Shown piece by piece: positions 1 through 63,294 of a stretch of 63,294 bases of DNA. Under the pieces are notes generated by a model that worked only from the letters and a program-made list of their open reading frames with translations, was not told the DNA's origin and ran no database searches. This stretch comes from Phycisphaerae bacterium (GTDB lineage Bacteria > Planctomycetota > Phycisphaerae > Sedimentisphaerales > Anaerobacaceae): assembly GCA_030619925.1 (NCBI GenBank), contig JAUXAL010000011.1, forward strand, positions 1 through 63,294, read 5' to 3'. Both the position numbers and the translations under genes were made by a program. The first letter of the stretch is position 1, and the number at the start of each line of letters is the position of its first letter.

Positions 1-348
1 CAAGCGCAGTACCCGCTTTCGCGGGCACAAGCTTGGGGATGGCTTCTCCTGTATTCACCATCCCCAAAGCCTTCGGCTTTGAGGCTGCCACCCAACCATG
101 GGAATGACAACTTACAGATTCAATCTTGACAGACTACTAGGGACTCCGCCGTAAGGCGTCCTGTGGACTTTCGGAGGACACCTTGCGGTGGAAACAAATT
201 CAAATGACCAAAATATAAAATTCAAAACGAGATTGCTTCGCGGAGTTTATCCTTGAGCGAAGCGAAGGGCTCGCAATGACGTGAATTCCTGCTGCCCGAT
301 CGGGGTCGAGGACAAGTTTCGCAGGAGTGACAGTGGGATGAGCAAGAA
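1..348. other. Intergenic region with small hairpins
   Basis: No gene is seen. The stretch holds several short palindromes: CCCGC-tttc-GCGGG at 12-25, AAAGCC-ttc-GGCTTT near 65-79, and a GGAC/GTCC hairpin near 143-163. Around 235-280 there is a 'gagcgaagcgaagg' motif related to the repeat at 34.9 kb. The phrase 'gaggctgccaccca' (about 80-94) recurs near 12.70 kb, which points to a dispersed intergenic repeat. Confidence 0.5.
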
Positions 349-1038
349 TTAGGTTTTTCTCATTCCAGCCGGGAGCTTTATTCCGACACGTCCCTGTGCC
401 TCTTTGAAGTCCACTAAAATCTTAACCGCAGCATGCGGGTCGTCTACTACGGTGAACACATTCAAATCTTCCGGGGCAATATAATTGTGTTGTTTTAGCA
501 TCTTTTCGGTCATCCACTTAGTTAAACCGTCCCAGTAGTCACTGCCCACCAAAACCACGGGGAAAAACACCTGCTTCAAGGTCTGTATCAGAACAAGCGA
601 TTCGAAAAACTCATCCATGGTTCCGTAACCGCCTGGGAAAACTACGAAGCCATGGGCGTATTTGAGGAACATCATCTTTCGGCAAAAGAAGTAGTTGAAG
701 TGCAGCGATAGGTTCTGGTAGTTGTTTGGGACCTGCTCCAGCGGCAGTTCGATATTGAGCCCTATGCTTTTGCCGCCTGCTTCTATGGCTCCTTTATTTG
801 CCGCTTCCATAATTCCGCCGCCGCCGCCGGTTATTACCGCAAATCCAGCCTTTGCTATTTTCGAAGCGGTCTGCTCGGCGAGTTTATAGTACTTGTCCTG
901 CGGCTTGGCTCGTGATGAGCCGAAAAAGGACACAGCAGGGCCAACGGAAGCAAGCTCTTCAAAACCTTCGGTGAACTCGGCCATTATTCTGAATACCCGC
1001 CAGACGTCTTTCACCGGACTATCAAGAGTGTCCATCAT
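349..1038 (-). CDS. LOG-family Rossmann-fold protein (TIGR00730-like)
   Basis: A 229-residue protein of the LOG (LONELY GUY) / lysine-decarboxylase-like family. Characterised members are cytosolic phosphoribohydrolases that release cytokinin-type bases from nucleoside monophosphates; the bacterial role is often unknown. The signature PGGYGTMDE is visible near residues 136-144. A glycine-rich nucleotide-binding stretch, VITGGGGGIMEAANKGA, lies near 69-85. Length is normal for the family. The start is a tandem ATG-ATG at 1038/1035, with AAGGAG about 10 bases upstream. It is the last gene of a minus-strand run after dsbD and nth, 50 bp downstream of nth. The family call is solid; the substrate is not known. 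Confidence 0.88.
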   Translation of the reverse strand: MMDTLDSPVKDVWRVFRIMAEFTEGFEELASVGPAVSFFGSSRAKPQDKYYKLAEQTASKIAKAGFAVITGGGGGIMEAANKGAIEAGGKSIGLNIELPLEQVPNNYQNLSLHFNYFFCRKMMFLKYAHGFVVFPGGYGTMDEFFESLVLIQTLKQVFFPVVLVGSDYWDGLTKWMTEKMLKQHNYIAPEDLNVFTVVDDPHAAVKILVDFKEAQGRVGIKLPAGMRKT

Positions 1039-1088
1039 AGGAAAAAATCTCCTTCAAATTCTGATATGTCGGGACTATACATCAGATT

Positions 1089-1766
1089 CTACCACAAAGC
1101 CGGGTTGTTTGCAGCAGGACAATATTTTGAAATTGGGCAATTCTCACAATCCGGTTTACGAGCCTTACAAATGTTTCGTCCATGAAGAATCAGCACATGA
1201 CTAAACACCGTCCAGTTCTTCTTCGGTACTATTTCGGCTAAATCAAATTCCAACTTTACCGGATCGCTATTTTCGGAAAGCCCCAACCGCCGGGAGAGCC
1301 GAATAACGTGCGTATCGCAGGCTATCGCCGGCGTTCCAAAAGCGTTGCCCAACACGACATTTGCCGTTTTTCTGCCCACGCCCGGAAGCTCGACGAGCTC
1401 GGCCATCGTGCCGGGGACCTTGCCGCCGAATTGCTCGACTATCCTGGTGCAGGCGCCCTTGATATTGACCGCTTTGTTGTGATAAAAACCTGTGCTTCTT
1501 ATGTCTGACTCAATCTGTTTTAAATCAGCTTTTACCCAATCCTTAGGCGACTTATATTTCTTGAACAAATCCTTCGTAACGGCGTTGACCCGGACGTCTG
1601 TGCACTGTGCCGACAAAATGGTTGCAATCAGCAGTTCGAGCGGGTTTACAAACTTAAGTGCGGTTTTTGCATCCGGGTAGGTCTTTTTCAATACCGGCCA
1701 AATATTCCTGACACGCTGAGCCGCTTCTTCCTTCTCAACCTTTATTTTCTTTTTCTTTACCGCCAT
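1089..1766 (-). CDS. nth: Endonuclease III, DNA glycosylase/AP lyase
   Basis: This enzyme removes oxidised pyrimidines and cleaves the abasic site in base excision repair. The 225-residue protein has the helix-hairpin-helix LPGVGRKTANV at about 127-137, where K133 matches the catalytic lysine. The motif CDTHV at 150-154 supplies the catalytic aspartate. The C-terminal [4Fe-4S] loop has exact C-X6-C-X2-C-X5-C spacing (C200, C207, C210, C216). The start overlaps the end of dsbD by 32 bp, so the two are probably translationally coupled. A lysine-rich N-terminus (AVKKKKIKVEKEE) precedes the fold. Confidence 0.96.
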   Translation of the reverse strand: MAVKKKKIKVEKEEAAQRVRNIWPVLKKTYPDAKTALKFVNPLELLIATILSAQCTDVRVNAVTKDLFKKYKSPKDWVKADLKQIESDIRSTGFYHNKAVNIKGACTRIVEQFGGKVPGTMAELVELPGVGRKTANVVLGNAFGTPAIACDTHVIRLSRRLGLSENSDPVKLEFDLAEIVPKKNWTVFSHVLILHGRNICKARKPDCENCPISKYCPAANNPALW

Positions 1767-3609
1767 CGATGTTCTGCTCTTTGTCCGGCAATCCTTTCAA
1801 AAGCTCCTCCAGCTTTGCCCCTATCACAAGCCCGTGCAGCTTCACCGGCTCCTTTTGGCCGGGTATAAGTAATATACTCACCGGCACACCCGGCTCGTTA
1901 TAGACATCTTTCAAAGCAAGCGTGGCAGGATTGTCCTTCACTGTAGTGTCGGCCTTAACCGCTAATACGCCTTTGCGCTTTATCAGCTCAGCGATATCCT
2001 CGCGCGCATAGACCGTTTTCTCAACCGCCTTGCACGTCAGGCACCAATCCGCCATAAACTCAATCAAAACAGGCCTGCGTCCCGCAACCGCCTGGTCAAT
2101 CAAGGCTTTGTCATAGCCTTGCCAGTTAATCTCTGCCATTTTGGGTTCCGGCAGCATCCACGCCCCGGCGGCCACAGTTATCACAACAGCGATGGCGCGA
2201 ATAATCCATTTGTGCACCGTCGGCGTAGTCAGACTCACCCATCCGCCCCACATCCAGACGCAAAATCCCAAAACAACAGCGAAATATAATACCGAATCCC
2301 TCCGTAGTGCCGGTAAAGCCGTTATCAGCCAGACCGCCACAATCAAAAGGACAAAACCCATAGCCTGTTTAAAAAGCTCGGTCCAGCGTCCGGCCTTCGG
2401 CAGATACTTCAATAGTGACGGCATAGACGTAAGTATCGCATACGGCGAAGCCATTCCCACGCCAATCAGCATTATCGCAATAGTCGCCAGCGGCAGTTTC
2501 TGCGTCTGCGCCCACGCGAAGGCCGCTGTTAATATCGCAAAGCTACAAGGCGTACTTAGTACAGCCGCCAAAAATCCCATCGCCACAGAGCCCGCGAGAC
2601 CTTTGCCCGGGCCGGCTTTGCCTGCTATTGAGGACGGCACAATAATCGTAAAGACTCCGAACATAAATAACGCCAGCACTACCAGCAAAAGTGACATGGC
2701 GATAAGAAAGACCGGATTCCTGAAATGGTCTCCCCACTGAAATACCGTCCCGTAGCCGAGCCGAAGTATAATATTCAGAACCGCCAGGGCCGCAAAAAAC
2801 AGAAGTATGCCCAAACAAAACGAAAGACCCAACGCGATGCACCTTGCCTTGCTTTCCTTAGCCTGCTCAAAGATGCTAAGGACCTTCAGCGGTATCACGG
2901 GCAACACGCACGGCATAATATTCAGTATCAGCCCTGCCACAAACGCCAAGCCGAGAGCGAACCACGCCGAATAGCCCGGCCCTTTTACAGTTTCAACTAC
3001 CTCGTCTGCATCGCCGGGAGTTTCAATGCTAATCTTTTTCCACGAATTACGCCGGCCCCAATCGAACCTCGCCTGGAGCATTTTCTCAAATGGCGGCAGA
3101 CAAACCATACTCGTACAAGCGATACCGGAAATCCTGACTCTGACGCTGCCCCGGTCGATTACAGTGGTCTCTGTTGGAGCTTTGTCTGTTTTGGTTTTCA
3201 TTGGCACAAAGACGGTGAAATGGCCGGCGTAGACCTCGACTTTGTTGCCTGTCGGGTCTGTGAAGATATCCCATTTCGGAAAGAGGGCTTGGCCAAACCT
3301 AAAATCGTCGGACTTAGCCTCGACCTTCAGCTCAAATCCGGCGGCAGGCGCGGTTTCTGCCTTTGCATAATAGTGGAGGTCATCAGTTCCTTCGAATATG
3401 ACCGCTATGCCGGATTCTCCGCCCATTCGAGCAGGCTCGAGGTATGCGGACGAAAACTCCTGTTCGTGTCTTACCAGCTCAGCGGGGGCGGTAAGATCGG
3501 AGATAATTGTCGAGCTTGGCTCGTTTGTGTTTTTGCCCAAGGCACAGCAGGTGGCCACGAAAATGCAAACCGTCCACAGTATGACAGCAGCTTTTTTCTG
3601 CATACACAC
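1735..3609 (-). CDS. dsbD: Thiol:disulfide interchange protein DsbD
   Basis: An inner-membrane protein that carries reducing power from cytosolic thioredoxin to periplasmic thiols. It has 624 residues, slightly longer than the E. coli protein. In order: a signal peptide ending in a Cys-containing hydrophobic stretch; an N-terminal immunoglobulin-like domain (about 45-200) with a CTSMVC cysteine pair; a CcdA-like membrane domain from about 210 to 500 with the expected cysteines in NIMPCVLPVIPLK and STPCSFAILTAAF; and a C-terminal thioredoxin domain with CLTC in FMADWCLTCKAVEKTVY. A consensus promoter lies at 3655-3683, and the 3' end overlaps nth. All active-site cysteines are present. Confidence 0.95.
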   Translation of the reverse strand: MCMQKKAAVILWTVCIFVATCCALGKNTNEPSSTIISDLTAPAELVRHEQEFSSAYLEPARMGGESGIAVIFEGTDDLHYYAKAETAPAAGFELKVEAKSDDFRFGQALFPKWDIFTDPTGNKVEVYAGHFTVFVPMKTKTDKAPTETTVIDRGSVRVRISGIACTSMVCLPPFEKMLQARFDWGRRNSWKKISIETPGDADEVVETVKGPGYSAWFALGLAFVAGLILNIMPCVLPVIPLKVLSIFEQAKESKARCIALGLSFCLGILLFFAALAVLNIILRLGYGTVFQWGDHFRNPVFLIAMSLLLVVLALFMFGVFTIIVPSSIAGKAGPGKGLAGSVAMGFLAAVLSTPCSFAILTAAFAWAQTQKLPLATIAIMLIGVGMASPYAILTSMPSLLKYLPKAGRWTELFKQAMGFVLLIVAVWLITALPALRRDSVLYFAVVLGFCVWMWGGWVSLTTPTVHKWIIRAIAVVITVAAGAWMLPEPKMAEINWQGYDKALIDQAVAGRRPVLIEFMADWCLTCKAVEKTVYAREDIAELIKRKGVLAVKADTTVKDNPATLALKDVYNEPGVPVSILLIPGQKEPVKLHGLVIGAKLEELLKGLPDKEQNIDGGKEKENKG

Positions 3610-3654
3610 CTTTAGGTAATTGGAATAGAGATAATATTAGTATTGCAGCGTTAC

Positions 3655-3683
3655 TTAATAACAAAAACCTGGTTTTCTGTCAA
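3655..3683 (-). promoter_or_regulatory. Sigma70-type promoter of dsbD-nth operon
   Basis: On the minus strand, TTGACA (3678-3683), a 17-bp spacer and TATTAA (3655-3660) lie about 50 bp ahead of the dsbD start. Perfect -35 and good -10 match. Confidence 0.6.
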
Positions 3684-3794
3684 AAATTCGAAGCACATAT
3701 GTTACTAAATCCGAATATCGAATATCTAAATCCGAAACAAATCCAAATGACAGAAATCCAAAATTCAAAACGTTTTGGTCATTTGGACATTTTC

Positions 3795-3840
3795 ACCCAG
3801 CACCTATTAGGCGTGAGCTTAAGCTCGATAGGTGCTGGGT
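3795..3840. repeat. Long inverted repeat, 13-bp arms
   Basis: ACCCAGCACCTAT (3795-3807) is exactly complementary to 3828-3840. The loop contains the perfect palindrome GAGCTTAAGCTC. It lies in the 365-bp gap between the dsbD promoter and the ftsH stop. No T-run follows closely, so it looks like a REP-type or dispersed palindrome more than a terminator. The rest of the gap is AT-rich and holds short 'cgaatat' repeats at about 3713-3726. Confidence 0.7.
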
Positions 3841-3974
3841 AAATTTTGATATTGTTTCGTGCTTCGGATTTCGTACTTCGTGCTTTTGATAGATTCGGAT
3901 TTAATAAAACTAACATAGTTTTTTATATAACAAAATGTTATCAGTTACGAGCAAAACTAAGAAGCGCTGTAATA

Positions 3975-5978
3975 TTAGTTAGCCGACTGTTTTTTCTGTT
4001 CTTTTTGCTCGGGTTTTGGCTGTTCGTTCTTGGCTTGCTCGGCAGCCAACAAGTCGGTAACTGTGGGCTTGTCCAACCGGCCGCCTTCCAAAATCAATTT
4101 CACATCGTCGGCGTCGAGAGTTTCGTATTTCAGCAGGGCCTGTGCTATTTGCTCGAGGTTGTCTTTGTTTGCTTCTATTAATTCTTTTGCTTTTTCATAC
4201 GCCTCGTTTGTAATCTTTTTTACCTCGCTGTCGATTGTTTCGGCTGTTTTCTCGGAGTACTCTTTCTCGCCCGGCATGAGGTATAGCTGGTCCCTAGCCC
4301 CCATATCGGGCCCGTAACTTATGAGACCAAGCTCACTGCTCATGCCCCAGGTCAAGACCATCTGCTTTGCGATATTGGTGGCCTGTTGAATGTCCGACTG
4401 TGCGCCGCTGGTTATATCATTGCAGAACATTTCTTCAGCAATTCTGCCGCCGAAACACACCTGCAAAAGTGCCATACAATATCTTTTTGTAAATATCGTT
4501 CTGTCTTTTTCAGGCAGAGCAAAAGTGGCCCCACCCATTGGCCCGCGTGGAATGATACTTACTTTGTGCAACGGGTCGGCATCTTCTAACAGTGATTGCA
4601 CGAGCGTATGTCCGGCTTCGTGATAAGCGGTGATTTCTTTTTCCTTTTTGTCAATGACCCTGCTCTTTTTTGCTCTTCCCCAGCGGACCTTGTCTCGTGC
4701 TTCTTCGAGGTCAGCCATTTCGACATTGTCTTTATTGGCCATAGTTGCGGCCAGGGCAGCTTCGTTGATAATTGCCGCCAGGTCGGCTCCGCTGAGCATA
4801 GGTGTTCCGCGTGCGAGTCTTTCCAGACTGATATCGGGTCCCAATTTCACTTTTTTTGCGTGAACTTTTAGAATATCAACTCGACCTTTTATGTCCGGCA
4901 GCGGGATGAAGATTTGCCTGTCGAATCTTCCCGGCCGGATCAGCGCATGGTCTAAGATGTCAGCGCGATTTGTCGCTGCAATTACAATCACCTGGTCGTC
5001 CGTATCAAATCCGTCCATCTCGACCAAAATCGCATTCAGTGTTTGTTCTCGTTCATCGTGTCCACCGCCGGCAAAGCCAGCACCGCGTTTTCGCCCGATT
5101 GCGTCAACCTCGTCAAGGAAGATGATGCAGGGGGAATTTTCTTTGGCCTGCTTGAAGAGGTCTCGTACTCGCGAGGCGCCGACGCCAACGAACATCTCTA
5201 CGAAATCGCTGCCGGATATACTAAAGAACGGCACATCGGCCTGGCCTGCTATGGCCTTTGCGAGCAATGTCTTTCCACAGCCCGGCGGGCCTACAAGTAA
5301 AACTCCACGAGGAATACGACCGCCGAGGCGTTGAAATTTCTTCGGATTTTTCAAAAACTCGATTATCTCAGCTACTTCATCCTTTGCTTCCTCGACACCG
5401 GCGACGTCCTCAAAAGTTACTTTGACCCGGTCTTTTCCCTGCAGCCGGTGTTTGCTTCGACCAAATGACATCAGCATTCCGCCGGCCCCGCTGCGAAGGT
5501 TGCGCGCAAACATAAAATAGAAAAACCCGACCAATAAAAGCAGCGGCAAGACCCACTGCATCAGCAGAATAAGCCAGATGCGCTGCGGCGCAGTATCGTT
5601 ATTTACGTCGTTATCCTTTAATAGCTGCCCAAGCCACTGCCCATGCACTTCCGGGTTATAATGAACCACAAAAGACTTCTTGCCCTTGCCTTGCGGGCTG
5701 TTGGTATACTGCTCATTAAATTGGCCTGTTACCTCTGTGTCCTTTACGGTGACACTATCGATGTGCTTGTTCTCAACATGATCGACAAATTCATCCCATC
5801 TAATTTTATCAACCTTCTGCCACCTGTTCATCATCATCAGTAGTGTGAATATCGCGATTGCAATTATAAGGAAGCTGAACGGCCCTTTCTTATAGCGAGG
5901 CAGCGGCGGCTTTTTGCCTCGTCTGTCTTGTGGGCTGCGACGCGGCGGAACCGGCTTTTTGCTTTGATTATCACTCAT
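3975..5978 (-). CDS. ftsH: ATP-dependent zinc metalloprotease FtsH
   Basis: A membrane-anchored AAA+ protease for protein quality control. The 667-residue protein has a proline/arginine-rich cytosolic N-terminus, a first membrane helix near 33-50, a periplasmic segment, and a second helix near 134-158. The AAA domain shows Walker A GPPGCGKT at 230-237, Walker [10 protein letters not shown], the second region of homology [16 protein letters not shown], and the zinc-protease motif HEAGH at 453-457. The C-terminus is charged and Gln/Lys-rich. It is the third gene of a minus-strand run, 30 bp after the LptE-like gene, which suggests co-regulation with envelope assembly. All catalytic residues are intact. 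Confidence 0.97.
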
Positions 5979-6008
5979 AATTCGTATTTCGTGGTTTGAT
6001 CGGTGGTT

Positions 6009-6587
6009 CTACCATTTTTCTTCCATTAATTCTACGATCTTTTGTGCCAAATTGTTTGCCGCAAGAGTAGATGCATACTTAAAGTCCTGCATTTGGTAGG
6101 TGGAATAGCTTGCTGAGGCGCTAACCGACTGATTGTCTATCAGCAGTTCTCCCGTCTTTAGATTTTTCCAGTTAACCCTCGCCTTCAGTTCCAATTCTCG
6201 TTCCAGGACCCTGCCTGTTTCGCGTTCGGTGCTGAGCATAAATATCCCCATCGATACTATTTGACCGCCTATTACGGTATCAGCACGGTCCAGGCTGGAG
6301 ACTAACTTATAGGGCGTCTCTACCTCGATACGCTTGGCGAGGGCATCGGAAAGTTCGTACTCTACTCCTCGTCGAAAGGTCTGGTTGTCAAACATTTCCA
6401 GGCAGACGCTGCTGACGTCTTGTGGAAACAGCGGCTCGTCAGAATAGCCGCTCATTTCGGCGCATCCGGAAGACAGAAGACAGAAGACAGAAAACAGAAG
6501 GCAGAAGACAGAAGACAGAGGACAGAGGACATCTAACTTCTGACATCTGACTTCTGACATCGTGTTGAGCTGGCTTTCTTTTTTCAT
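6009..6587 (-). CDS. LptE-like lipoprotein with repeat-derived signal peptide
   Basis: The mature part, from lipobox LSSGC onward, has the pattern of LptE/RlpB-family lipoproteins. These partner LptD in placing LPS at the outer membrane. Visible blocks include MFDNQTFRRGVEYELSDALA and LDRADTVIGGQI. The start at 6587 overlaps the upstream gene by 4 bp (ATGA). Residues 10 to 40, which include the whole hydrophobic core (PLSSVFCLLFSVFCLLSS), are encoded by a 13-unit heptanucleotide array at 6468-6558. The leader therefore appears to have been replaced or built by the repeat. An alternative start is Met10. The LptE assignment rests on the pattern and on the BamD-like neighbour. Confidence 0.72.
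   Translation of the reverse strand: MKKESQLNTMSEVRCQKLDVLCPLSSVFCLLFSVFCLLSSGCAEMSGYSDEPLFPQDVSSVCLEMFDNQTFRRGVEYELSDALAKRIEVETPYKLVSSLDRADTVIGGQIVSMGIFMLSTERETGRVLERELELKARVNWKNLKTGELLIDNQSVSASASYSTYQMQDFKYASTLAANNLAQKIVELMEEKW
6468..6558. repeat. Heptanucleotide array, 13 units, inside LptE-like gene
   Basis: Thirteen consecutive 7-mers (plus strand: ggaagac, agaagac, agaagac, agaaaac, agaaggc and so on). Polarity switches at 6531 to atctaac/ttctgac units, so the two parts are partly self-complementary. Confidence 0.92.
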
Positions 6588-7573
6588 TTCTCTGTTTCTT
6601 CCATATCCAGATTTTTAGTAAGCATTTCCTCCGCTATTTTTGTCACCTTACTGTCCGGCCAATTATTTTTTACCATGTTATAATAAAGATTAGCCGCCTG
6701 TCTGTTAGCGGTTCTTTGGTAATACTGGCTGATAGCAAATTGCTTGTAAGCTAATTGTTCATTTATCTGGTTCAGTATCTGGTCAATACCTATTTCTTCG
6801 GCATCTTTGGGATACAGTAATCGGAATTTTTCGTAGTAGCTTTTTGCGGTACTTAGACTTGAGGCATCATACTGTGACCTTTTATGCTCAGGATGATTGT
6901 TATACACAGCGTGTTTGCAGCGAGCCATACCGAGCAGCGCATCGGCGCCGAGTTGACCCGTTTCCCATTGCGATGATATCTCCCGCCATTTATAGTATGC
7001 CTCGTTGAATTTTCCTCTTTGTTCATAATTTTCAGCCACCGCTATAGCAGCTTTTATTCCCATTGGTGAACCAAGACCGACTCGGTCGGTAATTTGCTCC
7101 ATAACTCTGATGCCCTCGGCGTATCCTCTGATTTTAAAAATGCGGAGCACCTTCCTTTTCCGGCCGGCCAAAAAAGCCGTCGCGATTGCGAACTGCCTGT
7201 CTAAGGCCGCCTGGCGAAGTTGGCTCTGCGGATATTTAGTAAGCAATTTATTGTGGGTCCTGGCCGCCGTGGTGAACTTGCCTTTGCAGAAGGACAGCTC
7301 AGCCTCGATAAAGAGGTCCAAATCAGGGGTCGCAATTTCCGGGAAGTCTGTTTTGAGTTTATCGAATGCCTTGCGAGCGGCCCCGGCTTGGCCTGTGTTG
7401 ACCAATTTTTTTGTTTCAGCCACCGCCAGCAGGAATTTGCCCTTAGCGTCGGCCGACACGGGCTTCCAATCCTGGTCTTTTCCCAAATGCCAGGTGTCTT
7501 CCGCCGAGACCGCCGACAAAGCTGTTAGGACGGCCGCCGCCAACACTATGAATCGCATCCTGTATTTCAGCAT
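6584..7573 (-). CDS. BamD-like / tetratricopeptide periplasmic protein
   Basis: A 329-residue exported protein with an N-terminal signal peptide (RFIVLAAAVLTALSAVSA). Tetratricopeptide-like helices resemble the outer-membrane assembly factor BamD/YfiO: a repeat near 58-75, KYPQSQLRQAALDRQF near 114-129, YYEKFRLLYPKDAEE, and a final block YYNMVKNNWPDSKVTKIAEEML. The leader lacks a lipobox cysteine, unlike classical BamD, so this is a BamD-like protein, not a proven BamD. It is the first gene of the run with the LptE-like gene (4-bp overlap) and ftsH, and has its own promoter at 7627-7654. The context suggests envelope biogenesis. Confidence 0.7.
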   Translation of the reverse strand: MLKYRMRFIVLAAAVLTALSAVSAEDTWHLGKDQDWKPVSADAKGKFLLAVAETKKLVNTGQAGAARKAFDKLKTDFPEIATPDLDLFIEAELSFCKGKFTTAARTHNKLLTKYPQSQLRQAALDRQFAIATAFLAGRKRKVLRIFKIRGYAEGIRVMEQITDRVGLGSPMGIKAAIAVAENYEQRGKFNEAYYKWREISSQWETGQLGADALLGMARCKHAVYNNHPEHKRSQYDASSLSTAKSYYEKFRLLYPKDAEEIGIDQILNQINEQLAYKQFAISQYYQRTANRQAANLYYNMVKNNWPDSKVTKIAEEMLTKNLDMEETEK

Positions 7574-7626
7574 AATTCAGCCCGCCACTTATTCTGAAGT
7601 TCGGCGTTTCGCCGCAACGACTTGAT

Positions 7627-7654
7627 ATTATACCTGGTTTTGAAACCATTGCAA
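7627..7654 (-). promoter_or_regulatory. Promoter of BamD-like/LptE-like/ftsH operon
   Basis: Minus-strand TTGCAA (7649-7654), 16-bp spacer, and perfect TATAAT (7627-7632), about 55 bp ahead of the gene start at 7573. The -35 hexamer is its own reverse complement and may also serve the divergent plus-strand promoter. Confidence 0.6.
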
Positions 7655-7677
7655 ACCAACACTTTAAAATATAGTAT
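7649..7677 (+). promoter_or_regulatory. Possible divergent promoter sharing the same -35
   Basis: Plus-strand TTGCAA (7649-7654), 17-bp spacer and TAGTAT (7672-7677), about 110 bp ahead of the ADP-ribosylglycohydrolase gene. The -10 is weaker than on the minus strand. Confidence 0.35.
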
Positions 7678-7787
7678 CTTGGCAATTTGGCCGGTGCGAT
7701 TCGAAAAAGCTTGTTTTTTGTGTCTCTGGCAATTATAAAGCTATAGATTAATCAACCGTATTTTTTGGGAGCTGATGGAGGTGTAAA

Positions 7788-9092
7788 ATGGCTAAAGGTT
7801 TAGTGATAGTTCTGATGGCAATTGCAGTCGGCTTGAGTGTGGTGTTTATTGTCGGCTGTCAGTACGACCCGCTGACGAGTCTGGGTGTCGCCACCGGGAC
7901 CGTTCGCTGCATAACGGTCGCCGATTATACGGACAAGATGAAGGCCGGCTGGGTCGGGCAAATGGCCGGCGTCGGCTGGGGCGGGCCCACTGAGTTCAAG
8001 TTTAAAGGCCAAATCATACCCGAAGATAAGATGCCGCAGTGGCAGCCGAAGCTGATTAACCAGTTCCGGCAGGATGATATTTACGTTGAGATGACTTTCC
8101 TGCGGACACTTGAGCTGTACGGCTTCGACTGTTCGATTCGCCAGGCGGGTATCGATTTTGCCAACAGCGGGTACAAACTCTGGCACGCCAACAGGAATGG
8201 CCGAGATAATCTGCGCAAAGGGATTGCTCCGCCCGACTCGGGACATCCGCAGTTCAATACACACGCTGACGACATTGATTACCAGATCGAGGCGGACTAC
8301 TCGGGCCTGATCGCCCCGGGTATGCCCAACGTGGCTATCGAACTGGGGGAAAAGTTCGGACGCCTGATGAACTATGGCGACGGCCTCTACGGCGGGCAGT
8401 TCGTAGGCGGGATGTACGCCGAGGCCTTCTTTGAAAATGATATGGAAAAGATCGTCCTCGCCGGCCTGAAATGTATCCCCAAAGAAAGCCAGTATGCAGA
8501 ATGTATTCGCGATGTGCTGGCGTGGTATAAGAAAAATCCCGATGACTGGGAGAAAACCTGGCAGCTCATCAACGAAAAGTACCATCTCAATGCGGCGTAT
8601 AGACGCTTTTCCTGCAGCGGACCGAAAGGCGAATTCAATATCGACGCAAAAATCAACGGTGCTTATATTGTGATGGGCCTGCTGTACGGCAAAGGGGACC
8701 CGGATGAGACGATTATCATCTCGACGCGCTGCGGCCAGGACTCCGACTGTAATCCATCCAACGCCGGCGGCATACTGTTTACGACCATCGGCTTTGAGAA
8801 TTTGCCTGCGAAGTTCAAATCGGCTTTGAATCCGGAAGGTAAGTTCAGCCACACGCCGTACAACTTTCCAACGCTGGTTAAAGTCTGCGAAGAGCTTGTT
8901 CGCCGGGCGGTCGAGCGTGCCGGCGGCCGGGTGGGCAAAGATCGCGAGGGCGAGGATGTCTTCGCCATTGCAATCCGAAAGCCCAGGCCGACTAAGCTCG
9001 AACAGTGCTGGGAGGCCGGGCCGGTCGCAAACAGCAAATTCAGTGAAGAAGAGATGGCACAGATTAAAGCCCCCCAGCAAGTAAACAAGTAA
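7788..9092 (+). CDS. ADP-ribosylglycohydrolase-family lipoprotein
   Basis: A 434-residue protein with a lipoprotein signal (VVFIVGC; Cys at about 24). It carries an ADP-ribosylglycohydrolase fold (PF03747-like), a family that hydrolyses ADP-ribose linkages using two Mg ions. The C-terminal metal signature is visible as CGQDSDCNPSNAGGIL near 305-320. An N-terminal counterpart is RQDDIYVEMTFLRTLE near 85-100. Canonical members have G-D-T-D-T; here the threonines are Ser and Cys, and the protein is apparently secreted. Its substrate may therefore not be ADP-ribosylated protein. The start is supported by GGAGGTGTAAA just upstream. No operon partner is evident. Confidence 0.75.
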   Translation: MAKGLVIVLMAIAVGLSVVFIVGCQYDPLTSLGVATGTVRCITVADYTDKMKAGWVGQMAGVGWGGPTEFKFKGQIIPEDKMPQWQPKLINQFRQDDIYVEMTFLRTLELYGFDCSIRQAGIDFANSGYKLWHANRNGRDNLRKGIAPPDSGHPQFNTHADDIDYQIEADYSGLIAPGMPNVAIELGEKFGRLMNYGDGLYGGQFVGGMYAEAFFENDMEKIVLAGLKCIPKESQYAECIRDVLAWYKKNPDDWEKTWQLINEKYHLNAAYRRFSCSGPKGEFNIDAKINGAYIVMGLLYGKGDPDETIIISTRCGQDSDCNPSNAGGILFTTIGFENLPAKFKSALNPEGKFSHTPYNFPTLVKVCEELVRRAVERAGGRVGKDREGEDVFAIAIRKPRPTKLEQCWEAGPVANSKFSEEEMAQIKAPQQVNK

Positions 9093-9104
9093 ATTGGGAT
9101 GTGC

Positions 9105-9129
9105 AGCGGTAATCGTTAAAATGGTTTGG
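9105..9129 (+). repeat. Direct repeat, left copy
   Basis: Pairs with 10263-10287. The 25-bp core AGCGGyAATCGTTAAAATGG matches at all but about three positions. Similarity extends back to the stop codon of the preceding gene at both sites. Confidence 0.65.
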
Positions 9130-9155
9130 TGAATACTTTTCTGAAAGGGGATATT

Positions 9156-9560
9156 ATGAAAGCGAAAAAGAATTGGATTGCAGGATTTGTTGTAGTTTGC
9201 CTATGTGTGGTTATTGCCACTGTATTTGCTAAGGCTCCAACCCAAACAGGAACTGAATGGGAATATGCACACTATAAAACCTCCGTACACGCAAAAATTA
9301 CAAAGCCGATAGGCATTACAGCGAGATGGCTTTGGAGGACTTCGACAGAGAAACTTGAAGAGGAAGAAGAAGTAAAAACTATGTGGCGTAAAGCTGGATT
9401 CGATTTTGGGAATAAAAAAGTCGAGGAAGTTGACTGGTTCGACTTTTTAGGCGGTAAAGGCTGGGAGCTTATTTCGGTAAACCGACACAAAAGCGACTAC
9501 GGCACAGAAGTAATTGTTACTGAAGGTTCCTTTTGGTTCAAAAGGCCAAAGCGTTTATAA
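9156..9560 (+). CDS. Small exported protein, DUF4177-like
   Basis: About 134 residues. An N-terminal signal or anchor (WIAGFVVVCLCVVIATVFA) is followed by a short domain ending DFLGGKGWELISVNRHK. The 'G..GWELvsV' pattern is typical of DUF4177-type proteins of unknown function. The ATG at 9156 is chosen because GAAAGGGG lies just ahead; an in-frame ATG at 9126 has no such site. A Glu-rich stretch (EKLEEEEEVKT) sits mid-protein. The gene lies between the 9105 and 10263 direct repeats together with the next gene. Function unknown. Confidence 0.6.
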   Translation: MKAKKNWIAGFVVVCLCVVIATVFAKAPTQTGTEWEYAHYKTSVHAKITKPIGITARWLWRTSTEKLEEEEEVKTMWRKAGFDFGNKKVEEVDWFDFLGGKGWELISVNRHKSDYGTEVIVTEGSFWFKRPKRL

Positions 9561-9639
9561 GGGAATAGCCTATGATTTTATATGACAAAATTCACGATTG
9601 GTGCGGTGAAAGCAAAGCTTTTTGAAAGGGACAGAGAAA

Positions 9640-10245
9640 TTGGATGAAACTTGGGAAGAAATTGGCAGGGGCTATGCAAAGGAAATAGGTACTGACCCAA
9701 TAAGCATTGAGTATATTGAGGCGAGAGGTTTCTTATGCCACGAACTTTTATATCTTTTAGGTGGTCGGATAGAGTTTATCTTCGCTCCTTGGTGGCGACT
9801 CTTCAGTCGTCTTGGTGACATCATTTTTGGAGTTTTTCCTGTCTGCCGATGGTATCCGCCTGCGGACTCTATTCTCGAATGGGTTGGTTATCATAGTCAA
9901 TCTGAAACAAAAGTATATAGATTAACCATTACACAAGATGACCAAGTCGTTTTTTTTGTCGAGTACGAGCCAGAACCACCAGCTAATTTGTCTGGAATGT
10001 TTTTTCCCTACAATGTGCCGCGGTTAGAACAGGATAAATTCTTGCGTCCTCCTTTTGGCAAAAACAAGGAACTCATATCAAAAAATCTGCGGGATAGTAT
10101 AAAACGTCATGAGCAATGTTTTGAACCACTGGCGAGCAAAGAAGCAATGAAAGCGTGTTCACCCCGTGATGAAATAGACAAGGGACTTTGGGAAGGATTT
10201 ATGCAAATAACGACAAGAAAGCCAGAAGACGAGCAAAACCGATAA
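9640..10245 (+). CDS. Hypothetical protein, possibly membrane-associated
   Basis: About 201 residues, not recognised. A hydrophobic aromatic segment (IEFIFAPWWRLFSRLGDIIFGVFPVC) suggests membrane association, followed by YPPADSILEWVGYHSQSE and a proline-rich stretch. No ATG starts the frame. TTG at 9640 is preferred because GAAAGGG lies 9 bp upstream; TTG at 9622 has no Shine-Dalgarno site. The start is therefore uncertain. It follows the DUF4177-like gene by 79 bp, and the pair is bracketed by 25-bp direct repeats, which may mark an acquired or duplicated segment. Confidence 0.45.
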   Translation: MDETWEEIGRGYAKEIGTDPISIEYIEARGFLCHELLYLLGGRIEFIFAPWWRLFSRLGDIIFGVFPVCRWYPPADSILEWVGYHSQSETKVYRLTITQDDQVVFFVEYEPEPPANLSGMFFPYNVPRLEQDKFLRPPFGKNKELISKNLRDSIKRHEQCFEPLASKEAMKACSPRDEIDKGLWEGFMQITTRKPEDEQNR

Positions 10246-10262
10246 GTAAATCAGGACGCCCT

Positions 10263-10287
10263 AGCGGCAATCGTTAAAATGGCTCGG
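10263..10287 (+). repeat. Direct repeat, right copy
   Basis: Right-hand partner of 9105-9129; see that entry. Confidence 0.65.
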
Positions 10288-10329
10288 CAAAAAAGATGGT
10301 AAGCAACTTATAAATTAGCGGGATGCGGG

Positions 10330-11064
10330 TCATTGGGGATTAGCTCCAGTTTTAGTTTCCTGAGTTTCTTTGTCTTCTGATTTTGCTCGTTCTTTTTTCT
10401 TTGCCAGTTCCGCCACTCTTGTTAAGTGCTTTTGTTTTTCGTGACGTGCAATATACCAATCTTCTATTAAAATTTCTATAAGATTTATGAGTTGTACTGC
10501 TTCATCAGGGTCGACATCGATTATTAAATTGATGTCTTGTTCCATATGAGCACCGATATTGCCAATACTACGGACAGCATCAATGGCCTGCCAAGTCAAA
10601 GAGTCGATTTCACCTTCGAGAGCATTTATTTCATCAAGTAATCTTCTTTTTTTGATACTCCAAAAGTCACGTATTATTCCCTGAAGACATCGGCGAGCAA
10701 GTGTAGATGAAGCTTTAGGAGACAAATTGCATATCAGACAAGCTTCTTCATAATCGTCTCGAATCGGTTTCGGAACGTAGTCAGGGAATGACCTCGCCTT
10801 AGAACGTGGAATTAAAGACCAAGTATTCTTAGGCCTGATACCTTTCTCCATCATATCACTATCACTATTTAGGTAGCCACCAAACAAATCGACTTTCAGA
10901 CTATACTTTCTACATTCAGCGTTTGGGCATGTGACAGAAAAAATCCGGAGGCTTTGCCAACCATACTTGCTTTCTGATGCAAAATGGACATAATCTGAAA
11001 CGTAATCATCCTCACGTATTGCAGCACTGTGTTGGCATATCGGGCATTTCCAATTAAATGGCAT
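10330..11064 (-). CDS. DUF4145 domain protein with N-terminal zinc finger
   Basis: A 244-residue soluble protein. The N-terminus has CPIC (near 8-11) and CPNAEC (near 50-55) pairs, consistent with a zinc-binding treble. From about 95 on, the DUF4145 pattern is clear: YVPKPIRDDYEEACLICNLSPKASSTLARRCLQ, then AVRSIGNIGAHME. DUF4145 occurs alone and in nuclease or defence-linked proteins and resembles HEPN-type helical folds, but no activity can be assigned here. The C-terminus is charged (KKKERAKSEDKETQ). No obvious partner lies nearby; the next minus-strand neighbour region is non-coding. Confidence 0.75.
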   Translation of the reverse strand: MPFNWKCPICQHSAAIREDDYVSDYVHFASESKYGWQSLRIFSVTCPNAECRKYSLKVDLFGGYLNSDSDMMEKGIRPKNTWSLIPRSKARSFPDYVPKPIRDDYEEACLICNLSPKASSTLARRCLQGIIRDFWSIKKRRLLDEINALEGEIDSLTWQAIDAVRSIGNIGAHMEQDINLIIDVDPDEAVQLINLIEILIEDWYIARHEKQKHLTRVAELAKKKERAKSEDKETQETKTGANPQ

Positions 11065-11284
11065 TTTATTCTCTCGTAATTTTGGTTAGGGTAATCGAAA
11101 AAATAACATAGCGAGAATTTTTCGAACTGTCAAGGCCAAATTTTGCCGTTTTTAGTTTTGGGCCCAGACCCGTAGTCGGGGATTAACGTTTGCTTACAAT
11201 GTTCTTCAACGGTGTACTGAACCGTTTTAATCCTTGGATTATCACTTAATTTTGGGCAATTCGACAAACCAGTTGCATATAGAG

Positions 11285-11319
11285 GCAGAATACAGAATTC
11301 AGAAGACAGAATACAGAAT
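11285..11319. repeat. Heptanucleotide array, 5 units
   Basis: Units gcagaat, acagaat, tcagaag, acagaat, acagaat in exact 7-bp register, in the 11.1-12.7 kb gap. Confidence 0.8.
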
Positions 11320-11405
11320 CCCGATACGCTATCCGCTGGTCTCCAATCTCTAATCCACTCAAGAATCCGTGCTAATCTGTGGCTAAAAAAATCCGTGAAG
11401 ATTAT

Positions 11406-11449
11406 GAAAAAGTGCCCCTGCTGCATCCGGGGAGGATGAAAACAGGGGC
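11406..11449 (-). terminator. Hairpin plus T-run on the minus strand
   Basis: Read on the minus strand: GCCCCTG ... CAGGGGC (7-bp outer stem) with an inner CATCC/GGATG stem, then ACTTTTT. It looks like a Rho-independent terminator, but no minus-strand gene ends just before it. Confidence 0.5.
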
Positions 11450-11527
11450 GGCGTTCAATCAACAAAATGATTATAGACCTTTTTGTTAGCGAGGTCAATA
11501 AAAAAACAAAAAAAAAGTGAAGACTGC

Positions 11528-11551
11528 AAAAAAGCCCCTGCGGTGCGGAGG
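11528..11551 (-). terminator. Second hairpin plus T-run on the minus strand
   Basis: Minus strand: CCTCCGC-acc-GCAGGGG with one mismatch, then CTTTTTT. It lies about 80 bp upstream of the previous terminator-like hairpin on the same strand. Together they may bound a small minus-strand transcript. Confidence 0.45.
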
Positions 11552-11911
11552 TTAAAAGGGAAAAGCGAGATACCCGAAGGTGCTTGAGGGCTAAATTTTT
11601 ATAAAAACAAAGCTACAGCATTTTGCGTCTGCGGAGGAGCCAGCCTAAGGATTGATACAGGTTTTTCAGCTTTTTCCCTTTAATCCGTGCTAATCCGTGT
11701 AAGCCTGTCTAAAAAAACTTCGTGTTAATCCGTGTCTAATCTTTTTTTCGTGCCTTTTTTGCCTTTTCGTGGCTCAAACCTCTCCCTCACGGTCGTGGCT
11801 CCGTAGTGTATCGTTCTTTGTGCTCTTTGTGGCTAAAAATTCCGTGAAATCTGTGGTTAAAAATTTACTCGAAATCTAATCTGTTTTATGGTATAATGTA
11901 TCTAACTAATA

Positions 11912-11995
11912 GATACTCGATATTCGATACTCGATACTCGATACTGGATAGCAAATATCAAATAGCGTATAGCGTATAGCGGATAGCGTATATCA
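11912..11995. repeat. Heptanucleotide array, 12 units
   Basis: GATACTC, GATATTC, GATACTC, GATACTC, GATACTG, GATAGCA, AATATCA, AATAGCG, TATAGCG, TATAGCG, GATAGCG, TATATCA. The unit drifts from GATACTC to TATAGCG with no change in the 7-bp period. Confidence 0.9.
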
Positions 11996-12140
11996 AAAGA
12001 AATCCGACCTTCCTTGGACGGAACAAATCATGAGGGGTTCCTGATGGCCATCGTTTTACAAAACGCCGGAAAACAGGGCTTTTTTGTCACATCAGGCCGA
12101 AATAGCGGAGAAATCGACGAAAAGTTTGACTATTTTATGC

Positions 12141-12302
12141 AAAACAAAGCCAATTTCCGAAAAAGTCAAATGAATGTAAACACTTTTACACAAATGGCTT
12201 ATGAAAATAAATCCAATTGGACACTTGGTGAAAACAAACCCAATTCAAACCCAAACAAAGCCAATTTCCAAAAAGCCCAAATGAATGTAAACTCATTTAT
12301 AA
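12141..12302 (+). repeat. Imperfect ~50-bp repeat, two copies
   Basis: Copies at 12141-12190 and 12253-12302 share aacaaagccaatttcc and aaatgaatgtaaac; partial copies follow to 12390. Translated, they give NKANF..QMNVN-type peptides. From memory, such peptides occur as open-frame artefacts in related planctomycete genomes. Confidence 0.65.
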
Positions 12303-12396
12303 CAAAGGATTACAGAAAAGAAGATGATTTCGCAGTCCAAAAAAACAAAGCCAATTCAAAGCCAATTCAAACCCAAACAAAGCCAATTTTCAAATC

Positions 12397-12501
12397 GGAA
12401 GACAGAAGTCAGAAGGCAGAAGGCAGAAGGCAGAAGGCAGAAGGCAGAAGGCAGAAGGCAGAAGGCAGAAGGCAGAAGGCAGAAGGCAGAAGGCAGAAGG
12501 C
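12397..12501. repeat. Heptanucleotide array, 15 units
   Basis: ggaagac, agaagtc, then thirteen identical AGAAGGC units. It is the most homogeneous, and so probably the youngest, array in the window. Confidence 0.95.
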
Positions 12502-12745
12502 AGGCAGGCTTTGCTCAGGGCTGAAGGCTGGTTCGGTCGAAATGACGGTATTGTCAAGGAACTTATTAAATGCTGTATTAGTGGTCTGTAAAATGATAAA
12601 TGTGTGGTGGTTACAAGCAGTTGCCTTGGGCCATCCCCAAGCTCATCCCGCATTTGCGGGATTCGCTTGCAGTCGCCGCGGCGCCCAGCCAGGGAGGCTG
12701 CCACCCATAAAAATAGATATTAAAGAATAGTCGGAGTGTAGGAAA

Positions 12746-13687
12746 ATGTCGGAAAATATGAATCGTCGGGATTTTGTGAAAAAATCTTTGATTACCTCTG
12801 TTGCGGTTGCGGGGGCTTTGAGTCTTGAGGAGAAGGCCTTATTAGCGGCAATGAAGAGACCGGCTAAGCTGCCCACAGGTTCGGTTAAGGGTCTGCCGGT
12901 GGGAAAGATTGGCAATGTTAAGATTAGCAGGTTAATCTGCGGGGGCAACCTAATCAACGGCTATGCGCACAGCAGAGATTTGATTTATGTATCTGGATTA
13001 CTAAGGCACTATTTTACGGATGAAAAAGTTATTGAAACCTGGCAGATATCTGAGGAAAACGGGATTAATACCGCGATAGCGAATGTGCGCGGCGGAGAAG
13101 GCGATAAGAAGATTGAGAACACGGTCAGAATTCTCAACAAATATTGGAACGAGAGGGGCGGCCGAATTCAGTGGATTGCGCAAACCAACCCAAGAACCAA
13201 TGACCTGACGAGCAGTATACAAAGGGCCGTTGATAACGGGGCTGTCGGGGCTTTTGTACAGGGCGGTGTTGGTGACAATTTTGTCAAACATGGCCGTGTT
13301 GACCTGCTCGGAAAAGCAGTCGACTTTATCAAGCAGAACGGATTAATCGCAGGTGTCGGGGGGCATTTATTAGATGTGCCTATGGCATGTGAGAAAGAGG
13401 GGATAGAGCCCGACTTTTATTTTAAGACCTTGAATAATGTGGATTACAACTCTGCGAGCCCGCAGCAAACTATCGAATTTATGAGAGAGGTGAACAAGCC
13501 GTGGATTGCTTATAAGGTTTTAGGTGCAGGTGTTACCCATCCGAAAAAAGGTTTCAAATACGCCTTTGAAAATGGGGCCGATTTTATTTGCGTGGGGATG
13601 TTTGATTTTCAGATTATAGAAGGCTCGATTATCGCAAAGGACGTGCTCAAAGGCATCGGCAACAGACAGCGTCCCTGGAGGGCATAG
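12746..13687 (+). CDS. Tat-exported TIM-barrel protein (aldo/keto-reductase-like)
   Basis: A 313-residue protein with a twin-arginine leader (NRRDFVKKSLITSVAVAGALSL). The domain begins PVGKIGNVKISRLICGGNLINGY, the usual opening of aldo/keto-reductase-like barrels. Later strands include GRIQWIAQTNP, GAVGAFVQGGVGDNFV and ENGADFICVGMFDFQI. The canonical aldo/keto-reductase Asp-Tyr-Lys-His tetrad was not identified, so a redox role is uncertain; it could be another TIM-barrel enzyme. The ATG at 12746 has a purine-rich GTAGGA just upstream. Export through Tat implies folding, or cofactor loading, in the cytoplasm. No operon partner is apparent. Confidence 0.6.
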   Translation: MSENMNRRDFVKKSLITSVAVAGALSLEEKALLAAMKRPAKLPTGSVKGLPVGKIGNVKISRLICGGNLINGYAHSRDLIYVSGLLRHYFTDEKVIETWQISEENGINTAIANVRGGEGDKKIENTVRILNKYWNERGGRIQWIAQTNPRTNDLTSSIQRAVDNGAVGAFVQGGVGDNFVKHGRVDLLGKAVDFIKQNGLIAGVGGHLLDVPMACEKEGIEPDFYFKTLNNVDYNSASPQQTIEFMREVNKPWIAYKVLGAGVTHPKKGFKYAFENGADFICVGMFDFQIIEGSIIAKDVLKGIGNRQRPWRA

Positions 13688-13751
13688 GAAGTGAGCAAGG
13701 CCTTTGTGCCTGCGGCCAAGGGATATTAGCCTGTCCGCGAAGTGGCAATTT

Positions 13752-14585
13752 TCAGAAGTCTTTAAATGTTCTCATCCATACTGGCCAGTCGCTCGGTTGG
13801 ACGCCACCGGCCAGAGTCCAAGGGCCGGACGTGCTGCATTTCCTGTGCCACTTCAGCGTCCACAACTCCTTAAGTCCTATCTTCCTGGCAGAGAAATCCA
13901 AAAAAATGCCGTTCACAAACCCCTTGTGTCGGTTGAGACAGACCCGGGACATGTTCGTGTTTCCCTCCCATACCTGACCATCAAAATCCGGAGGTGGGTC
14001 GGTGTGCTGTGGCCAGAAATTATACCGCTGGCCACCCAAAAACAGCGGCACATAACCAGCACCTTTAACATTGGGAGTCCTCCAGTGATTTGTCCCGCCA
14101 GGATTCTGTTCCGGCAGCTTATTATTACACCAGCCATTTATCCCATAGCTGCCGCGCATAGGTTTTAACCACCCAATCCGCTGGTGGGCAGTGCCCGGCC
14201 CGTAGTAGCCCCAGGCTGAGGTCGAACCGCGGAATGTTCCTCGCAGACCCGTAGGAGTGCCATTCTCGGTAAACCAGGGTTTGGTGGCCTCCGGGCAGGA
14301 GGTAAAATCGCTGTCCCACTTGTAGTACGCCCCCATCGCTCTTACCCACCGATTATCATCATCGGCCCCCGGACGACCTTTGAACCCTTCCATAAAATAA
14401 CCGTCGTAGTCCTCGGCATACATCGAGAAGTAAACAGCCCACTGCTTAAGCTTGGTCAAACAGGCAACGGTCATCGACTGTTTCTTCACGCGCTGCAGCG
14501 CCGGCATCAATATGCCCATCAACAGCGCAATTATGGCGATTACCACCAAAAGTTCTATCAGGGTAAATGCTCTTTTTTTAGCCAC
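13752..14585 (-). CDS. Pseudopilin-like protein 1 (prepilin N-methylation motif)
   Basis: A 277-residue secretion-type pseudopilin-like protein. The class III leader is very short: AKKRA then [30 protein letters not shown]. Glu5 of the mature helix is present, but -1 is Ala, not Gly. The globular part has H-X9-D followed by F (RHKGFVNGIFLDFSARKIG), a variant of the planctomycete H-X9-DG motif. The tail is GLKELWTLKW ... PSDWPVWMRTFKDF. The start is GTG at 14585, because an in-frame TAG lies upstream. It is the third gene of a minus-strand run of three paralogues. Likely a surface or secretion-system component; the role is unknown. Confidence 0.85.
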   Translation of the reverse strand: MAKKRAFTLIELLVVIAIIALLMGILMPALQRVKKQSMTVACLTKLKQWAVYFSMYAEDYDGYFMEGFKGRPGADDDNRWVRAMGAYYKWDSDFTSCPEATKPWFTENGTPTGLRGTFRGSTSAWGYYGPGTAHQRIGWLKPMRGSYGINGWCNNKLPEQNPGGTNHWRTPNVKGAGYVPLFLGGQRYNFWPQHTDPPPDFDGQVWEGNTNMSRVCLNRHKGFVNGIFLDFSARKIGLKELWTLKWHRKCSTSGPWTLAGGVQPSDWPVWMRTFKDF

Positions 14586-14693
14586 AACAATACCGTCTCT
14601 GTATCTTCTGACTGGTTTAGTTTTGACAGTTGCGTTCTATGAGTTCGGCGAAACCGTAACTTTTTGTCGGTTTTTGTGCGACGGTTATTTTTC

Positions 14694-15518
14694 TTAGTAA
14701 TCTTTAAAAGGCTTCATCCATTCCGGCCAGTCGCTCGGTTGGACAAAGCCGGCTTTGGTATAGGGGCCGGATTCATCGTACTTTCTGTTCCATTTGAAGG
14801 TCCACAACTCTTTGAGCCCCACTTTACGAGCCGAATAGTCTAAGAACAAACAGCTGGCGAACCCGTTGTGTCGGTTGAGGCAAAACCGCCCCATCTGCGC
14901 GTCGTTGTTCCACCGCTCGCCGCTATAGGTGGGCGGCCTGTCTGTGTGTAACGCCCAGCCGTTATAGCGCTGGGCCTCCAGGAACAAGGGCACGTACCCG
15001 GCCCCCGCCACATTCGGTCCGCGCCAGAAGTATTCCGCCCCCCCCAGCTCGGGATGAGTTTCACTGCCTGGCGGGGGATCATTAACCCAGCCATTGATCC
15101 CATAACTTCCCTTCATTTTTTTGGGCCAGTGACTCCTGCTACCACTCATCCCCATGTAGCCCCAGGCCATGGTCACACCGACGTCTCTTCCTTCGGCACC
15201 CGAGTTTACCCCGAATTCATCCACCCACGGCTTCAACGCATTCGGACAACAGGTAAACTCGTCATCCCATTTATAGTAGTCCCCAAGTGCGCTGACCCAT
15301 CGATTGGTGACCCCAGAGCCCCCCATGAATCGGCCGTCGTAGTCTTCGGCGTACATCACAAAATACAAACCCCACTGCTTGAGCTTGCTCAGGCACGCAA
15401 CGCTCTTGGCCTGCTTCTTTACCCGCTGCAGTGCGGGCATCAATATCGCCATCAATAGCGCAATAATGGCGATTACTACCAAAAGTTCTATCAGGGTAAA
15501 TGCTCTTTTTTTAGCCAC
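14694..15518 (-). CDS. Pseudopilin-like protein 2
   Basis: Paralogue with [35 protein letters not shown]. The H-X9-D variant is [19 protein letters not shown] and the C-terminus is [14 protein letters not shown]. It is about 275 residues from the GTG at 15518, which corresponds exactly to the GTG of pseudopilin 1. The frame stays open to a TTG at 15614 because a TAG present in the upstream region of copy 1 is CAA here. That longer start is judged unlikely. The gene and its upstream region are a 933-bp tandem duplicate of pseudopilin 3 or its ancestor. Domains between leader and tail are rich in Trp, Tyr and Gly. Confidence 0.85.
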   Translation of the reverse strand: MAKKRAFTLIELLVVIAIIALLMAILMPALQRVKKQAKSVACLSKLKQWGLYFVMYAEDYDGRFMGGSGVTNRWVSALGDYYKWDDEFTCCPNALKPWVDEFGVNSGAEGRDVGVTMAWGYMGMSGSRSHWPKKMKGSYGINGWVNDPPPGSETHPELGGAEYFWRGPNVAGAGYVPLFLEAQRYNGWALHTDRPPTYSGERWNNDAQMGRFCLNRHNGFASCLFLDYSARKVGLKELWTFKWNRKYDESGPYTKAGFVQPSDWPEWMKPFKDY

Positions 15519-15626
15519 AACAATACCGTCTCTGTATCTTCTGACTGGTTTAGTTTTGACAGTTGCGTTTTGTGAGTTCGGCAAAACCGTAACTTTTTGT
15601 TCGTTTTTGTGCAACGGTTATTTTTC

Positions 15627-16463
15627 TTAGTAATCTTTAAAAGGCTTCATCCATTCCGGCCAGTCGCTCGGCTGGGCGCCGCCGCCCATGGTCCAGGGGC
15701 CGGATTCATCGTACTCTTTATGCCATTTGAGGGCCCACAGCTCTTTGAGCCCCACTTTACGAGCCGAATAGTCTAAGAACAAGCAGCCGACGAACCCGTC
15801 GTGTCGGTTGAGGCAATACCGCCCCATCTGCGCGTCGTCGTTCCACCGCTCGCCGCTATAGGTGGGCGGCCTGTCTGTGTGTGACGCCCAGCCGTTATAG
15901 CGCTGGGCCTCCAGGAACAAGGGCGCGTACCCGGCCCCGGCCACAGCCGGCCCGCGCCAGAAGTATTCCGGACCTCCCCGCTCGGGATGAGGTTCACTGC
16001 CTGGTGGGGGATCAATACACCAGCCGTTGATCCCGTAACTTCCCTTCATTGGCTTGACCCAGTAACTCTTGTTCATGTAGCCCCAGGCCATGGTCACACC
16101 GACGTCTCTTCCTTCGGCACCGGAGTTTACCCCGAATTCGTCCACCCACGGCTTCAACGCATTCGGACAACAGGTAAACTCGTCATCCCATTTATAGTAG
16201 TCCCCAAGCGCGTAGACCCACCGATTGTCGACCTTATAGCCCCCCATGAATCGGCCGTCGTGGTCTTCGGCGTACATCGCAAAAAACATGCCCCACTGCT
16301 TGAGCTTGCTTAGGCACGCAACGCTCCTGGCCTGTTTCTTTACCCGCTGCAGTGCGGGCATCAATATCGCCATCAATAGCGCAATAATGGCGATTACTAC
16401 CAAAAGTTCTATTAGTGTAAATCCTTTACGATATTTTGGGCCTTTAGTATTTCGTTTGTGCAT
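15627..16463 (-). CDS. Pseudopilin-like protein 3, first gene of the run
   Basis: A 278-residue paralogue with a canonical prepilin leader ending KYRKG, then [16 protein letters not shown] (Gly at -1). H-X9-D motif [20 protein letters not shown]-terminus [14 protein letters not shown]. Very similar to pseudopilin 2 over most of its length. The ATG at 16463 has AGGAG 7 bp upstream, a hairpin in the untranslated leader (16483-16516) and a strong promoter (16579-16607). It probably heads the transcript for pseudopilins 3-2-1. Such proteins are processed by a PilD-type peptidase and assemble through type II/IV machinery, none of which is encoded in this window. Confidence 0.87.
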
Positions 16464-16482
16464 AATAGAACTCCTAATTTTT

Positions 16483-16516
16483 GCTTTTGCTACTCACCCA
16501 TGAGATGCGCAAAAGC
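16483..16516 (-). promoter_or_regulatory. Hairpin in 5' leader of pseudopilin operon
   Basis: GCTTTTGC (16483-16490) pairs with GCAAAAGC (16509-16516), with an inner CTCA/TGAG stem. It lies between the promoter and the AGGAG ribosome site, so it could affect translation or stability. Confidence 0.4.
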
Positions 16517-16578
16517 AGCTTTGTGTTTCGTTAATTTTGTATGCCTATGTGAATTTAGGCTATCTTGCCAAACACAGT

Positions 16579-16607
16579 ATTATACACCCAAATCTGATTT
16601 GGTGCAA
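16579..16607 (-). promoter_or_regulatory. Promoter of pseudopilin 3-2-1 operon
   Basis: Minus-strand TTGCAC (16602-16607), 17-bp spacer and perfect TATAAT (16579-16584). Confidence 0.65.
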
Positions 16608-16867
16608 TAGCGAAGTAGCTCAAAGTCAGAGATTCTTTGAAGAGGCTGCGGAACAAAACCGGCCAATATGGGATGTTATAAACAGTGTCATAAAGCCTCA
16701 TAAGTATTGATAACAGATGGCCTTACAGCTCACAGCCTGTGCAAATTGCCGAGGGCATGGGAAAAAACGTGAGTTGAGATGAATTATTCTTGAAATGAAG
16801 CATCGAATGTGGTATAGAATGTAATGGTGGGGTTTGAGCTTAGTAATTGGTTTTTTTGTATTTCTAT

Positions 16868-17012
16868 TGCCGGTTGATGTTAGGCTTTTGAAGGGGCTCA
16901 AACCCAAGAAAGGAGGTGGTGTCAAGTCGTAAAAAACTATCCCGCGCAAACATAGGTAGGATGTAGTTGGTGGAAAGGTATTATCGATCATCTTGTTTGA
17001 AGGAGGATTATT
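16868..17012 (+). promoter_or_regulatory. Leader of LamG gene, resembling region at 60.1-60.3 kb
   Basis: It contains 'gcttttgaaggggctcaaac', then AAAGGAGGTGG, and about 100 bp later GAAGGAGGATTATT just before the ATG of a gene beginning MCKKLI. The same order (gcttttaaagggg ... aaac, GAAGGAGGTAGG, ~100 bp, GTAGGAGGAT, then MCKKLI) occurs at 60.11-60.29 kb. No known riboswitch was recognised. The rest of the 16.6-17.0 kb gap shows nothing else. Confidence 0.4.
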
Positions 17013-19214
17013 ATGTGTAAGAAATTGATCTATTTGACCTGTCTTGTTTTAGTGCTGAGCGTGGCAGGTAATGTCTCAGCCCAACTGTTGGTGCACTATA
17101 AGCTGGATGAGACTTCCGGCACCGTCGCTTCTGACTCAAGTGGCAAAGGCAACGATGGCATAATCGATGGTGACCCGAACTGGGTGGCCGGCTGGATGGG
17201 CGGAGCGCTGGAATTCAATGGAGACGACTCTATTACTCTGCCGGCAAGCACAATGGGGCTGCGTTCGGACACAGGTTCTGTTGCATTTTGGATGAATATG
17301 TCGGAGGTAGTAGGGGGTATCAATACGATATGGTGGGGCGGCGACAATACCACCGGTGGCGGCATGGGTCCGGAAAACGAAATGCACATCCATATCGAAA
17401 CTGTAGTGGCTAATATTTGGATAGGCGGTGAGCTTTGCTTCCGCGTTTTGCATGGTCCTCTCATTCACCTCCATTCCGACCCCGAAAAAGGCGACGCCAG
17501 TGTCCCTGGAAATCCTCCTGTCAACCCGGTTTTGATGAATGACGGCCAATGGCATCATGTTGTGGGCACTTGGGGTGACGCAGACGGTAATGTGAACCTG
17601 TACCTGGACGGTGGTTTACTGCAACAAGCGGCCTACACAACACCGAGCTATCCGCTTAGCAACATATATCTGGGCCGGATGGCAGATGGCGGGCGAACTT
17701 ACACCGGCTTACTCGATGATGTGCAAATCTATGGCGGTGCGTTGACAGAGCAAGAGATTCAGGCTGTTATGGCGGGTGGTGAAATCCTAAGTCTTGCCGC
17801 CGCTCTGCCGGAACCTGCTAATCAGGCAACAGAAGTACGCCGAGATGCGGTTCTTAGCTGGATGGCGGGAGACAGAGCCGACAAGCATAATGTGTACTTC
17901 GGAACGGTTTTCGACGATGTCAACGAAGCCAGCATAGCCGATCCGCGGGGCGTACTGGTTGGCGAGAGCCAGGACGATACTACTTATGGTCCTGCCGGCG
18001 TTCTCGGATTCGGCCAGACGTATTACTGGCGGGTCGATGAAGTCAATGCTCCGCCTGACTCCGCCGTCCATAAAGGCGACGTCTGGAGTTTTACGACAGT
18101 CAACTTCATTGTTGTGGACGATTTCGAGTCCTACAATGACCTTGACCTTGGTGACCCCGAGAGCAACAGGATATTTCTGACGTGGATGGACGGATTTGAC
18201 GACCCGGCAAACGGCTCGCTGATAGGTTACGCTGATCCTCCTTTTGCAGAGCAAAGTATCGTTTACAGCGGCGAGCAGTCTATGCCGTTCTTCTACAACA
18301 ACTCCGGTACAGCAACTTATTCGCAAGCCCAGCGTACGTTTAGTCCCGCGCAGGATTGGACCATAGAAGGTGTTGACTCCTTAACGCTGTGGTTCAGGGG
18401 CTATCCGGCGTATGTCGGCAGCTTCGTAGAGGCGCCGGCCGGTACCTACACGATGACCGGCGCCGGCGCAGATATCTGGGCCACCGCCGACGAGTTCCAC
18501 TTCGCCTTCAAGGAGATATCCGGTGCCGGGGCGATTATAGCGAAGGTCGAGAGCGTGGAGAACACGGACCCGTTCGCCAAGGCCGGCGTGATGATTCGTG
18601 ATACTCTTGAGCCGGACTCAAGAAACGTCGCGGTGCTCATTACCCCTGAAAACGGCGTCAGGTTCCAGTATCGTAACACCGCCGGCGGTGTGACAGATAG
18701 GTCTTTCAAAGAAGGCATTACCGCACCTCAGTGGGTCAGATTAGAGCGTACCACAGGTGGACTTGTCAGGGCCTTTTATTCAGCGGACGGCAGCACGTGG
18801 ACGCTGTTGAATATGACGGTAGTGAGCATGGATATGCCTGTGTACATAGGCTTAGCGGTGACCAGCCACAACCCGGATCTGACGTGTGAGGCCAAATTCT
18901 CCAACGTCAGCTTCGGCAACACCGGTGTTGGTCCGCAGTGGACCGACCAGGACGTCGGCATGATGAGCAATGAAGCCGAGCCGATGTATGTGGTTCTCAA
19001 TGGTAGCACTGTGGTTTATCACGAAGATCCCGGTGCAACGCAGATAGATACCTGGACGCAATGGAATATCCCGCTGCAAAGCTTTGCAGACCAGGGCGTG
19101 GACCTTACCAATGTCAATACCATTGGTATTGGTTTCGGTGACAGGGACAATCCGCAGGCAGGCGGTTCGGGTCTGATGTACTTTGACGATATCCGGCTGT
19201 ATCTGCCCAGATGA
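17013..19214 (+). CDS. Secreted LamG-domain exoprotein with inserted DUF1349-like module
   Basis: A 733-residue exported protein with signal peptide LIYLTCLVLVLSVAGNVSA. Residues about 25-250 form a LamG/concanavalin-like domain (HYKLDETSGTVASDSSGKGNDG ... IYLGRMADGGRTYTGLLDDVQIY). About 265-365 is a fibronectin-III-like repeat ending YYWRVDEVN ... GDVWSFTT. From about 370 a carbohydrate-binding-like domain begins VVDDFESYND and ends MYFDDIRLY. It is interrupted by a DUF1349-like module (about 480-640; KAGVMIRDTLEPDSRNV). GGAGG precedes the ATG and a terminator follows at 19291. Probably binds polysaccharide outside the cell; no catalytic domain is seen. Confidence 0.8.
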   Translation: MCKKLIYLTCLVLVLSVAGNVSAQLLVHYKLDETSGTVASDSSGKGNDGIIDGDPNWVAGWMGGALEFNGDDSITLPASTMGLRSDTGSVAFWMNMSEVVGGINTIWWGGDNTTGGGMGPENEMHIHIETVVANIWIGGELCFRVLHGPLIHLHSDPEKGDASVPGNPPVNPVLMNDGQWHHVVGTWGDADGNVNLYLDGGLLQQAAYTTPSYPLSNIYLGRMADGGRTYTGLLDDVQIYGGALTEQEIQAVMAGGEILSLAAALPEPANQATEVRRDAVLSWMAGDRADKHNVYFGTVFDDVNEASIADPRGVLVGESQDDTTYGPAGVLGFGQTYYWRVDEVNAPPDSAVHKGDVWSFTTVNFIVVDDFESYNDLDLGDPESNRIFLTWMDGFDDPANGSLIGYADPPFAEQSIVYSGEQSMPFFYNNSGTATYSQAQRTFSPAQDWTIEGVDSLTLWFRGYPAYVGSFVEAPAGTYTMTGAGADIWATADEFHFAFKEISGAGAIIAKVESVENTDPFAKAGVMIRDTLEPDSRNVAVLITPENGVRFQYRNTAGGVTDRSFKEGITAPQWVRLERTTGGLVRAFYSADGSTWTLLNMTVVSMDMPVYIGLAVTSHNPDLTCEAKFSNVSFGNTGVGPQWTDQDVGMMSNEAEPMYVVLNGSTVVYHEDPGATQIDTWTQWNIPLQSFADQGVDLTNVNTIGIGFGDRDNPQAGGSGLMYFDDIRLYLPR

Positions 19215-19290
19215 ATTACTTCGCTGCTGAAGCGAGATTTCGATCTCAGTAGCAACTGCGCGGTTGATATGGCAGATTTGCATCAATTCA

Positions 19291-19330
19291 GGGCCTATGC
19301 TGATTGGCTGGGTATGGGCCCTTTTTATTT
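19291..19330 (+). terminator. Rho-independent terminator of LamG gene
   Basis: GGGCCTAT (19291-19298) pairs with ATGGGCCC (19314-19321), followed directly by TTTTTATTT. Confidence 0.75.
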
Positions 19331-19412
19331 AGTTCATAACGAGGTGTGTTATACAAATCATAGAAATTAAGTGCGCTCGATATGCACCCGCTTTGTGGGG
19401 CGGTGATTTTCA

Positions 19413-20273
19413 TCAGTAGTCTTTAAACCTTCTCATCCACTCAGACCAGTCAGATGGCTGGACCTGGCCGGCCTGGGTCCAGGGGCCTGTTATGTCGTAC
19501 TGACGATGCCACTTCAAGATCCACAACTCCTTGAGTCCCACCTTTCTGGCAGAGAAATCCACAAAAGTGCTGTTCACAAACCCACCATGCCGGTTCATGC
19601 AGAACATTTTCATGGCATTTGTAGTCCAGTCGTCTCTCTGACCCTGAAATAACGGAGGTTCGTCAGTGTGGTGTGGCCTGGTATCCCAATGCAGGTCATC
19701 GGCGAACAGCGGTATGTTAGCTGCACCTCTGACATCGCGGCTCCTCCAGTAGAACTCAGCCGGCTTATCACCCTCCTTTCCTCGCGGCGGGTTAGTGGTC
19801 CATAGATTAATTCCATAGCTGCCATACTCGTTGAGATCGTTGGTCCAGGCGGCAAACGGGACCTGGTAGCCCTGAGCGAAGGGTTTCGTGGCCGATGGAC
19901 AGCAGCAAAGTATCTGGTTATTGATGTAGTACGGGCGGAGCACAGTCATCCAGCTGTATGGGCGCTCACCGCTGGCACTCCAACCTTTGTGAAAATAGCC
20001 GTTGTTCTCTTCCGTGTACAACGAAAAGTAAAGGCCCCATTGGCGCAGGTTCGACAGACAGGCAACCCCGTTTGCCTGATGTTTTACCCGCTGTAGTGCC
20101 GGCATTAATATCGCCATCAATAACGCAATGATGGCAATCACTACCAATAGCTCTATTAACGTAAAGGCCGCCCCATTAGAGAACTTTCCTCTAACGGGGC
20201 ACGTTAGAAATCTTCCGCTTTTCCGGTCAGGGCTCTTAATTTCTGACGGGGTGAGGCCTTTTCGTTTGCGCAT
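19413..20273 (-). CDS. Pseudopilin-like protein 4 with interrupted leader
   Basis: Paralogue of the 13.7-16.5 kb proteins: [32 protein letters not shown]9-D motif RHGGFVNSTFVDFSARKVG and tail PSDWSEWMRRFKDY. The ATG at 20273 is preferred (GGAG 7 bp upstream) over 20291. The leader MRKRKG is separated from FTLIE by about 28 extra residues (LTPSEIKSPDRKSGRFLTCP and following) that paralogue 5 lacks. The inserted DNA carries the inverted repeat TCTAACG..CGTTAGA. The -1 residue is Ala. Whether the peptidase still processes this long leader is unknown. It has its own promoter (20307-20335). Confidence 0.83.
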   Translation of the reverse strand: MRKRKGLTPSEIKSPDRKSGRFLTCPVRGKFSNGAAFTLIELLVVIAIIALLMAILMPALQRVKHQANGVACLSNLRQWGLYFSLYTEENNGYFHKGWSASGERPYSWMTVLRPYYINNQILCCCPSATKPFAQGYQVPFAAWTNDLNEYGSYGINLWTTNPPRGKEGDKPAEFYWRSRDVRGAANIPLFADDLHWDTRPHHTDEPPLFQGQRDDWTTNAMKMFCMNRHGGFVNSTFVDFSARKVGLKELWILKWHRQYDITGPWTQAGQVQPSDWSEWMRRFKDY

Positions 20274-20306
20274 GTCCGTTCTCCGTAGCACTATTTGTCA
20301 GCCACA

Positions 20307-20335
20307 ATTATAGCCCAATCCCTGTAGTAATGCAA
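20307..20335 (-). promoter_or_regulatory. Promoter of pseudopilin 4
   Basis: Minus-strand TTGCAT (20330-20335), 17-bp spacer and TATAAT (20307-20312), 34 bp ahead of the start codon. Confidence 0.65.
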
Positions 20336-20396
20336 CCGGTTTTGGTGGGCAAATAATATTTTGTCAATAAAGAATGGCCTTTTGGCCCGGCTTTTC

Positions 20397-20425
20397 TTGA
20401 CTGGGCGTGAGCGATTGCTTATAGT
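20397..20425 (+). promoter_or_regulatory. Promoter of ykgJ-hisS operon
   Basis: TTGACT (20397-20402), 17-bp spacer, TATAGT (20420-20425). It argues against a ykgJ-family start at 20361, which would lie upstream of the transcript. Confidence 0.6.
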
Positions 20426-20480
20426 TTATGTTTTTTACGGCATAGCTTATTGCATTTGGTGTTTTCTGGAGTTAGTTGTT

Positions 20481-20885
20481 ATGGCGAAAAAAAGTCAGTG
20501 TGATACGTGCATGGGACTGTGCTGCAGATATTTTGCCTTTCCGATTGATACGCCGGAAGATAAGGGGGATTACGACGACATAAGATGGTTTCTGTGCCAT
20601 AAAAATATAACGGTGTTCGTAGAGGACGGCGACTGGTATATCAACATAGATAACAAGTGCAGGCACCTGTCGGGAAAAGACAATCACTGCAGGATTTACG
20701 ATAAAAGGCCGAGGATTTGCAGAGGATACCGGCACGCGGATTGCGATTTCGTTGAGGGCGAATATGATTACGAGCTGCACTTTACCAACGATAAGCAAAT
20801 GGCCGAGTATATAAAGATAAAATTCGACAATAACGTAAGTGAAAAACAAAAACTAAAGAAAAAGAAGAAAAAGAGAAAGAAATGA
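20481..20885 (+). CDS. YkgJ-family cysteine cluster protein
   Basis: A 134-residue putative zinc- or iron-chelating protein. Conserved cysteines: CDTCMGLCC at the N-terminus, then C in WFLCHK, KCRHL, CRIYDKRPRICRGY and ADC. This is the standard YkgJ/UPF0153 pattern; the biochemical role is unresolved. The ATG at 20481 is chosen because TGGAG lies 7 bp upstream and the promoter is at 20397-20425. The C-terminus is a run of lysines (KQKLKKKKKKRKK), and the last codons overlap hisS by 4 bp (ATGA), indicating translational coupling. Confidence 0.85.
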   Translation: MAKKSQCDTCMGLCCRYFAFPIDTPEDKGDYDDIRWFLCHKNITVFVEDGDWYINIDNKCRHLSGKDNHCRIYDKRPRICRGYRHADCDFVEGEYDYELHFTNDKQMAEYIKIKFDNNVSEKQKLKKKKKKRKK

Positions 20886-22180
20886 AGATACCGCCGGTAA
20901 AAGGAACAAGGGATTTTTATCCGCCGGATATGGCCCGCAGAAACTGGATAATCGACGGCTGGAAGAGAGTGTCGCTGCGCAACGGCTTCGAGGAATATGA
21001 TGGGCCGATATTCGAGTATCTGAAAATGTTCCAGATAAAAAGCGGTGACGAAATAGTCGAGCAGCTTTTCTCGCTGCAAGATAGAGGCGGTAGAGAGCTG
21101 GCTTTGCGGCCGGAGATTACGCCGACTTTGGCGAGAATGGTAAACCAGCAGATTAATTCGCTGCCGAAGCCTATAAAGTGGTTTTCGGTGCCGAGATTAT
21201 TCCGGGCCGAGCGGCCGCAGCGAGGCCGACTTCGCGAGTTCTTCCAGTGGAACATTGACATAATCGGCGTCGATGAGAGCACCGCTGACGCCGAGGTGAT
21301 ATTCTGTGCCCTGGATTACCTGCGGGAAATTGGACTGACGCCGGATGATATTGTAGTGAAGATATCCAGCAGAGAAATGCTTGCAGCACTTTTGCAGAGC
21401 ATAGGCATCGGAGAAAGCGAACTGGAAGGTTTATATTTGGTGCTCGACAAACGCAACAGGTTGCCTGCCGATGCATTTGAAGAAATGCTTGCAGAAAGGG
21501 TCGCCGATGAGGACAAACGCAAAAAAATACTCGAGCTGATGAGCGTTGAATCTATCGGGCAAATTGGCGATTGTTTAGAGTTGACGGATGCAGCAAAAGA
21601 ATCAGTGGACGAATTGGGCCGTTTGTTCGAGCTTCTTGGTGTTATGGGAGTCGCTGATTTTTGCCGGTTCGATATCGGGATAGTTCGAGGGCTGGCCTAT
21701 TATACCGGTATTGTCTATGAGATTTACGATAAAGCCAGCGAGCTTCGTGCTATCGGAGGAGGCGGCAGATATGATGATCTGTTAAAACAATTTGGCGGCC
21801 CAGCCATACCAGCCACCGGTTTCGGTATAGGCGATTGCGTGCTGGCAATATTGCTTGAGGAAAAAGGGCTTTTGCAGAAACAGTTGCCGGTGCGCAAGCT
21901 GGATTATTTTGTTGCCTGTGTAGATAAAGTCCACAGGGAAGGTGCTATCAAACTGACGATGAAGCTGCGCTCGGCAGGTTGGACAGCCGGTTTCAGTTAT
22001 AAGGCCGCCAAATTAGGCAAGCAACTCAAAAAGGCCGACAACCAGAGCGCGAAAAAATGCATAATTATTGGCCGAGAGCTTGTCGAAAAAAACGAGCTTG
22101 TAATCAAGGATATGGCGACCGGTGAGCAGGAGCTTGTTGATTACGATAAATTTCTCACCAAGTGCACTGAATCGAAATGA
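20882..22180 (+). CDS. hisS: Histidyl-tRNA synthetase
   Basis: Charges tRNA-His. The 432-residue class II synthetase opens PPVKGTRDFYPPDMARRNWI. Motif 2 is PRLFRAERPQRGRLREFFQWNID. The histidine-specific blocks GLAYYTGIVYEIYDKA and GGGGRYDDLL are present near 270-300, and an anticodon-binding domain follows from about 335. The C-terminal domain and both histidine motifs argue against the regulatory paralogue HisZ. It overlaps the YkgJ gene by 4 bp. The downstream VOC gene starts 34 bp after its stop. Confidence 0.94.
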   Translation: MKIPPVKGTRDFYPPDMARRNWIIDGWKRVSLRNGFEEYDGPIFEYLKMFQIKSGDEIVEQLFSLQDRGGRELALRPEITPTLARMVNQQINSLPKPIKWFSVPRLFRAERPQRGRLREFFQWNIDIIGVDESTADAEVIFCALDYLREIGLTPDDIVVKISSREMLAALLQSIGIGESELEGLYLVLDKRNRLPADAFEEMLAERVADEDKRKKILELMSVESIGQIGDCLELTDAAKESVDELGRLFELLGVMGVADFCRFDIGIVRGLAYYTGIVYEIYDKASELRAIGGGGRYDDLLKQFGGPAIPATGFGIGDCVLAILLEEKGLLQKQLPVRKLDYFVACVDKVHREGAIKLTMKLRSAGWTAGFSYKAAKLGKQLKKADNQSAKKCIIIGRELVEKNELVIKDMATGEQELVDYDKFLTKCTESK

Positions 22181-22214
22181 AAAAAGCTGGAGCTGAGAAG
22201 GGAGGACGCAGACA

Positions 22215-22622
22215 ATGGGTATCCGTTTTGACATGATTGGAATATTCGTGAACGACCTTGACAAGATGGTTGAGTTCTACCGAGACGTTCTCGGAGTCGA
22301 GGTCAAGACAATAGGTGAGCATTACGCAGTATTCGAGCACGAGGGGATTGGCTTTGGAATGTTTGAGCGGGCGATCCTGCCTGAGCTTTTAGAGGAGGAA
22401 CCTACATATCCCAACGGACTTAACGGGACTTTTGAACTTGTGATAGATTTACCTCGTTTCGAGGACGTAGATTATGAGTTTGAGCGTGTCGTCGAAGCGG
22501 GGGCAAAGCCGGTTATGGAGCCCAAGGATGTGCCCTGGGGACAGCGTGCGTCTGCGATCGCCGACCCGGAAAATAACCTGATAGAAATAGCATCGTGGAA
22601 CAAAGGGGCAAAAGAAGACTGA
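22215..22622 (+). CDS. VOC (glyoxalase/dioxygenase superfamily) protein
   Basis: A 135-residue single vicinal-oxygen-chelate module. The beta-alpha-beta start FDMIGIFVNDLDKMVEFYRDVLG and the C-terminal pattern ASAIADPENNLIEI are typical. The final Glu (IEIAS) and early residues fit metal-ligand positions, but substrate cannot be inferred. Length fits a protein that dimerises to form its site. The ATG follows a weak GGGAGG-like stretch (agaagggagg). It sits within the hisS gene run and may be co-transcribed by proximity only. Confidence 0.85.
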   Translation: MGIRFDMIGIFVNDLDKMVEFYRDVLGVEVKTIGEHYAVFEHEGIGFGMFERAILPELLEEEPTYPNGLNGTFELVIDLPRFEDVDYEFERVVEAGAKPVMEPKDVPWGQRASAIADPENNLIEIASWNKGAKED

Positions 22623-22664
22623 GTGTAAACTGCGTTTTTCGCACAGCGCCAATCTGAAATCGAG

Positions 22665-23180
22665 ATGAAGGAATTTGTCCGCAATCATTACGAGCAGGCC
22701 TTCGAAAATTGGCTGCTCGACAATAGAATTCAATACATTCCGGTAGATGAGCACAAAAGGACGGCTTTTGCACGTTGTAAGGTTAAGAGCTTCGATTTTT
22801 TATTATATCCGCGCAACGGGCAAATAATAATCGCCGAGGTAAAGGGCAGAAAGTTCAAGGGCACCGGGCTGGCTAAATTAGCCGGCTTTGAATGCTGGGT
22901 CACAGCCGATGACGTCGACGGCCTGATGAAGTGGCAGGAGGTTTTTGGCGCGGGCCATCAAGCCATCTTTGTTTTTGCCTACAAGGCAGAAAAGATAGAC
23001 GTTGATTTTGACGGTAGGGATGTTTTCGATTTTGACGAAAGCAGGTATATATTTTTTACTGTTAAATTAGACGACTATCGTTTGTTTATGAAACGCCGCA
23101 GCCCCAAATGGCAGACCGTAACGCTGCCTGCCGACAAGTTTCGACAGTGTGCCGTGCAGATACAGAGCCTGTTGCTCTGA
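22665..23180 (+). CDS. HYExAFE-family protein, possible nuclease-like fold
   Basis: A 171-residue protein whose start carries the family signature HYEQAFE, followed by ENWLLDNRIQYIPVDEHKRT. The HYExAFE family is, to my knowledge, mainly planctomycete and uncharacterised. The core FDFLLYPRNGQIIIAEVKGRK has the spacing of a PD-(D/E)XK nuclease site (D, then E-x-K on the next strand), and a conserved Glu near residue 10 would fit. This nuclease reading is inference. It lies between the VOC and rsmD genes with no clear partner. A weak ribosome site precedes the ATG. Confidence 0.72.
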   Translation: MKEFVRNHYEQAFENWLLDNRIQYIPVDEHKRTAFARCKVKSFDFLLYPRNGQIIIAEVKGRKFKGTGLAKLAGFECWVTADDVDGLMKWQEVFGAGHQAIFVFAYKAEKIDVDFDGRDVFDFDESRYIFFTVKLDDYRLFMKRRSPKWQTVTLPADKFRQCAVQIQSLLL

Positions 23181-23361
23181 TACTATTGACTTCTCTTTTC
23201 CTAAAGGAAGAAATGTATCGTGCTACATTTTGTTGCATGAAAGCTAAATAACCCCCCAATAAATTGTGGGCTAAATATGGGATGGCCACCTTTTATGAAC
23301 GGACGGACGCGTAAGATACCGCTGACTCGGCGGTATGGGCAACCTCGGACTGTCGAGTAGA

Positions 23362-23940
23362 ATGAGAATCATAGCAGGCACAAAACGAGGAATGAGATTG
23401 CTTGGCCCTAAGACGGAGGCGTCCCGGCCGATTACCGACAGGGTCAAGGAATCGCTTTTTAGCGTCCTTTACAAGTACGACCTGCCGAGCGGTGCAGTGG
23501 TAGCAGATTTATTTTGTGGTGTCGGCTCATTAGGGCTCGAAGCGTTGAGCAGGGGGGCGGGATTTGTTACCTTCGTCGAGCAAGGCGCGAAGATTATTGC
23601 GACGTTAAATAGAAATGTAGAAAAGGCCGGCTTTGTTAGAGAGTCAAAAGTTATAAGGGCCAATGCCTTTAAGATAGGTGCTCCGCTTAATTCTGAAGGG
23701 CAAAAATACGACCTTGTTTTTGTTGACCCGCCCTATGCCGCTACAAGGAGTGTTGAGGCTGGTTCGCCTTTGAGTAGATTGCTGGATTTGTTGGGCGAGC
23801 AGACGGCCGGCGACGGGATTGTGATTGTCAGGACCGGCCAGCACACATCTTTGTTAGACCGATATGGAGAATTTCGAGTGATGGAGCGGCGCCGGTGGGG
23901 GACTATGGGCGTAACCATATTACAGAAGATGAACAAATGA
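23362..23940 (+). CDS. rsmD: 16S rRNA (guanine966-N2)-methyltransferase RsmD
   Basis: Methylates G966 of 16S rRNA. About 192 residues, starting MRIIAGTKRGMRL as in most RsmD proteins, so the ATG at 23362 is preferred over 23335. It has the Rossmann SAM loop VADLFCGVGSLGLEALSRGA and the N-methyltransferase catalytic motif DPPY (VFVDPPYAATR). TEASRPITDRVKESLF is the family N-terminal block. It overlaps the next gene by 4 bp. A nine-residue longer start cannot be excluded. Confidence 0.92.
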   Translation: MRIIAGTKRGMRLLGPKTEASRPITDRVKESLFSVLYKYDLPSGAVVADLFCGVGSLGLEALSRGAGFVTFVEQGAKIIATLNRNVEKAGFVRESKVIRANAFKIGAPLNSEGQKYDLVFVDPPYAATRSVEAGSPLSRLLDLLGEQTAGDGIVIVRTGQHTSLLDRYGEFRVMERRRWGTMGVTILQKMNK

Positions 23941-25166
23941 CAAACAAACAGGCAGCTATAAAAATAATTAAGCGATTGCAGCGAAACGGTTTTCAGGCGT
24001 TGTTGGCCGGCGGCTGTGTTCGCGATATGTTGCTGGGCCGACGCGCCAAAGACTATGATGTTGCTACAGATGCGCGGCCGAAAGACGTAATAAAGATGTT
24101 CAAACACACGTTGAAAGTCGGAGCGAAATTCGGCGTAGTGATTGTCTTGATCGAAGGCCGACAGGTAGAGGTTGCGACGTTCAGGACCGAAATGGGCTAT
24201 GCTGACGGCAGGCACCCGGCGGCCGTAGAATTCACCGGCGCCGCTGAAGATGCCGGTCGAAGAGACTTTACTATCAACGGAATGTTTTATGACCCTTTGC
24301 AAAAAGAGGTGATAGATTATGTCGACGGCCGGGCTGACCTTAAGGCAAAGATAGTGCGCACTATCGGCAGGCCCGCCGAGCGGTTTGCCGAAGATTATCT
24401 GCGAATGCTGCGGGCAGTGCGGTTTTGCACTCAGCTTGGATTCGCGATTGAGCCGTCCACCTGGTTGGCGATTTGCAGCAATGCAAAAAATATAACAAGA
24501 ATAAGCGGTGAACGCATATCAATCGAACTGGAGGGCATCCTGGCCGGGGCCAATCGTTCCGCCGGGGCGTCGATGCTGATCAAAAGCGGTTTGGCTGAAG
24601 CGGTCTTTCCCGGTTTTGTCGGCGAGCAGGTGAAATTCGCGGTTGGCGTGCTGAGTCAACTGCGGAGGAAAGTTGATTTTGCCCTGGCATTGGCTTGCCT
24701 TTTTGCCGGCTGCGAGACGAAGTTTGCGGTCGAGAAGTGCGGCGTTCTGAAACTAAGCAGAAGTCAAAACAAACATATAAAATTCCTGCTGAGTAACAGG
24801 GGCACACTGCTCAACGAACGGATGTCACTGGCTGAGTTGAAAAAGATTCTTGCCGAGCCGTATTTTTGGGACCTTTACGAGCTGGAAAGGGCGATTCAAA
24901 AAGCCAGGAACGGCGGAAGAAAAAGTATCGCTGCGCTAATAAGCTTGCGCAAAAGAATAAAGGCGTTGGGTGATGTTGAGCTGCGGCCAAAACCGCTGCT
25001 CAACGGTCACGACTTGATTCGCTTAGGTGCGGTCCCCGGCCCTTCCCTGGGTCAGTTGGCTGAGGAGATGTACATTGCCCAACTGGAAGGCAAGCTGCAA
25101 ACGCCACAACAGGCCCGGCAGTGGGCGCAAAAGTGGTTACAAAAGCACAGAATGATTGAAAAATAA
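23937..25166 (+). CDS. CCA tRNA nucleotidyltransferase / poly(A) polymerase family
   Basis: A class II template-independent nucleotidyltransferase of about 409 residues. GGCVRDMLLGRRAKDYDVAT holds the catalytic DxD. RRDFTINGMFYDP and EDYLRMLRAVRF are the following conserved blocks, and a helical C-terminal part resembles PcnB/CCA enzymes. It probably completes or repairs the tRNA 3' CCA; a poly(A) polymerase role cannot be excluded from sequence alone. The ATG at 23937 overlaps the rsmD stop (ATGA) and is favoured over an in-frame ATG 14 codons upstream. Confidence 0.9.
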   Translation: MTNKQAAIKIIKRLQRNGFQALLAGGCVRDMLLGRRAKDYDVATDARPKDVIKMFKHTLKVGAKFGVVIVLIEGRQVEVATFRTEMGYADGRHPAAVEFTGAAEDAGRRDFTINGMFYDPLQKEVIDYVDGRADLKAKIVRTIGRPAERFAEDYLRMLRAVRFCTQLGFAIEPSTWLAICSNAKNITRISGERISIELEGILAGANRSAGASMLIKSGLAEAVFPGFVGEQVKFAVGVLSQLRRKVDFALALACLFAGCETKFAVEKCGVLKLSRSQNKHIKFLLSNRGTLLNERMSLAELKKILAEPYFWDLYELERAIQKARNGGRKSIAALISLRKRIKALGDVELRPKPLLNGHDLIRLGAVPGPSLGQLAEEMYIAQLEGKLQTPQQARQWAQKWLQKHRMIEK

Positions 25167-25196
25167 TGGTCAAATTTGTTTAATTCAGCGACGGTG

Positions 25197-26396
25197 ATGC
25201 AGCCTTTCACTCTTTTAATCAAGCCATCGGGTTCAGATTGCAATATTGATTGCAAATACTGTTTTTACAAGGCCAGGGCTCCGGAATTTGGACAGGGCAG
25301 GCAGCGAATGAGCGACGAAGTGCTCGAGAAACTTGTTAAAGATTATATGCAGCTGGGTTTTGCGGTTGTCGGCTTTGCCTGGCAGGGCGGTGAGCCTACG
25401 TTGATGGGCGTCGATTTTTTCAGAAGGGCGGTGGAATTACAAAAGAAATACGGCGGCAGCGGCCAACAGGTAAGCAATACGCTGCAAACCAACGGCGTTT
25501 TGCTTGACGATAAGTGGTGCCGGTTCTTCGGCGAAAACAAGTTTCTGCTCGGTATAAGCATCGACGGCCCAAAAGAATTTCACGACTACTACCGCCTCGA
25601 CCATTCCGGTTCGGGGACATTCGACAGGGTGATGCGAGGCATCGAAAAGTGCAAGAAGCATAAGGTTGAATTTAGTGCCCTTGTTTTGCTGAATAATAAA
25701 AACGTAGAGCAGCCGGACAAGCTGTTTGATTTCTTAGTTGAAAATGACCTGACGTTTATACAGTTCATTCCCTGTATTGAGAGGGACCCCGCCACCGGTA
25801 ACATTGCGGATTTTTCAATCACGGCGAAGCAGTACGGCGATTTCTTGTGCAGGTTATTCGACCTCTGGTACGACTACGGCCCGGAAAAACTGAACATCCG
25901 TGAGTTTGACTCGTTAGTGACCTGTTACGTTATGGGCAATCACACAATTTGCACATACAGCAAACAATGCGCCGGTTTTGTCGTTATCGAGCACACCGGC
26001 GATGCGTTTTGCTGTGAGTTTTTTGTCGAGCCGAAGTGGCGATTAGGCAGCATCTTTGAAACGCCGCTCGAGAAACTCGCCGCCGGCAGCAAAAAGCGGG
26101 CCTTTGCGCGGAGCAAGGAGAATCTCTGCAACAAATGTCTTGTTTGCAGATACCTTGATATCTGCCGCGGCGGTTGTATGAAAGATAGAGCGGTGCTCGA
26201 TGCTGGATACTCGATACTCGACGAGAATCAAGAATCGAGAATCGAGGGTCGAGAAAATTATTTCTGTGAGAGTTATAAGCAGTTTTTCGATTACACAATT
26301 CCAAGGTTTATGCAAATTGCCGCTGCCATAGAAGATGGTTCCGCTGCCAGACACACGCGTTCGGCTGAAAAAGTCAGGCTGCGAATCGAGAAGTAA
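25197..26396 (+). CDS. Anaerobic sulfatase maturase (radical SAM), copy 1
   Basis: A radical-SAM enzyme that converts the active-site Cys or Ser of sulfatases to formylglycine without oxygen. The 399-residue protein has the cluster CNIDCKYC (C15, C19, C22), GGEPTLMG, and SIDGPKEFHDYYR. A C-terminal SPASM region has several cysteines, including CNKCLVCRYLDICRGGCMKDR. ATG at 25197 matches the start of copy 2. A heptamer array (26206-26254) is embedded in frame between KDR and YFCESYK and encodes DAGYSILDENQESRIEGREN. Adjacent sulfatase and second maturase support the role. Confidence 0.9.
   Translation: MQPFTLLIKPSGSDCNIDCKYCFYKARAPEFGQGRQRMSDEVLEKLVKDYMQLGFAVVGFAWQGGEPTLMGVDFFRRAVELQKKYGGSGQQVSNTLQTNGVLLDDKWCRFFGENKFLLGISIDGPKEFHDYYRLDHSGSGTFDRVMRGIEKCKKHKVEFSALVLLNNKNVEQPDKLFDFLVENDLTFIQFIPCIERDPATGNIADFSITAKQYGDFLCRLFDLWYDYGPEKLNIREFDSLVTCYVMGNHTICTYSKQCAGFVVIEHTGDAFCCEFFVEPKWRLGSIFETPLEKLAAGSKKRAFARSKENLCNKCLVCRYLDICRGGCMKDRAVLDAGYSILDENQESRIEGRENYFCESYKQFFDYTIPRFMQIAAAIEDGSAARHTRSAEKVRLRIEK
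26206..26254. repeat. In-frame heptanucleotide array, 7 units, in maturase 1
   Basis: GATACTC, GATACTC, GACGAGA, ATCAAGA, ATCGAGA, ATCGAGG, GTCGAGA. Units invert polarity midway, giving partial self-complementarity. Confidence 0.85.
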
Positions 26397-26543
26397 CCGC
26401 AAAAAGCCCCACCCATACAGTGATTGAAAAAATGATAGCAACCTAAGCCAATTTGTGGTACATTTCTGGTCGCGGTGGAGAAGGCGAAGTTTCTATGTAT
26501 TTTCAAAAGAACAAATAAGAATGTTGACAGACGAAGTTTTGCA

Positions 26544-28010
26544 ATGAACGAGAACTTAAATCGGCGTGATTTTATAAAGGCCGCGGGCCTGGGGGCAGCG
26601 GCGTTTGCGATGCCGGCGTCCCTTTTTGCCGCAAAAAGGAAAGCCGGCGGCGCGGAGGGACCCAACGTTGTTTTCATTGTCGTGGACGATTTGCGTCCGC
26701 AGCTTGGCTGTTATGGCCATAAACAGATGATCTCTCCAAATATAGACGGCCTGGCTGGCGATGGTGTTGTTTTCCTGCGTTCTTATTGCCAGGTTCCCGT
26801 CTGCGGTGCCTCGCGCGCCAGCCTTCTGACAGGAGTACGGCCGACTCGAAATAGGTTTATTGGTTACAGCGCGCGGGTGGACAGAGATTTGCCGGGTGCA
26901 TTGGCTCTCCCGAAGCACTTCAAGAACAACGGATACCACACCATATCAAACGGCAAAGTTTTTCACCATTCAACGGACTGCAGGGATAGCTGGTGTGAAG
27001 AGCCGTGGCGCCCTGAAGGCCCCTGGAGGAATTATCTGCTGGAAGAGAACAGAAAGCTGGCTGAGAAAAACCCCAGCGGTGCCGGCCCTGCTTACGAGGC
27101 AGCCGATGTTCCCGACAACGCCTATTGGGATGGAAAACTTGCGGACAAGGCGGTTTCGGATCTTAGGCGTCTAAAAGATATGGACAAACCATTTTTCCTT
27201 GCGCTCGGTTTTTGGAAGCCGCACCTGCCCTTCAATGCTCCCAAGAAATACTGGGATTTATATAAACGAGAGGAAATTGATTTGGCGGACAATCCTTTCA
27301 GGCCCAGAGGCGCTCCGGATGCTGCCCTGCACAACTGGGGCGAATTGCGAGCGTACGAAGGAATCCCGAAAAGAGGGCCTTTGCCGGAGACCATCGCGCG
27401 GACGATGATTCATGGCTATTACGCATGTGTCAGTTACACCGATGCTCAAATCGGCAGGGTATTAGCTGAGCTCGACCGTCTGGGTCTGCGGGACAATACA
27501 ATCGTGGTGCTCTGGGGTGACCACGGCTGGAACTTAGGTGAGCATGGCTTATGGTGCAAACACTGCAACTTTGAGACGTCTTTACATTCGCCGTTAGTCA
27601 TCCGCGGGCCGGGAGTCAAGGCCGGCACTCGAACAAATGCCTTAACAGAGTATCTGGATATCTATCCGTCACTATGTGAATTGTGCGAGCTGCCGCTGCC
27701 GGGCCATCTTCAGGGCAGGAGTTTTGTGCCGCTTATGAAAAGCCCGGACCTACCCTGGAAAAAGGCCGTGTTCAGCAGGTTTCATGATGGCGATTCGGTC
27801 AAGACGGACCGGTACCGCTACACAGAGTGGCGCCGAAAAGACGGCAGGATGTATGCACGAATGCTGTACGACCATTCTGTTGACTGGGTGGAGAATGTAA
27901 ATATTTCCGAGCTGCCGAAGAACAGGCAAGTTGTCAAGAGATTGAGTAAAATGCTTCAGCAGGTTCGTACTACTCTGCGAAGCACAAGAGCTGCCGGCAG
28001 GTTGGATTGA
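26544..28010 (+). CDS. Tat-exported Cys-type sulfatase (iduronate-2-sulfatase-like)
   Basis: Hydrolyses sulfate esters, probably from polysaccharides. About 488 residues with twin-arginine leader NRRDFIKAAGLGAAAFAMPAS. The alkaline-phosphatase-like core has NVVFIVVDDL (metal Asp48-Asp49). The formylglycine motif CGASRASLLTG has Cys87 as the residue to be modified. NGKVFHH and VVLWGDHGWNLGEHGLW are also present. LGCYG and the KVFHH block favour the iduronate-2-sulfatase-like subgroup. It lies between two anaerobic maturase genes that can modify Cys-type sites. Start at 26544 is taken from the leader; the upstream in-frame codons are ignored. Confidence 0.92.
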   Translation: MNENLNRRDFIKAAGLGAAAFAMPASLFAAKRKAGGAEGPNVVFIVVDDLRPQLGCYGHKQMISPNIDGLAGDGVVFLRSYCQVPVCGASRASLLTGVRPTRNRFIGYSARVDRDLPGALALPKHFKNNGYHTISNGKVFHHSTDCRDSWCEEPWRPEGPWRNYLLEENRKLAEKNPSGAGPAYEAADVPDNAYWDGKLADKAVSDLRRLKDMDKPFFLALGFWKPHLPFNAPKKYWDLYKREEIDLADNPFRPRGAPDAALHNWGELRAYEGIPKRGPLPETIARTMIHGYYACVSYTDAQIGRVLAELDRLGLRDNTIVVLWGDHGWNLGEHGLWCKHCNFETSLHSPLVIRGPGVKAGTRTNALTEYLDIYPSLCELCELPLPGHLQGRSFVPLMKSPDLPWKKAVFSRFHDGDSVKTDRYRYTEWRRKDGRMYARMLYDHSVDWVENVNISELPKNRQVVKRLSKMLQQVRTTLRSTRAAGRLD

Positions 28011-28075
28011 GACGTACGGTGGAAACACATCAAAATAGATGAATAGTCAAGTTTGATTCGGGGGCGCAGAAGATA

Positions 28076-29308
28076 ATGCAGCCGTTTACTCTTTTAATAA
28101 AGCCGTCCGGCTCAGATTGCAACGTTGATTGCAAATACTGTTTTTACAAGCACCGGGCCCCGGAAGTCGGCGAGGGCAAACAGCGGATGAGCGATGAAGT
28201 GCTCGAGAGACTTGTTAAGGATTATATGCAATTGCGTTTTCCGTTGAGCGGTTTTGCCTGGCAGGGCGGCGAGCCGACGCTGATGGGCCTGGACTTCTAC
28301 AAAAAAGCGGTGGAATTGCAAAAAAAATATGGCAGCAGTGGCCAGGAGGTCGGCAACTCTATACAGACCAACGCAATCCTGCTCGATGACAAATGGTGCC
28401 GGTTCCTGCACGACAATAAGTTCCTTGTCGGCGTCAGTATAGACGGCCCCAAGGAATTTCACGACTACTACCGCCTTGACCATTCCGGTTCGGGGACATT
28501 CGATAAGGTGATGCGGGCCATCGAAAACTGTAAGGAATATAAGGCTGAATTTAATACTCTTACCTTGCTGAACGCTAAGAATGCGGAGCATCCGGACGAG
28601 GTGTTTGATTTCCTTGTCGGGCTTGGGACAAGGTTTTTACAGTTTATTCCTTGTGTGGAGGTTGACCCAGCGACGGACGAAATTGCGGACTTTTCAATTA
28701 CGCCGGAGCAGTACGGTAACTTCTTGTGCAGGTTATTTGACCGCTGGTACGAATATGGGCCGGGTTCCCGCAAAGCGGGGTCCCCGCAGAATTTGAGCAT
28801 TCGCAACTTTGATTCGATAGTCTCGTACTGCGTGACCGGCAAACATACGATTTGCACATTCGACAAACAGTGCAGTCAATATATTGTTATCGAGCATAGC
28901 GGCGATGCTTTCTGCTGTGATTTTTTCGTCGAGCCGAAGTGGCGATTGGGTAACATTTTTGAAACACCGATAGAGAAACTGGCCGCCAGCAGCAAAAAGA
29001 GGGCCTTTGCCCGGGCCAAACAAAATCTCTGCAACAAATGCCTTGTGTGCAGACATCTTACCATCTGTCGAGGCGGCTGTATGAAAGATCGAGTGATGCT
29101 CGATGCTGGATACTCGATACTCGACGAGAATCGCCCAGCACCGCTGGGTCTCGATCAAACCCGCCTTCGGCGGGCGAGAATCGAGAATCGAGAGAGCTAT
29201 TTCTGCGAGGCCTACAAGCGTTTCTTCGATCACACAATACCGAGGTTTATGCAGATAGCCGCTGAGATTAACGCCGCCCGGACTGCGAGGCCCCGGCCCT
29301 TTGCATAG
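28076..29308 (+). CDS. Anaerobic sulfatase maturase (radical SAM), copy 2
   Basis: Paralogue of the 25.2-kb gene, with the same opening (QPFTLLIKPSGSDCNVDCKYC), GGEPTLMG, SIDGPKEFHDYYR and SPASM cysteines. At 410 residues it is longer because of two in-frame insertions. About ten residues (GSRKAGSPQ region) come from a CCCGC-aaa-GCGGG hairpin at 28767-28779. Thirteen residues in the heptamer array come from a dual-hairpin element at 29134-29174. Both lie in regions likely to be surface loops, and all cluster cysteines remain. Retention of two maturases around one sulfatase may reflect other sulfatase clients elsewhere in the genome. Confidence 0.88.
   Translation: MQPFTLLIKPSGSDCNVDCKYCFYKHRAPEVGEGKQRMSDEVLERLVKDYMQLRFPLSGFAWQGGEPTLMGLDFYKKAVELQKKYGSSGQEVGNSIQTNAILLDDKWCRFLHDNKFLVGVSIDGPKEFHDYYRLDHSGSGTFDKVMRAIENCKEYKAEFNTLTLLNAKNAEHPDEVFDFLVGLGTRFLQFIPCVEVDPATDEIADFSITPEQYGNFLCRLFDRWYEYGPGSRKAGSPQNLSIRNFDSIVSYCVTGKHTICTFDKQCSQYIVIEHSGDAFCCDFFVEPKWRLGNIFETPIEKLAASSKKRAFARAKQNLCNKCLVCRHLTICRGGCMKDRVMLDAGYSILDENRPAPLGLDQTRLRRARIENRESYFCEAYKRFFDHTIPRFMQIAAEINAARTARPRPFA
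28767..28779. repeat. In-frame CCCGC hairpin in maturase 2
   Basis: CCCGC-aaa-GCGGG within 'ggttcccgcaaagcggggtc', absent from maturase 1. The same motif occurs at 12-25, 12647-12660 and 40042-40056. Confidence 0.65.
29109..29193. repeat. Heptamer array split by dual-hairpin insert, in maturase 2
   Basis: Three heptamers (29109-29129), then CCCAGC-acc-GCTGGG, spacer with GATCA, CCCGCC-ttc-GGCGGG (29134-29174), then two ATCGAGA heptamers to 29193. The net insert relative to copy 1 is 39 bp, so the frame is kept. Confidence 0.8.
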
Positions 29309-29397
29309 CGAGCCCATAGCAAAAGGTAGCCGATGTTGGCAAATTAGTAATCAATCGTAATTTGTTGTGAGAGAACAACATTGGAAAGGACAGAATT

Positions 29398-30954
29398 ATG
29401 AAACCGATAAAGCGCAGAACTTTTCTGGCTTGGACAATTGCCGCCGTTGCCACAGTTGGTGTTAGTTCCTGCTCATCCAGTCAAGGCCGCAACGAACAAG
29501 CGGCTGTAGAAAACGCCGGCCCTGGCCAAAAGGTGCTTGTCTTTACTCACGTTACGGTGATAGACGCAACCGGCGCGCCAGCCAAACCCGACATGACGGT
29601 GGTGATAAAGGGTGGCCGCATCGCGGCGCTTGGCAAAACCGCCAACCTCGACGTGCCGGAAAATGCGCACGTTGTGGATGCCACAGGCAAGTTTCTCATA
29701 CCCGGTCTCTGGGACATGCACGCTCATCTTCAAGATGTAGGCTTGGGGAAGAGCTATCTTGCCCTCTTTATCGCCAATGGAGTAACAGGCGTGCGGGTTA
29801 TGTCTGGCAGAGAGGAGTATCACGAATGGCATAAAGACATTCTTGCAGAGAAGCTGATAGGGCCCAGGATGGTAATCGGAAGCTTTATTGTTGGACCCAT
29901 GCCGGAAAACCTTCACGACTTGGGTAACGCTGAGGAAGGCCGCCAGCTTGTCAGAGATCTTAAGAAACAAGGTTGGGCGTTCGTGAAGCTCTTGAACTAC
30001 ATATTGCGGGATGTCTATTTTGCCATTGCGGATGAGGCAAAAAAGCAAGGGATTCCGTTTGTCGGTCATGTGCCGATCTCAGTAACTGCGGCAGAAGCTT
30101 CCGATGCAGGGCAAAGGAGTGTCGAACACATTTTAACCGATATTATCCCTGCCTGCTCAACAAGTGACGAATGTGAATTGAAGACAGAATTCCGGGCAGC
30201 CTGGAGCGCCGAATCGCCGGACTCTATAAGACTATTGACTAATAGCTCTTACAGCGAGCGGAAAGCAATGGAACTCTTCGCTCGTTTCGTCAAGAACAAG
30301 ACTTGGGTATGCCCAACACTATTAGCGCAGCATGGAGCATTGTCTCTGGATAAGGACGACTCAAGGCAGGACCCCAGGCTGAAATACATTCCACCAGGCA
30401 CAAGAGAATTCTGGAGGAACCATATTTGTACTGCTTTAGCAACAGGAGAAGCTCGGACTGACTTCGAGAAGTTGTCGAGGATGCAACTCAAAATCGTAGG
30501 CGATATGAAGCTTGCGGGTGTAGGGCTTTTGGCTGGAACTGACACTCCTTTGCCTTATTGCTTTCCAGGTTTTGGGCTACATGATGAATTGCAATTACTG
30601 GTTCGAGCCGGACTATCTCCTATGGAAGCCTTACGCACTGCAACGTACAATCCGGCCAAGTGCTTGGATAAGCTGGATTCGATGGGGACCATTGAGCGTG
30701 GCAAGGTTGCCGATCTGGTCTTGCTGGATGCCAACCCACTGCAAGACATCAGAAATACCCAAAGAATCGCTGCTGTCGTGTTTCGTGGTAAGATCTTTCA
30801 AAGAGCAGCCCTACAGAAGATGCTCGCACAGGTTGAGGCACAGGCTGAGACGGAGCATCTCCACCACGCTGCGGCTAACACGGTGAGATTGAGCGAGTCA
30901 AATTGCTTATTTCAGAAGGCGCCGATGTCAATGTCAAAAACAACGAAGGTCTGA
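29398..30954 (+). CDS. Tat-lipoprotein amidohydrolase, 3' end frameshifted
   Basis: A metal-dependent hydrolase of the imidazolonepropionase-like amidohydrolase group. The leader IKRRTFLAWTIAAVATVGVSSC combines a twin-arginine motif with a lipobox. Metal and catalytic features: DMHAHL near 106-111, VKLL, FVGHVP, SVEHI and LAGTDTPLP. Substrate unknown. The enzyme proper ends near ALQKMLAQVEAQA. The residues after that (EHLHHAAAN) look like the start of ankyrin repeats. The frame is lost at an ACAC dinucleotide (30878-30881) and ends at 30954 with unrelated residues. Confidence 0.82.
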   Translation: MKPIKRRTFLAWTIAAVATVGVSSCSSSQGRNEQAAVENAGPGQKVLVFTHVTVIDATGAPAKPDMTVVIKGGRIAALGKTANLDVPENAHVVDATGKFLIPGLWDMHAHLQDVGLGKSYLALFIANGVTGVRVMSGREEYHEWHKDILAEKLIGPRMVIGSFIVGPMPENLHDLGNAEEGRQLVRDLKKQGWAFVKLLNYILRDVYFAIADEAKKQGIPFVGHVPISVTAAEASDAGQRSVEHILTDIIPACSTSDECELKTEFRAAWSAESPDSIRLLTNSSYSERKAMELFARFVKNKTWVCPTLLAQHGALSLDKDDSRQDPRLKYIPPGTREFWRNHICTALATGEARTDFEKLSRMQLKIVGDMKLAGVGLLAGTDTPLPYCFPGFGLHDELQLLVRAGLSPMEALRTATYNPAKCLDKLDSMGTIERGKVADLVLLDANPLQDIRNTQRIAAVVFRGKIFQRAALQKMLAQVEAQAETEHLHHAAANTVRLSESNCLFQKAPMSMSKTTKV

Positions 30955-31502
30955 CTCCACTACACTACGCAGCCCGCGAAGGCTACAAGCAAATCGTAGA
31001 GGTTCTTCTGGCACATGGTGCCGATGTAAATATCAGGGAAAGATACTACAACCGGACGGCTGCAGAATTTGCCATGAAAAACAACCACCCCGAGATCGTT
31101 GAACTGCTCGTCGCCAGAGGTGCCGATATCTCTCCTCTGCATCTCGCCATCTACATGAAAGATGAGACCAAGGCAAAGAGTCTCATTGAGGGCGGTGCCG
31201 ATGTGAACAAGAGGACACCGTATGGCACCACCCCTCTGCACAGAGCGGCTGGTCGGGGTTTCAAGGATATTGTTGAACTCCTTATCGACCATGGTGCCGA
31301 TGTTAACGCCAAAGACAATTGGGACTGGACACCTCTTCACAGTGCAGTTTACGATACCAAGGACATGGTTGAACTGCTGATTGGCAAAGGGGCCGATGTC
31401 AATGCAAGAGACGGGTCGGGCCGAACCCCCTTATGGTATGCCGAGAAAGAAGGCTACACCGAAATCGTCGAACTGCTCCGCAAGCACGGGGCCAAGGAGT
31501 GA
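30903..31502 (+). CDS. Ankyrin-repeat protein, probably frameshifted off the amidohydrolase
   Basis: Ankyrin repeats throughout: GADVNVKNNEGLTPLHYAAREGYKQIVEVLLAHGADVN, then ERYYNRTAAEFAMKNNHPEIVELLVARGADI and three or four more to the stop. The first repeat begins upstream in two frames. EHLHHAAAN is in the amidohydrolase frame, and GEIERVKLLISEGADVN is in this frame. Removing one AC at 30878-30881 would join them into one polypeptide. A separate short product could start at the ATG at 30903, but no clear ribosome site is seen. Ankyrins mediate protein contacts; the partner is unknown. Confidence 0.7.
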   Translation: MLISEGADVNVKNNEGLTPLHYAAREGYKQIVEVLLAHGADVNIRERYYNRTAAEFAMKNNHPEIVELLVARGADISPLHLAIYMKDETKAKSLIEGGADVNKRTPYGTTPLHRAAGRGFKDIVELLIDHGADVNAKDNWDWTPLHSAVYDTKDMVELLIGKGADVNARDGSGRTPLWYAEKEGYTEIVELLRKHGAKE

Positions 31503-31561
31503 AAGCGTAGATGAGTAGCCGAGTACAGCAGTACGTCGGTAGATGAGTACGAATTCCACGT

Positions 31562-31657
31562 GTTGGTCCCCCGGTTGTCGGCAAGATCTTTGATAAAAGA
31601 GCGCTACAGAAGATGCTCGCACAGGTTGAGGCCGCCGCCAAGAAAAGCAAGAAGTAG
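31562..31657 (+). pseudogene. Orphan amidohydrolase C-terminal fragment
   Basis: In frame, this encodes GKIFDKRALQKMLAQVEAAAKKSKK and then a stop. It closely matches the amidohydrolase sequence GKIFQRAALQKMLAQVEAQA at about 30.79-30.85 kb. It has no upstream part. It looks like the original tail of an amidohydrolase gene cut off by the ankyrin segment, or a remnant of a second copy. Confidence 0.7.
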
Positions 31658-31676
31658 AATTAAGAGAGGACAAGCT

Positions 31677-31785
31677 ATGAAATCACTCAATCGCAGAACC
31701 TTCCTCGCGCGTTCTGTTGCAACTGCTGCTGCCCTGGGACTTACCTGGCGTTCATTCGGCCAAAGACGAGAAACCACCGGCCAAT
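31677..31785 (+). pseudogene. Orphan Tat-leader fragment of a truncated gene
   Basis: ATG at 31677 with AGAGAGGA upstream begins MKSLNRRTFLARSVATAAAL, a twin-arginine leader like that of the 29.4-kb amidohydrolase. Similarity to any mature protein stops near 31785, where the 3' end of pseudopilin 5 begins on the other strand. The open frame continues to 32084 only as antisense of that gene. Probably a gene beheaded by insertion or deletion. Confidence 0.65.
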
Positions 31786-31790
31786 CCTGT

Positions 31791-32573
31791 TCAGTAGTCC
31801 TTAAAACTTCTCATCCATTGCGGCCAGTCGCCTGGCAGGACGCTGCCGGCTGTTGTCCACAAGCCGTTTGTCCGGAAGTTACGATTCCATTTCAACGTCC
31901 ACAACTCCTTGAGTCCTATTCTTCGGACAGAGAAATCCAGAAAAGCACTGTTCGTCGCTGCGTTGTGTCTGTTAAGGCAGACGCGCCTCATGTTATCACC
32001 TCTCCAATGACCGGTACCGCTCTGTGTGTGACCGTCATATTCCGGAGGGTTGTCATAGTCGAGGGGCCCGGCTCCATACCATGAGCAATCCATAAACAGC
32101 GGAATTTGATTTGTGCCTCCAACATTGCGACCCTTGAAGTAACCCTCATCCGACCGGTCCTTTGTCCTGTTATAGACCCAGCGATTTATACCATAGCTGC
32201 CGTAGTCTTCCTGAGCTACGTAGTCGGCATCAAGGGAGCTTGCGCCCCAGATTCCAAACGTACCTGAGAGCCTGTTAGGGTTCGAGGCCTCCGGGCAGCA
32301 TACGGTTAGCTTGCGGTCTCTGTCGTGGGCTTGCAGGACCCACCTCCATCTGCCGCTGCTGTCACCGTAAGCGAAATAGCCATCGTTCTCGTCCATATAA
32401 AGCGAGAAGATAAGCGTCCATTGACGCAGGTTTGTTTGACAGGCGACCGATTTTGCCTGTTTTTTTACCCGATTTAATGTAGGCATTAATATCGACATCA
32501 ATAATGCAATAATGGCAATCACCACCAAGAGCTCTATTAACGTAAAGCCTTTTCGTTTGCGCATAAATGACAC
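31791..32573 (-). CDS. Pseudopilin-like protein 5
   Basis: A 260-residue paralogue. The leader RKRKG, then [30 protein letters not shown], has canonical Gly at -1. The H-X9-D variant is RHNAATNSAFLDFSVRRIG, and the C-terminus is PGDWPQWMRSFKDY. The start may be GTG 32573 or ATG 32564. Its 3' end abuts the truncated Tat-leader gene, suggesting the pseudopilin cassette moved or was retained during a rearrangement. It is the most divergent of the five in the central region. Confidence 0.83.
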   Translation of the reverse strand: MSFMRKRKGFTLIELLVVIAIIALLMSILMPTLNRVKKQAKSVACQTNLRQWTLIFSLYMDENDGYFAYGDSSGRWRWVLQAHDRDRKLTVCCPEASNPNRLSGTFGIWGASSLDADYVAQEDYGSYGINRWVYNRTKDRSDEGYFKGRNVGGTNQIPLFMDCSWYGAGPLDYDNPPEYDGHTQSGTGHWRGDNMRRVCLNRHNAATNSAFLDFSVRRIGLKELWTLKWNRNFRTNGLWTTAGSVLPGDWPQWMRSFKDY

Positions 32574-32726
32574 CGGTTCCTTAACGACGTTTTTTTTGTC
32601 TTGCTCATCGGTGCTTTCTTTACATGAACCGAAGTATTGTGTCCAATATTATATCAAGAATCATGTCAGAATCCGAGCATAAAGTAGTTAAACGCTTCGG
32701 TTATTCGGATTGGAAGCGGTTTTTTG

Positions 32727-32755
32727 TTGACAAAGAAGGTGTTTGCTTATAATAT
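32727..32755 (+). promoter_or_regulatory. Consensus sigma70 promoter upstream of HEAT-like gene
   Basis: TTGACA (32727-32732), 17-bp spacer and TAATAT (32750-32755). The predicted transcript has a leader of about 270 bases containing a dual-hairpin element and a heptamer array. Confidence 0.65.
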
Positions 32756-32772
32756 ATTACTTACAGGGACGA

Positions 32773-32812
32773 CCCGGCAGCGCCGGGCTTGATCATACCT
32801 GCCGTCGGCAGG
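32773..32812. repeat. Intergenic dual-hairpin element with GATCA core
   Basis: CCCGGC-agc-GCCGGG (32773-32787), spacer cttgatcata, CCTGCCG-t-CGGCAGG (32798-32812). Same architecture as 29134-29174 and 57189-57232. Confidence 0.7.
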
Positions 32813-32940
32813 CCGGCGTGCCGGGATGGCGACTTGTAGTTTTCGCATGCAGTTGAGAGCAAAAAATTACCCCAATAGCGGTATTTGGGAGGTAAGGGTC
32901 GTCGAGGCTGGTCTTTATGTGTTTTGGCAGCCGAAAGGGG

Positions 32941-32989
32941 ACAGAGGACAGAGGACAGAGAACAGAAGACAGACTTCTGACTTCTGATT
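32941..32989. repeat. Heptanucleotide array, 7 units
   Basis: acagagg, acagagg, acagaga, acagaag, acagact, tctgact, tctgatt. Polarity inverts midway. It lies 44 bp ahead of the HEAT-like start codon. Confidence 0.85.
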
Positions 32990-33032
32990 TCTTTTTTGTG
33001 ATAAAACAAGAGGGTTTTTTGGAGATATTTCG

Positions 33033-34826
33033 ATGTTTAACAGAAAAACTGCCGCAGCAATTTTAGCAGTAACACTTTTTGTAGCCGGTGCCGGCTTTGC
33101 TCAGAGTCTGGAGGAGAACTGGAATGACTTCCTGCATTATACAAAAATTGGCCGATTCGATTTAGCCAAGGGATATGCACAGGCGGTTCTGCAGGGTAAT
33201 CCCGACCCTGTAGAATTGCTCGATCTAAGCAAAGAAAATCCGCAGGGCTACGCGATTTTATTGAGAGTCAACGAGTTCGCACCCGACGCTGAGCTGGCCG
33301 AGCTGAGCGGTAAAATCATCGCTATTATCGAGCAGGGCGGCTTCATCCGCCGGGCCGACCCGAGGATTATCGTAGAGGAGATAAAAAGACTAAGCGGTAC
33401 CGAGCGTGGCTGGCTTGCGGCGGTTAAACGGCTGCGCAACGCCGGCGAATATGCAATACCGTTTATGCTCGATGCGATGGCCGACGATTCCCGCGAAGGA
33501 GAATTGCCGTATATTGTGCGGGCACTTCCGGAAATCAGCAGAGGTGCGATAAGACCGCTTGTGGCCGCTTTGCAGACCGAAAATGCGGCGCTCAAGGCGC
33601 ACATAATAACGGCGCTGGGCAAGATTGGCTATCCACAATCGCAGGCCTATCTAAAGTATGTTGTCGAAAATGAAAATTCAACCGAACTTCGCGCATTAGC
33701 CGAGCAGAGCATCAGGCAAATCGACCCGGCGGCCGTGAGGCTTGGCGCCGCGCAGTTGTTCTATCTGCTTGCAGAACACTATTATTACCATACGCAGTCA
33801 TTAGCTCCTGTGGAGGATGCTGATTTTGCCAATATCTGGTTCTGGGATTCCAACCGGCAGCGTCTGGTTCGTGAAGAAGTTGACATAAGTTATTTTAACG
33901 AGCTTATGGCGATGCGGGCGTGCGAGTGGGCGCTGCGGGCCGACGCGGGATTCGGTCAGGCCATCGGACTTTGGCTGGCGGCGTATTTCAAGGCCGAATC
34001 GACCGGTGTTGAGATGCCGGCTTATTTTGGGCAGTACCACGCCGATGCGCTTGTCTATGCCACCACCGCAGGAGTTGAATATCTGCACCAGGCGCTTGGG
34101 CGCGCGGTCAAAGATAAAAATGCTTATGTCGCACTTGGAGTTATTGAGGCATTGGGTACGACCGCAGGTGAGAAATCATTGCTTTATCGAATTGGCTCGG
34201 CTCAGCCGCTGGTTCAGGCCCTGGTTTTCGATGACAGAATGGTACGATACAGTGCCGCGATAGCAATAGCCGCGGCAGGACCCAAGGAGCGCTTTGCTGA
34301 AAGCAGGCTGGTCGTTGAGAATTTGGCTGAAGCGCTGGGGCAAAATCCACAGCCGACCGCTGGAGGTGCCGGCCGGTGGAATGAGCAGGTAGCCGACAGT
34401 TATGCCCTGCGCGCAGCGACAGTTATGCTCAAATTGGCTCAGAGCCGAAATCTCGTCATTGATTTGTCAGGTGCGCAAGGCGCTCTTGTAAGTGCAATAA
34501 ATGACAATCGCTCCGAAATCCAGATTTTGGCCGGCCGGATTTTAGCCCATCTCGACAGTCCCGGCGCCCAGCGGGCGATAGCCGTGATGGCCCTTGATGA
34601 CAACAACAGTCTCGATGTGCGAAAACGAGCGTATGAGTCGCTTGGGACTTCGGCCAAGTTAAACGCCAATATGCTGGTTGAGTCGATGGTTGACAGCATT
34701 TACACGCTTATCAGCTCAGACGAAACCGACGCTGAGCTTCGCAGTGCCGCCGCGGCTGCTTACGGCGCACTTAATCTACCCAGCCGAAAGGTAAAAGACC
34801 TCATCCTCGACCAGGCAAAAAGCTGA
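33033..34826 (+). CDS. Exported HEAT-repeat-like protein
   Basis: A 597-residue protein with signal peptide KTAAAILAVTLFVAGAGFAQ. It consists of helical repeats of HEAT type: AVKRLRNAGEYAIPFMLDAM, ISRGAIRPLVAALQTENAAL, HIITALGKIGYPQSQAYLKYV, YVALGVIEALGTTAGEKSLL and ILAGRILAHLDSPGAQRAIAV. There is no catalytic motif. Periplasmic or surface scaffold is the likeliest role. GGAGA precedes the ATG at 33033. The stop codon lies inside an inverted repeat (34826-34860) that may act as terminator. Similar long HEAT proteins are common in planctomycetes; none has a known function that I can assign here. Confidence 0.7.
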   Translation: MFNRKTAAAILAVTLFVAGAGFAQSLEENWNDFLHYTKIGRFDLAKGYAQAVLQGNPDPVELLDLSKENPQGYAILLRVNEFAPDAELAELSGKIIAIIEQGGFIRRADPRIIVEEIKRLSGTERGWLAAVKRLRNAGEYAIPFMLDAMADDSREGELPYIVRALPEISRGAIRPLVAALQTENAALKAHIITALGKIGYPQSQAYLKYVVENENSTELRALAEQSIRQIDPAAVRLGAAQLFYLLAEHYYYHTQSLAPVEDADFANIWFWDSNRQRLVREEVDISYFNELMAMRACEWALRADAGFGQAIGLWLAAYFKAESTGVEMPAYFGQYHADALVYATTAGVEYLHQALGRAVKDKNAYVALGVIEALGTTAGEKSLLYRIGSAQPLVQALVFDDRMVRYSAAIAIAAAGPKERFAESRLVVENLAEALGQNPQPTAGGAGRWNEQVADSYALRAATVMLKLAQSRNLVIDLSGAQGALVSAINDNRSEIQILAGRILAHLDSPGAQRAIAVMALDDNNSLDVRKRAYESLGTSAKLNANMLVESMVDSIYTLISSDETDAELRSAAAAAYGALNLPSRKVKDLILDQAKS

Positions 34827-34860
34827 CAAGAAAGTGAAAAAGCCAATCTCACTTTCTTGT
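34826..34860. repeat. 12-bp perfect inverted repeat at gene end
   Basis: ACAAGAAAGTGA (34826-34837) pairs exactly with 34849-34860. The right arm is also the first part of the 31-bp repeat unit that follows. A terminator-like role is possible, though the T-run is poor. Confidence 0.6.
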
Positions 34861-34981
34861 TATCCTGAGCGAAGCGCACTTACTTTCTTGTCATCCTGAG
34901 CGAAGCGTACCTACTTTCTTGTCATCCTGAGCCCTTCGCTCCGCTCAGGATAAACTCCGCGCAGCGGAGTCGAAGGATCTG
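34851..34981 (+). repeat. Three-unit 31-bp tandem repeat
   Basis: Units start at 34851, 34882 and 34913, with core ACTTTCTTGTyATCCTGAGC. The third unit runs into an inverted copy (CCTGAGC ... GCTCAGG) and ends gaaggatct. No spacers, so not a CRISPR. The rest of the gap to 35205 shows only a putative promoter. Confidence 0.8.
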
Positions 34982-35084
34982 GCCCCCGAAATAAATTCGT
35001 CGCTTCATCTTGTCATTGCAAGGCCTGCTAAGTAGTTTGTGGCAATGTCCTTATCGTCCTCACGCCGTGGTCAGAAATATATAT

Positions 35085-35112
35085 TTGCGTTTCGATAAAA
35101 TTCGCCTATAGT
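35085..35112 (+). promoter_or_regulatory. Possible promoter of MNT gene
   Basis: TTGCGT (35085-35090), 16-bp spacer, TATAGT (35107-35112), about 90 bp ahead of the start codon. Confidence 0.4.
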
Positions 35113-35205
35113 AATACGTCCATATTAAGCAGGTAAAACGAAAAATTCTTCCGATTTTGCAGCGCTATGGAGTTAAACGAACGAATTAGAACGAGGTAAG
35201 GAATA

Positions 35206-35496
35206 ATGAAAAAGGAAGTTTTTGAGAGAGAATTGAAGAAAATTGCCAGTATTAGTAAAGAGTTTGGAGCAAAAAAAGTACTATTATTTGGTGCGTGTCT
35301 CGAAGATATTGAATCCGCCCGGGATATTGATATCGCGGTTAGTGGTATCAAACCCAGAGAGTTTTTCAAATATTATGGTAAAGTGTCAATGGCAGTGGAT
35401 GACGAGGTTGATATAGTCGATTTAGATGATATAAGAGAACATCTTTATGAAAGAATTTTATCCAAGGGACAGGTGTTGTATGAAGAAGGAATATAA
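35206..35496 (+). CDS. MNT-type nucleotidyltransferase-domain protein
   Basis: A 96-residue minimal nucleotidyltransferase. The site LFGACLEDIESARDIDIAV carries the DxD pair of the family, though the usual G-S before it is G-A here. A third acidic position is in DDEVDIVDLDD. Such proteins are often the antitoxin or AMP-transferase half of HEPN/MNT pairs. AT-rich composition differs from the neighbours, suggesting transfer. GAACGAGGTAAGGA provides the ribosome site. No full-length HEPN partner follows; only two short frames (35480-35530 and 35505-35591) are present. It may be an orphan or the remnant of a pair. Confidence 0.7.
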   Translation: MKKEVFERELKKIASISKEFGAKKVLLFGACLEDIESARDIDIAVSGIKPREFFKYYGKVSMAVDDEVDIVDLDDIREHLYERILSKGQVLYEEGI

Positions 35497-35504
35497 GGAA
35501 TTAT

Positions 35505-35591
35505 ATGAAGATGTTGGAGTTAATAGATAATATTGGCCCACTATGGGATGACATAAGGAAAGCTATCACAGATTTTTGGGATACGTTATAA
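35505..35591 (+). pseudogene. Short open frame after MNT, possible partner remnant
   Basis: A 28-codon frame whose end reads NIGPLWDDIRKAITDFWDTL. It faintly resembles the C-terminal helix of HEPN/DUF86 proteins, the usual MNT partners. Too short to be sure. A second tiny frame (MKKEYKELYEDV, 35480-35530) overlaps the MNT stop. Confidence 0.25.
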
Positions 35592-35693
35592 GTGATAACA
35601 TGAAGGCACGTATTGAGCAGATAGGAGGGAAACAATAGTTGATAAAGTGGAATTTGCACCGGTTTAAAATCGTCAGGCGAATTTTGCCTCTAA

Positions 35694-35720
35694 TGCCCGT
35701 TGCTGTCAGCGGGCATTTTT
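35694..35720 (+). terminator. Rho-independent terminator
   Basis: TGCCCG (35694-35699) pairs with CGGGCA (35710-35715), followed by TTTTTG. It ends the MNT transcript, before the sugar operon. Confidence 0.75.
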
Positions 35721-35804
35721 GTTAATATGTGCCAATTCCACAGACGAGTTGACTTGGTGATGATAGATGGCTAACGACTAAATCCCCATTGGAAGGATTG
35801 TAAA

Positions 35805-37082
35805 ATGGCTATTGACGCAAAGCAAGTGTCCGCCTGTCTTGAAGAGTGCGGAAAACACTTGACCACCGAGCTGCTGCCATTCTGGCTGGACCGCTGCAAG
35901 GACGCCAAAAACGGCGGCTTTATCACGCACTTCGGTAAGGACGGCAACGATACCGGCGAGGATGAAAAATCGCTAATAGCTCAGACACGCACCGTCTACA
36001 CAATGTCTTCAGCCCACCGCGCAGGTTACGGCGGCGGCAAATGCGCCGAATATGCCAAGCACGGCGTTGATTTTCTTATCGATAAAATGTGGGACGCCGA
36101 ACACGGCGGATTTTTCTGGACAGTCGACCGCAAAGGCAACGTTGCCATCGACAAGAAAATCCTCTATGGCTTTAGTTTCGCAATCTATTCGCTCAGCGAA
36201 TATACCCTGGCAACAGGCGACCCGAGGGGCCTGGAATATGCGGAAAAAGTTTTCGACCTTGTCAAGAAGTACTGCGCCGACACGATGTACGGCGGATACT
36301 TTGAGATGTTCGAGCGTAACTGGGACCTGTGCGGGGCGGGCAGTGGTGGCGGTGACAGAAAGACGCTCGATGTCCATATGCACCTGATGGAGGCGTTTAC
36401 CACATTGTATGAATGCAGCGGCCGGAGCATACACCGCCGAACACTGCTGGAAGATATCGATATTCTGATAAAGAGAATCCTGCACCCGAAATATGCGACC
36501 GGTATACCACAATTCACGGTCGATTGGCAAGTCAAGCCGCAGATAAAATTTGACATTGTTTGGGGCTGGGACCGCTTTGCCGAGGGTGGACAAAAGACGC
36601 ACGCCGAAGACAATACCTCAGCCGGGCACAACGTTGAGTTTGCCTGGCTGCTCGCCTACGCGACGGATGTCCTTGGCGCAGGCTGGGACGAATACAAGGA
36701 CATTATTAAAAAAGCAACGGACCACGGCATGAAAAACGGTGTCGATTTTGAATACGGCGGCGTCTATGTCGAGGGCCCGCACTCCGGCGGCGTCTACGAT
36801 ATGGAAAAGGAGTTCTGGCAGCAGGCCGAGGTTATGATTGGCATGTTAGAGGCGTCGCTGCGTTTCGGGCCCGAACAATACTGGCCGGCCTACGAAAAAG
36901 TGCACCGTTTCGTTTTCGATAAGATGATAAATCATCCCGTCGGTGAGTGGTGGCCGTTGCTTACGAGAGAAGGCGAGCCTGTCTGGACGCACATGAGCCA
37001 TTCCTGGAAAGTCAACTATCACACGGTCCGTTGTATGGTACAATGCATAAAACGGCTTGAGAGGTTGCTCGAAAAGCTTTAA
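35805..37082 (+). CDS. AGE-family epimerase/isomerase
   Basis: A 425-residue (alpha/alpha)6-barrel enzyme of the N-acylglucosamine 2-epimerase / cellobiose 2-epimerase family, which interconverts C2 epimers or aldose-ketose sugars. Visible blocks: LIAQTRTVYTMSSAHRAGYG, MWDAEHGGFFWTVDRKGN, KTLDVHMHLMEAFTTLYE, HAEDNTSAGHNVEFAWLL and the C-terminal HMSHSWKVNYHTVRCM. The conserved histidines expected for acid-base catalysis are present. GGAAGG precedes the ATG. It is the first gene of a tight three-gene run (16-bp and 17-bp gaps), suggesting that its sugar product feeds the downstream kinase/phosphatase fusion. Confidence 0.87.
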   Translation: MAIDAKQVSACLEECGKHLTTELLPFWLDRCKDAKNGGFITHFGKDGNDTGEDEKSLIAQTRTVYTMSSAHRAGYGGGKCAEYAKHGVDFLIDKMWDAEHGGFFWTVDRKGNVAIDKKILYGFSFAIYSLSEYTLATGDPRGLEYAEKVFDLVKKYCADTMYGGYFEMFERNWDLCGAGSGGGDRKTLDVHMHLMEAFTTLYECSGRSIHRRTLLEDIDILIKRILHPKYATGIPQFTVDWQVKPQIKFDIVWGWDRFAEGGQKTHAEDNTSAGHNVEFAWLLAYATDVLGAGWDEYKDIIKKATDHGMKNGVDFEYGGVYVEGPHSGGVYDMEKEFWQQAEVMIGMLEASLRFGPEQYWPAYEKVHRFVFDKMINHPVGEWWPLLTREGEPVWTHMSHSWKVNYHTVRCMVQCIKRLERLLEKL

Positions 37083-37098
37083 CAATAGAGGCTCAGGT

Positions 37099-38130
37099 AT
37101 GGACTACGACGGCAAGTATAACGTCTTTGACCTCAATCGAATCAATACGTACCCATTGAGTACGCGCAGCAACAAGGTTACGCTCAATGACCTTATCCGG
37201 CCGATGGACATCGAGAATATTACTATTGATTTACCGGAAAAGACTTGCAGCGATATCGAGACTATTGCCCAGGCCGTTGTTTCGGCCCAAAAGGCTGACA
37301 AACCTGTTGTCCTTTTTACTGGTGCCCATCTGATAAAAAACGGTCTTGGACCTCTGCTCGTCGAACTTGTAAACCGCCGGCTGGTCACTCTCGTTGCGGG
37401 CAACTGTGCCACAGCCATCCATGATTTTGAATTGGCTCTGATAGGCCAAACCAGTGAGAATGTCCCCGATGCTCTGGGCAAAGGCAGATTCGGAATGGCT
37501 TACGAGTTTGCATACATGAATTGTGCCTTGTCCATCGGTAATAAATACAAGCTGGGCTGTGGGGAGTCACTGGGCAGAATGATGTGTGATGAAGATTTTC
37601 GTAACGAGGTCCTTGCCCTGGTTGGAGAAGTCAGTTCACCACTAAGTTTTTGTTGTCCACTGGCCAGTGTCCTTAGCGCATGCTATGAAAATGAAGTTCC
37701 CTTTACGGTTCATGTCGGAATAGGCACAGATGTGACCGACCAGCATCCATCTTTTGACGGCGAGGCCAAGGGCGGCTGCTCCGGCAGAGATTTCCTTATC
37801 TACGCCAACGAAATAACCAAACTTACGAACGGCGGCGTGTTATTGAACATCGGTAGTGCCGTGGTCGGCCCGGAAGTTCTGCTCAAAGCTGTCTCAATGG
37901 CTGCCAACACCGGGCAGGTGGCGAATAATATTATTACCGCCGACTTTGACCTGCGCGACTACAACGCCGGCGCAATGAGCGACGAGTCTTGCCCAGGCTA
38001 TTATTTCCGCGACCAAAAGAGCATTGTAACCCGAATCCCGCAGGCCTTTGCCGGCAAAGGCTTTTACATACAGGGCAACCAAAAACAAACATTTCCATTG
38101 CTTTACAAAAAGATTATGGCAAAGTTGTAG
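37099..38130 (+). CDS. Deoxyhypusine-synthase-like protein of unknown function
   Basis: A 343-residue protein. VVLFTGAHLIKNGLGPLL, followed by a hydrophobic VTLVAGNCATAIHDFELAL, resembles the NAD-binding core of deoxyhypusine-synthase-like proteins (the usual pattern is an 'invasive' GA..HD motif). Later parts include VHVGIGTDVTDQHPSFDGEA and GGVLLNIGSAVVGPEVLLKA. A lysine equivalent to the catalytic one was not identified. Bacteria lack the usual eIF5A substrate, so the real role differs. It starts at 37099, 16 bp after the AGE gene, and precedes the PfkB-HAD gene. The name is tentative; a sugar-related NAD enzyme is an alternative. Confidence 0.45.
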   Translation: MDYDGKYNVFDLNRINTYPLSTRSNKVTLNDLIRPMDIENITIDLPEKTCSDIETIAQAVVSAQKADKPVVLFTGAHLIKNGLGPLLVELVNRRLVTLVAGNCATAIHDFELALIGQTSENVPDALGKGRFGMAYEFAYMNCALSIGNKYKLGCGESLGRMMCDEDFRNEVLALVGEVSSPLSFCCPLASVLSACYENEVPFTVHVGIGTDVTDQHPSFDGEAKGGCSGRDFLIYANEITKLTNGGVLLNIGSAVVGPEVLLKAVSMAANTGQVANNIITADFDLRDYNAGAMSDESCPGYYFRDQKSIVTRIPQAFAGKGFYIQGNQKQTFPLLYKKIMAKL

Positions 38131-38147
38131 CGCACGGAAACAAAGCT

Positions 38148-40070
38148 ATGAAGGAAGAACGCATCAAGGAAATCTTAGCTCGGATTAAAAACGTGAAGAT
38201 AGCGGTCTACGGTGATTTTTGTCTTGACGCCTATTGGCTGCTTGACCCTCGCGGCTCGGAAGTCTCTGTTGAAACGGGCCTGCAGGCGCGGGCGGTCGGC
38301 AAACATTACTATTCGCTCGGCGGTGCATCAAGCATTGTAGCTAATCTTGCCGCCGTTGAGCCGGCAGCCATACAGGTTATAGGCGTTATTGGAGATGACA
38401 TCTTCGGCAGAGACCTGACACGCCAGCTTCAGGAGCTGGGCGTCGATACGACCTATCTGGTCGTTCAAAAGGAAAATTTCGATACCGTAACCTTCGGCAA
38501 GCCATACCTTGAGGGCAGCGAACAGCCGCGAATTGACTTCGGCTTTTTCAATAAACGAACCGAGGCAACAGACCAGGCTTTGCTGGACGGCATCGCCGCC
38601 GCCCTGCAAAATACAGATGCTCTAATAGTAAACCAGCAGGTTCCCGGTAGCATTCCAAACGAATCTTTCATAGACCAGGCCAACGCCCTCTTCGGAGAGT
38701 TTAACGACAAGATAGTTCTGCTTGATTCGAGGCACTACGGCGACAAATTCAAAAACATTTGCCGCAAAACAAATGATTTGGAGGCGGCCCGCTTGAACGG
38801 TGTCGATGTTAAATTAGACGATGTTCTGCAATTAACGGACCTAAGAAAATATGCGCAGAGGCTTTATCAACAATTCAGCAAACCGGTATTTCTAACCCGC
38901 GGCCCGCGAGGTATCATAACCGTTGATTCCGACGGCGTCCACGAGGTTGCAGGCATTCAATTACTCAAAAAGCTCGATCCAGTCGGAGCCGGCGATACAG
39001 TAACAAGCGCGCTGGCTTTATGTCTGGGCGCAGGTGTGCGGCCTGCCGAGGCAGCGGAGTTCGCTAACTTCGCCGCTGCCGTTACCGTTCAGAAATTATT
39101 CCAGACCGGCACCGCCTCCGGCCCGGAAATCCTCGAAGTCGGTAAGGATGCTGATTATATCTACGAGCCGGAACTTGCCAGCGACCAACGCAAAGCCCGT
39201 TACTTCGATAACAGTGAAATAGAGCTTTGCTACGAATCAATACCGTTTGGCCGAATAAAACACGCCGTATTTGACAACGATGGGACCATAAGCACCCTCA
39301 GACAGGGCTGGGAACAAATAATGGCGCCTGTAATGATAAAAGCCATTCTCGGCGACAAATACGAAACCGCCGACGAGACCCTTTACCATAAGGTTCGAAA
39401 CCGCGTCGCCGATTACATCGACAAATCAACCGGCATTCAGACGATTGTGCAGATGGAGGCCCTTGTCGAAATGGTCACCGAGTTCGGCGTCGTTGGCGCT
39501 GATAAAATCCTCGACAAATTCGGCTACAAAGAAATTTACAACGACGCTCTGATGGGACTTGTCGGTGGGCGAATAGAAAAGTTCAAACGAGGCGAACTCG
39601 ACATCAGCGACTACATAATCAAAGGAGCGCTTGTCTTGTTAAAAACCCTGCGGCAAAGGGGCATAAAACTCTATCTGGCAAGCGGGACAGACCGCGCCGA
39701 CGTTGTCGCTGAGTCCGAAGCGATGGGTTATGCAGAGCTTTTTGACGGCGGCATTTACGGTGCCGTGGGTGACATCACAAAGTATTCCAAAAAGATGGTC
39801 ATCGAAAGAATAATGACTGAAAACAATCTGCAGGGCCCGGAATTAGCTGTTTTCGGCGACGGGCCCGTTGAAATGCGGGAGTGCCGAAAGCGCGATGGTA
39901 TCGCTATCGGCGTCGCAAGCGATGAAATTCGAAGGCACGGCTTAAACATCGAAAAACGCACCCGCCTGGTCAAAGCCGGCGCCCACCTGGTCGTCCCCGA
40001 CTTCTCCCAGCACGACAAACTCATAAAATTATTATTCGGTTCCCGCCAAGTGCGGGCCCCGCGGGAGTAA
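38148..40070 (+). CDS. PfkB-family sugar kinase fused to HAD phosphatase
   Basis: About 640 residues in two domains. Residues about 1-330 are a ribokinase-type kinase close to the HldE/RfaE kinase: KIAVYGDFCLDAYWLLDPRG, YYSLGGASSIVANLAAVEP, and catalytic DPVGAGDTV. Residues about 360-630 are a HAD hydrolase: DNDGT nucleophile motif, LYLASGTDR, the lysine in TKYSKKMVIERI, and acidic motif FGDGPVEM. The pairing suggests phosphorylation then dephosphorylation of one sugar, as HldE and GmhB do in heptose synthesis; this is inference. The last codons (GSRQVRAPRE) derive from a CCCGC hairpin. The ATG at 38148 lies 17 bp after the previous gene. Confidence 0.85.
   Translation: MKEERIKEILARIKNVKIAVYGDFCLDAYWLLDPRGSEVSVETGLQARAVGKHYYSLGGASSIVANLAAVEPAAIQVIGVIGDDIFGRDLTRQLQELGVDTTYLVVQKENFDTVTFGKPYLEGSEQPRIDFGFFNKRTEATDQALLDGIAAALQNTDALIVNQQVPGSIPNESFIDQANALFGEFNDKIVLLDSRHYGDKFKNICRKTNDLEAARLNGVDVKLDDVLQLTDLRKYAQRLYQQFSKPVFLTRGPRGIITVDSDGVHEVAGIQLLKKLDPVGAGDTVTSALALCLGAGVRPAEAAEFANFAAAVTVQKLFQTGTASGPEILEVGKDADYIYEPELASDQRKARYFDNSEIELCYESIPFGRIKHAVFDNDGTISTLRQGWEQIMAPVMIKAILGDKYETADETLYHKVRNRVADYIDKSTGIQTIVQMEALVEMVTEFGVVGADKILDKFGYKEIYNDALMGLVGGRIEKFKRGELDISDYIIKGALVLLKTLRQRGIKLYLASGTDRADVVAESEAMGYAELFDGGIYGAVGDITKYSKKMVIERIMTENNLQGPELAVFGDGPVEMRECRKRDGIAIGVASDEIRRHGLNIEKRTRLVKAGAHLVVPDFSQHDKLIKLLFGSRQVRAPRE
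40042..40056. repeat. CCCGC hairpin forming the C-terminus of the PfkB-HAD gene
   Basis: CCCGC-caagt-GCGGG within 'ggttcccgccaagtgcggg'. It matches the in-frame element at 28767-28779. Confidence 0.6.
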
Positions 40071-40101
40071 TCTGTCGCGTCTTTTCACACGAGATTGAGA
40101 A

Positions 40102-40344
40102 ATGCCGATATTTGAATACAGATGTAATGAATGTGGTCATACGATGGAGTTTTTGGAAAAGACGAGGACTCCTCGAAAACATAGCTGCGAAAAGTGCAAC
40201 AGCGGCGACTTACAGAAGCTACTGAGCGGTTTTGCCGTTGGCCAAAGCAAGTCAGCAAGTCAAACCTGCGAATCCTGCCCGGGCGGCCCGTGCCCAACAG
40301 ATACTCGTTCGACAGGAACGTGTCCCTATAGTCCATCACATTGA
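40102..40344 (+). CDS. FmdB-family zinc-ribbon protein
   Basis: An 80-residue small regulatory-type protein. It opens PIFEYRCNECGHTMEFLE and has a second pair CEKCNSGDLQKLLSGF, forming the CxxC...CxxC zinc ribbon of the FmdB/CxxC_CXXC_SSSS family. A cysteine-rich tail (CESCPGGPCPTDTRSTGTC) follows. Functions in this family are mostly unknown. Only a weak ribosome site is visible. It stands alone between the sugar operon and the convergent FHA gene. Confidence 0.85.
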   Translation: MPIFEYRCNECGHTMEFLEKTRTPRKHSCEKCNSGDLQKLLSGFAVGQSKSASQTCESCPGGPCPTDTRSTGTCPYSPSH

Positions 40345-40421
40345 AAAAGAGACTGCTGGTCTGTAATACGTAGCAGAGCCGTGGAAGCGGTTTTGCCATC
40401 GGTCAGGAAATTGGGACCGGC

Positions 40422-40859
40422 TCAAAGGTCTTCAAGCTCAGCCAGGAAAGAGTCGGATTCGTCCAGTTCCAGGAAACTGTCCTCGTCTGCTGGGGCCTTT
40501 GCTGCTGGTGGCGCTTTCTGGGCCGACTCTCGCTCAGCTTGCTCGGGCGGGACGGTCTCTTTAGGCTCACCGTCAATCTGCAGTAAGAACGTAAGAGGGC
40601 CTATTTTGATATAATCGCCCGCTTTGAGCGTTTCCTCATCTATACGTTTGCCGTTGAGGAAAGTGCCGTTACGTGAGTCAAGGTCGCGAATTTTCAAAGC
40701 CTCTTTGTTCTGACTCAGCTGGCAGTGCTTTCTGGAAACCGGCATAAGGGGAATGCACAAATCGCAATCGTGACGTCGGCCGATTATCGTAATATTGCTC
40801 GGTAAAGAGAAAGCTTGTTGTGCCCCGTCTTTTTTGAATAGAACCAGATTTACGTCCAT
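40422..40859 (-). CDS. FHA-domain protein
   Basis: A 145-residue cytosolic phosphothreonine-binding protein. The FHA core shows ITIIGRRHDCDLCI, SRKHCQL and DLDSRNGTFLNGKRI, so the phosphopeptide-binding Arg, Ser, His and Asn are all present. A disordered Pro/Ala/Glu tail ends in acidic DESDSFLAELEDL. GAGAGGAAGG precedes the ATG. It is divergent from thrS, with its own promoter at 40905-40933. It probably reads Ser/Thr kinase signalling; the partner is not in the window. Confidence 0.9.
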   Translation of the reverse strand: MDVNLVLFKKDGAQQAFSLPSNITIIGRRHDCDLCIPLMPVSRKHCQLSQNKEALKIRDLDSRNGTFLNGKRIDEETLKAGDYIKIGPLTFLLQIDGEPKETVPPEQAERESAQKAPPAAKAPADEDSFLELDESDSFLAELEDL

Positions 40860-40904
40860 TCTACCTTCCTCTCTATTAGTTTCAGCCTTGCCACGACTAC
40901 TTGT

Positions 40905-40933
40905 ATTATATAAATAAAAGTATTATATAACAA
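40905..40933 (-). promoter_or_regulatory. Promoter of FHA gene
   Basis: Minus-strand TTGTTA (40928-40933), 17-bp spacer, TATAAT (40905-40910). Confidence 0.55.
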
Positions 40934-40958
40934 GAGATAAATCAGATAATAAATACTA

Positions 40959-40987
40959 TTGACAGGAACAGCTGCCTGGGTTAAAGT
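40959..40987 (+). promoter_or_regulatory. thrS promoter P1
   Basis: TTGACA (40959-40964), 17-bp spacer, TAAAGT (40982-40987). The leader is about 195 bases; no T-box was recognised. Confidence 0.5.
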
Positions 40988-41118
40988 TGCGCAACTTCAT
41001 GCTAAATAAGAAGTTATTACGGTCATAGGGGATATTGGTATATAACAGGTTCATTCGCATAACTCCTGAGTGTTTACTAATCGGTGTTTTGGGTTGTTAG
41101 CCGCCGCCAGAGACTGAC

Positions 41119-41146
41119 TTGACAACCTTAGCTGAACCGATATATT
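41119..41146 (+). promoter_or_regulatory. thrS promoter P2
   Basis: TTGACA (41119-41124), 16-bp spacer, TATATT (41141-41146), giving a leader of about 35 bases. Confidence 0.55.
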
Positions 41147-41186
41147 CACGGGTAAATACAAAAGATTAGTAATACCGGACAAATAT

Positions 41187-43103
41187 ATGGCAAAAGTTAC
41201 ACTGCCCGATGGCAGCACATTAGAAGTTAGTGACGGTACGACAGCAAAGCAATTAGCTCAACAGATAGGACCGGGGCTTGCAAAAGCGGCTGTAGCAGCG
41301 AAAGTAAATGGGGAATTGGTAGATTTGTCCAAGCCCTTAGATGGCGAGACAGCCGTTCAAATCATCACCATCAAAGATGACGAAGGCCTTGAAATAATGC
41401 GACATAGCTGCGCGCACATAATGGCCGAAGCTATATGCAGTATTTGGCCGGGTACAAAGCTGGTCTATGGCCCAACTGTTGAAGACGGATTTTACTATGA
41501 CATTGATCTTGATGAGCCGATTCGGCCGGTCGATTTCGAACGCATCGAAGAGAAGATGCGAGAAATCATCAAAGCCGACGAACTGTTTGTTCGCAAGGAG
41601 ATGACCAAAGCCGAGGCCCTGGAAAAATTGGCCGGCGATAAATATAAGACCGACAATATAAAGCACACTGATAGCGATGTTATTAGTTTCTATTCGCATG
41701 GAGACGGCTTCGAGGATTTGTGCCGGGGTCCCCACGTGCCAAGCACGGGCAAAGTCGGGAGCTTTAAGATTAGGTCCGTAGCCGGTGCCTATTGGCACGG
41801 CGACCCGACACAAAAAATGCTGCAGCGGGTCTATGGCACGGCCTGGCCAACCCAAAAAGAGCTTGATGATTACCTGCGAAGATTAGCCGAAGCGAAAAAA
41901 CGTGACCACCGTGTATTGGGCAAACAATTGGATTTATTCAGTTTCAACGAGGCCGGCCCGGGCTTTGCATTCATTCACTCGAAAGGAATGATTATTTGGA
42001 ACGCCATAGTGGACTTCTGGCGCGGTGTTCACGACAAATACGGCTATGGGGAAATCAGCACACCTATAATTCTTAACGAGCAGCTTTGGCACAAGAGCGG
42101 CCATTGGGACAATTATAAAGAGAATATGTATTTTACAACCGTTGACGATGTCGGTTATGCGATAAAGCCGATGAATTGTCCCGGCCTTTGTCTGATTTAT
42201 AAAACCGGTCAGCACTCATATCGGGAATTTCCAATGCGGGTTGCCGAGCTTGGCCTGGTGCATCGGCACGAGGCCAGTGGTGTTATGCACGGGCTTTTTA
42301 GAGTAAGGCAGTTTACCCAGGATGACGCCCATATCTTCTGCAGCCCCGGGCAGATAGAGTCCGAAATAATAGGGGTCATTGAGCTTACCTTCGAGATATA
42401 TAAGGCCTTCGGGTTCGAGGATTTCGGCATTGAGCTGTCCACCAAGCCCATAAAGCACATAGGTTCGGACGAGATTTGGGAAACGGCTACAAATGCTCTC
42501 AAGGATGCGCTGGCACACAAAAGAATTGAATACAAAATCAACGAGGGCGATGGTGCATTTTACGGACCCAAAATAGATTTTCATATAAGAGATTGTCTGA
42601 AAAGGTCCTGGCAGCTCGGCACAATTCAACTGGATTTTTCTATGCCGCAGCGTTTCGGCCTGGTCTATACCGACAAGGATAATACCGAGAAGACCCCGGT
42701 CATGATTCACAGGGCGGTCTTGGGTTCTTTTGAGCGCTTTATTGGTATTCTTATAGAACACTATGGTGGTAGTTTCCCGCTCTGGCTTTCGCCGGAACAG
42801 GTAAGGGTCCTGCCGATAAGTGAAAAAAGTAATGATTACGGGAAAATCATTAAAAATAGGTTGAAAGATGCGCCGCTGCGCTGCAGCTGCGATTTCTCGA
42901 ACGAGAAAATAGGTGCTAAAATTGCCAAAGCCCATGGCGAAAAATTGCCCTATATGCTGGTAGTCGGCCCGAAAGAGGCCCAGTCCAATAGCGTCAACGT
43001 AAGAATCCGAGGAGTAAAAGAGAATAAAACGGTGGAGATTGATGAGTTTTTAAGAATGGCAAAAAGCAAAATTGCCGATAAAAAAATAGATTTGGCATTT
43101 TAG
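41187..43103 (+). CDS. thrS: Threonyl-tRNA synthetase
   Basis: Charges tRNA-Thr. Full-length at 638 residues, with all four parts. TGS domain 1-60 (VTLPDGSTLEVSDGTTAKQLA). Editing domain with HSCAHIMAEAI and CRGPHVPSTGKV. Class II core with MNCPGLCLIYK, LGLVHRHEASGVMHGLFRVR and the zinc ligands Cys/His/His. Anticodon domain ending LPYMLVVGPKEAQSNSVNVR. Two promoters lie upstream. It heads the conserved cluster with infC, rpmI, rplT and pheS. Confidence 0.97.
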   Translation: MAKVTLPDGSTLEVSDGTTAKQLAQQIGPGLAKAAVAAKVNGELVDLSKPLDGETAVQIITIKDDEGLEIMRHSCAHIMAEAICSIWPGTKLVYGPTVEDGFYYDIDLDEPIRPVDFERIEEKMREIIKADELFVRKEMTKAEALEKLAGDKYKTDNIKHTDSDVISFYSHGDGFEDLCRGPHVPSTGKVGSFKIRSVAGAYWHGDPTQKMLQRVYGTAWPTQKELDDYLRRLAEAKKRDHRVLGKQLDLFSFNEAGPGFAFIHSKGMIIWNAIVDFWRGVHDKYGYGEISTPIILNEQLWHKSGHWDNYKENMYFTTVDDVGYAIKPMNCPGLCLIYKTGQHSYREFPMRVAELGLVHRHEASGVMHGLFRVRQFTQDDAHIFCSPGQIESEIIGVIELTFEIYKAFGFEDFGIELSTKPIKHIGSDEIWETATNALKDALAHKRIEYKINEGDGAFYGPKIDFHIRDCLKRSWQLGTIQLDFSMPQRFGLVYTDKDNTEKTPVMIHRAVLGSFERFIGILIEHYGGSFPLWLSPEQVRVLPISEKSNDYGKIIKNRLKDAPLRCSCDFSNEKIGAKIAKAHGEKLPYMLVVGPKEAQSNSVNVRIRGVKENKTVEIDEFLRMAKSKIADKKIDLAF

Positions 43104-43212
43104 ATTTATAGTTTATAATTGGTGATTGTAAAAGACGTCAAGAATAATCGATTAACGGTTTGTTCCTTTTAGAAAGGTAAGGTGGCGCACAATAAGTAAA
43201 CGAGGTTTAAAG

Positions 43213-43716
43213 ATAAATGGAGGGATAAGGGCCAAAATGGTTCGGCTGATCGACGAGTCAAACAATCAAGTGGGGATTATAGATACACGTGAGGCACTGG
43301 CCAAAGCCCGTGAGGTCGGCCTGGACCTTGTGGAAGTTGCCCCTACGAGTGACCCACCGGTTTGCCGGGTAATGGATTATGGCAAGTGGCAGTATGAGCA
43401 AAAACGCAAGGTTCGCGAGGCTCATAAAGCTCAAAAGAAAGACCAACGCCATGCCGGGACGCTGAAGGAAATCAGACTCAGGCCTGAGACCGACAAACAC
43501 GACCTGGACATCAAGCTCAGACACGCCCACGAATTTCTGGAAAAAGGGCACAAAGTACAATTCACAATGTTCTTCCGCGGACGTCAGATGTTGCACCGAG
43601 ACCACGGTTACGCAATGCTTGAGCAGATTACTCAATCGTTGGAGGATTTGGCAAAGGTTGAACGACCGGCCAGAATGGCTGGAAAACGTATGACCTTGTT
43701 GCTGGTACCAAGATAA
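43213..43716 (+). CDS. infC: Translation initiation factor IF-3, probable AUA start
   Basis: Binds the 30S subunit and checks initiation. From the first ATG (43237) the protein would start MVRLIDESNNQVGI, cutting off the usual N-terminal block. Reading back in frame gives INGGIRAKMVRLID, matching the standard IF-3 opening. That extension begins at ATA (43213), with GAGG exactly 7 bp upstream. infC is the classic gene with a rare start codon (AUU in E. coli) used for autoregulation, so an AUA start is likely here. Length is then about 167 residues. The C-domain is normal: KEIRLRPETDKHDLDIKLRHA. Confidence 0.85.
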   Translation: MNGGIRAKMVRLIDESNNQVGIIDTREALAKAREVGLDLVEVAPTSDPPVCRVMDYGKWQYEQKRKVREAHKAQKKDQRHAGTLKEIRLRPETDKHDLDIKLRHAHEFLEKGHKVQFTMFFRGRQMLHRDHGYAMLEQITQSLEDLAKVERPARMAGKRMTLLLVPR

Positions 43717-44025
43717 TTTGAGTCCGCCGGGCGCAAGTGGACGTATCAGTCTCGTGAATCGTATTGGGTAAACAAAGTGCACCGGAACATACGTTACTTA
43801 TGCCTTGTCACTTGTAACTCATGCTCCTTATAGACGGATGGTTCGCCAGGAAAGCCTTGAGCGGATTTCTAATTTTTTTAAAGAATTTGCACTTCCGGCA
43901 TTGACCAATAGCGGCAAATAACATAGATTGCCAGTTTTAGGCTTTTTCTCCAGGCAAAAATGGAGCGCAGCGAAGTGCTTTTTTGGTGTGGGATTTTAGA
44001 TAGATTATTCTCAGAGAGTTAGCTA
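43717..44025. other. infC-rpmI intergenic region with possible promoter
   Basis: A 309-bp gap. TTGACC (43901-43906), a 17-bp spacer and TAGATT (43924-43929) could be an internal promoter for rpmI-rplT. No L20-type leader structure was recognised by eye. Confidence 0.35.
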
Positions 44026-44220
44026 ATGCCGAAACAGAAGACGCATAAGGGCTTGAGCAAAAGAGTCAAGATTACCGCTTCCGGCAAGGTCAGGCGCAAA
44101 CGCGCCGGTGGTGGTCATCTTATGAGCGGTAAAAACGCCAAGCGTCGAAGGCGGGTAGCCGGCTCGGCTGTTATGACTATCGTGATGGCCAAGAAGGCCA
44201 GGATTAAACTGTGCAAATAG
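44026..44220 (+). CDS. rpmI: Ribosomal protein bL35
   Basis: A 64-residue basic large-subunit protein with the typical opening PKQKTHKGLSKRVKITASGK and RRKRAGGGHL. The position between infC and rplT is the conserved bacterial order. Length normal. Confidence 0.96.
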   Translation: MPKQKTHKGLSKRVKITASGKVRRKRAGGGHLMSGKNAKRRRRVAGSAVMTIVMAKKARIKLCK

Positions 44221-44251
44221 ACGCCTTGGTAGTAAACAAATAATCAATAAT

Positions 44252-44285
44252 ATTGTCATCCCCGCAAGCCGTTAGCGGGGACAAT
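44252..44285. repeat. Strong hairpin between rpmI and rplT
   Basis: ATTGTC-at-CCCCGC pairs with GCGGGG-ACAAT across a 9-base loop. No T-run follows, so it is a REP-like palindrome or a processing/regulatory structure, not a terminator. Confidence 0.55.
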
Positions 44286-44389
44286 AATCAATTGACTGGG
44301 CTTGCTTCTCGGCTTGGGTTCCTTCCATTCAGCTGCCGCCAGCAAGCTTAAAGAATCAAAGATTTTCAAAGGAAAGCTGGTCAGCAAAG

Positions 44390-44749
44390 ATGCCAAGAGT
44401 TAGAAAAGGTGCCGCAAGACACCAGGCAAAGAAACGAATCCTCAAAGCAGTAAAGGGACATCGCGGTTCCGCAGGTCGGTTGTATCGCCTGGCCAAAGAA
44501 GCTGTCGCACGGGCAGCCGTTAATGCTCGAATCGACCGCAAACGCCGAAAACGGGATTTCCGGGGTCTGTGGATTACACGCTTGAGCGCGGCGTGCCGGC
44601 AGCGAGGCATAAGATACAGCCAGTTCATCAACGGCTGCAAGAAAGCCAACATCGAGCTGAACCGGAAGATGCTGAGCGAGATTGCTATTGCCGACCCCAA
44701 AGGCTTCGATGCTATTGTCGAGGCTGCCAAAGCTGCAACAAAGTCGTGA
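44390..44749 (+). CDS. rplT: Ribosomal protein bL20
   Basis: A 119-residue large-subunit assembly protein. It opens PRVRKGAARHQAKKRILKAVKGHRG and has RDRK-type basic blocks and the conserved C-terminal IADPKGFDAIVEAAK. In other bacteria L20 represses its own operon; no such site was located here. Confidence 0.97.
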   Translation: MPRVRKGAARHQAKKRILKAVKGHRGSAGRLYRLAKEAVARAAVNARIDRKRRKRDFRGLWITRLSAACRQRGIRYSQFINGCKKANIELNRKMLSEIAIADPKGFDAIVEAAKAATKS

Positions 44750-44790
44750 ATCGTAACCGGCACACTGTGTTACGAGCCGCGAGCTACAAA

Positions 44791-44825
44791 ATACGCAATA
44801 CGATATACGACATACGATATACGAG
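44791..44825 (+). repeat. Heptanucleotide array, 5 units, abutting pheS start
   Basis: ATACGCA, ATACGAT, ATACGAC, ATACGAT, ATACGAG, then AAA and the pheS ATG. The only Shine-Dalgarno-like bases (GAG) belong to the last unit. Confidence 0.88.
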
Positions 44826-44828
44826 AAA

Positions 44829-45818
44829 ATGCTTGAGCAATTTGAAAAAACCGGCGAAGATGCCCTTGCTGACCTGAAAAAAGTCACCGACCTGAGTGCT
44901 CTGGAAGAGTTCCGCATAAAATACCTGGGCCGCAAGGGTCGGATTACGCAAATGCTTAGCCAGATAGGTAAGCTCCCGCGCGAACAAAAACCTCAGGCGG
45001 GCCAACTTGCAAACAAAATAAAAAATGAGGTTACAGGCGCATTTGAGCAGCGAAAGAACACTTTACTGCAATCGCAGCAGCAAACAGGCGAGTTGATAGA
45101 CGTTACTCTGCCGGGCAAACCCGTTAACATCGGCAAAACACACGTTATTACGCAAACCTTAAGTGAGCTGCTGGAAATATTCGGCCGAATGGGCTTCGCT
45201 GTGGCTTACGGGCCTGAAGTTGAGAGCGAGTGGCATAATTTCGGCGCGCTGAATATGGGGCCTGAACATCCGTCAAGAGACCCCTTTGACTGCTTTTACA
45301 TCGATGATAACGTCCTTTTGCGCAGCCATACATCACCGGTTCAGATCCGCGTTATGGAAAGCAGCAAACCACCGATTCGAATTGTTGCGCCGGGAAGGGT
45401 CTATCGGCCGGACACCGTCGATGCGACGCATATGTATATGTTTCATCAGCTCGAAGCGCTGGTTGTCGATGAGGGTGTTAGTATGGTGGACATGAAAACC
45501 ACCATCGAGCAATTTATTCATACCTTTTTTGGTCCCGAAACGAAGTGGCGGTTTCGGCCGAGCTTTTTCCCGTTTACCGAGCCCAGTGCCGAAGTTGATT
45601 TGCTCCTGAAAGGTAAGAAGGGTAAAGAAAGCTGGGTAGAGATGGGCGGCTGTGGCATGGTCGACCCGAATGTTTTTGACGCCGTTGGGATAGACAGTGA
45701 AAAATATACCGGCTGGGCGTTCGGTTTCGGGATAGAACGGCTGGCCATGCGAAAGTACGGCATTACGGACATCCGCCTGTTCTTCGAAAACGACCTGCGA
45801 TTCCTTGACCAATTCTGA
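44829..45818 (+). CDS. pheS: Phenylalanyl-tRNA synthetase alpha subunit
   Basis: Catalytic subunit of the heterotetrameric enzyme that charges tRNA-Phe. The 329-residue protein has an N-terminal coiled coil, HTSPVQIRVM, the motif-2 region GRVYRPDTVDATHMYMFHQLEALVVD, and motif 3 GWAFGFGIERLAMRKYGITDIRLFFENDLRFL. Length is normal. The beta subunit gene pheT, usually next, is absent; a collagen-like protein follows. A heptamer repeat array lies immediately before the start codon, so translation efficiency could depend on it. Confidence 0.96.
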   Translation: MLEQFEKTGEDALADLKKVTDLSALEEFRIKYLGRKGRITQMLSQIGKLPREQKPQAGQLANKIKNEVTGAFEQRKNTLLQSQQQTGELIDVTLPGKPVNIGKTHVITQTLSELLEIFGRMGFAVAYGPEVESEWHNFGALNMGPEHPSRDPFDCFYIDDNVLLRSHTSPVQIRVMESSKPPIRIVAPGRVYRPDTVDATHMYMFHQLEALVVDEGVSMVDMKTTIEQFIHTFFGPETKWRFRPSFFPFTEPSAEVDLLLKGKKGKESWVEMGGCGMVDPNVFDAVGIDSEKYTGWAFGFGIERLAMRKYGITDIRLFFENDLRFLDQF

Positions 45819-45920
45819 CCATTCTCACTAATTCAATTATCCCTGTATCAGACCGCGTCGGACAATAAGTGGTACGGTGTTTTGCCGGCCATTCCAATCA
45901 AAATTTTTCGTAAATTTTTG

Positions 45921-45948
45921 TTGACAGCGTAGTGCAAAAGCTTATAAT
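45921..45948 (+). promoter_or_regulatory. Near-perfect sigma70 promoter
   Basis: TTGACA (45921-45926), 16-bp spacer, TATAAT (45943-45948). It drives the small frame at 45983 and the collagen-like gene at 46093. Confidence 0.7.
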
Positions 45949-45982
45949 TATGTCGTTTCTGACCATGAGAGGTACGGACGTG

Positions 45983-46069
45983 ATGAAAAAGAACAACCTT
46001 ATTAGCCTAATTCCGGCGAATTTTGTGAGCAAGTATCGGTGCGCACAGTGTGCATCGTGGGAAGATTAA
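45983..46069 (+). CDS. Small upstream open frame, 28 codons
   Basis: Starts ATG with GAGGT 9 bp upstream and ends TAA at 46069, 23 bp before the collagen-like gene. It encodes KKNNLISLIPANFVSKYRCA and a short CASW tail, giving a C-x-x-C pair. An alternative ATG is at 45965. It may be a leader peptide or a real microprotein; codon evidence is too slight to decide. Confidence 0.35.
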   Translation: MKKNNLISLIPANFVSKYRCAQCASWED

Positions 46070-46092
46070 CAATTTTTTGAAAGGGTAGAAAA

Positions 46093-47418
46093 ATGAAAGG
46101 CACAAAGATTTTGGCAATTTTGCTTGTCACAGTGATGTCGGTTTCTCTCTTGGCGAGAGTGGAAAACCAAGGTAAGGCCGGAAAGCCATTTGAGGAGATA
46201 TGGAATGCAATTCAGGAGATATGGAATGCACTGGAGGATTTGCAAGGACAGATAGTTCAAGAAATTGCTGACAGAATAGCTGATGTTGATGCAGAGGAAG
46301 CTGCAAGAATTGGTGGTGATGCTGATTTACAAAACCAGATAGATACTATTGAATTAACACCTGGTTCACAAGGAGATCCAGGACCACAAGGACCAGAAGG
46401 TGAGCAAGGGCCAGAGGGACCTCAAGGACCACAAGGTGAGCAAGGACCAAAAGGTGACAAAGGTGATCCTGGAGGAGCAGGCCTCTGGACAGATCAAGGA
46501 ACCAGTATTTATCCCAACAATTACAATCAATTTGTAATCACAGATATAGGCTGGGTCGGCATCGGGACGACAAGTCCGGAAACTAGACTTCATATTCTAG
46601 TTAGCGAAGGTGAGGGTATGCCGGCCAACGCCGCGGCACACAATCTTTTAGTTAGTAACAATGCATTTGCTGTGCAGGACGCAGGTATTGGGATCATTGG
46701 TGGATCATCCGGCCGTCCATCTCTATGGTTTGGTGATAATGCCAGTTCACACATGGGAGCTATTCGTTATCACAATTCTGATGACTCAATGAGGTTCTGG
46801 ACGGGCAGTCTTGAACGTGTTAGTATTGATGCCGGCGGAAACGTCGGCATCGGGACGACGAGTCCTACCGCTCCCTTGCACGTAGTGTCCAAGCCTGGGC
46901 ATGCCGATATGGTCAACCTTGTAAATGGCGGAGGCTATGGAATGTATGGAATCAATACAGTGCCTCCTGACAATGAAGTATTCTTTATCAACATTAACAA
47001 CTTAAATAATACTGCAATCTCGTTTATGGCCGGTCACGATGAAAAAATGCGGGTACAAAGCAACGGCAATGTTGGCATCGGAACGACGAGTCCTCAGGGC
47101 AAGTTAGACGTAAACGGCTCGATTTACCAAAGAGGCAGCAGCTTGCACGCCGATTATGTCTTTAACCCTGGCTATGAGCTGGAGTCGATTGATGAGCATT
47201 CAGAATTCATGTGGCAGCATAAGCATCTGGCGGCAATTCCAAAGGCGAAGGTTGATGGCAACGGCCAGGAAATCGTGGAAGTTGGAGCTCATCGGAAGGG
47301 CATTGTTGAGGAGCTGGAAAAGGCACATATCTACATTGAGCAGCTCCACGAGCGTATGAAAGTGTTGGAGGAAAAGCTGGTGAAACTGGAAGCAGGGCTT
47401 AGTGCCGGTGGGCTGTAG
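46093..47418 (+). CDS. Exported collagen-like surface/fibre protein
   Basis: A 441-residue protein with signal peptide ILAILLVTVMSVSLLA. A coiled coil with two IWNAIQEIWNALEDLQ-type repeats (about 33-85) comes first. Fourteen or so Gly-X-Y triplets (GPQGPEGEQGPEGPQGPQGE) follow near 95-130. Then come NVGIGTTSP motifs repeated three times, as in phage-tail-like fibres. The C-terminal module is DYVFNPGYELESIDEH ... KHLAAIP, a chaperone/tail-fibre ending known from Bacteroidota surface proteins, with a final coiled coil. Probably a trimeric appendage or S-layer-associated fibre. The strong promoter at 45921 suggests high expression. Confidence 0.75.
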   Translation: MKGTKILAILLVTVMSVSLLARVENQGKAGKPFEEIWNAIQEIWNALEDLQGQIVQEIADRIADVDAEEAARIGGDADLQNQIDTIELTPGSQGDPGPQGPEGEQGPEGPQGPQGEQGPKGDKGDPGGAGLWTDQGTSIYPNNYNQFVITDIGWVGIGTTSPETRLHILVSEGEGMPANAAAHNLLVSNNAFAVQDAGIGIIGGSSGRPSLWFGDNASSHMGAIRYHNSDDSMRFWTGSLERVSIDAGGNVGIGTTSPTAPLHVVSKPGHADMVNLVNGGGYGMYGINTVPPDNEVFFININNLNNTAISFMAGHDEKMRVQSNGNVGIGTTSPQGKLDVNGSIYQRGSSLHADYVFNPGYELESIDEHSEFMWQHKHLAAIPKAKVDGNGQEIVEVGAHRKGIVEELEKAHIYIEQLHERMKVLEEKLVKLEAGLSAGGL

Positions 47419-47475
47419 AGAAACTCAGAAAGCGCTGACATTATGGTATCGGGAAGCTCTCGTGTTCCTGTGGTT

Positions 47476-48084
47476 TTAGTCAGCCTTTTGAGCCGATTTA
47501 GCTTTGAGTTTTTCGTCGGCGGCTTCCCAGCGTGTGCGGATATCGTCCTTGGGCTGGGAGCGAAACCAAAGTACAAAGCTTTCGTCACGCTCAACTTTGC
47601 CGTAGTAATGGCCGGTGGTAACGATTTTACCGTTGGAGTGAACGAACACGAGCAACTTTACAATGCCTGTCTGCTCTATGCTGCGGGCTAATGCCAGCTC
47701 CGGTAACGGCGTAGGCGAGCCGGGCACAGGAATTGCCGGGATGCCCAGAAGGTTGCTTTGATACTCGGTGCCAAGTGCGCCCGAACTTATCTCCGCCACG
47801 TAGTCAGCTTGCTCGGCACTTTCCACAAGATTGGCGCCGATTTCGGCGAAACGAGCTCGCACTGCCGCCTTGACGTATTCGATGTCGTAGCTCTTTAGAT
47901 TAGTAAAGTCCAGGTACGTTTTTTCACCCGCTACCTGCGGAATGTCGAGTTTCTCAAGCGCGTTGTCAACTGCTCCGGAAAGTAAGAGCTGCTCAATGGC
48001 GGCCCGCTCTGTGTTGGTAAAAGTCCGAGCGCCGCAGCCGACCAAACAAGTCAGTATCAAACTCGTCAAAATGATATGTTTCAT
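47476..48084 (-). CDS. Lipoprotein, DUF6655-like
   Basis: A 202-residue lipoprotein with signal ILTSLILTCLVGC. The ATG at 48084 is preferred because it directly precedes this signal. The mature part begins TFTNTERAAIEQLLLSGAVDNALEKL and continues with KTYLDFTNLKSYDIEYVKAAV and ALGTEYQSNLLGIPAIPVPG. From memory this resembles the planctomycete DUF6655 family of unknown function; the match is tentative. It lies 87 bp downstream of the RraA-like gene on the same strand. Confidence 0.6.
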   Translation of the reverse strand: MKHIILTSLILTCLVGCGARTFTNTERAAIEQLLLSGAVDNALEKLDIPQVAGEKTYLDFTNLKSYDIEYVKAAVRARFAEIGANLVESAEQADYVAEISSGALGTEYQSNLLGIPAIPVPGSPTPLPELALARSIEQTGIVKLLVFVHSNGKIVTTGHYYGKVERDESFVLWFRSQPKDDIRTRWEAADEKLKAKSAQKAD

Positions 48085-48170
48085 TTTCTGCCTTGATTCA
48101 AAAAATCCCAAAAGTTGAAGGAATATAGACGTTAGAACATTTCTGCACGCTATGCGACAACTGCCTGCCA

Positions 48171-49064
48171 TCATTTGACTGAATCGTCGGGCGGTAGTCC
48201 GAGCTTTTCATATAGTCTGCGTCGGCCGGCCTTATCGCCTGTAATAACGGCCTGAGCGTACTCGGCCACTTCCTTTGCGTGTTCGCGCGGCACTACGATG
48301 ACGCCATCCCCATCGGCGACGATGACATCGCCCGGTTCTACTAAAACGCCGCCGCAGACGATAGGGCGGTTGACGGATTCTACTTCGTTTCGGCCCGGCC
48401 GAATGCCCCTGCCCGGTTCCCTGAAGTAAAGTGGGACCTTTTCAGCGGCGATCTCGTCGGTGTCGCGGGCGGTGGTGTTGGTGACCACGCCGACGCATCC
48501 GCGCAGGCACCAGCCCATAATGTTGTTCGAGCCGATGGTGCCGACGTCTGAGTCCGGAGCGTCGTCAAAGACCAGAGCTGTACCCTTGCGGATGAGCGGA
48601 ACAAACGGCTCGCTCGAGAGCGCGCTGTACCACTGGCCGACCCAGCGATTAAACGCTTCGGTTTCCATGGCCGGGGCCGGCGGCTTGTTCGTGGGAACGT
48701 AGCGGACGGTAACTGCGATACCTATAAAGCGGTGTGTGAAATGCCTGGTGTCTTTCCACGCGGCGTGGATTTCCGGCGACATCAGGCCGATATTGGTCAG
48801 GCCGACCTTGTCCATCCCGTCGGAAACGTCAGCGACTCGCAGGCCTTCGAAGAACTTGAGGATTTTCTCGTCGGCTTCGGCGCTGTAAACCTTCGTTGGA
48901 ATGAAATTTTTGCCCACCCTTAATTCCTCAATGCTCGGCTTGGTGTCCTGCCCGGCTGCTGCCGGCCCCAAACAGGCGGATATAACCAACATCGAACCGG
49001 CCAAAACGGCAACTGAAATTAGCGAGGTCACTGTTACTGTTGTTTTTGCATTTCTGGTTTGCAC
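48171..49064 (-). CDS. Exported RraA-family protein
   Basis: An RraA-like fold, found in 4-hydroxy-4-methyl-2-oxoglutarate aldolases and in RNase E inhibitors. About 297 residues. Blocks: RVADVSDGMDKVGL near 75-88, GTALVFDDAPDSDVGTIGSNN, GCVGVVTNTTARDTDEI, and the characteristic VEPGDVIVADGDGVIVVPRE near the C-terminus. An unusual N-terminal hydrophobic leader (LISVAVLAGSMLVISAC) suggests export or membrane anchoring, and the Cys could be lipidated. Start is GTG 49064, because AGGAG lies 7 bp ahead; the longer TTG start contains that site. Likely a metal-dependent aldolase or lyase; substrate unknown. Confidence 0.78.
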   Translation of the reverse strand: MQTRNAKTTVTVTSLISVAVLAGSMLVISACLGPAAAGQDTKPSIEELRVGKNFIPTKVYSAEADEKILKFFEGLRVADVSDGMDKVGLTNIGLMSPEIHAAWKDTRHFTHRFIGIAVTVRYVPTNKPPAPAMETEAFNRWVGQWYSALSSEPFVPLIRKGTALVFDDAPDSDVGTIGSNNIMGWCLRGCVGVVTNTTARDTDEIAAEKVPLYFREPGRGIRPGRNEVESVNRPIVCGGVLVEPGDVIVADGDGVIVVPREHAKEVAEYAQAVITGDKAGRRRLYEKLGLPPDDSVK

Positions 49065-49390
49065 TTTTTGTCTCCTCAATTTGCGAAGGTTAAAATTTAG
49101 TTGTTCGCAACCTACATAGCTGCGTTTTTTCGTTGGCGTTGTCGCATTTTTGGGTATTGTGTAAATAAAACCTTATTTTCCCGGGTGTCCTTTTTAGAAT
49201 CCGAAATTGTTAATACGCCAATACTATAAGCTCTTTTTGGGCCGGTTCAAGGCAAAAATACACAAACAGCATTAGACGTTCTTAGAAAAGTTGGTCGAGA
49301 GGGCTCGGATTTCAAGGACATTGTTGATTATTTTTAGCTATATGATAAATTGAAATTGCAGGAAAAGATGGATTCTTATGGGCAGATGTA
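49065..49390. other. Intergenic region, nothing identified
   Basis: About 325 bp between the divergent RraA-like and arfB genes. AT-rich; no clear promoter, hairpin or open frame beyond chance. Confidence 0.4.
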
Positions 49391-49825
49391 ATGATTGAGA
49401 TCACGAATGACATATTTATTCGTGAGGGTGAGCTTGTTTTCAAGGCGACTCGAAGCAGCGGGCCGGGGGGACAAAATATCAACAAGGTCAACACTCGGGT
49501 AACACTGTTTTTTGATGTGGCAAACTGTGAAAGTTTTTCCGATGTGCAAAAGCAGCGAATACTCGCCCGGCTGGCAACACGGGCCGACAAAAAAGGTGTG
49601 ATGAGAGTTGTCTCGCAAAAGTTCCGAACTCAGAAGGCAAATCGCAAGGCCGCCGTCGAGCGGCTGGGAGAGTTGTTGAGGGAGGCTTTGAAAACGCGGC
49701 CGGTGCGGAAAAAAACCAAGGTTCCGTATGCGGTTAAACAACGGCGATTAGAGGAAAAAAAGCGGCGAAGTATATTAAAACGACAAAGAACGAAAAAGGG
49801 TTGGGCTGAAGATTTAGCGGATTAG
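49391..49825 (+). CDS. arfB: Alternative ribosome-rescue factor ArfB (YaeJ)
   Basis: Hydrolyses peptidyl-tRNA on stalled ribosomes without a stop codon. The 144-residue protein has the catalytic loop SSGPGGQNINKVNTRV with GGQ at 26-28. The C-terminal tail is strongly basic (VRKKTKVPYAVKQRRLEEKKR and KRQRTKKG), as needed to enter the mRNA channel. Length is typical, distinguishing it from full release factors. Confidence 0.93.
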   Translation: MIEITNDIFIREGELVFKATRSSGPGGQNINKVNTRVTLFFDVANCESFSDVQKQRILARLATRADKKGVMRVVSQKFRTQKANRKAAVERLGELLREALKTRPVRKKTKVPYAVKQRRLEEKKRRSILKRQRTKKGWAEDLAD

Positions 49826-49977
49826 AGTATTTTTGTAAGCAGGATTTTGCACTGTATCGTCATCGTGCCGGTATTTGGACCCGGATTGGCGCCGGTGGTT
49901 GGACCGCTGGGGCATTTATCCAAGTATTGCGTAAGTGGCTGCCTCGCCGCTGGGTGTTGGGCCCAACCGCCGGTCTG

Positions 49978-50247
49978 TTAACCGTTGTCTGCTTCCAGGT
50001 TCACGCTTGGTGCTTTGTCCAGGTCGTAAACCTCGGGGCCCGTGCTGAGGCGAAACGAGCGGATGGGCTTTCCTCTAACCGCACCAATGATTGTGTCCTG
50101 GCAACGAATGACTCTCTCTTCAGTGGAAAACCAGGCGCACCTGCAAGTACAATTTGCGTTGCGCACCGGGCAGGTGATGGGGTTGTCTTTTTCGTCCGTC
50201 AAGTAACCTTGTCCTGAAATTTTTACTGCTTTGTATTTTGCGGGCAT
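49978..50247 (-). CDS. Small cysteine-rich hypothetical protein
   Basis: An 89-residue protein, not recognised. It opens PAKYKAVKISGQGYLTDEKD and has four cysteines in CPVRNANCTCRCAWFS plus one in VIRCQD, so a small metal site is possible. The ATG at 50247 has AAAGGA 9 bp upstream. The C-terminal part (KPIRSFRLSTGPEVYDLDKA) has no known motif. The ribosome site and even composition support a real gene. Confidence 0.5.
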   Translation of the reverse strand: MPAKYKAVKISGQGYLTDEKDNPITCPVRNANCTCRCAWFSTEERVIRCQDTIIGAVRGKPIRSFRLSTGPEVYDLDKAPSVNLEADNG

Positions 50248-50502
50248 TATTAGAATCCTTTCCATGAAGAATAAAATCTATACAAACAACCACTATCATA
50301 CTACTTGACGGGCAAATAGGTAAGAATTTATTGACTCGTTGTGAAAAAAAATGACGAAGTGTCTTAAAAAACAGAGACGAAGAAGGAATTTAGCTGAAGA
50401 TTTAGGGGGTTAGGGTATTTTTGTAAGTGAGATTTTATCTTGAGCCGTCAGGCCGGCGGATTTGCGGCAGGGGCCTTCATACCTTGCAGGGCAAAGATAA
50501 TT

Positions 50503-50601
50503 TCAGTGTCGGCGTTTTCGGCGGACCAGTAGAAAGACCACGACAGCGGTAATAATAACGATTACCAGCACTTCCTTTGGGCCGATCAACACAGCCGCCA
50601 T
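50503..50601 (-). CDS. 32-residue membrane microprotein
   Basis: Begins AAVLIGPKEVLVIVIITAVV and ends in a basic RRKRRH. One membrane helix followed by positive charges. GGGAGG lies 10 bp before the ATG. The IGPKEVLVIVI start recalls the N-terminus of TatA/TatE, but the amphipathic helix and rest are missing. It may be a real small protein or chance. Confidence 0.4.
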   Translation of the reverse strand: MAAVLIGPKEVLVIVIITAVVVFLLVRRKRRH

Positions 50602-50945
50602 AACAATTCTGCCTCCCTGTTTATCCAGCCTGTATCCGGCAAATCTTTTTTCAAGCGTTTCTTCTGGCTGAGACTTTTACAGTTATTTTCGCCGAAAAGC
50701 AAGGAAATATTCGGGACGAGGTGCCCGCCGAAGGACTTCGGCGAGCTCAGTCGAGCCGCGCTGCCGGCCTTACAATCCTTATTTTCTCAAGCTGGCTGGA
50801 TGGAATTCTTGGGACGTCCAGGGGGCAGTGTGATAATGCGTTTGTATTGGGTATTGTGGAAAAGTAGAAAATGTAAAGCGAATTGAAAATAATCGCCAAT
50901 TGTGGTAAAAGAGCCAGAAGAATAATTCAAATGAGGGATGTTTCG
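50602..50945. other. Intergenic region before addB
   Basis: No gene seen. It contains a hairpin CGCCGAAG-ga-CTTCGGCG near 50729-50746. No clear promoter for addB was found by eye. Confidence 0.4.
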
Positions 50946-53900
50946 ATGGCGGTTCAATTTATTCTTGGTAGAAGTGGTACGGGCAAGACCAGCTATTGCA
51001 TAAAAGCAATCGTCAATGCGCTGCTGGAGCCGGCTGACGAACAGGGGCTGATTCTGCTGGTTCCCGAGCAGGCCACCTATCAGGCTGAGCGGGCGATTCT
51101 CAGCGACAAAAGAATAGCCGGATATAACAGGTTGAGCGTGCTTTCGTTCGACCGTCTGCAGTTTTTACTGTTGGGCAAAAATACAGCCAGGCCGGCCCTT
51201 TCGCGCATCGGCCAACAAATGATAATCCACAGGATTTTACGTGACAATAAAAGCAAATTGAAAATCTTTGGCTCATCAGCGACGTGGCCTGGCCTGGGCC
51301 GGCAAATGGCACAAACTATTGCCGAGCTCCACCAGTATGCGAAGACGCCGGACGATATTGACGGATTGCTGAGCGAACTGCAGAAGGATGAACGCGACAA
51401 TTTAGCTGTCTTGAAATTTACCGATATCGGCCTGATTCTTAAAGAATATTTGAAGTTCATCGAGGGCAGGTTTATTGACCCTGATGTTCAACTGACTCAT
51501 GCCTGTCGAGCAATGGCGGGGGCGACTTTTGCCAAAGGCGCAAAGTTGTGGGTCGACGGCTTTGCCGGCTTTACGACAGCCGAGCTTGCAATCCTTGCTG
51601 AGCTGCTGAAGGCGGCTGCAGATGCGCAGATCGCTCTTTGTCTGGACCCGTCAAAGATTGATTTGGCAAATCCGGAGTTCGAGAGCATCGAGGCGGTCGG
51701 TTTGTTTAATCCGACGCAGCGAACGTACGCCGAACTCGTCGACAGAGTAAAAAAATGTAAACTTCAATTGGCCGAACCGATAATTCTTGAAGAAGCGGTT
51801 AGATTCTCTCGTTGTTCGCAGCTTGCTCATATCGAGCGTGATGTATTTAACCTTGAGCCGCCAAAATTTGGGTCGGCAGATAATGTTCGCATTGTTTCTG
51901 CGCCGAACGAGCGGGCTGAAGCCCGGTTCGTCGCGAGGCAGATACGTCGGCTGGTCGAGGAAAAAAACTATCGATATCGTGACATTGCAGTTATCGCATC
52001 AGACATTGACCGTTATCAAAACTATATAAGGGCGTATTTTGACGACTATGGCGTGCCGTTTTTTATCGATAAGCGAAAACCATTGAACCAGCATCCGGTT
52101 GTTGAGCTTATCTGCTCGGCGCTGCAGGCGGTTACCGGCGGCTTTTCCCACAGCGATATTTTCACCTATCTTAAAACTGACCTCGTGCCGATACAGCGTT
52201 ACGATATCGACCTGCTGGAAAATTACTGTCTTGCTTTTGGTATAACCGGCAGCGACTGGCAGAGCGAGCAGCAGTGGCATTTTGCAGGTGAGGATAACAA
52301 AGACTTTGACGAACAGCGGGTAAATCAAATCCGCTTGAAAGCTATCAGCCCTTTGCTTGAACTTCGAGACAGGCTTTGTCCGGTTGACAATCCGGCAAAG
52401 ACGCTCAGCGGCGAGGAGTTCACACGAGCGGTTTTCGATTTTCTTGGTCGCCTTAAGGTCAGAGAAACAATCGGCAGCTGGATTGAAGAAGCCAACGAAA
52501 GAGAAAATAGTGCGACTGTTGATGAGCATCAGCAGTTTTATAATAAGCTTGTGGATATATTTGACGAGCTGGTCGAAGTTTTTACCGGCCAGACTATGGC
52601 GGCTGCCGATTTCTTTGCGATTGTCAATTCGGCTTTTTCACAGTTGACGTTGGCTTTCATTCCGCCGACTTTGGACCAGGTTCTTGTCGGCTCTATTGAG
52701 CGCAGCCGACATCCCGATTTGAAGGCGGTTTTTCTGATGGGCGCTACGCAAAGGCAGTTTCCGGTGCCGATTAGTTCCAGCGGTATATTAACTGACGATG
52801 ACCGCAGCGCTGCCGAGTCGGCGGATTTCCCGCTTGGGCCGGCGACGAAGCAAAGGCTCGCTGAGCGCCAATATCTGGCCTACATTGCATTTACGCGTCC
52901 GTCAGAATTCTTGTGCGTTACGTATCCGGCCGTTGACGAAAAGGGCGGTGCCGTGCCGCGTTCACAGTTTGTAGCTAATCTCGAATCGTTGTTTGAAGAT
53001 CTTACCGAAGAATCGATTGCGGGCGAGCAGAGCGATATTGAGAAGGTTCACAGCGATAGTGAGCTTGCTGATTTGCTCTGCGGCCGCCTCGGCAAAGACG
53101 CTTTCCAAGACCCCAGACCCCAGACTCCAGACCACTTGAGTCTTGAGTCTTTATTAGATGATCTTTGCTCAGATGAGCAACTTGCAGAATTAGGCTCGAA
53201 TGTTCTCTATGCAGTAAACTATGATAATCGTGCACGGCTGGATAGTGACATAGTCGAAAAGCTTTTCGCCCCGCAGATAAAAACCTCGGCAACGAGGCTG
53301 AGTACATTCGCGGCGTGTCCGTATAAGTATTTTGTGCGGTACATATTGGAGTTGAAGGAACGAAGAGAATTTAAGCTCAGACCTCTGGATGTCGGTGACT
53401 TCTACCATCGTGTTCTGGACGCTTGGTTGAAGCGATTTAACGGGGAAAAGAAGGATTTTATAACGATTAACGAAGAAGAGCTTCTGAAACTTTTAAGGGG
53501 ACAGATTGAAAAGTTGATTACAGAGGATTCCTTCATATCGAACTTCGCTCGTCATAGGGATCATAACACATTTATCATTAATATTGCTCGTGAATACCTT
53601 GAAGACTGTGTTTTGGCAATTGCACAGATGGTACGGGCAGGAAGTTTCAGGCCGAGGCTGTCGGAAGTTTCATTTGGCGAAGTTAAAGATGTACGTGACA
53701 CACTCGGGGAGTATGAGCTTGCCCTTGCAGATGACCGCGTGCTGTCTTTAGGCGGCAAAATTGACCGGCTTGATATTGCCGACCTTGACGGTGAGAAGGC
53801 CGCGATTGTTTTTGATTATAAGCGTAGAGATGCGTCCTTTAGCTGGTCAAAGTTTTACTACGGCCTGGATATGCAGCTGCCAATTTATATGTTGGCTGTT

Positions 53901-54395
53901 CGCAATGCAACCAACGCAAAAACACAAAACGTGGTGGGTGCATTCTATATGCCGGTCGAAACGAAAGTGGAAGGAACCGTCCTTGATGAAATACCCAAGA
54001 TAATTGAGAAGTTCCATCATAAAGCAAATGGTATATTCAACGGTGAGTTTGCTCAACAGCTTGACGGCAAAGCTTTGAAGGATAGCGAATTTTACAATTT
54101 TTACGTTACTAAAAATGGTGAGCCGTATGGCAATTATGGAAACAGGGGGGTATTGAAACCTGTTCATTTTGAAAACGTTCTTAAGTTTACCGAAAAAAAG
54201 ATAGTCCAATTGGCTGAGGAAATTGTCTCAGGCAAAATCGATGTTTGGCCTTATAGAATCGGCACAGAGTCGCCGTGTAGTTATTGCAAGTACAAGTCGG
54301 TCTGCCGATTTGATTGGCAGATAAGTGATTACAACTTTTTGGAATCGCTAAATAAAGTTCAGGCGCTTGAAAAGATAGGGACGGTTGATGGCTGA
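50946..54395 (+). CDS. addB: AddB-like helicase-exonuclease subunit
   Basis: Second subunit of the AddAB (RecBCD-type) complex that resects double-strand breaks. About 1,149 residues. It opens AVQFILGRSGTGKTSYC with a Walker-A-like loop at 8-15, then ILLVPEQATYQAERAIL. The C-terminal nuclease domain has LGGKIDRLDIADLDGEKAAIVFDYKRRD (D and DxK). Iron-sulfur cysteines appear in AACPYKYF and in CSYCKYKSVC near the end. The ATG at 50946 is chosen for GAGGG 8 bp upstream. An in-frame heptamer array (53105-53153) encodes DPRPQTPDHLSLESL. It overlaps addA by 8 bp. Confidence 0.9.
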   Translation: MAVQFILGRSGTGKTSYCIKAIVNALLEPADEQGLILLVPEQATYQAERAILSDKRIAGYNRLSVLSFDRLQFLLLGKNTARPALSRIGQQMIIHRILRDNKSKLKIFGSSATWPGLGRQMAQTIAELHQYAKTPDDIDGLLSELQKDERDNLAVLKFTDIGLILKEYLKFIEGRFIDPDVQLTHACRAMAGATFAKGAKLWVDGFAGFTTAELAILAELLKAAADAQIALCLDPSKIDLANPEFESIEAVGLFNPTQRTYAELVDRVKKCKLQLAEPIILEEAVRFSRCSQLAHIERDVFNLEPPKFGSADNVRIVSAPNERAEARFVARQIRRLVEEKNYRYRDIAVIASDIDRYQNYIRAYFDDYGVPFFIDKRKPLNQHPVVELICSALQAVTGGFSHSDIFTYLKTDLVPIQRYDIDLLENYCLAFGITGSDWQSEQQWHFAGEDNKDFDEQRVNQIRLKAISPLLELRDRLCPVDNPAKTLSGEEFTRAVFDFLGRLKVRETIGSWIEEANERENSATVDEHQQFYNKLVDIFDELVEVFTGQTMAAADFFAIVNSAFSQLTLAFIPPTLDQVLVGSIERSRHPDLKAVFLMGATQRQFPVPISSSGILTDDDRSAAESADFPLGPATKQRLAERQYLAYIAFTRPSEFLCVTYPAVDEKGGAVPRSQFVANLESLFEDLTEESIAGEQSDIEKVHSDSELADLLCGRLGKDAFQDPRPQTPDHLSLESLLDDLCSDEQLAELGSNVLYAVNYDNRARLDSDIVEKLFAPQIKTSATRLSTFAACPYKYFVRYILELKERREFKLRPLDVGDFYHRVLDAWLKRFNGEKKDFITINEEELLKLLRGQIEKLITEDSFISNFARHRDHNTFIINIAREYLEDCVLAIAQMVRAGSFRPRLSEVSFGEVKDVRDTLGEYELALADDRVLSLGGKIDRLDIADLDGEKAAIVFDYKRRDASFSWSKFYYGLDMQLPIYMLAVRNATNAKTQNVVGAFYMPVETKVEGTVLDEIPKIIEKFHHKANGIFNGEFAQQLDGKALKDSEFYNFYVTKNGEPYGNYGNRGVLKPVHFENVLKFTEKKIVQLAEEIVSGKIDVWPYRIGTESPCSYCKYKSVCRFDWQISDYNFLESLNKVQALEKIGTVDG
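53105..53153. repeat. In-frame heptanucleotide array, 7 units, in addB
   Basis: ccaagac, cccagac, cccagac, tccagac, cacttga, gtcttga, gtcttta. Polarity inverts midway. Confidence 0.82.
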
Positions 54396-57300
54396 AAAAA
54401 AGATTAAATGGACAGAGCAGCAAAAGCGGGCGATTGGAGCTCGCGGCAGTGATGTTCTCGTAACCGCCTCAGCCGGCACCGGAAAAACCGCCGTCCTTTC
54501 CGGCCGATGTGTCGATATCGTGTGCGACAAATCTGTGTGTCCCGATGTCTGGAGCATACTGGTATTGACTTTTACGGATATGGCCGCCGAGCAGATGCGC
54601 TCGCGAATCGCCGAGCGATTAAAAGATGCTTTTCTGGAAAAGAGGGACAGCCATCTTCTCGGGCAGCTTATGCTGCTCGGCGGTGCCGATATTAGTACGA
54701 TACATTCATTTTGCAAACGGCTTATCACAGAGCATTTCTACAAGCTCAGCCTTGACCCGACCTTCAGCGTAATCGATGGCGACGAGGCGAAACTGCTCAA
54801 AGCGGAGGTCCTCGAAAAAACAATCGACTGGGCCTGGCAGCAGAGCAACCTGCGAGCGGCTCTCGAGCAGCTTTTGTATCGGCGGGACCTTCGTACAAGT
54901 GATGGTTTTCCTGCAAAGATAATAGAGCTTAGCGATTTTCTGGACGGGGTAATTTCACGACAACACTGGTACGAAAGGGCGTCTCGGCTTGCAGAAACGG
55001 CCAATCCGTTGGCCTCCGGACTTGCCGAAAAGCAGAAACAAATCATTACCGATAAATTGCAGGACATACTTAGTCAGCTTCGCCACGCCCAGCAACTTGC
55101 CGAAAGCGAGGCTACCACCGACCAGACCAAATGGCTCCGGAATACTCATATTAAGCCGGTTGCACAATGTATCGAATTTATAAAGTCCGGCGAGTGGGAC
55201 CAATGCGTCCGGGCTATAAGAGATTTTGACAAGCCCACAACGTATGCGCCGAAAGGCTTGCCGGAATCGATTGCAGGATTTCTGCAGAGGACAGCCAAAG
55301 CGGCTGTGGATGCCTTCAAAGGGCTTTCGCAGCTTGCAATGATAAATCCCGATTACCTCGATAGGCTCAGCGGCTCGACCAGCCTACAGACAAAAGTGCT
55401 CATCGAACTTGTCAAGAAATTTGACCGGTTGTACAGCCAGGCCAAGCGTGCGGTCAACTGTCTGGATTTTGCCGACCTTGAACATTACGCTCTGGAGCTT
55501 TTAACCGATGCAGATTCTCCGGAGGATAAGCCATTACCCTCGGAAACGGCTTTGGTGCTTCGGGGAAGATACAAATACATATTTGTCGATGAGTATCAGG
55601 ATATTAACCCTGTCCAGCAGGCCATACTCGATGCGCTCAGCTCCAGCGACAATGTTTTCGTTGTCGGCGATGTCAAACAAAGTATTTATGCCTGGCGGGG
55701 AGCTGAGCCGCAGATTTTTCTCGAGCGCCTCAAGCCTGCGTCGGTCGACCCGGCCAATGCACCAGGCGGATTGCGAGTTGACTTGAATGCTAATTTCCGC
55801 TCAGCCAAAGGGATTCTTGATTTTGTCAACAAGATATTTTCACGGATAATGACGACCTCTTTTACAAAGATTAACTACGACCAGTCAGCGCAGTTAAGAC
55901 CGGCGGTGGTAAGAGAATCACAGAGCCCCGACCGTGAGGGAGGGGTAAGTGGCAGAAAGAACGTTGTCGAATTCCACATACTTGATGAAACAAACAGAGA
56001 CCGGGATTTGCAAAACAAACAGGGCAGTGAATCGGCCGACGACGAAGATCTAAATGTTGTAAGCTCTCGCCAACGTCAGGCGGCGATGATTGCCCGGCGT
56101 ATCAGGCAAATGGTCGGGGCAGATACCGGAAGGCCCGAGTTTCAAATATACGACAGAGAGCAGGATTGCTTGCGTGGCGTCGAATATCGTGACATCGTGG
56201 TACTAATGCGTTCGCTGGCCAAAAAGGCCAATGATTATGTTGAGGTACTGCGGTTGGCTGGTGTGCCTGTCAGCTGCCAGGCCACAGCAGGGTATTTTGA
56301 AGCGACCGAAATCAGCGATTTGTTATGCCTGCTGAAGGTTCTGGACAACCCTCAGCGTGACATCGAATTGGCCGCCGTACTGCGAAGCCCGTTTTTCAAA
56401 GTCAGTGACACCGAACTGGCAAAGATAACAATACGCGAGAGCAAAGGCACAAAGGCACGAGGTGCTCAGGTCACAGGCGGGAATTTTTATGACTGTGTGC
56501 TGCGATATTGTGACAGTGGGCCGGATGCGAAACTCGCCGGCAGGCTCAAAGAAATACTCGCTCAGATTGAACAGTGGCGGACAATCGCCCGAGAGGGCAA
56601 TCTGGCTGATTTAATCTGGCAGGTCTACCGCGAAACTAACTTTCTGTCGTTTGTTTCAGCATTGCCGAACGGCCAGGCACGCAGGGCTAATCTTCTTAAA
56701 CTGCACGACAGAGCAATCCAGTTTGAGGGTTTTGCCAGCAGTTCCGGCATACCTTCACTGACGCGCTTTGTTGAATTCATTGAAAAGCTTCAGGAGGTGG
56801 GCCAGGATTGGGCGCCTGCTGAGCCGGAATCCGCAGCGGGTAACGCCGTGCGCATTTTGAGCGTTCATAAGAGCAAAGGACTCGAATTTCCGGTCGTGTT
56901 TCTGGCTGAGCTGGACAGTAAATTCAACAAAAAAGATATTTATGGAGACTGCCTTGCCGATGCCGATGATACGCTTGGGCTGCAAATCATCGACCGCGAA
57001 TCGAACAGCAAGCTGCGTTCGCTTGCGCACGAGGTTATCGCTGAGCAAAAACTATTGACGACGCTGGCGGAAGAAATGCGTATCCTTTACGTTGCGACGA
57101 CGCGGGCCAGAGACAGACTCATCTTGACCGCTTCGCAAAAGCAAAAAAATTGTCACCAAATTATTTCAACTGGTTTTTCTTTCAGCGGCCAGGGCGAAGC
57201 CCTGGACGGGATCAAGCCCACCTTCGGTGGGCAGTCCATTCCCGACTGGCAGCTTCGCCGGTGCCAGAGTCCTCTGGAGTGGATTCTCTGTGCACTTTCC

Positions 57301-58224
57301 GACCAAAAGGCTTTGCACGATGCCTTTGAAACTTACGTGGGGGCCGGGGCCGTTGATGATGGTTTATTTAGCTTCAAACTTCATGGCTTTGCAGAACTAA
57401 AACAGCTCTCTGACTTTGTCATTGGATTAAAGGAAGACAGAAGACAGAAGACAGAAGACAGAAAATTAGCCCCCACCCCTGCGGTGGGGGTTAAACTGCT
57501 TGCACAGGTAAAGGAGTCATTGGCCTGGCGGTATCGGTTTGGCGATGCACCGCTTTTGCCTGCGAAAAATTCGGTAACACAGTTGACTCATCGCAATGAC
57601 GAGTACGTAAAATTCGATTATTCCAGGGTTTTAGACCGTCAGCCGAGCGCTCTTATGGCTGGGGAACCTGCGTTGACTGAACCGGTCGAACCGCGCCTAA
57701 TCGGCACAGCCACGCACCTTGTAATTTCTCAGCTTGACTTGACCGGCCCTGTAACCGAAGAAGCAATTGAAAAGACAAAGGAAAAACTTTTGGCCGATAA
57801 CGCTATAACCGCAGCCGTTGCCGAGCATATCGACACAGAATCTATAATGGCGTTTTTCCACAGCGACCTCGGCCGGTTGGTGCTTGATGCCGAAAAAAAC
57901 GCTGTCCGGCGTGAATGGTCGTTCACCTTTGCTCTGCCCGCCTCATTCGTCGCTCGTGACCCGTCGCTCGTCGCTCGATTTGTCAAAGATGAAACTGTAA
58001 TAATTCAAGGGATAATCGATATGCTGATCCAAACCCCACGGGGTTTGGTAGTTATTGATTTCAAAACCGACAAAGTAACAGCCGGAGAGGTTAACCAGCG
58101 GGCTGAACTTTATCGCGACCAGTTGGGGCTTTACAGCAAAGCAGCCAGTGCAATCCTGAAATCTGAAACCCTTAGTAAGTGGCTGTATTTCCTGACACCG
58201 GCTCGGGCGATTGAAGTCAAATAG
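54388..58224 (+). CDS. addA: AddA helicase-nuclease
   Basis: ATP-dependent UvrD-type helicase and nuclease subunit. 1,278 residues. Walker A TASAGTGKTAVL near 26-37; Walker B FVDEYQDINPVQQ; GDVKQSIYAWRGAEP; ILSVHKSKGLEFPVVFL; TTRARDRL. The C-terminal nuclease site is IIDMLIQTPRGLVVIDFKTDK. At least three repeat-derived insertions keep the frame: SPDREGGVSG (55923-55945), a dual-hairpin element (57189-57232, EALDGIKPTFGGQ), and a heptamer array plus CCCCCACC hairpin (57432-57490, EDRRQKTEDRK...). All helicase motifs remain intact, so the insertions probably lie in loops. Confidence 0.93.
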   Translation: MAEKKIKWTEQQKRAIGARGSDVLVTASAGTGKTAVLSGRCVDIVCDKSVCPDVWSILVLTFTDMAAEQMRSRIAERLKDAFLEKRDSHLLGQLMLLGGADISTIHSFCKRLITEHFYKLSLDPTFSVIDGDEAKLLKAEVLEKTIDWAWQQSNLRAALEQLLYRRDLRTSDGFPAKIIELSDFLDGVISRQHWYERASRLAETANPLASGLAEKQKQIITDKLQDILSQLRHAQQLAESEATTDQTKWLRNTHIKPVAQCIEFIKSGEWDQCVRAIRDFDKPTTYAPKGLPESIAGFLQRTAKAAVDAFKGLSQLAMINPDYLDRLSGSTSLQTKVLIELVKKFDRLYSQAKRAVNCLDFADLEHYALELLTDADSPEDKPLPSETALVLRGRYKYIFVDEYQDINPVQQAILDALSSSDNVFVVGDVKQSIYAWRGAEPQIFLERLKPASVDPANAPGGLRVDLNANFRSAKGILDFVNKIFSRIMTTSFTKINYDQSAQLRPAVVRESQSPDREGGVSGRKNVVEFHILDETNRDRDLQNKQGSESADDEDLNVVSSRQRQAAMIARRIRQMVGADTGRPEFQIYDREQDCLRGVEYRDIVVLMRSLAKKANDYVEVLRLAGVPVSCQATAGYFEATEISDLLCLLKVLDNPQRDIELAAVLRSPFFKVSDTELAKITIRESKGTKARGAQVTGGNFYDCVLRYCDSGPDAKLAGRLKEILAQIEQWRTIAREGNLADLIWQVYRETNFLSFVSALPNGQARRANLLKLHDRAIQFEGFASSSGIPSLTRFVEFIEKLQEVGQDWAPAEPESAAGNAVRILSVHKSKGLEFPVVFLAELDSKFNKKDIYGDCLADADDTLGLQIIDRESNSKLRSLAHEVIAEQKLLTTLAEEMRILYVATTRARDRLILTASQKQKNCHQIISTGFSFSGQGEALDGIKPTFGGQSIPDWQLRRCQSPLEWILCALSDQKALHDAFETYVGAGAVDDGLFSFKLHGFAELKQLSDFVIGLKEDRRQKTEDRKLAPTPAVGVKLLAQVKESLAWRYRFGDAPLLPAKNSVTQLTHRNDEYVKFDYSRVLDRQPSALMAGEPALTEPVEPRLIGTATHLVISQLDLTGPVTEEAIEKTKEKLLADNAITAAVAEHIDTESIMAFFHSDLGRLVLDAEKNAVRREWSFTFALPASFVARDPSLVARFVKDETVIIQGIIDMLIQTPRGLVVIDFKTDKVTAGEVNQRAELYRDQLGLYSKAASAILKSETLSKWLYFLTPARAIEVK
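55923..55945 (+). repeat. 23-bp motif shared with intergenic 11779-11801
   Basis: Matches the reverse complement of 11779-11801 at about 21 of 23 positions; core CGACCGTGAGGGAG. Confidence 0.6.
57189..57232. repeat. In-frame dual-hairpin element in addA
   Basis: CCAGGGC-gaa-GCCCTGG (57189-57205), spacer acgGGATCAA, GCCCACC-ttc-GGTGGGC (57216-57232). Same layout as in maturase 2. Confidence 0.75.
57432..57490. repeat. In-frame heptamer array and hairpin in addA
   Basis: ggaagac, agaagac x3, agaaaat (57432-57466), then an 8-bp-stem hairpin CCCCCACC..GGTGGGGG to about 57490. Confidence 0.82.
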
Positions 58225-58382
58225 GTCGTTGCTTGCGCAGAAATGACGCAAAGAAACGGCGGGACCATCCTTGTCTGTTGATGTTGTGTTTGTATAATGG
58301 GCTGTCCGTAAATTTAAGTTACTCAAAAGTGGCGATGTCCTGTATATGCAGTCATTGGACCTCTGGAAAATAAGGGTATATT

Positions 58383-59693
58383 ATGAATCGTAGAAAATTT
58401 CTGAAAACCTCGGCTGGGTTACTGGCTGCAGGTGTGCTGCCCGGCTGCTGGTCTGTCTCACGACCAGCTCCAAAAAAGACCAAATTTAGTTTCCGGCCCT
58501 ATCGCGCAGGCAAAACGCTTGGAATTGTCACATGCGTAACGCCTGACGACGGTTCTTACCTCCACACATATTATGATGTGTGTCCGTTCAGTCCTTCACA
58601 GCGATATTTGGCGGTTACCCGTGTTCCTCGTCAGGATCGAATTGCGACTTTGGGAGAAACGGCGGATGTCTGCGTTATCGACCTTAGAGAACAGACTATT
58701 GCAACCGTGTACACAACGAAAAGCTGGGGTTTCCAAACAGGCGCTAATCTAAATTGGGGCGCGACAGACCGACATCTGTACACCAACGATGTAATTGGCA
58801 ATCAAGCAGTATGCGTTCAGATTGACCTCGAAACAGATAAAGCAACAGCTTTCGCCGGTCCCATGTATCACATCGCCCCGGATGAATCATGCGTGATAGG
58901 ATTTCCGCTTGAACTGCTTAATATTACACAACAGGGATATGGGGTGCCATCTAAAGACCCCGAAAATCCCCGTCGGTTGCCTCCCGGTGCCGCAAATGAC
59001 GAGGGAATATGGAGAACGGATTTGAAGACGAATAAGAAAAGGTTGCTGGTAAGTCTGGCGGACGTCGCAGCCAAGGTGCCGGAACCGCCTCCAAAAAAAG
59101 GCGGCACATTTTATTTCTGGCATTCAAAATTCAACAAGCAAGGCACCCGGATTATGCAGGTTCTGCGTTGTTTATTTCCTGATGGTTGGGGAGACCGAAA
59201 TGCGATGGTTTTTACCTTCAATGCTGACCGAAGCAATATCCGGTACACCCCAAGTGATCCGATATGGGGGCATGGAGGCGGCCATCCTAACTGGCATCCG
59301 GACGGCGAGCACCTGATCAGGAACCTTAAACCGGATGGCAAAGAAACACGCTTCTGCCGGTTTCGATACGACGGTACCGAACTGATTGTTTTAAGTGAAA
59401 AGATACCGGGAGGCGGACATCCTACTATCGAACCAAGAGGCAGATATATAATCACCGATAGCTTTGCTTACGATGGTCTGCAGAAGGTCTCTATACGTTT
59501 GGTAGACCTGGTTTCAGACGATGAGCAAGACATTTGTACTATGCCCACTATAAATCGCGAGACTGTGAAACATCATGCACTTCGTTTTGACGGGCATCCG
59601 GCTTGGAGCCGGGATTACAAAAAAGTGTGTTTTAACGGTGCTCCGGATGGTAGACGGCAGGTATTTATCGCTGATTTGTCAAACATAATTTAA
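58383..59693 (+). CDS. Tat-lipoprotein beta-propeller, oligogalacturonate-lyase-like
   Basis: A 436-residue exported protein. The leader NRRKFLKTSAGLLAAGVLPGC has both a twin-arginine motif and a lipobox. The body shows TolB/WD-like propeller blades with repeated F/WxxDG...h patterns: CPFSPSQRYLAVTRVPRQD, HPNWHPDGEHLIRNLKPDGK, HPTIEPRGRYIITDSFAYDG and HPAWSRDYKKVCFNGAPDGR. The spaced histidines resemble oligogalacturonate lyase, which acts on pectin fragments, but the full catalytic set could not be confirmed. It precedes a pectate-lyase-like beta-helix protein, fitting polysaccharide use. Confidence 0.65.
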   Translation: MNRRKFLKTSAGLLAAGVLPGCWSVSRPAPKKTKFSFRPYRAGKTLGIVTCVTPDDGSYLHTYYDVCPFSPSQRYLAVTRVPRQDRIATLGETADVCVIDLREQTIATVYTTKSWGFQTGANLNWGATDRHLYTNDVIGNQAVCVQIDLETDKATAFAGPMYHIAPDESCVIGFPLELLNITQQGYGVPSKDPENPRRLPPGAANDEGIWRTDLKTNKKRLLVSLADVAAKVPEPPPKKGGTFYFWHSKFNKQGTRIMQVLRCLFPDGWGDRNAMVFTFNADRSNIRYTPSDPIWGHGGGHPNWHPDGEHLIRNLKPDGKETRFCRFRYDGTELIVLSEKIPGGGHPTIEPRGRYIITDSFAYDGLQKVSIRLVDLVSDDEQDICTMPTINRETVKHHALRFDGHPAWSRDYKKVCFNGAPDGRRQVFIADLSNII

Positions 59694-60286
59694 GTATATC
59701 GCTCATCGGTTACGCTGCTCGTTTCGTCTATCGTCTTTCGGTTTCGTATTAAATGCCGTTTTACGTTCTGCGCAACCGATACGAGTCGCGCAACCGCAAC
59801 CGACCTTATGATTTTGAAATGTGAGATTTGAAATTTGAAATTGTCTTTCAATGCTTCTTAGCCTGCCCTGCTTGCCTGATATTCGCTATCCTCTATACGC
59901 TATCCGCTATACGCTAAACGCCATCTTCTTTTTCCTTGCAAATCCAGCTTCCATAGTGTAAAATTATTAGAGGGTAGCGATACGAGACATCTTAGATTTG
60001 TGCTGCTCAGTAATGGCTTGCGCATAGTACACAGATAACAAGGTGGAAGACGATTAAAGGAGGAGCTATTGTGGCGCAGAGTAGAGATTTTTGCATTTCA
60101 ATTAACCGCTTATATTGAGCTTTTAAAGGGGACCCCAAACACGATAAAGAGCGTTTTGGTAACCTAAGGAAGGAGGTAGGGTGAAATTGAAGGAAATTGT
60201 CCGGGGCAGCCAAGGATAGAATTTAGTGGGAGTGTAAATTGTTATCGGTCGTTTTGTATTTCTATTTCTTTTGTAGGAGGATAGCC
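59694..60286. other. Intergenic region with heptamer array and LamG-type leader
   Basis: No gene. A heptamer array is at 59880-59921. From about 60108 the sequence resembles the leader at 16868-17012: gcttttaaagggg, GAAGGAGGTAGG at about 60170, and GTAGGAGGAT just ahead of a MCKKLI start at 60287. The remainder (59700-59870) shows only short direct repeats such as cgcaaccg. Confidence 0.45.
59880..59921. repeat. Heptanucleotide array, 6 units
   Basis: tattcgc, tatcctc, tatacgc, tatccgc, tatacgc, taaacgc; reverse complement of the TATAGCG-type units at 11961-11995. Confidence 0.85.
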
Positions 60287-60325
60287 ATGTGTAAAAAACT
60301 AATTCCTTTCTATAAAGTTTTTTAA
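60287..60325 (+). pseudogene. Truncated MCKKLI signal-peptide start or leader peptide
   Basis: A 12-codon frame, MCKKLIPFYKVF, preceded by TAGGAGG. The first six residues equal those of the LamG protein at 17013, with a stop where the hydrophobic core would be. It may be a decayed gene start or a regulatory leader peptide for the beta-helix gene 60 bp downstream. Confidence 0.4.
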
Positions 60326-60384
60326 CCTGGAGTTTTTCAGCAAGAACAGATTACAAATATTAACAAATAAAGGGAAAAAACAAA

Positions 60385-63183
60385 ATGTTTCACCAATCAT
60401 CTAAACAAATTTTTCTCGGTATTTTCGTCGCATTGTTGTTAATAGCAATGCCGGTCTATGCTGTAAAAAACTTCAAAATCTCCAAATACAGAGGTGGGCA
60501 CCAGATCTGGTTTGAAGCCGAGGATTTCGATGAACTCAATCCCGACACTGATTACTATTACCAGGTTGTTGACGCGGATGGCGCGTTCGGTCAAGCAATT
60601 ACCCGGTCAGGTGGCTCCGGCGGCATGATTCGCTGGACATTCGATATCAGTGCAGCCGATGGCAGGAGAGGTAAGTGGTATTTCTGGGGGCGTATTTTGA
60701 ATCCGGACAATCGGTCGGATTTTATGCTCGTGGAGGGAGACCCAGGTGACGCAGAGATTCCCGCTGGCCCACCCTTCCCCGGAGGTAGCGGGGAAGCGCC
60801 ATTCGTTAAGGATGATGACCGAATTTTTGAAGATAATGTTGGGCCTCCCTGGGGATGGACAGGCAAAAGCTATGTTAACCTAGAGGGTCATGTTAAAGAG
60901 CTTCAAGATGGCCAGAACACGATGTACATCTTTAACAGGGAAGGGAATAAGACCGTGTTCTGGGATGTCTTCATGTGGACCGATCGTAGTCACTATGTGC
61001 CCAACGATGAGGATTATCGAAATGCCAAGATATTTGTTCTTAGCACAGCCTCTAATCCAAGTCCAGCTAATGGTGCTATAATTCGGGATACGTGGGTAAG
61101 TTTGAACTGGACGCCGGAAGGTCTTGTGGCCTCGCACGATGTGTACTTCGACGAGGATTCTGACGATGTGAATGCCGGCACCGGCGGCACCTTCCGGGGC
61201 AACCAAACCTCAAATCATTTCCTTGTCGGCCTGCCCGGATGTCCCTATCCGGACGGTCTCGTTCCGGGCACGACATATTACTGGCGCATTGATGGAGTGG
61301 AAACCGACGGTGTGACCAAACATAGAGGCACGGTCTGGAGCTTCTTCATCCCCTCCAGCAAGGCATATAATCCTGTCCCGCCCGACGGCGCCAAATTCGT
61401 GGCCGCGGGCGTAACCCTTACATGGGCGGCCGGGCTCGGCGCCGAATTGCACACGGTATATTTCGGCGATGATCCTGAGACCGTGGCCAATGCTGTGGGG
61501 GGAATACCTCAGATGCTGACCCGGTATTTCCCTGGTGAGCTTGAATTCGACAGGACGTATTACTGGCGCGTAGATGAGTTCGACGGTGCCGCGACACACA
61601 AGGGCGACATCTGGAGTTTCACTACCATGCCGGCGGACGCATTGGAGCGACCTTCAGCTGTATCGACATTTCACTGCATCGGTGTATACTGGTCGCCCCA
61701 AGGCGGCTCTGCCGATAAAGATGTGCTGGTAGATTATCGTCCTAAAGGCACATCCGAGTGGTTGCAAGCCCTGACGATGCGGTATAATCCCATCAGCACA
61801 ACCACAGAAGACAAGGCCGACTATCGTGGCAGTATCGTTAACCTGACACCAGAGACAGAGTACGAGATCCATCTGACGCTTGAACGCACATCCGAAACCA
61901 GCACGCTTGAAGCGAGGACATGGAGCGAGGATTTTCCCATCGGAGTCACAGTAAAGGTCGATAACCAGACAGGCCAGTATGACATCACCGTCTCAGGAAC
62001 GGCAGATGCCTATCTTCTTTACGATGGCACAGATTCGACTATCAACGTTAATAATAACTCCGATTATTGCATCTTCATCAATGCCTCTTATGTGGTCGTT
62101 CGTGGTTTTAACTTGCAGGGCGCCCGTAAACACGGCATATATATCGAGGGTGGACATGACATTATTATCGAGGACTGCGACATCTCGGATTGGGGAGACA
62201 GTGATAGTGGCGGTATTTTCGGAACAAACTTTCGTTCGGGCATTTTCTCACCCTATTTAGAACTGAAAAGAGTCATCATTCAGAGGTGCAAAATTCACCA
62301 TCCTCGTTATGATACCAATAGCTGGGCTGAAGGCCACAATGGATACCACCCTAAAGGCCCCAATTGCATAGCCTTCAGAGACAGCGCAGGCAACAACGTG
62401 ATCCGATACAATGAGTGCTGGTCAGATGCCGAACATTATTTCAAGGACCCCATCGCCTATAGAAGCAATGCCAGCTATAGAGGATTTCCTGGCCCCGATT
62501 CGGACATTTACTGCAACTATGTGGCTGACTGTTGGGATGACGGCATAGAGGCTGAAGGCGGGGGCCAGAATGTGCGTATATGGAACAATTACATGGAGAG
62601 ATGTCTTACGGCTATCGGAAACGCCCCTATATCTATCGGACCCACGTATATCTGGCGCAATGTTTCCGGCGAAAGTTACTGCCTTAGGTACAAATATGGG
62701 CATTTTCTGAAGATGGGATATGCTAAAGGATTAGAGTGGATGACCGGGCATATGTATGTTTTTCATAACACCATCCTCCAGCCGGATGGAAAGGGTTTCG
62801 GTGGTCTGGGCTGCGCTCGTCAAGTCCGCTATATTTATCACTGCACAACGCGAAACAACATTCTGCATGTCCGCGAGACAGACGCAGTTTCTATCTCCTA
62901 CAGAGGTTCGGACAATGACTTCGACTACGATCTCCACAGCAAGAATGTTCCCGCACGGCATGAATCGCACGGCATCAAAGGCATACCGACTTATGTAGCG
63001 GGTGCAGGGTTTGATCTCACCACAATGACAGGTAACTTCCAGTTAGAAAAGTCAAGCGTCGGTTATGATGCAGGTGAATTGATACCAAACTTCAGTGATG
63101 GTTATACAGGTGTCGCACCGGATATGGGCGCTCACGAAAGTGGTTGGGATGACATGGAGTTCGGCGTCAACGCATACCAATAA
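60385..63183 (+). CDS. Large secreted beta-helix (pectate-lyase-like) exoprotein
   Basis: A 932-residue protein with signal peptide QIFLGIFVALLLIAMPVYA. About 30-200 is a carbohydrate-binding-like domain (IWFEAEDFDELNPDTDYYYQ). Two Ig/FN3-like repeats (about 215-320 and 325-410) each end YYWRIDGVE..GTVWSF or YYWRVDEFD..GDIWSF. Another FN3-type domain reaches about 505. The rest is a right-handed beta-helix: VVVRGFNLQGARKHGIYIEG and HDIIIEDCDISDWGDSDSGG, with a metal-site-like NNVIRYNECWSDAEH. It probably cleaves or binds acidic polysaccharides; the catalytic residues are not identified. Complete in the window. Confidence 0.78.
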   Translation: MFHQSSKQIFLGIFVALLLIAMPVYAVKNFKISKYRGGHQIWFEAEDFDELNPDTDYYYQVVDADGAFGQAITRSGGSGGMIRWTFDISAADGRRGKWYFWGRILNPDNRSDFMLVEGDPGDAEIPAGPPFPGGSGEAPFVKDDDRIFEDNVGPPWGWTGKSYVNLEGHVKELQDGQNTMYIFNREGNKTVFWDVFMWTDRSHYVPNDEDYRNAKIFVLSTASNPSPANGAIIRDTWVSLNWTPEGLVASHDVYFDEDSDDVNAGTGGTFRGNQTSNHFLVGLPGCPYPDGLVPGTTYYWRIDGVETDGVTKHRGTVWSFFIPSSKAYNPVPPDGAKFVAAGVTLTWAAGLGAELHTVYFGDDPETVANAVGGIPQMLTRYFPGELEFDRTYYWRVDEFDGAATHKGDIWSFTTMPADALERPSAVSTFHCIGVYWSPQGGSADKDVLVDYRPKGTSEWLQALTMRYNPISTTTEDKADYRGSIVNLTPETEYEIHLTLERTSETSTLEARTWSEDFPIGVTVKVDNQTGQYDITVSGTADAYLLYDGTDSTINVNNNSDYCIFINASYVVVRGFNLQGARKHGIYIEGGHDIIIEDCDISDWGDSDSGGIFGTNFRSGIFSPYLELKRVIIQRCKIHHPRYDTNSWAEGHNGYHPKGPNCIAFRDSAGNNVIRYNECWSDAEHYFKDPIAYRSNASYRGFPGPDSDIYCNYVADCWDDGIEAEGGGQNVRIWNNYMERCLTAIGNAPISIGPTYIWRNVSGESYCLRYKYGHFLKMGYAKGLEWMTGHMYVFHNTILQPDGKGFGGLGCARQVRYIYHCTTRNNILHVRETDAVSISYRGSDNDFDYDLHSKNVPARHESHGIKGIPTYVAGAGFDLTTMTGNFQLEKSSVGYDAGELIPNFSDGYTGVAPDMGAHESGWDDMEFGVNAYQ

Positions 63184-63294
63184 AAAATATACATAAAACA
63201 CGGACAAAAAGCGAATTGTAAGAGAAATGTCAGGATTGTGTAGAAATTTCCCGGACCAATCCCACCAGCCAACCAGGCGCACTGAGCAGTTTGA
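63184..63294. other. Window end, no feature
   Basis: The 111 bp after the beta-helix gene show no gene or clear terminator. Confidence 0.4.

Follow-up and report, generated by a model that had tools for sequence, protein, structure and literature searches.

The DNA analysed here (the window, 63,294 nucleotides in full) carries lptE, two adjacent radical-SAM duplicates, a HEAT-repeat gene, pheS, addB and addA, and arrays of heptamer units lie within and between these genes (Table 1). The planctomycete host is supported by an open reading frame that is 80% identical over 474 amino acids on an 8-kb Sedimentisphaerales contig. A preliminary description had listed eleven arrays with a strict 7-bp period, and at all eleven places Tandem Repeats Finder returned at least one row of period 7, which confirms the observation in the window. 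Calling the arrays exact was an overstatement: matches ranged from 77 to 100 percent at the eleven places and reached 100 at 57433-57463 alone. The units drift, the register holds, and exact arrays are rare. The array at 6469..6561 (fold z -2.9) is located near the N-terminal end of the minus-strand lptE reading frame, ahead of its Pfam domain, and the one at 29095..29193 is interrupted by a dispersed element (29125-29192), a 100% identical copy of which is found on contig C51. Reading frames stay open through the coding arrays. According to a strict home-made gene caller, which misses genes, 3 of the 11 clusters in the window lie within called genes. No Rfam family matched in the window at gathering thresholds.

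Table 1. Heptamer arrays and cassette features of the window, with the corresponding period-7 rows of Tandem Repeats Finder (TRF).
Positions	Strand	Feature	TRF row	Basis or remark
6469..6561	+	GAAGACA array (~9 units), then inverted heptamers TTCTGAC/ATCTGAC	6469-6561	TRF
11286..11337	+	CAGAATA array passing into GATACGC/TATCCGC	11286-11319	
11869..11897	+	Putative sigma70-like promoter of the cassette: -35 TCGAAA, 17-bp spacer, -10 TATAAT		Resemblance
11912..11992	+	5'-leader mosaic GATACTC, GATACTG, GATAGCA, AATAGCG, TATAGCG (in this order), one 7-nt register	11912-11992	
12044..12730	+	Open reading frame behind the leader, 228 aa, ATG after an SD-like GAGGGG stretch		
12398..12503	+	GAAGGCA array, 15 units, variant units at one end	12398-12503	
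26191..26253	+	GATACTC/AGAATCG inverted heptamers, last sixth of radical-SAM/SPASM reading frame	26196-26255	Fold z -3.1
29095..29193	+	Paralogous array site in the adjacent radical-SAM duplicate	29095-29124	
32933..32992	+	GGACAGA array and inverted GACTTCT units, upstream of HEAT-repeat gene	32939-32992	
44790..44824	+	ATACGAN array, 5 units, last base 4 nt ahead of the pheS start codon	44798-44824	
53105..53151	+	CCCAGAC then CTTGAGT units within addB, ahead of the nuclease domain	53108-53133	
57433..57463	+	GAAGACA array within addA, helicase-nuclease interdomain linker	57433-57463	
57947..57977	+	TCGTCGC array, second variable loop of addA		
59880..59921	+	TATACGC/TATCCGC array, intergenic; TGAAATT-type units at 59815-59842	59880-59921	

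The leader mosaic belongs to a dispersed promoter-leader cassette, apparently new, with a mosaic 5' leader made up of heptamers that share a single register. Its promoter region has at least 22 BLAST matches in this genome (22 of 46 candidates scored), and the candidate -35 box, TCGAAA in the window copy, is TTGAAA in many others. The leader arrays reach the Shine-Dalgarno region with the register unchanged; in the window copy a non-heptamer insert stands behind the mosaic. Within each of three classes the anchor-to-anchor distance was constant modulo 7, in 7/7 (41-132 nt), 6/6 (36-78 nt) and 3/3 leaders (49-98 nt). The rule thus holds for 16 of 20 leaders, and the other four (C3, C40, C15 and C129), set aside after the count, carry non-heptamer inserts as judged by eye. 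Three AACATACG leaders (86, 86 and 129 nt; residues 2, 2 and 3) were not counted as a class, and copy C4 was left unaligned. Left unit types TCGTATA and GTTCATA occur with right types CAGAC and CAATC in all four combinations by eye, which we ascribe to exchange between cassette copies.

The reading frame behind the leader is apparently a relative, truncated as judged by eye, of a 197-aa family with the pattern MATEAQI..KAIVSQN.VKHG. After the family part it contains 111-bp NKANF-type tandem repeats, and it runs through the GAAGGCA array. No Pfam, NCBIfam or PHROGs family matches the MATEAQI protein up to an E value of 1, and it has no phage match and no confirmed relative among viral contigs; one partial plasmid match was found. 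A role of this protein as the amplifier was rejected, as it has no match in the array-rich relatives G019, G026 and G009 (74%, 84% and 87% complete).

Heptamer-step arrays number in the hundreds across this genome. Tabulated over a sampled fifth of it, array periods show the sharp peak at 7 that the preliminary description had looked to as support for an active process. In 34 stretches (588 kb) that had not been chosen for containing an array, the best period was 7 for 40 arrays, 6 for one and 8 for two; the remaining 50 comprised 23 at 14, 21 or 28 and 27 at other periods between 10 and 27. Three of these 34 stretches (L199, L200 and L203) lie on contigs also carrying a picked stretch, and several of the contigs of this genome were chosen via their appearance in a protein search. 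Six stretches picked for a GAAGRCA hit, counted apart, gave 17 arrays at 7, one at 6 and three at 8, and the window ten at 7, none at 6 and 8, and one each at 11, 14, 18 and 21. These counts exclude arrays of single-letter units, arrays with a unit reducible to a shorter period, and stretches L319-L323. Counting exact runs with 12 or more matched bases gave, in the window, seven at period 7, one each at 3 and 11, and none at 5, 6, 8, 9 or 10. One first-order Markov copy of a 348-kb genome sample (20 stretches, the window left out) contained no such runs at periods 1-30, and the period-7 runs of the window are therefore not due to chance.

The proposal of a 7-bp-specific amplification process stands as regards this peak, but not for the first duplication step. 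Two-copy tandem duplications outside array clusters exceeded the Markov expectation 1.7-fold at period 7, 1.8-fold at 6 and 2.3-fold at 8. Since longer arrays are enriched at 7 and two-copy duplications have no such special enrichment, the question moves from the origin of 7-bp duplications to why mainly 7-bp units extend or spread, which is open to testing in vitro. The arrays are over-represented outside coding sequence, 6 of 98 clusters lying within genes called by the same strict caller, which covers 43% of the sample and misses genes. A minority of clusters (17/98, compared with 3/92 controls) fold unusually well, with z below -3.

Why 7 bp is so prominent among the tandem repeats of many bacteria has been a question since at least 2007, and a heptanucleotide excess as such is already known. 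Heptamers are not peculiar to this planctomycete, nor to the heterocystous cyanobacteria with which they had initially been compared; they are described as the most abundant category of long simple sequence repeats (SSRs) in most surveyed genomes (Mrazek 2007, cited in PMC4679880). Such SSRs, as cited there and in PMC4692102, likewise have a period-7 excess and are patchy among relatives, and the arrays described here share with them both the excess over neighbouring periods and a length beyond chance. They differ in that their units drift in register and in that arrays occur in a dispersed leader cassette. TAACTGA direct repeats have been described from Beggiatoaceae, Cyanobacteria and Bacteroidetes (MacGregor 2015, PMC4679880); according to the same source, indels between two Cyanothece strains are mostly 7-nt steps, and other heptamers are mixed in in Microcystis. 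As here, those arrays lie directly upstream of start codons, with mixed units and 7-nt steps, but they have one dominant unit, whereas our genome has many units in one register and a family-leader unit that varies by genus. In our material the arrays shortly upstream of start codons are those of the cassette leaders, of 11/23 MATEAQI leaders and of pheS, and other arrays lie elsewhere; TAACTGA itself forms one short array (L198:7668-7691), the main families being other units.

Three further systems are comparable. The tRNA-Leu intron of Nostoc has degenerate heptanucleotide repeats of variable copy number in its P6b stem, where they pair into a hairpin (PMC3488679; classes of Costa et al. 2002 cited there), as some may do here; P6b, however, is a single RNA stem, and most of our clusters do not fold unusually well. 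The GGGNATC repeats of Xanthomonas and Nostoc (Rehm et al. 2015, PMC4692102) share heptamer units, non-coding excess and variable copy number with ours, but follow a G-quadruplex logic, whereas our main unit families lack GGG tracts; a few minor arrays contain GGG or CCC. Constant-size tandem repeats of Bacillus (Subirana and Messeguer 2021, PMC8161180) resemble ours in a fixed unit length with a sequence that varies within and between species. Their units, however, are 52 or 20-21 nt long, and the word heptamer does not appear there.

A 7-bp array within 190 nt upstream was found in 11 of 23 MATEAQI-family leaders (10/20, and 1/3 added later, one of the three having only 95 nt upstream), compared with 19/316 (6%) upstream regions of other genes in relatives and 40/271 (15%) in this genome. 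These 23 are the leaders read among 25 listed matches starting at residue 1, two being without a locus; many of the matches are partial. The leaders with arrays are spread over eight genomes, and the array unit changes between genera; the first 20 leaders hold 11 arrays of 10 unit classes. This could mean that the register itself is selected, a protein or RNA machine reading arrays or leaders in 7-nt steps so that only changes of 7n survive. The near absence of neighbouring periods in the first 20 leaders (0, 0, 1, 1, 1 and 0 arrays at periods 5, 6, 8, 9, 10 and 11) and the in-register run of cassette arrays up to the Shine-Dalgarno region would agree with this. We nevertheless consider such selection unlikely: period 7 also dominates where no common function is apparent (intergenic DNA, the addA and addB linkers, a tRNA-synthetase loop), anchor distances span 36-132 nt, several copies within a genome do not count as independent (G007 alone supplies 4 of the 11), and leaders may merely tolerate arrays. 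A more elaborate speculation, to which we give little credence, treats the 5' leader of this dispersed family as a sequence-indifferent ruler from promoter to ribosome-binding site, in which the 7-nt step alone is conserved. Expansion in 7-nt steps would maintain the ruler, recombination among the copies would reshuffle it, and it would be read by some factor that binds or advances seven nucleotides at a time. If so, leader length would tune expression and the sequence would be free to turn over.

The differences in array length and presence come from comparison between genomes. At the orthologous pheS leader five units are present here and two in the relative G425, and the addA and addB arrays are absent from the orthologous places in G425. 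An array in a tRNA-synthetase loop is present in the relative and absent here, the reading frame being kept; this filled and empty pair differs by 69 bp, which is not 7n. At the place of the addA linker array, AAAAAGC and ACTCAAA arrays were found in two other genera, and at the place of the second addA loop CACGCTT, CGAGCTA and ACGAGTC arrays in three. The unit (GAAGRCA)3 occurred in 8 of 392 sampled genomes of the phylum versus 8 of 41 close relatives, this genome being counted in both; the reversed-pattern control is uninformative for GAAGACA, because this unit read backwards is a rotation of itself. The array-richest samples of relatives were those of G026, G019, G023 and G009 (74-87% complete). 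An assembly or library artefact might be suspected in a draft genome of 141 contigs, four of which (C29, C100, C130 and C12) start in or near arrays. This has almost no probability in our view, considering that 29 of 98 clusters are flanked on both sides by at least 100 bp of non-repeated sequence, that arrays occur in other assemblies, including the single-contig genome G001 (2 arrays in 40 kb), and that coding arrays leave reading frames open. Together, the 23 aligned leader-cassette copies with arrays at the same position, their mostly 7n length steps, recombined units and register outlasting sequence, and the orthologous presence, absence and length differences relative to a relative amount to a natural experiment.

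Our observations are the peak at period 7, a register that holds, length steps of 7n between anchors, the spread of the arrays and the differences at orthologous sites. They are probably best explained by slippage in 7n steps and unequal exchange between heptamer units, combined with dispersal. A process patchy among lineages would lengthen, shorten and reshuffle tandem DNA by 7n bp, with sequence mattering little; we infer that its mutational step is replication slippage plus unequal exchange between heptamer units. Short seeds would arise at many periods and be extended or retained mainly at 7, mosaic leaders would result from in-register recombination of copies, and arrays would survive where a 7n-step change does little harm, as in intergenic DNA, 5' leaders and protein loops or linkers. 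The higher-order units of 14, 21 and 28 bp indicate duplication of multi-unit blocks, beyond the addition of single units. Where adjacent units differ at several of their 7 positions, slippage has little homology to work with, and the keeping of the register there is not simply explained. One published guess, that the polymerase contacts a stretch of 7 nt (Mrazek 2007, reported in PMC4679880), is compatible with the arrays. MutS is present as an 878-aa open frame; its loss was rejected as a cause and need not be invoked.

The constant unit length, and the polarity of some arrays, in which by eye variant units gather at one end while those at the opposite end are identical, would also suit a reverse transcriptase or similar enzyme writing heptamers off an RNA template in the manner of telomerase. 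This is highly improbable: each genome has many unit sequences, higher-order units occur, and RVT_1 was found neither in this genome (92.8% complete), an absence on which reverse-transcriptase templating was rejected, nor in the four array-richest relatives.

Under slippage and exchange with dispersal, arrays would spread within dispersed intergenic elements, chiefly the promoter-leader cassette. A repeated flank was found at 66 of 98 clusters, and unit sharing in large part accompanies dispersal within repeated elements. The 32 clusters without a repeated flank, 9 of them from stretches picked for GAAGRCA hits, form 18 same-unit pairs versus 0.6 expected (maximum 11 in 5000 draws); with the picked stretches and the window removed, 19 clusters form 5 pairs versus 0.2 expected (maximum 3 in 5000). 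Other genera contributed 16 arrays from unselected stretches, with eight stretches of relatives excluded because they had been chosen for GAAGRCA hits; 8 of the 16 have a unit that also occurs here (0.8 expected, at most 5 in 5000 draws). Plain local slippage predicts unrelated units at unrelated sites, and this sharing thus calls for a sequence preference or for mobility of arrays without flanks.

Small dispersed repeats of cyanobacteria are known to insert at new sites without flanks. The heptamer arrays might similarly be mobile, short arrays inserting at new sites without flanks and later being trimmed or extended. Flank-free sharing within and between genera, and the array that the relative but not this genome has in a tRNA-synthetase loop, fit such mobility. 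We still hold it to be rather improbable, given that neither a target-site duplication nor a fixed element end was seen at the one filled and empty pair examined, and that of the three families tested, MutS, RVT_1 and Y1_Tnp, none follows the distribution of the arrays. In this genome Y1 transposase domains are weak (four matches, best E 6.8e-6), stronger in G017 and G018, whose samples are without period-7 arrays, and absent from the array-rich G019 (74% complete); a Y1/REP transposase was accordingly rejected as the spreader.

A unit repertoire common to several phyla was likewise rejected: 10 of 130 arrays in 113 contigs use a unit seen here, with 7.0 expected and hence no excess, the GAAGRCA search unit being left out. 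An ATACGAN array in an 'Atribacteria' contig (L075) was dismissed as a cross-phylum match; this contig has heptamer arrays and a 58%-identical open reading frame in common with our genome, and it may be mis-binned.

Tandem Repeats Finder returned rows of period 7 at all 11 places where the preliminary description had reported exact heptanucleotide arrays. The strict 7-bp period was borne out, but the exactness was not, as the rows have 77–100% matches and most units are inexact. The source assembly is a 4.02-Mb draft of 141 contigs, of which the window is the whole of contig C3. Its planctomycete label is sound, since an ORF on an 8-kb contig titled Sedimentisphaerales matches the genome with 80% identity over 474 aa; at the DNA level the same contig matches with 86% over 794 bp.

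The array detector covered periods 2–30 and assigned each array to its best period. In 34 stretches of the genome unselected for arrays (588 kb), the sharp peak proposed earlier was found, with 40 arrays at period 7 versus one at 6 and two at 8. The longer periods were 10 (2 arrays), 11 (3), 12 (5), 14 (15), 15 (2), 16 (6), 17 (1), 19 (1), 21 (6), 22 (3), 24 (1), 27 (3) and 28 (2). The window has ten arrays at 7, none at 6 and 8, and one each at 11, 14, 18 and 21. Counts of exact runs concur with these numbers, and one first-order Markov copy of a 348-kb sample contained, at periods 1–30, no run with 12 or more matched bases. We found 98 array clusters in 763 kb, array-picked stretches included, which is about one per 8 kb, and 64 in 588 kb once those stretches and the window were removed. 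Extrapolated from the sample density, the whole genome may hold some 400–500 clusters. The heptamer arrays are real, more widespread than first stated and of a known kind.

Some of the heptamers belong to a leader cassette, a dispersed promoter followed by a 5' heptamer leader. Its promoter region has at least 22 BLAST matches in the genome (22 of 46 candidates scored); these copies together with those on contigs C113 and C4 made up the leader set, in which the diverged C4 copy was left out of the alignment, leaving 23 leaders. In the leader, heptamer follows heptamer from the promoter into an SD-like G-rich stretch and on to the start codon, mostly ATG, with ATT or ATC in some copies. The units vary between and within copies (GTTCATA, GTTCGTT, TCGTATA, GATACTC, CAATCGT, ACAGACT, ACAGACA and others), yet one 7-nt register is kept throughout. 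With anchor classes defined by eye from unit type, the distance from AACTATGG to TCAGG is constant modulo 7 in 7/7 copies (41, 48, 62, 90, 90, 111 and 132 nt), that from the AACTATGG left anchor to a CAATC-type end in 3/3 (49, 49 and 98 nt), and that from the first ATACTSG to TCAG/TCATAAAGG in 6/6 (36, 57, 57, 64, 71 and 78 nt). The rule is broken in the copies on C3, C40, C15 and C129, where non-heptamer inserts are seen by eye; these four were excluded only after the counts were seen, and the full tally is 16 of 20. Three copies with another left anchor (86, 86 and 129 nt) are too few and too mixed for judging the rule. Both left types, TCGTATA and GTTCATA, are found combined with each of the right types, CAGAC and CAATC, and the copies have therefore probably exchanged parts.

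In the relative G023, a promoter and heptamer leader of this kind lie upstream of a full ORF of 197 aa, MATEAQI...EGKAIVSQNPVKHG.... G013 has a TAAATAC-type array behind the promoter, and behind that of G009 the detector called none. Relatives of the MATEAQI protein are present in 14 of 41 genomes, one in the source genome spanning residues 1–181. Many matches are partial, and upstream regions were taken from the 23 readable of 25 listed matches starting at residue 1. A period-7 array lies at most 190 nt upstream in 11 of these 23 (10/20 plus 1/3 further ones), spread over eight genomes, with four of the 11 in G007. An array ends 2–26 nt before the start codon in ten leaders and 42 nt before it in one. 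In the first 20 leaders, periods 5, 6, 8, 9, 10 and 11 gave 0, 0, 1, 1, 1 and 0 arrays, and the 11 period-7 arrays (one leader has two) fall into ten unit classes, one being common to two G007 copies. For comparison, arrays were found upstream of other ORFs in 19/316 cases in relatives and 40/271 in the source genome. Against the relatives' rate, 10/20 has a binomial p of 6.5e-8, a value that treats copies from the same genome as independent, which they are not. At the MATEAQI leaders, position and period outlast sequence.

AddA was compared between the source genome and 19 of the 36 relatives with a match. It has two variable stretches with heptamer arrays, the units differing by genus (Table); additional arrays lie at another AddA site in G015 and near the end in G004 and G026. 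The relative G425, to which the Sedimentisphaerales contig belongs, is syntenic with the source genome at 71–77% DNA identity. Its pheS leader has two ATACGAN units versus five in the source genome, and the arrays of addA site 1 and addB are absent from the orthologous places. The insert at addA site 2 is longer in G425 and contains a REP-like stretch together with units of ATACGC type. A class-I tRNA-synthetase gene of G425 carries a GAAGACA array within an in-frame segment 69 bp longer than that of the source genome, where the array is absent. A pre-existing seed is visible at the pheS leader, with no clear one at the other sites orthologous between these two genomes.

Unit sharing among arrays of the source genome is far beyond chance. 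There are 122 identical-unit pairs among 82 arrays (4.2 expected), and among the 49 arrays in unselected stretches there are 23 (1.5 expected; maximum 14 in 3000). Clusters without repeated flanks gave 18 pairs among 32 (0.6 expected), and those in unselected stretches five among 19 (0.2 expected; maximum 3 in 5000). Of the 16 arrays found in other genera, again in unselected stretches, eight have a unit known from the source genome (0.8 expected). Across phyla, at least 113 contigs whose titles name many phyla were collected by the single pattern GAAGRCA, and with the searched unit removed no excess was found among the matches listed (10/130 arrays versus 7.0 expected). Other arrays in these contigs number at least 135 at period 7, at least 8 at 6 and at least 16 at 8, those of period 7 occurring in 55 of the 113 listed. 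Period 7, unlike the unit repertoire, is common to many phyla. Nine putative viral IMG/VR contigs (L374–L382) have (GAAGRCA)n arrays, and 23 of their 42 arrays are of period 7, search-pattern arrays included. A contig labelled Atribacteria (L075, MEYH01000025.1) shares with the source genome an ORF of 58% identity as well as heptamer arrays, and may be mis-binned.

Slippage and unequal exchange in 7n steps would produce and reshape such arrays, a reading that fits because of the 14/21/28-bp block duplications, the anchored 7n steps and the recombinant leaders. Two-copy tandem duplications were counted outside clusters, after masking these together with 60 bp of sequence to either side. Seen versus expected numbers were 72/42 at period 7, 288/159 at 6 and 25/11 at 8. 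No special excess at 7 was found there, and the preference for 7 therefore seems to operate when arrays extend or spread. A search of the genome for reverse transcriptase found none; MutS is present.

STRRs are known from heterocystous cyanobacteria. PMC4679880 cites a heptamer excess in many bacteria and a 7-nt polymerase contact as proposed reason for 7 (both Mrazek 2007), and describes heptamers in leader positions in Beggiatoaceae, mixtures of heptamers in Microcystis and, between two Cyanothece strains, indels that are mostly 7 nt long. Excerpts of other sources report paired heptamers in a Nostoc intron (PMC3488679) and a heptamer satellite family in Chloroflexus (among PMC6749651, PMC4060949, PMC12699852, PMC8161180 and PMC4692102). 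PMC12699852 (2025) reports that bacteria on average lack an enrichment of short tandem repeats, which speaks against a trend across bacteria in general; the term 'heptanucleotide' is absent from its text. A search covering few subscription journals found no published account of planctomycete heptamer arrays or register-locked mosaic leaders, and the leader-cassette variant appears new. Why 7 is an old question, which this genome renders more testable.

A strict home-made gene caller, covering only 43% of the sequence, places 6/98 clusters within genes, three of them in the window (a radical-SAM ORF, addB and addA). At least one 200-bp flank recurs elsewhere in the sample for 60/98 clusters at E <= 1e-4 (66/98 at E <= 1e-2). 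In a minority of clusters, 17/98 at z below -3 versus 3/92 controls, there are inverted heptamer arms able to pair, some with 6-bp helices interrupted by one mismatch. The 68-bp element of the window (Table) resembles the small dispersed repeats of Nostoc, which are described as inserting in heptamers. REP-like inserts similar to the 31-bp repeat break the leader on C129 and the AddA loop of G425.

Features of the window, with the cassette promoter and the AddA units
Position	Feature	Observation
11744–12400	Leader cassette	Part of a dispersed element
	Cassette promoter	Sigma70-like by resemblance only: TTGAAA (in many copies), 17 bp, TATAAT
12142–12396	111-bp tandem repeats	Encode NKANF/NKPN-type peptide repeats; dispersed in the genome, after the leader cassette
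25176–29308	Two paralogous radical-SAM/SPASM ORFs	Flank a sulfatase gene; heptamer arrays at matching position in both
29125–29192	68-bp dispersed element	Within a heptamer array; hairpin-like parts; 100% identical copy on contig C51 (L179), adjoining heptamers
34851–34932	31-bp tandem repeat	Includes GTCATCCTGAGCGAAGC, a REP-like sequence
46380–46463	9/18/36-bp repeats (AGGACCACAAGG...)	In ORF 46093–47418; predicted collagen-like Gly-X-Y repeats
60385–63183	Beta-helix/fn3 protein	Large paralogous family; 26 matches in the source genome, matches in 37/41 genomes
	AddA site 1 units	GAAGACA (source genome), AAAAAGC (G021), ACTCAAA (G005)
	AddA site 2 units	TCGTCGC (source genome), CACGCTT (G019), CGAGCTA (G021), ACGAGTC (G005)
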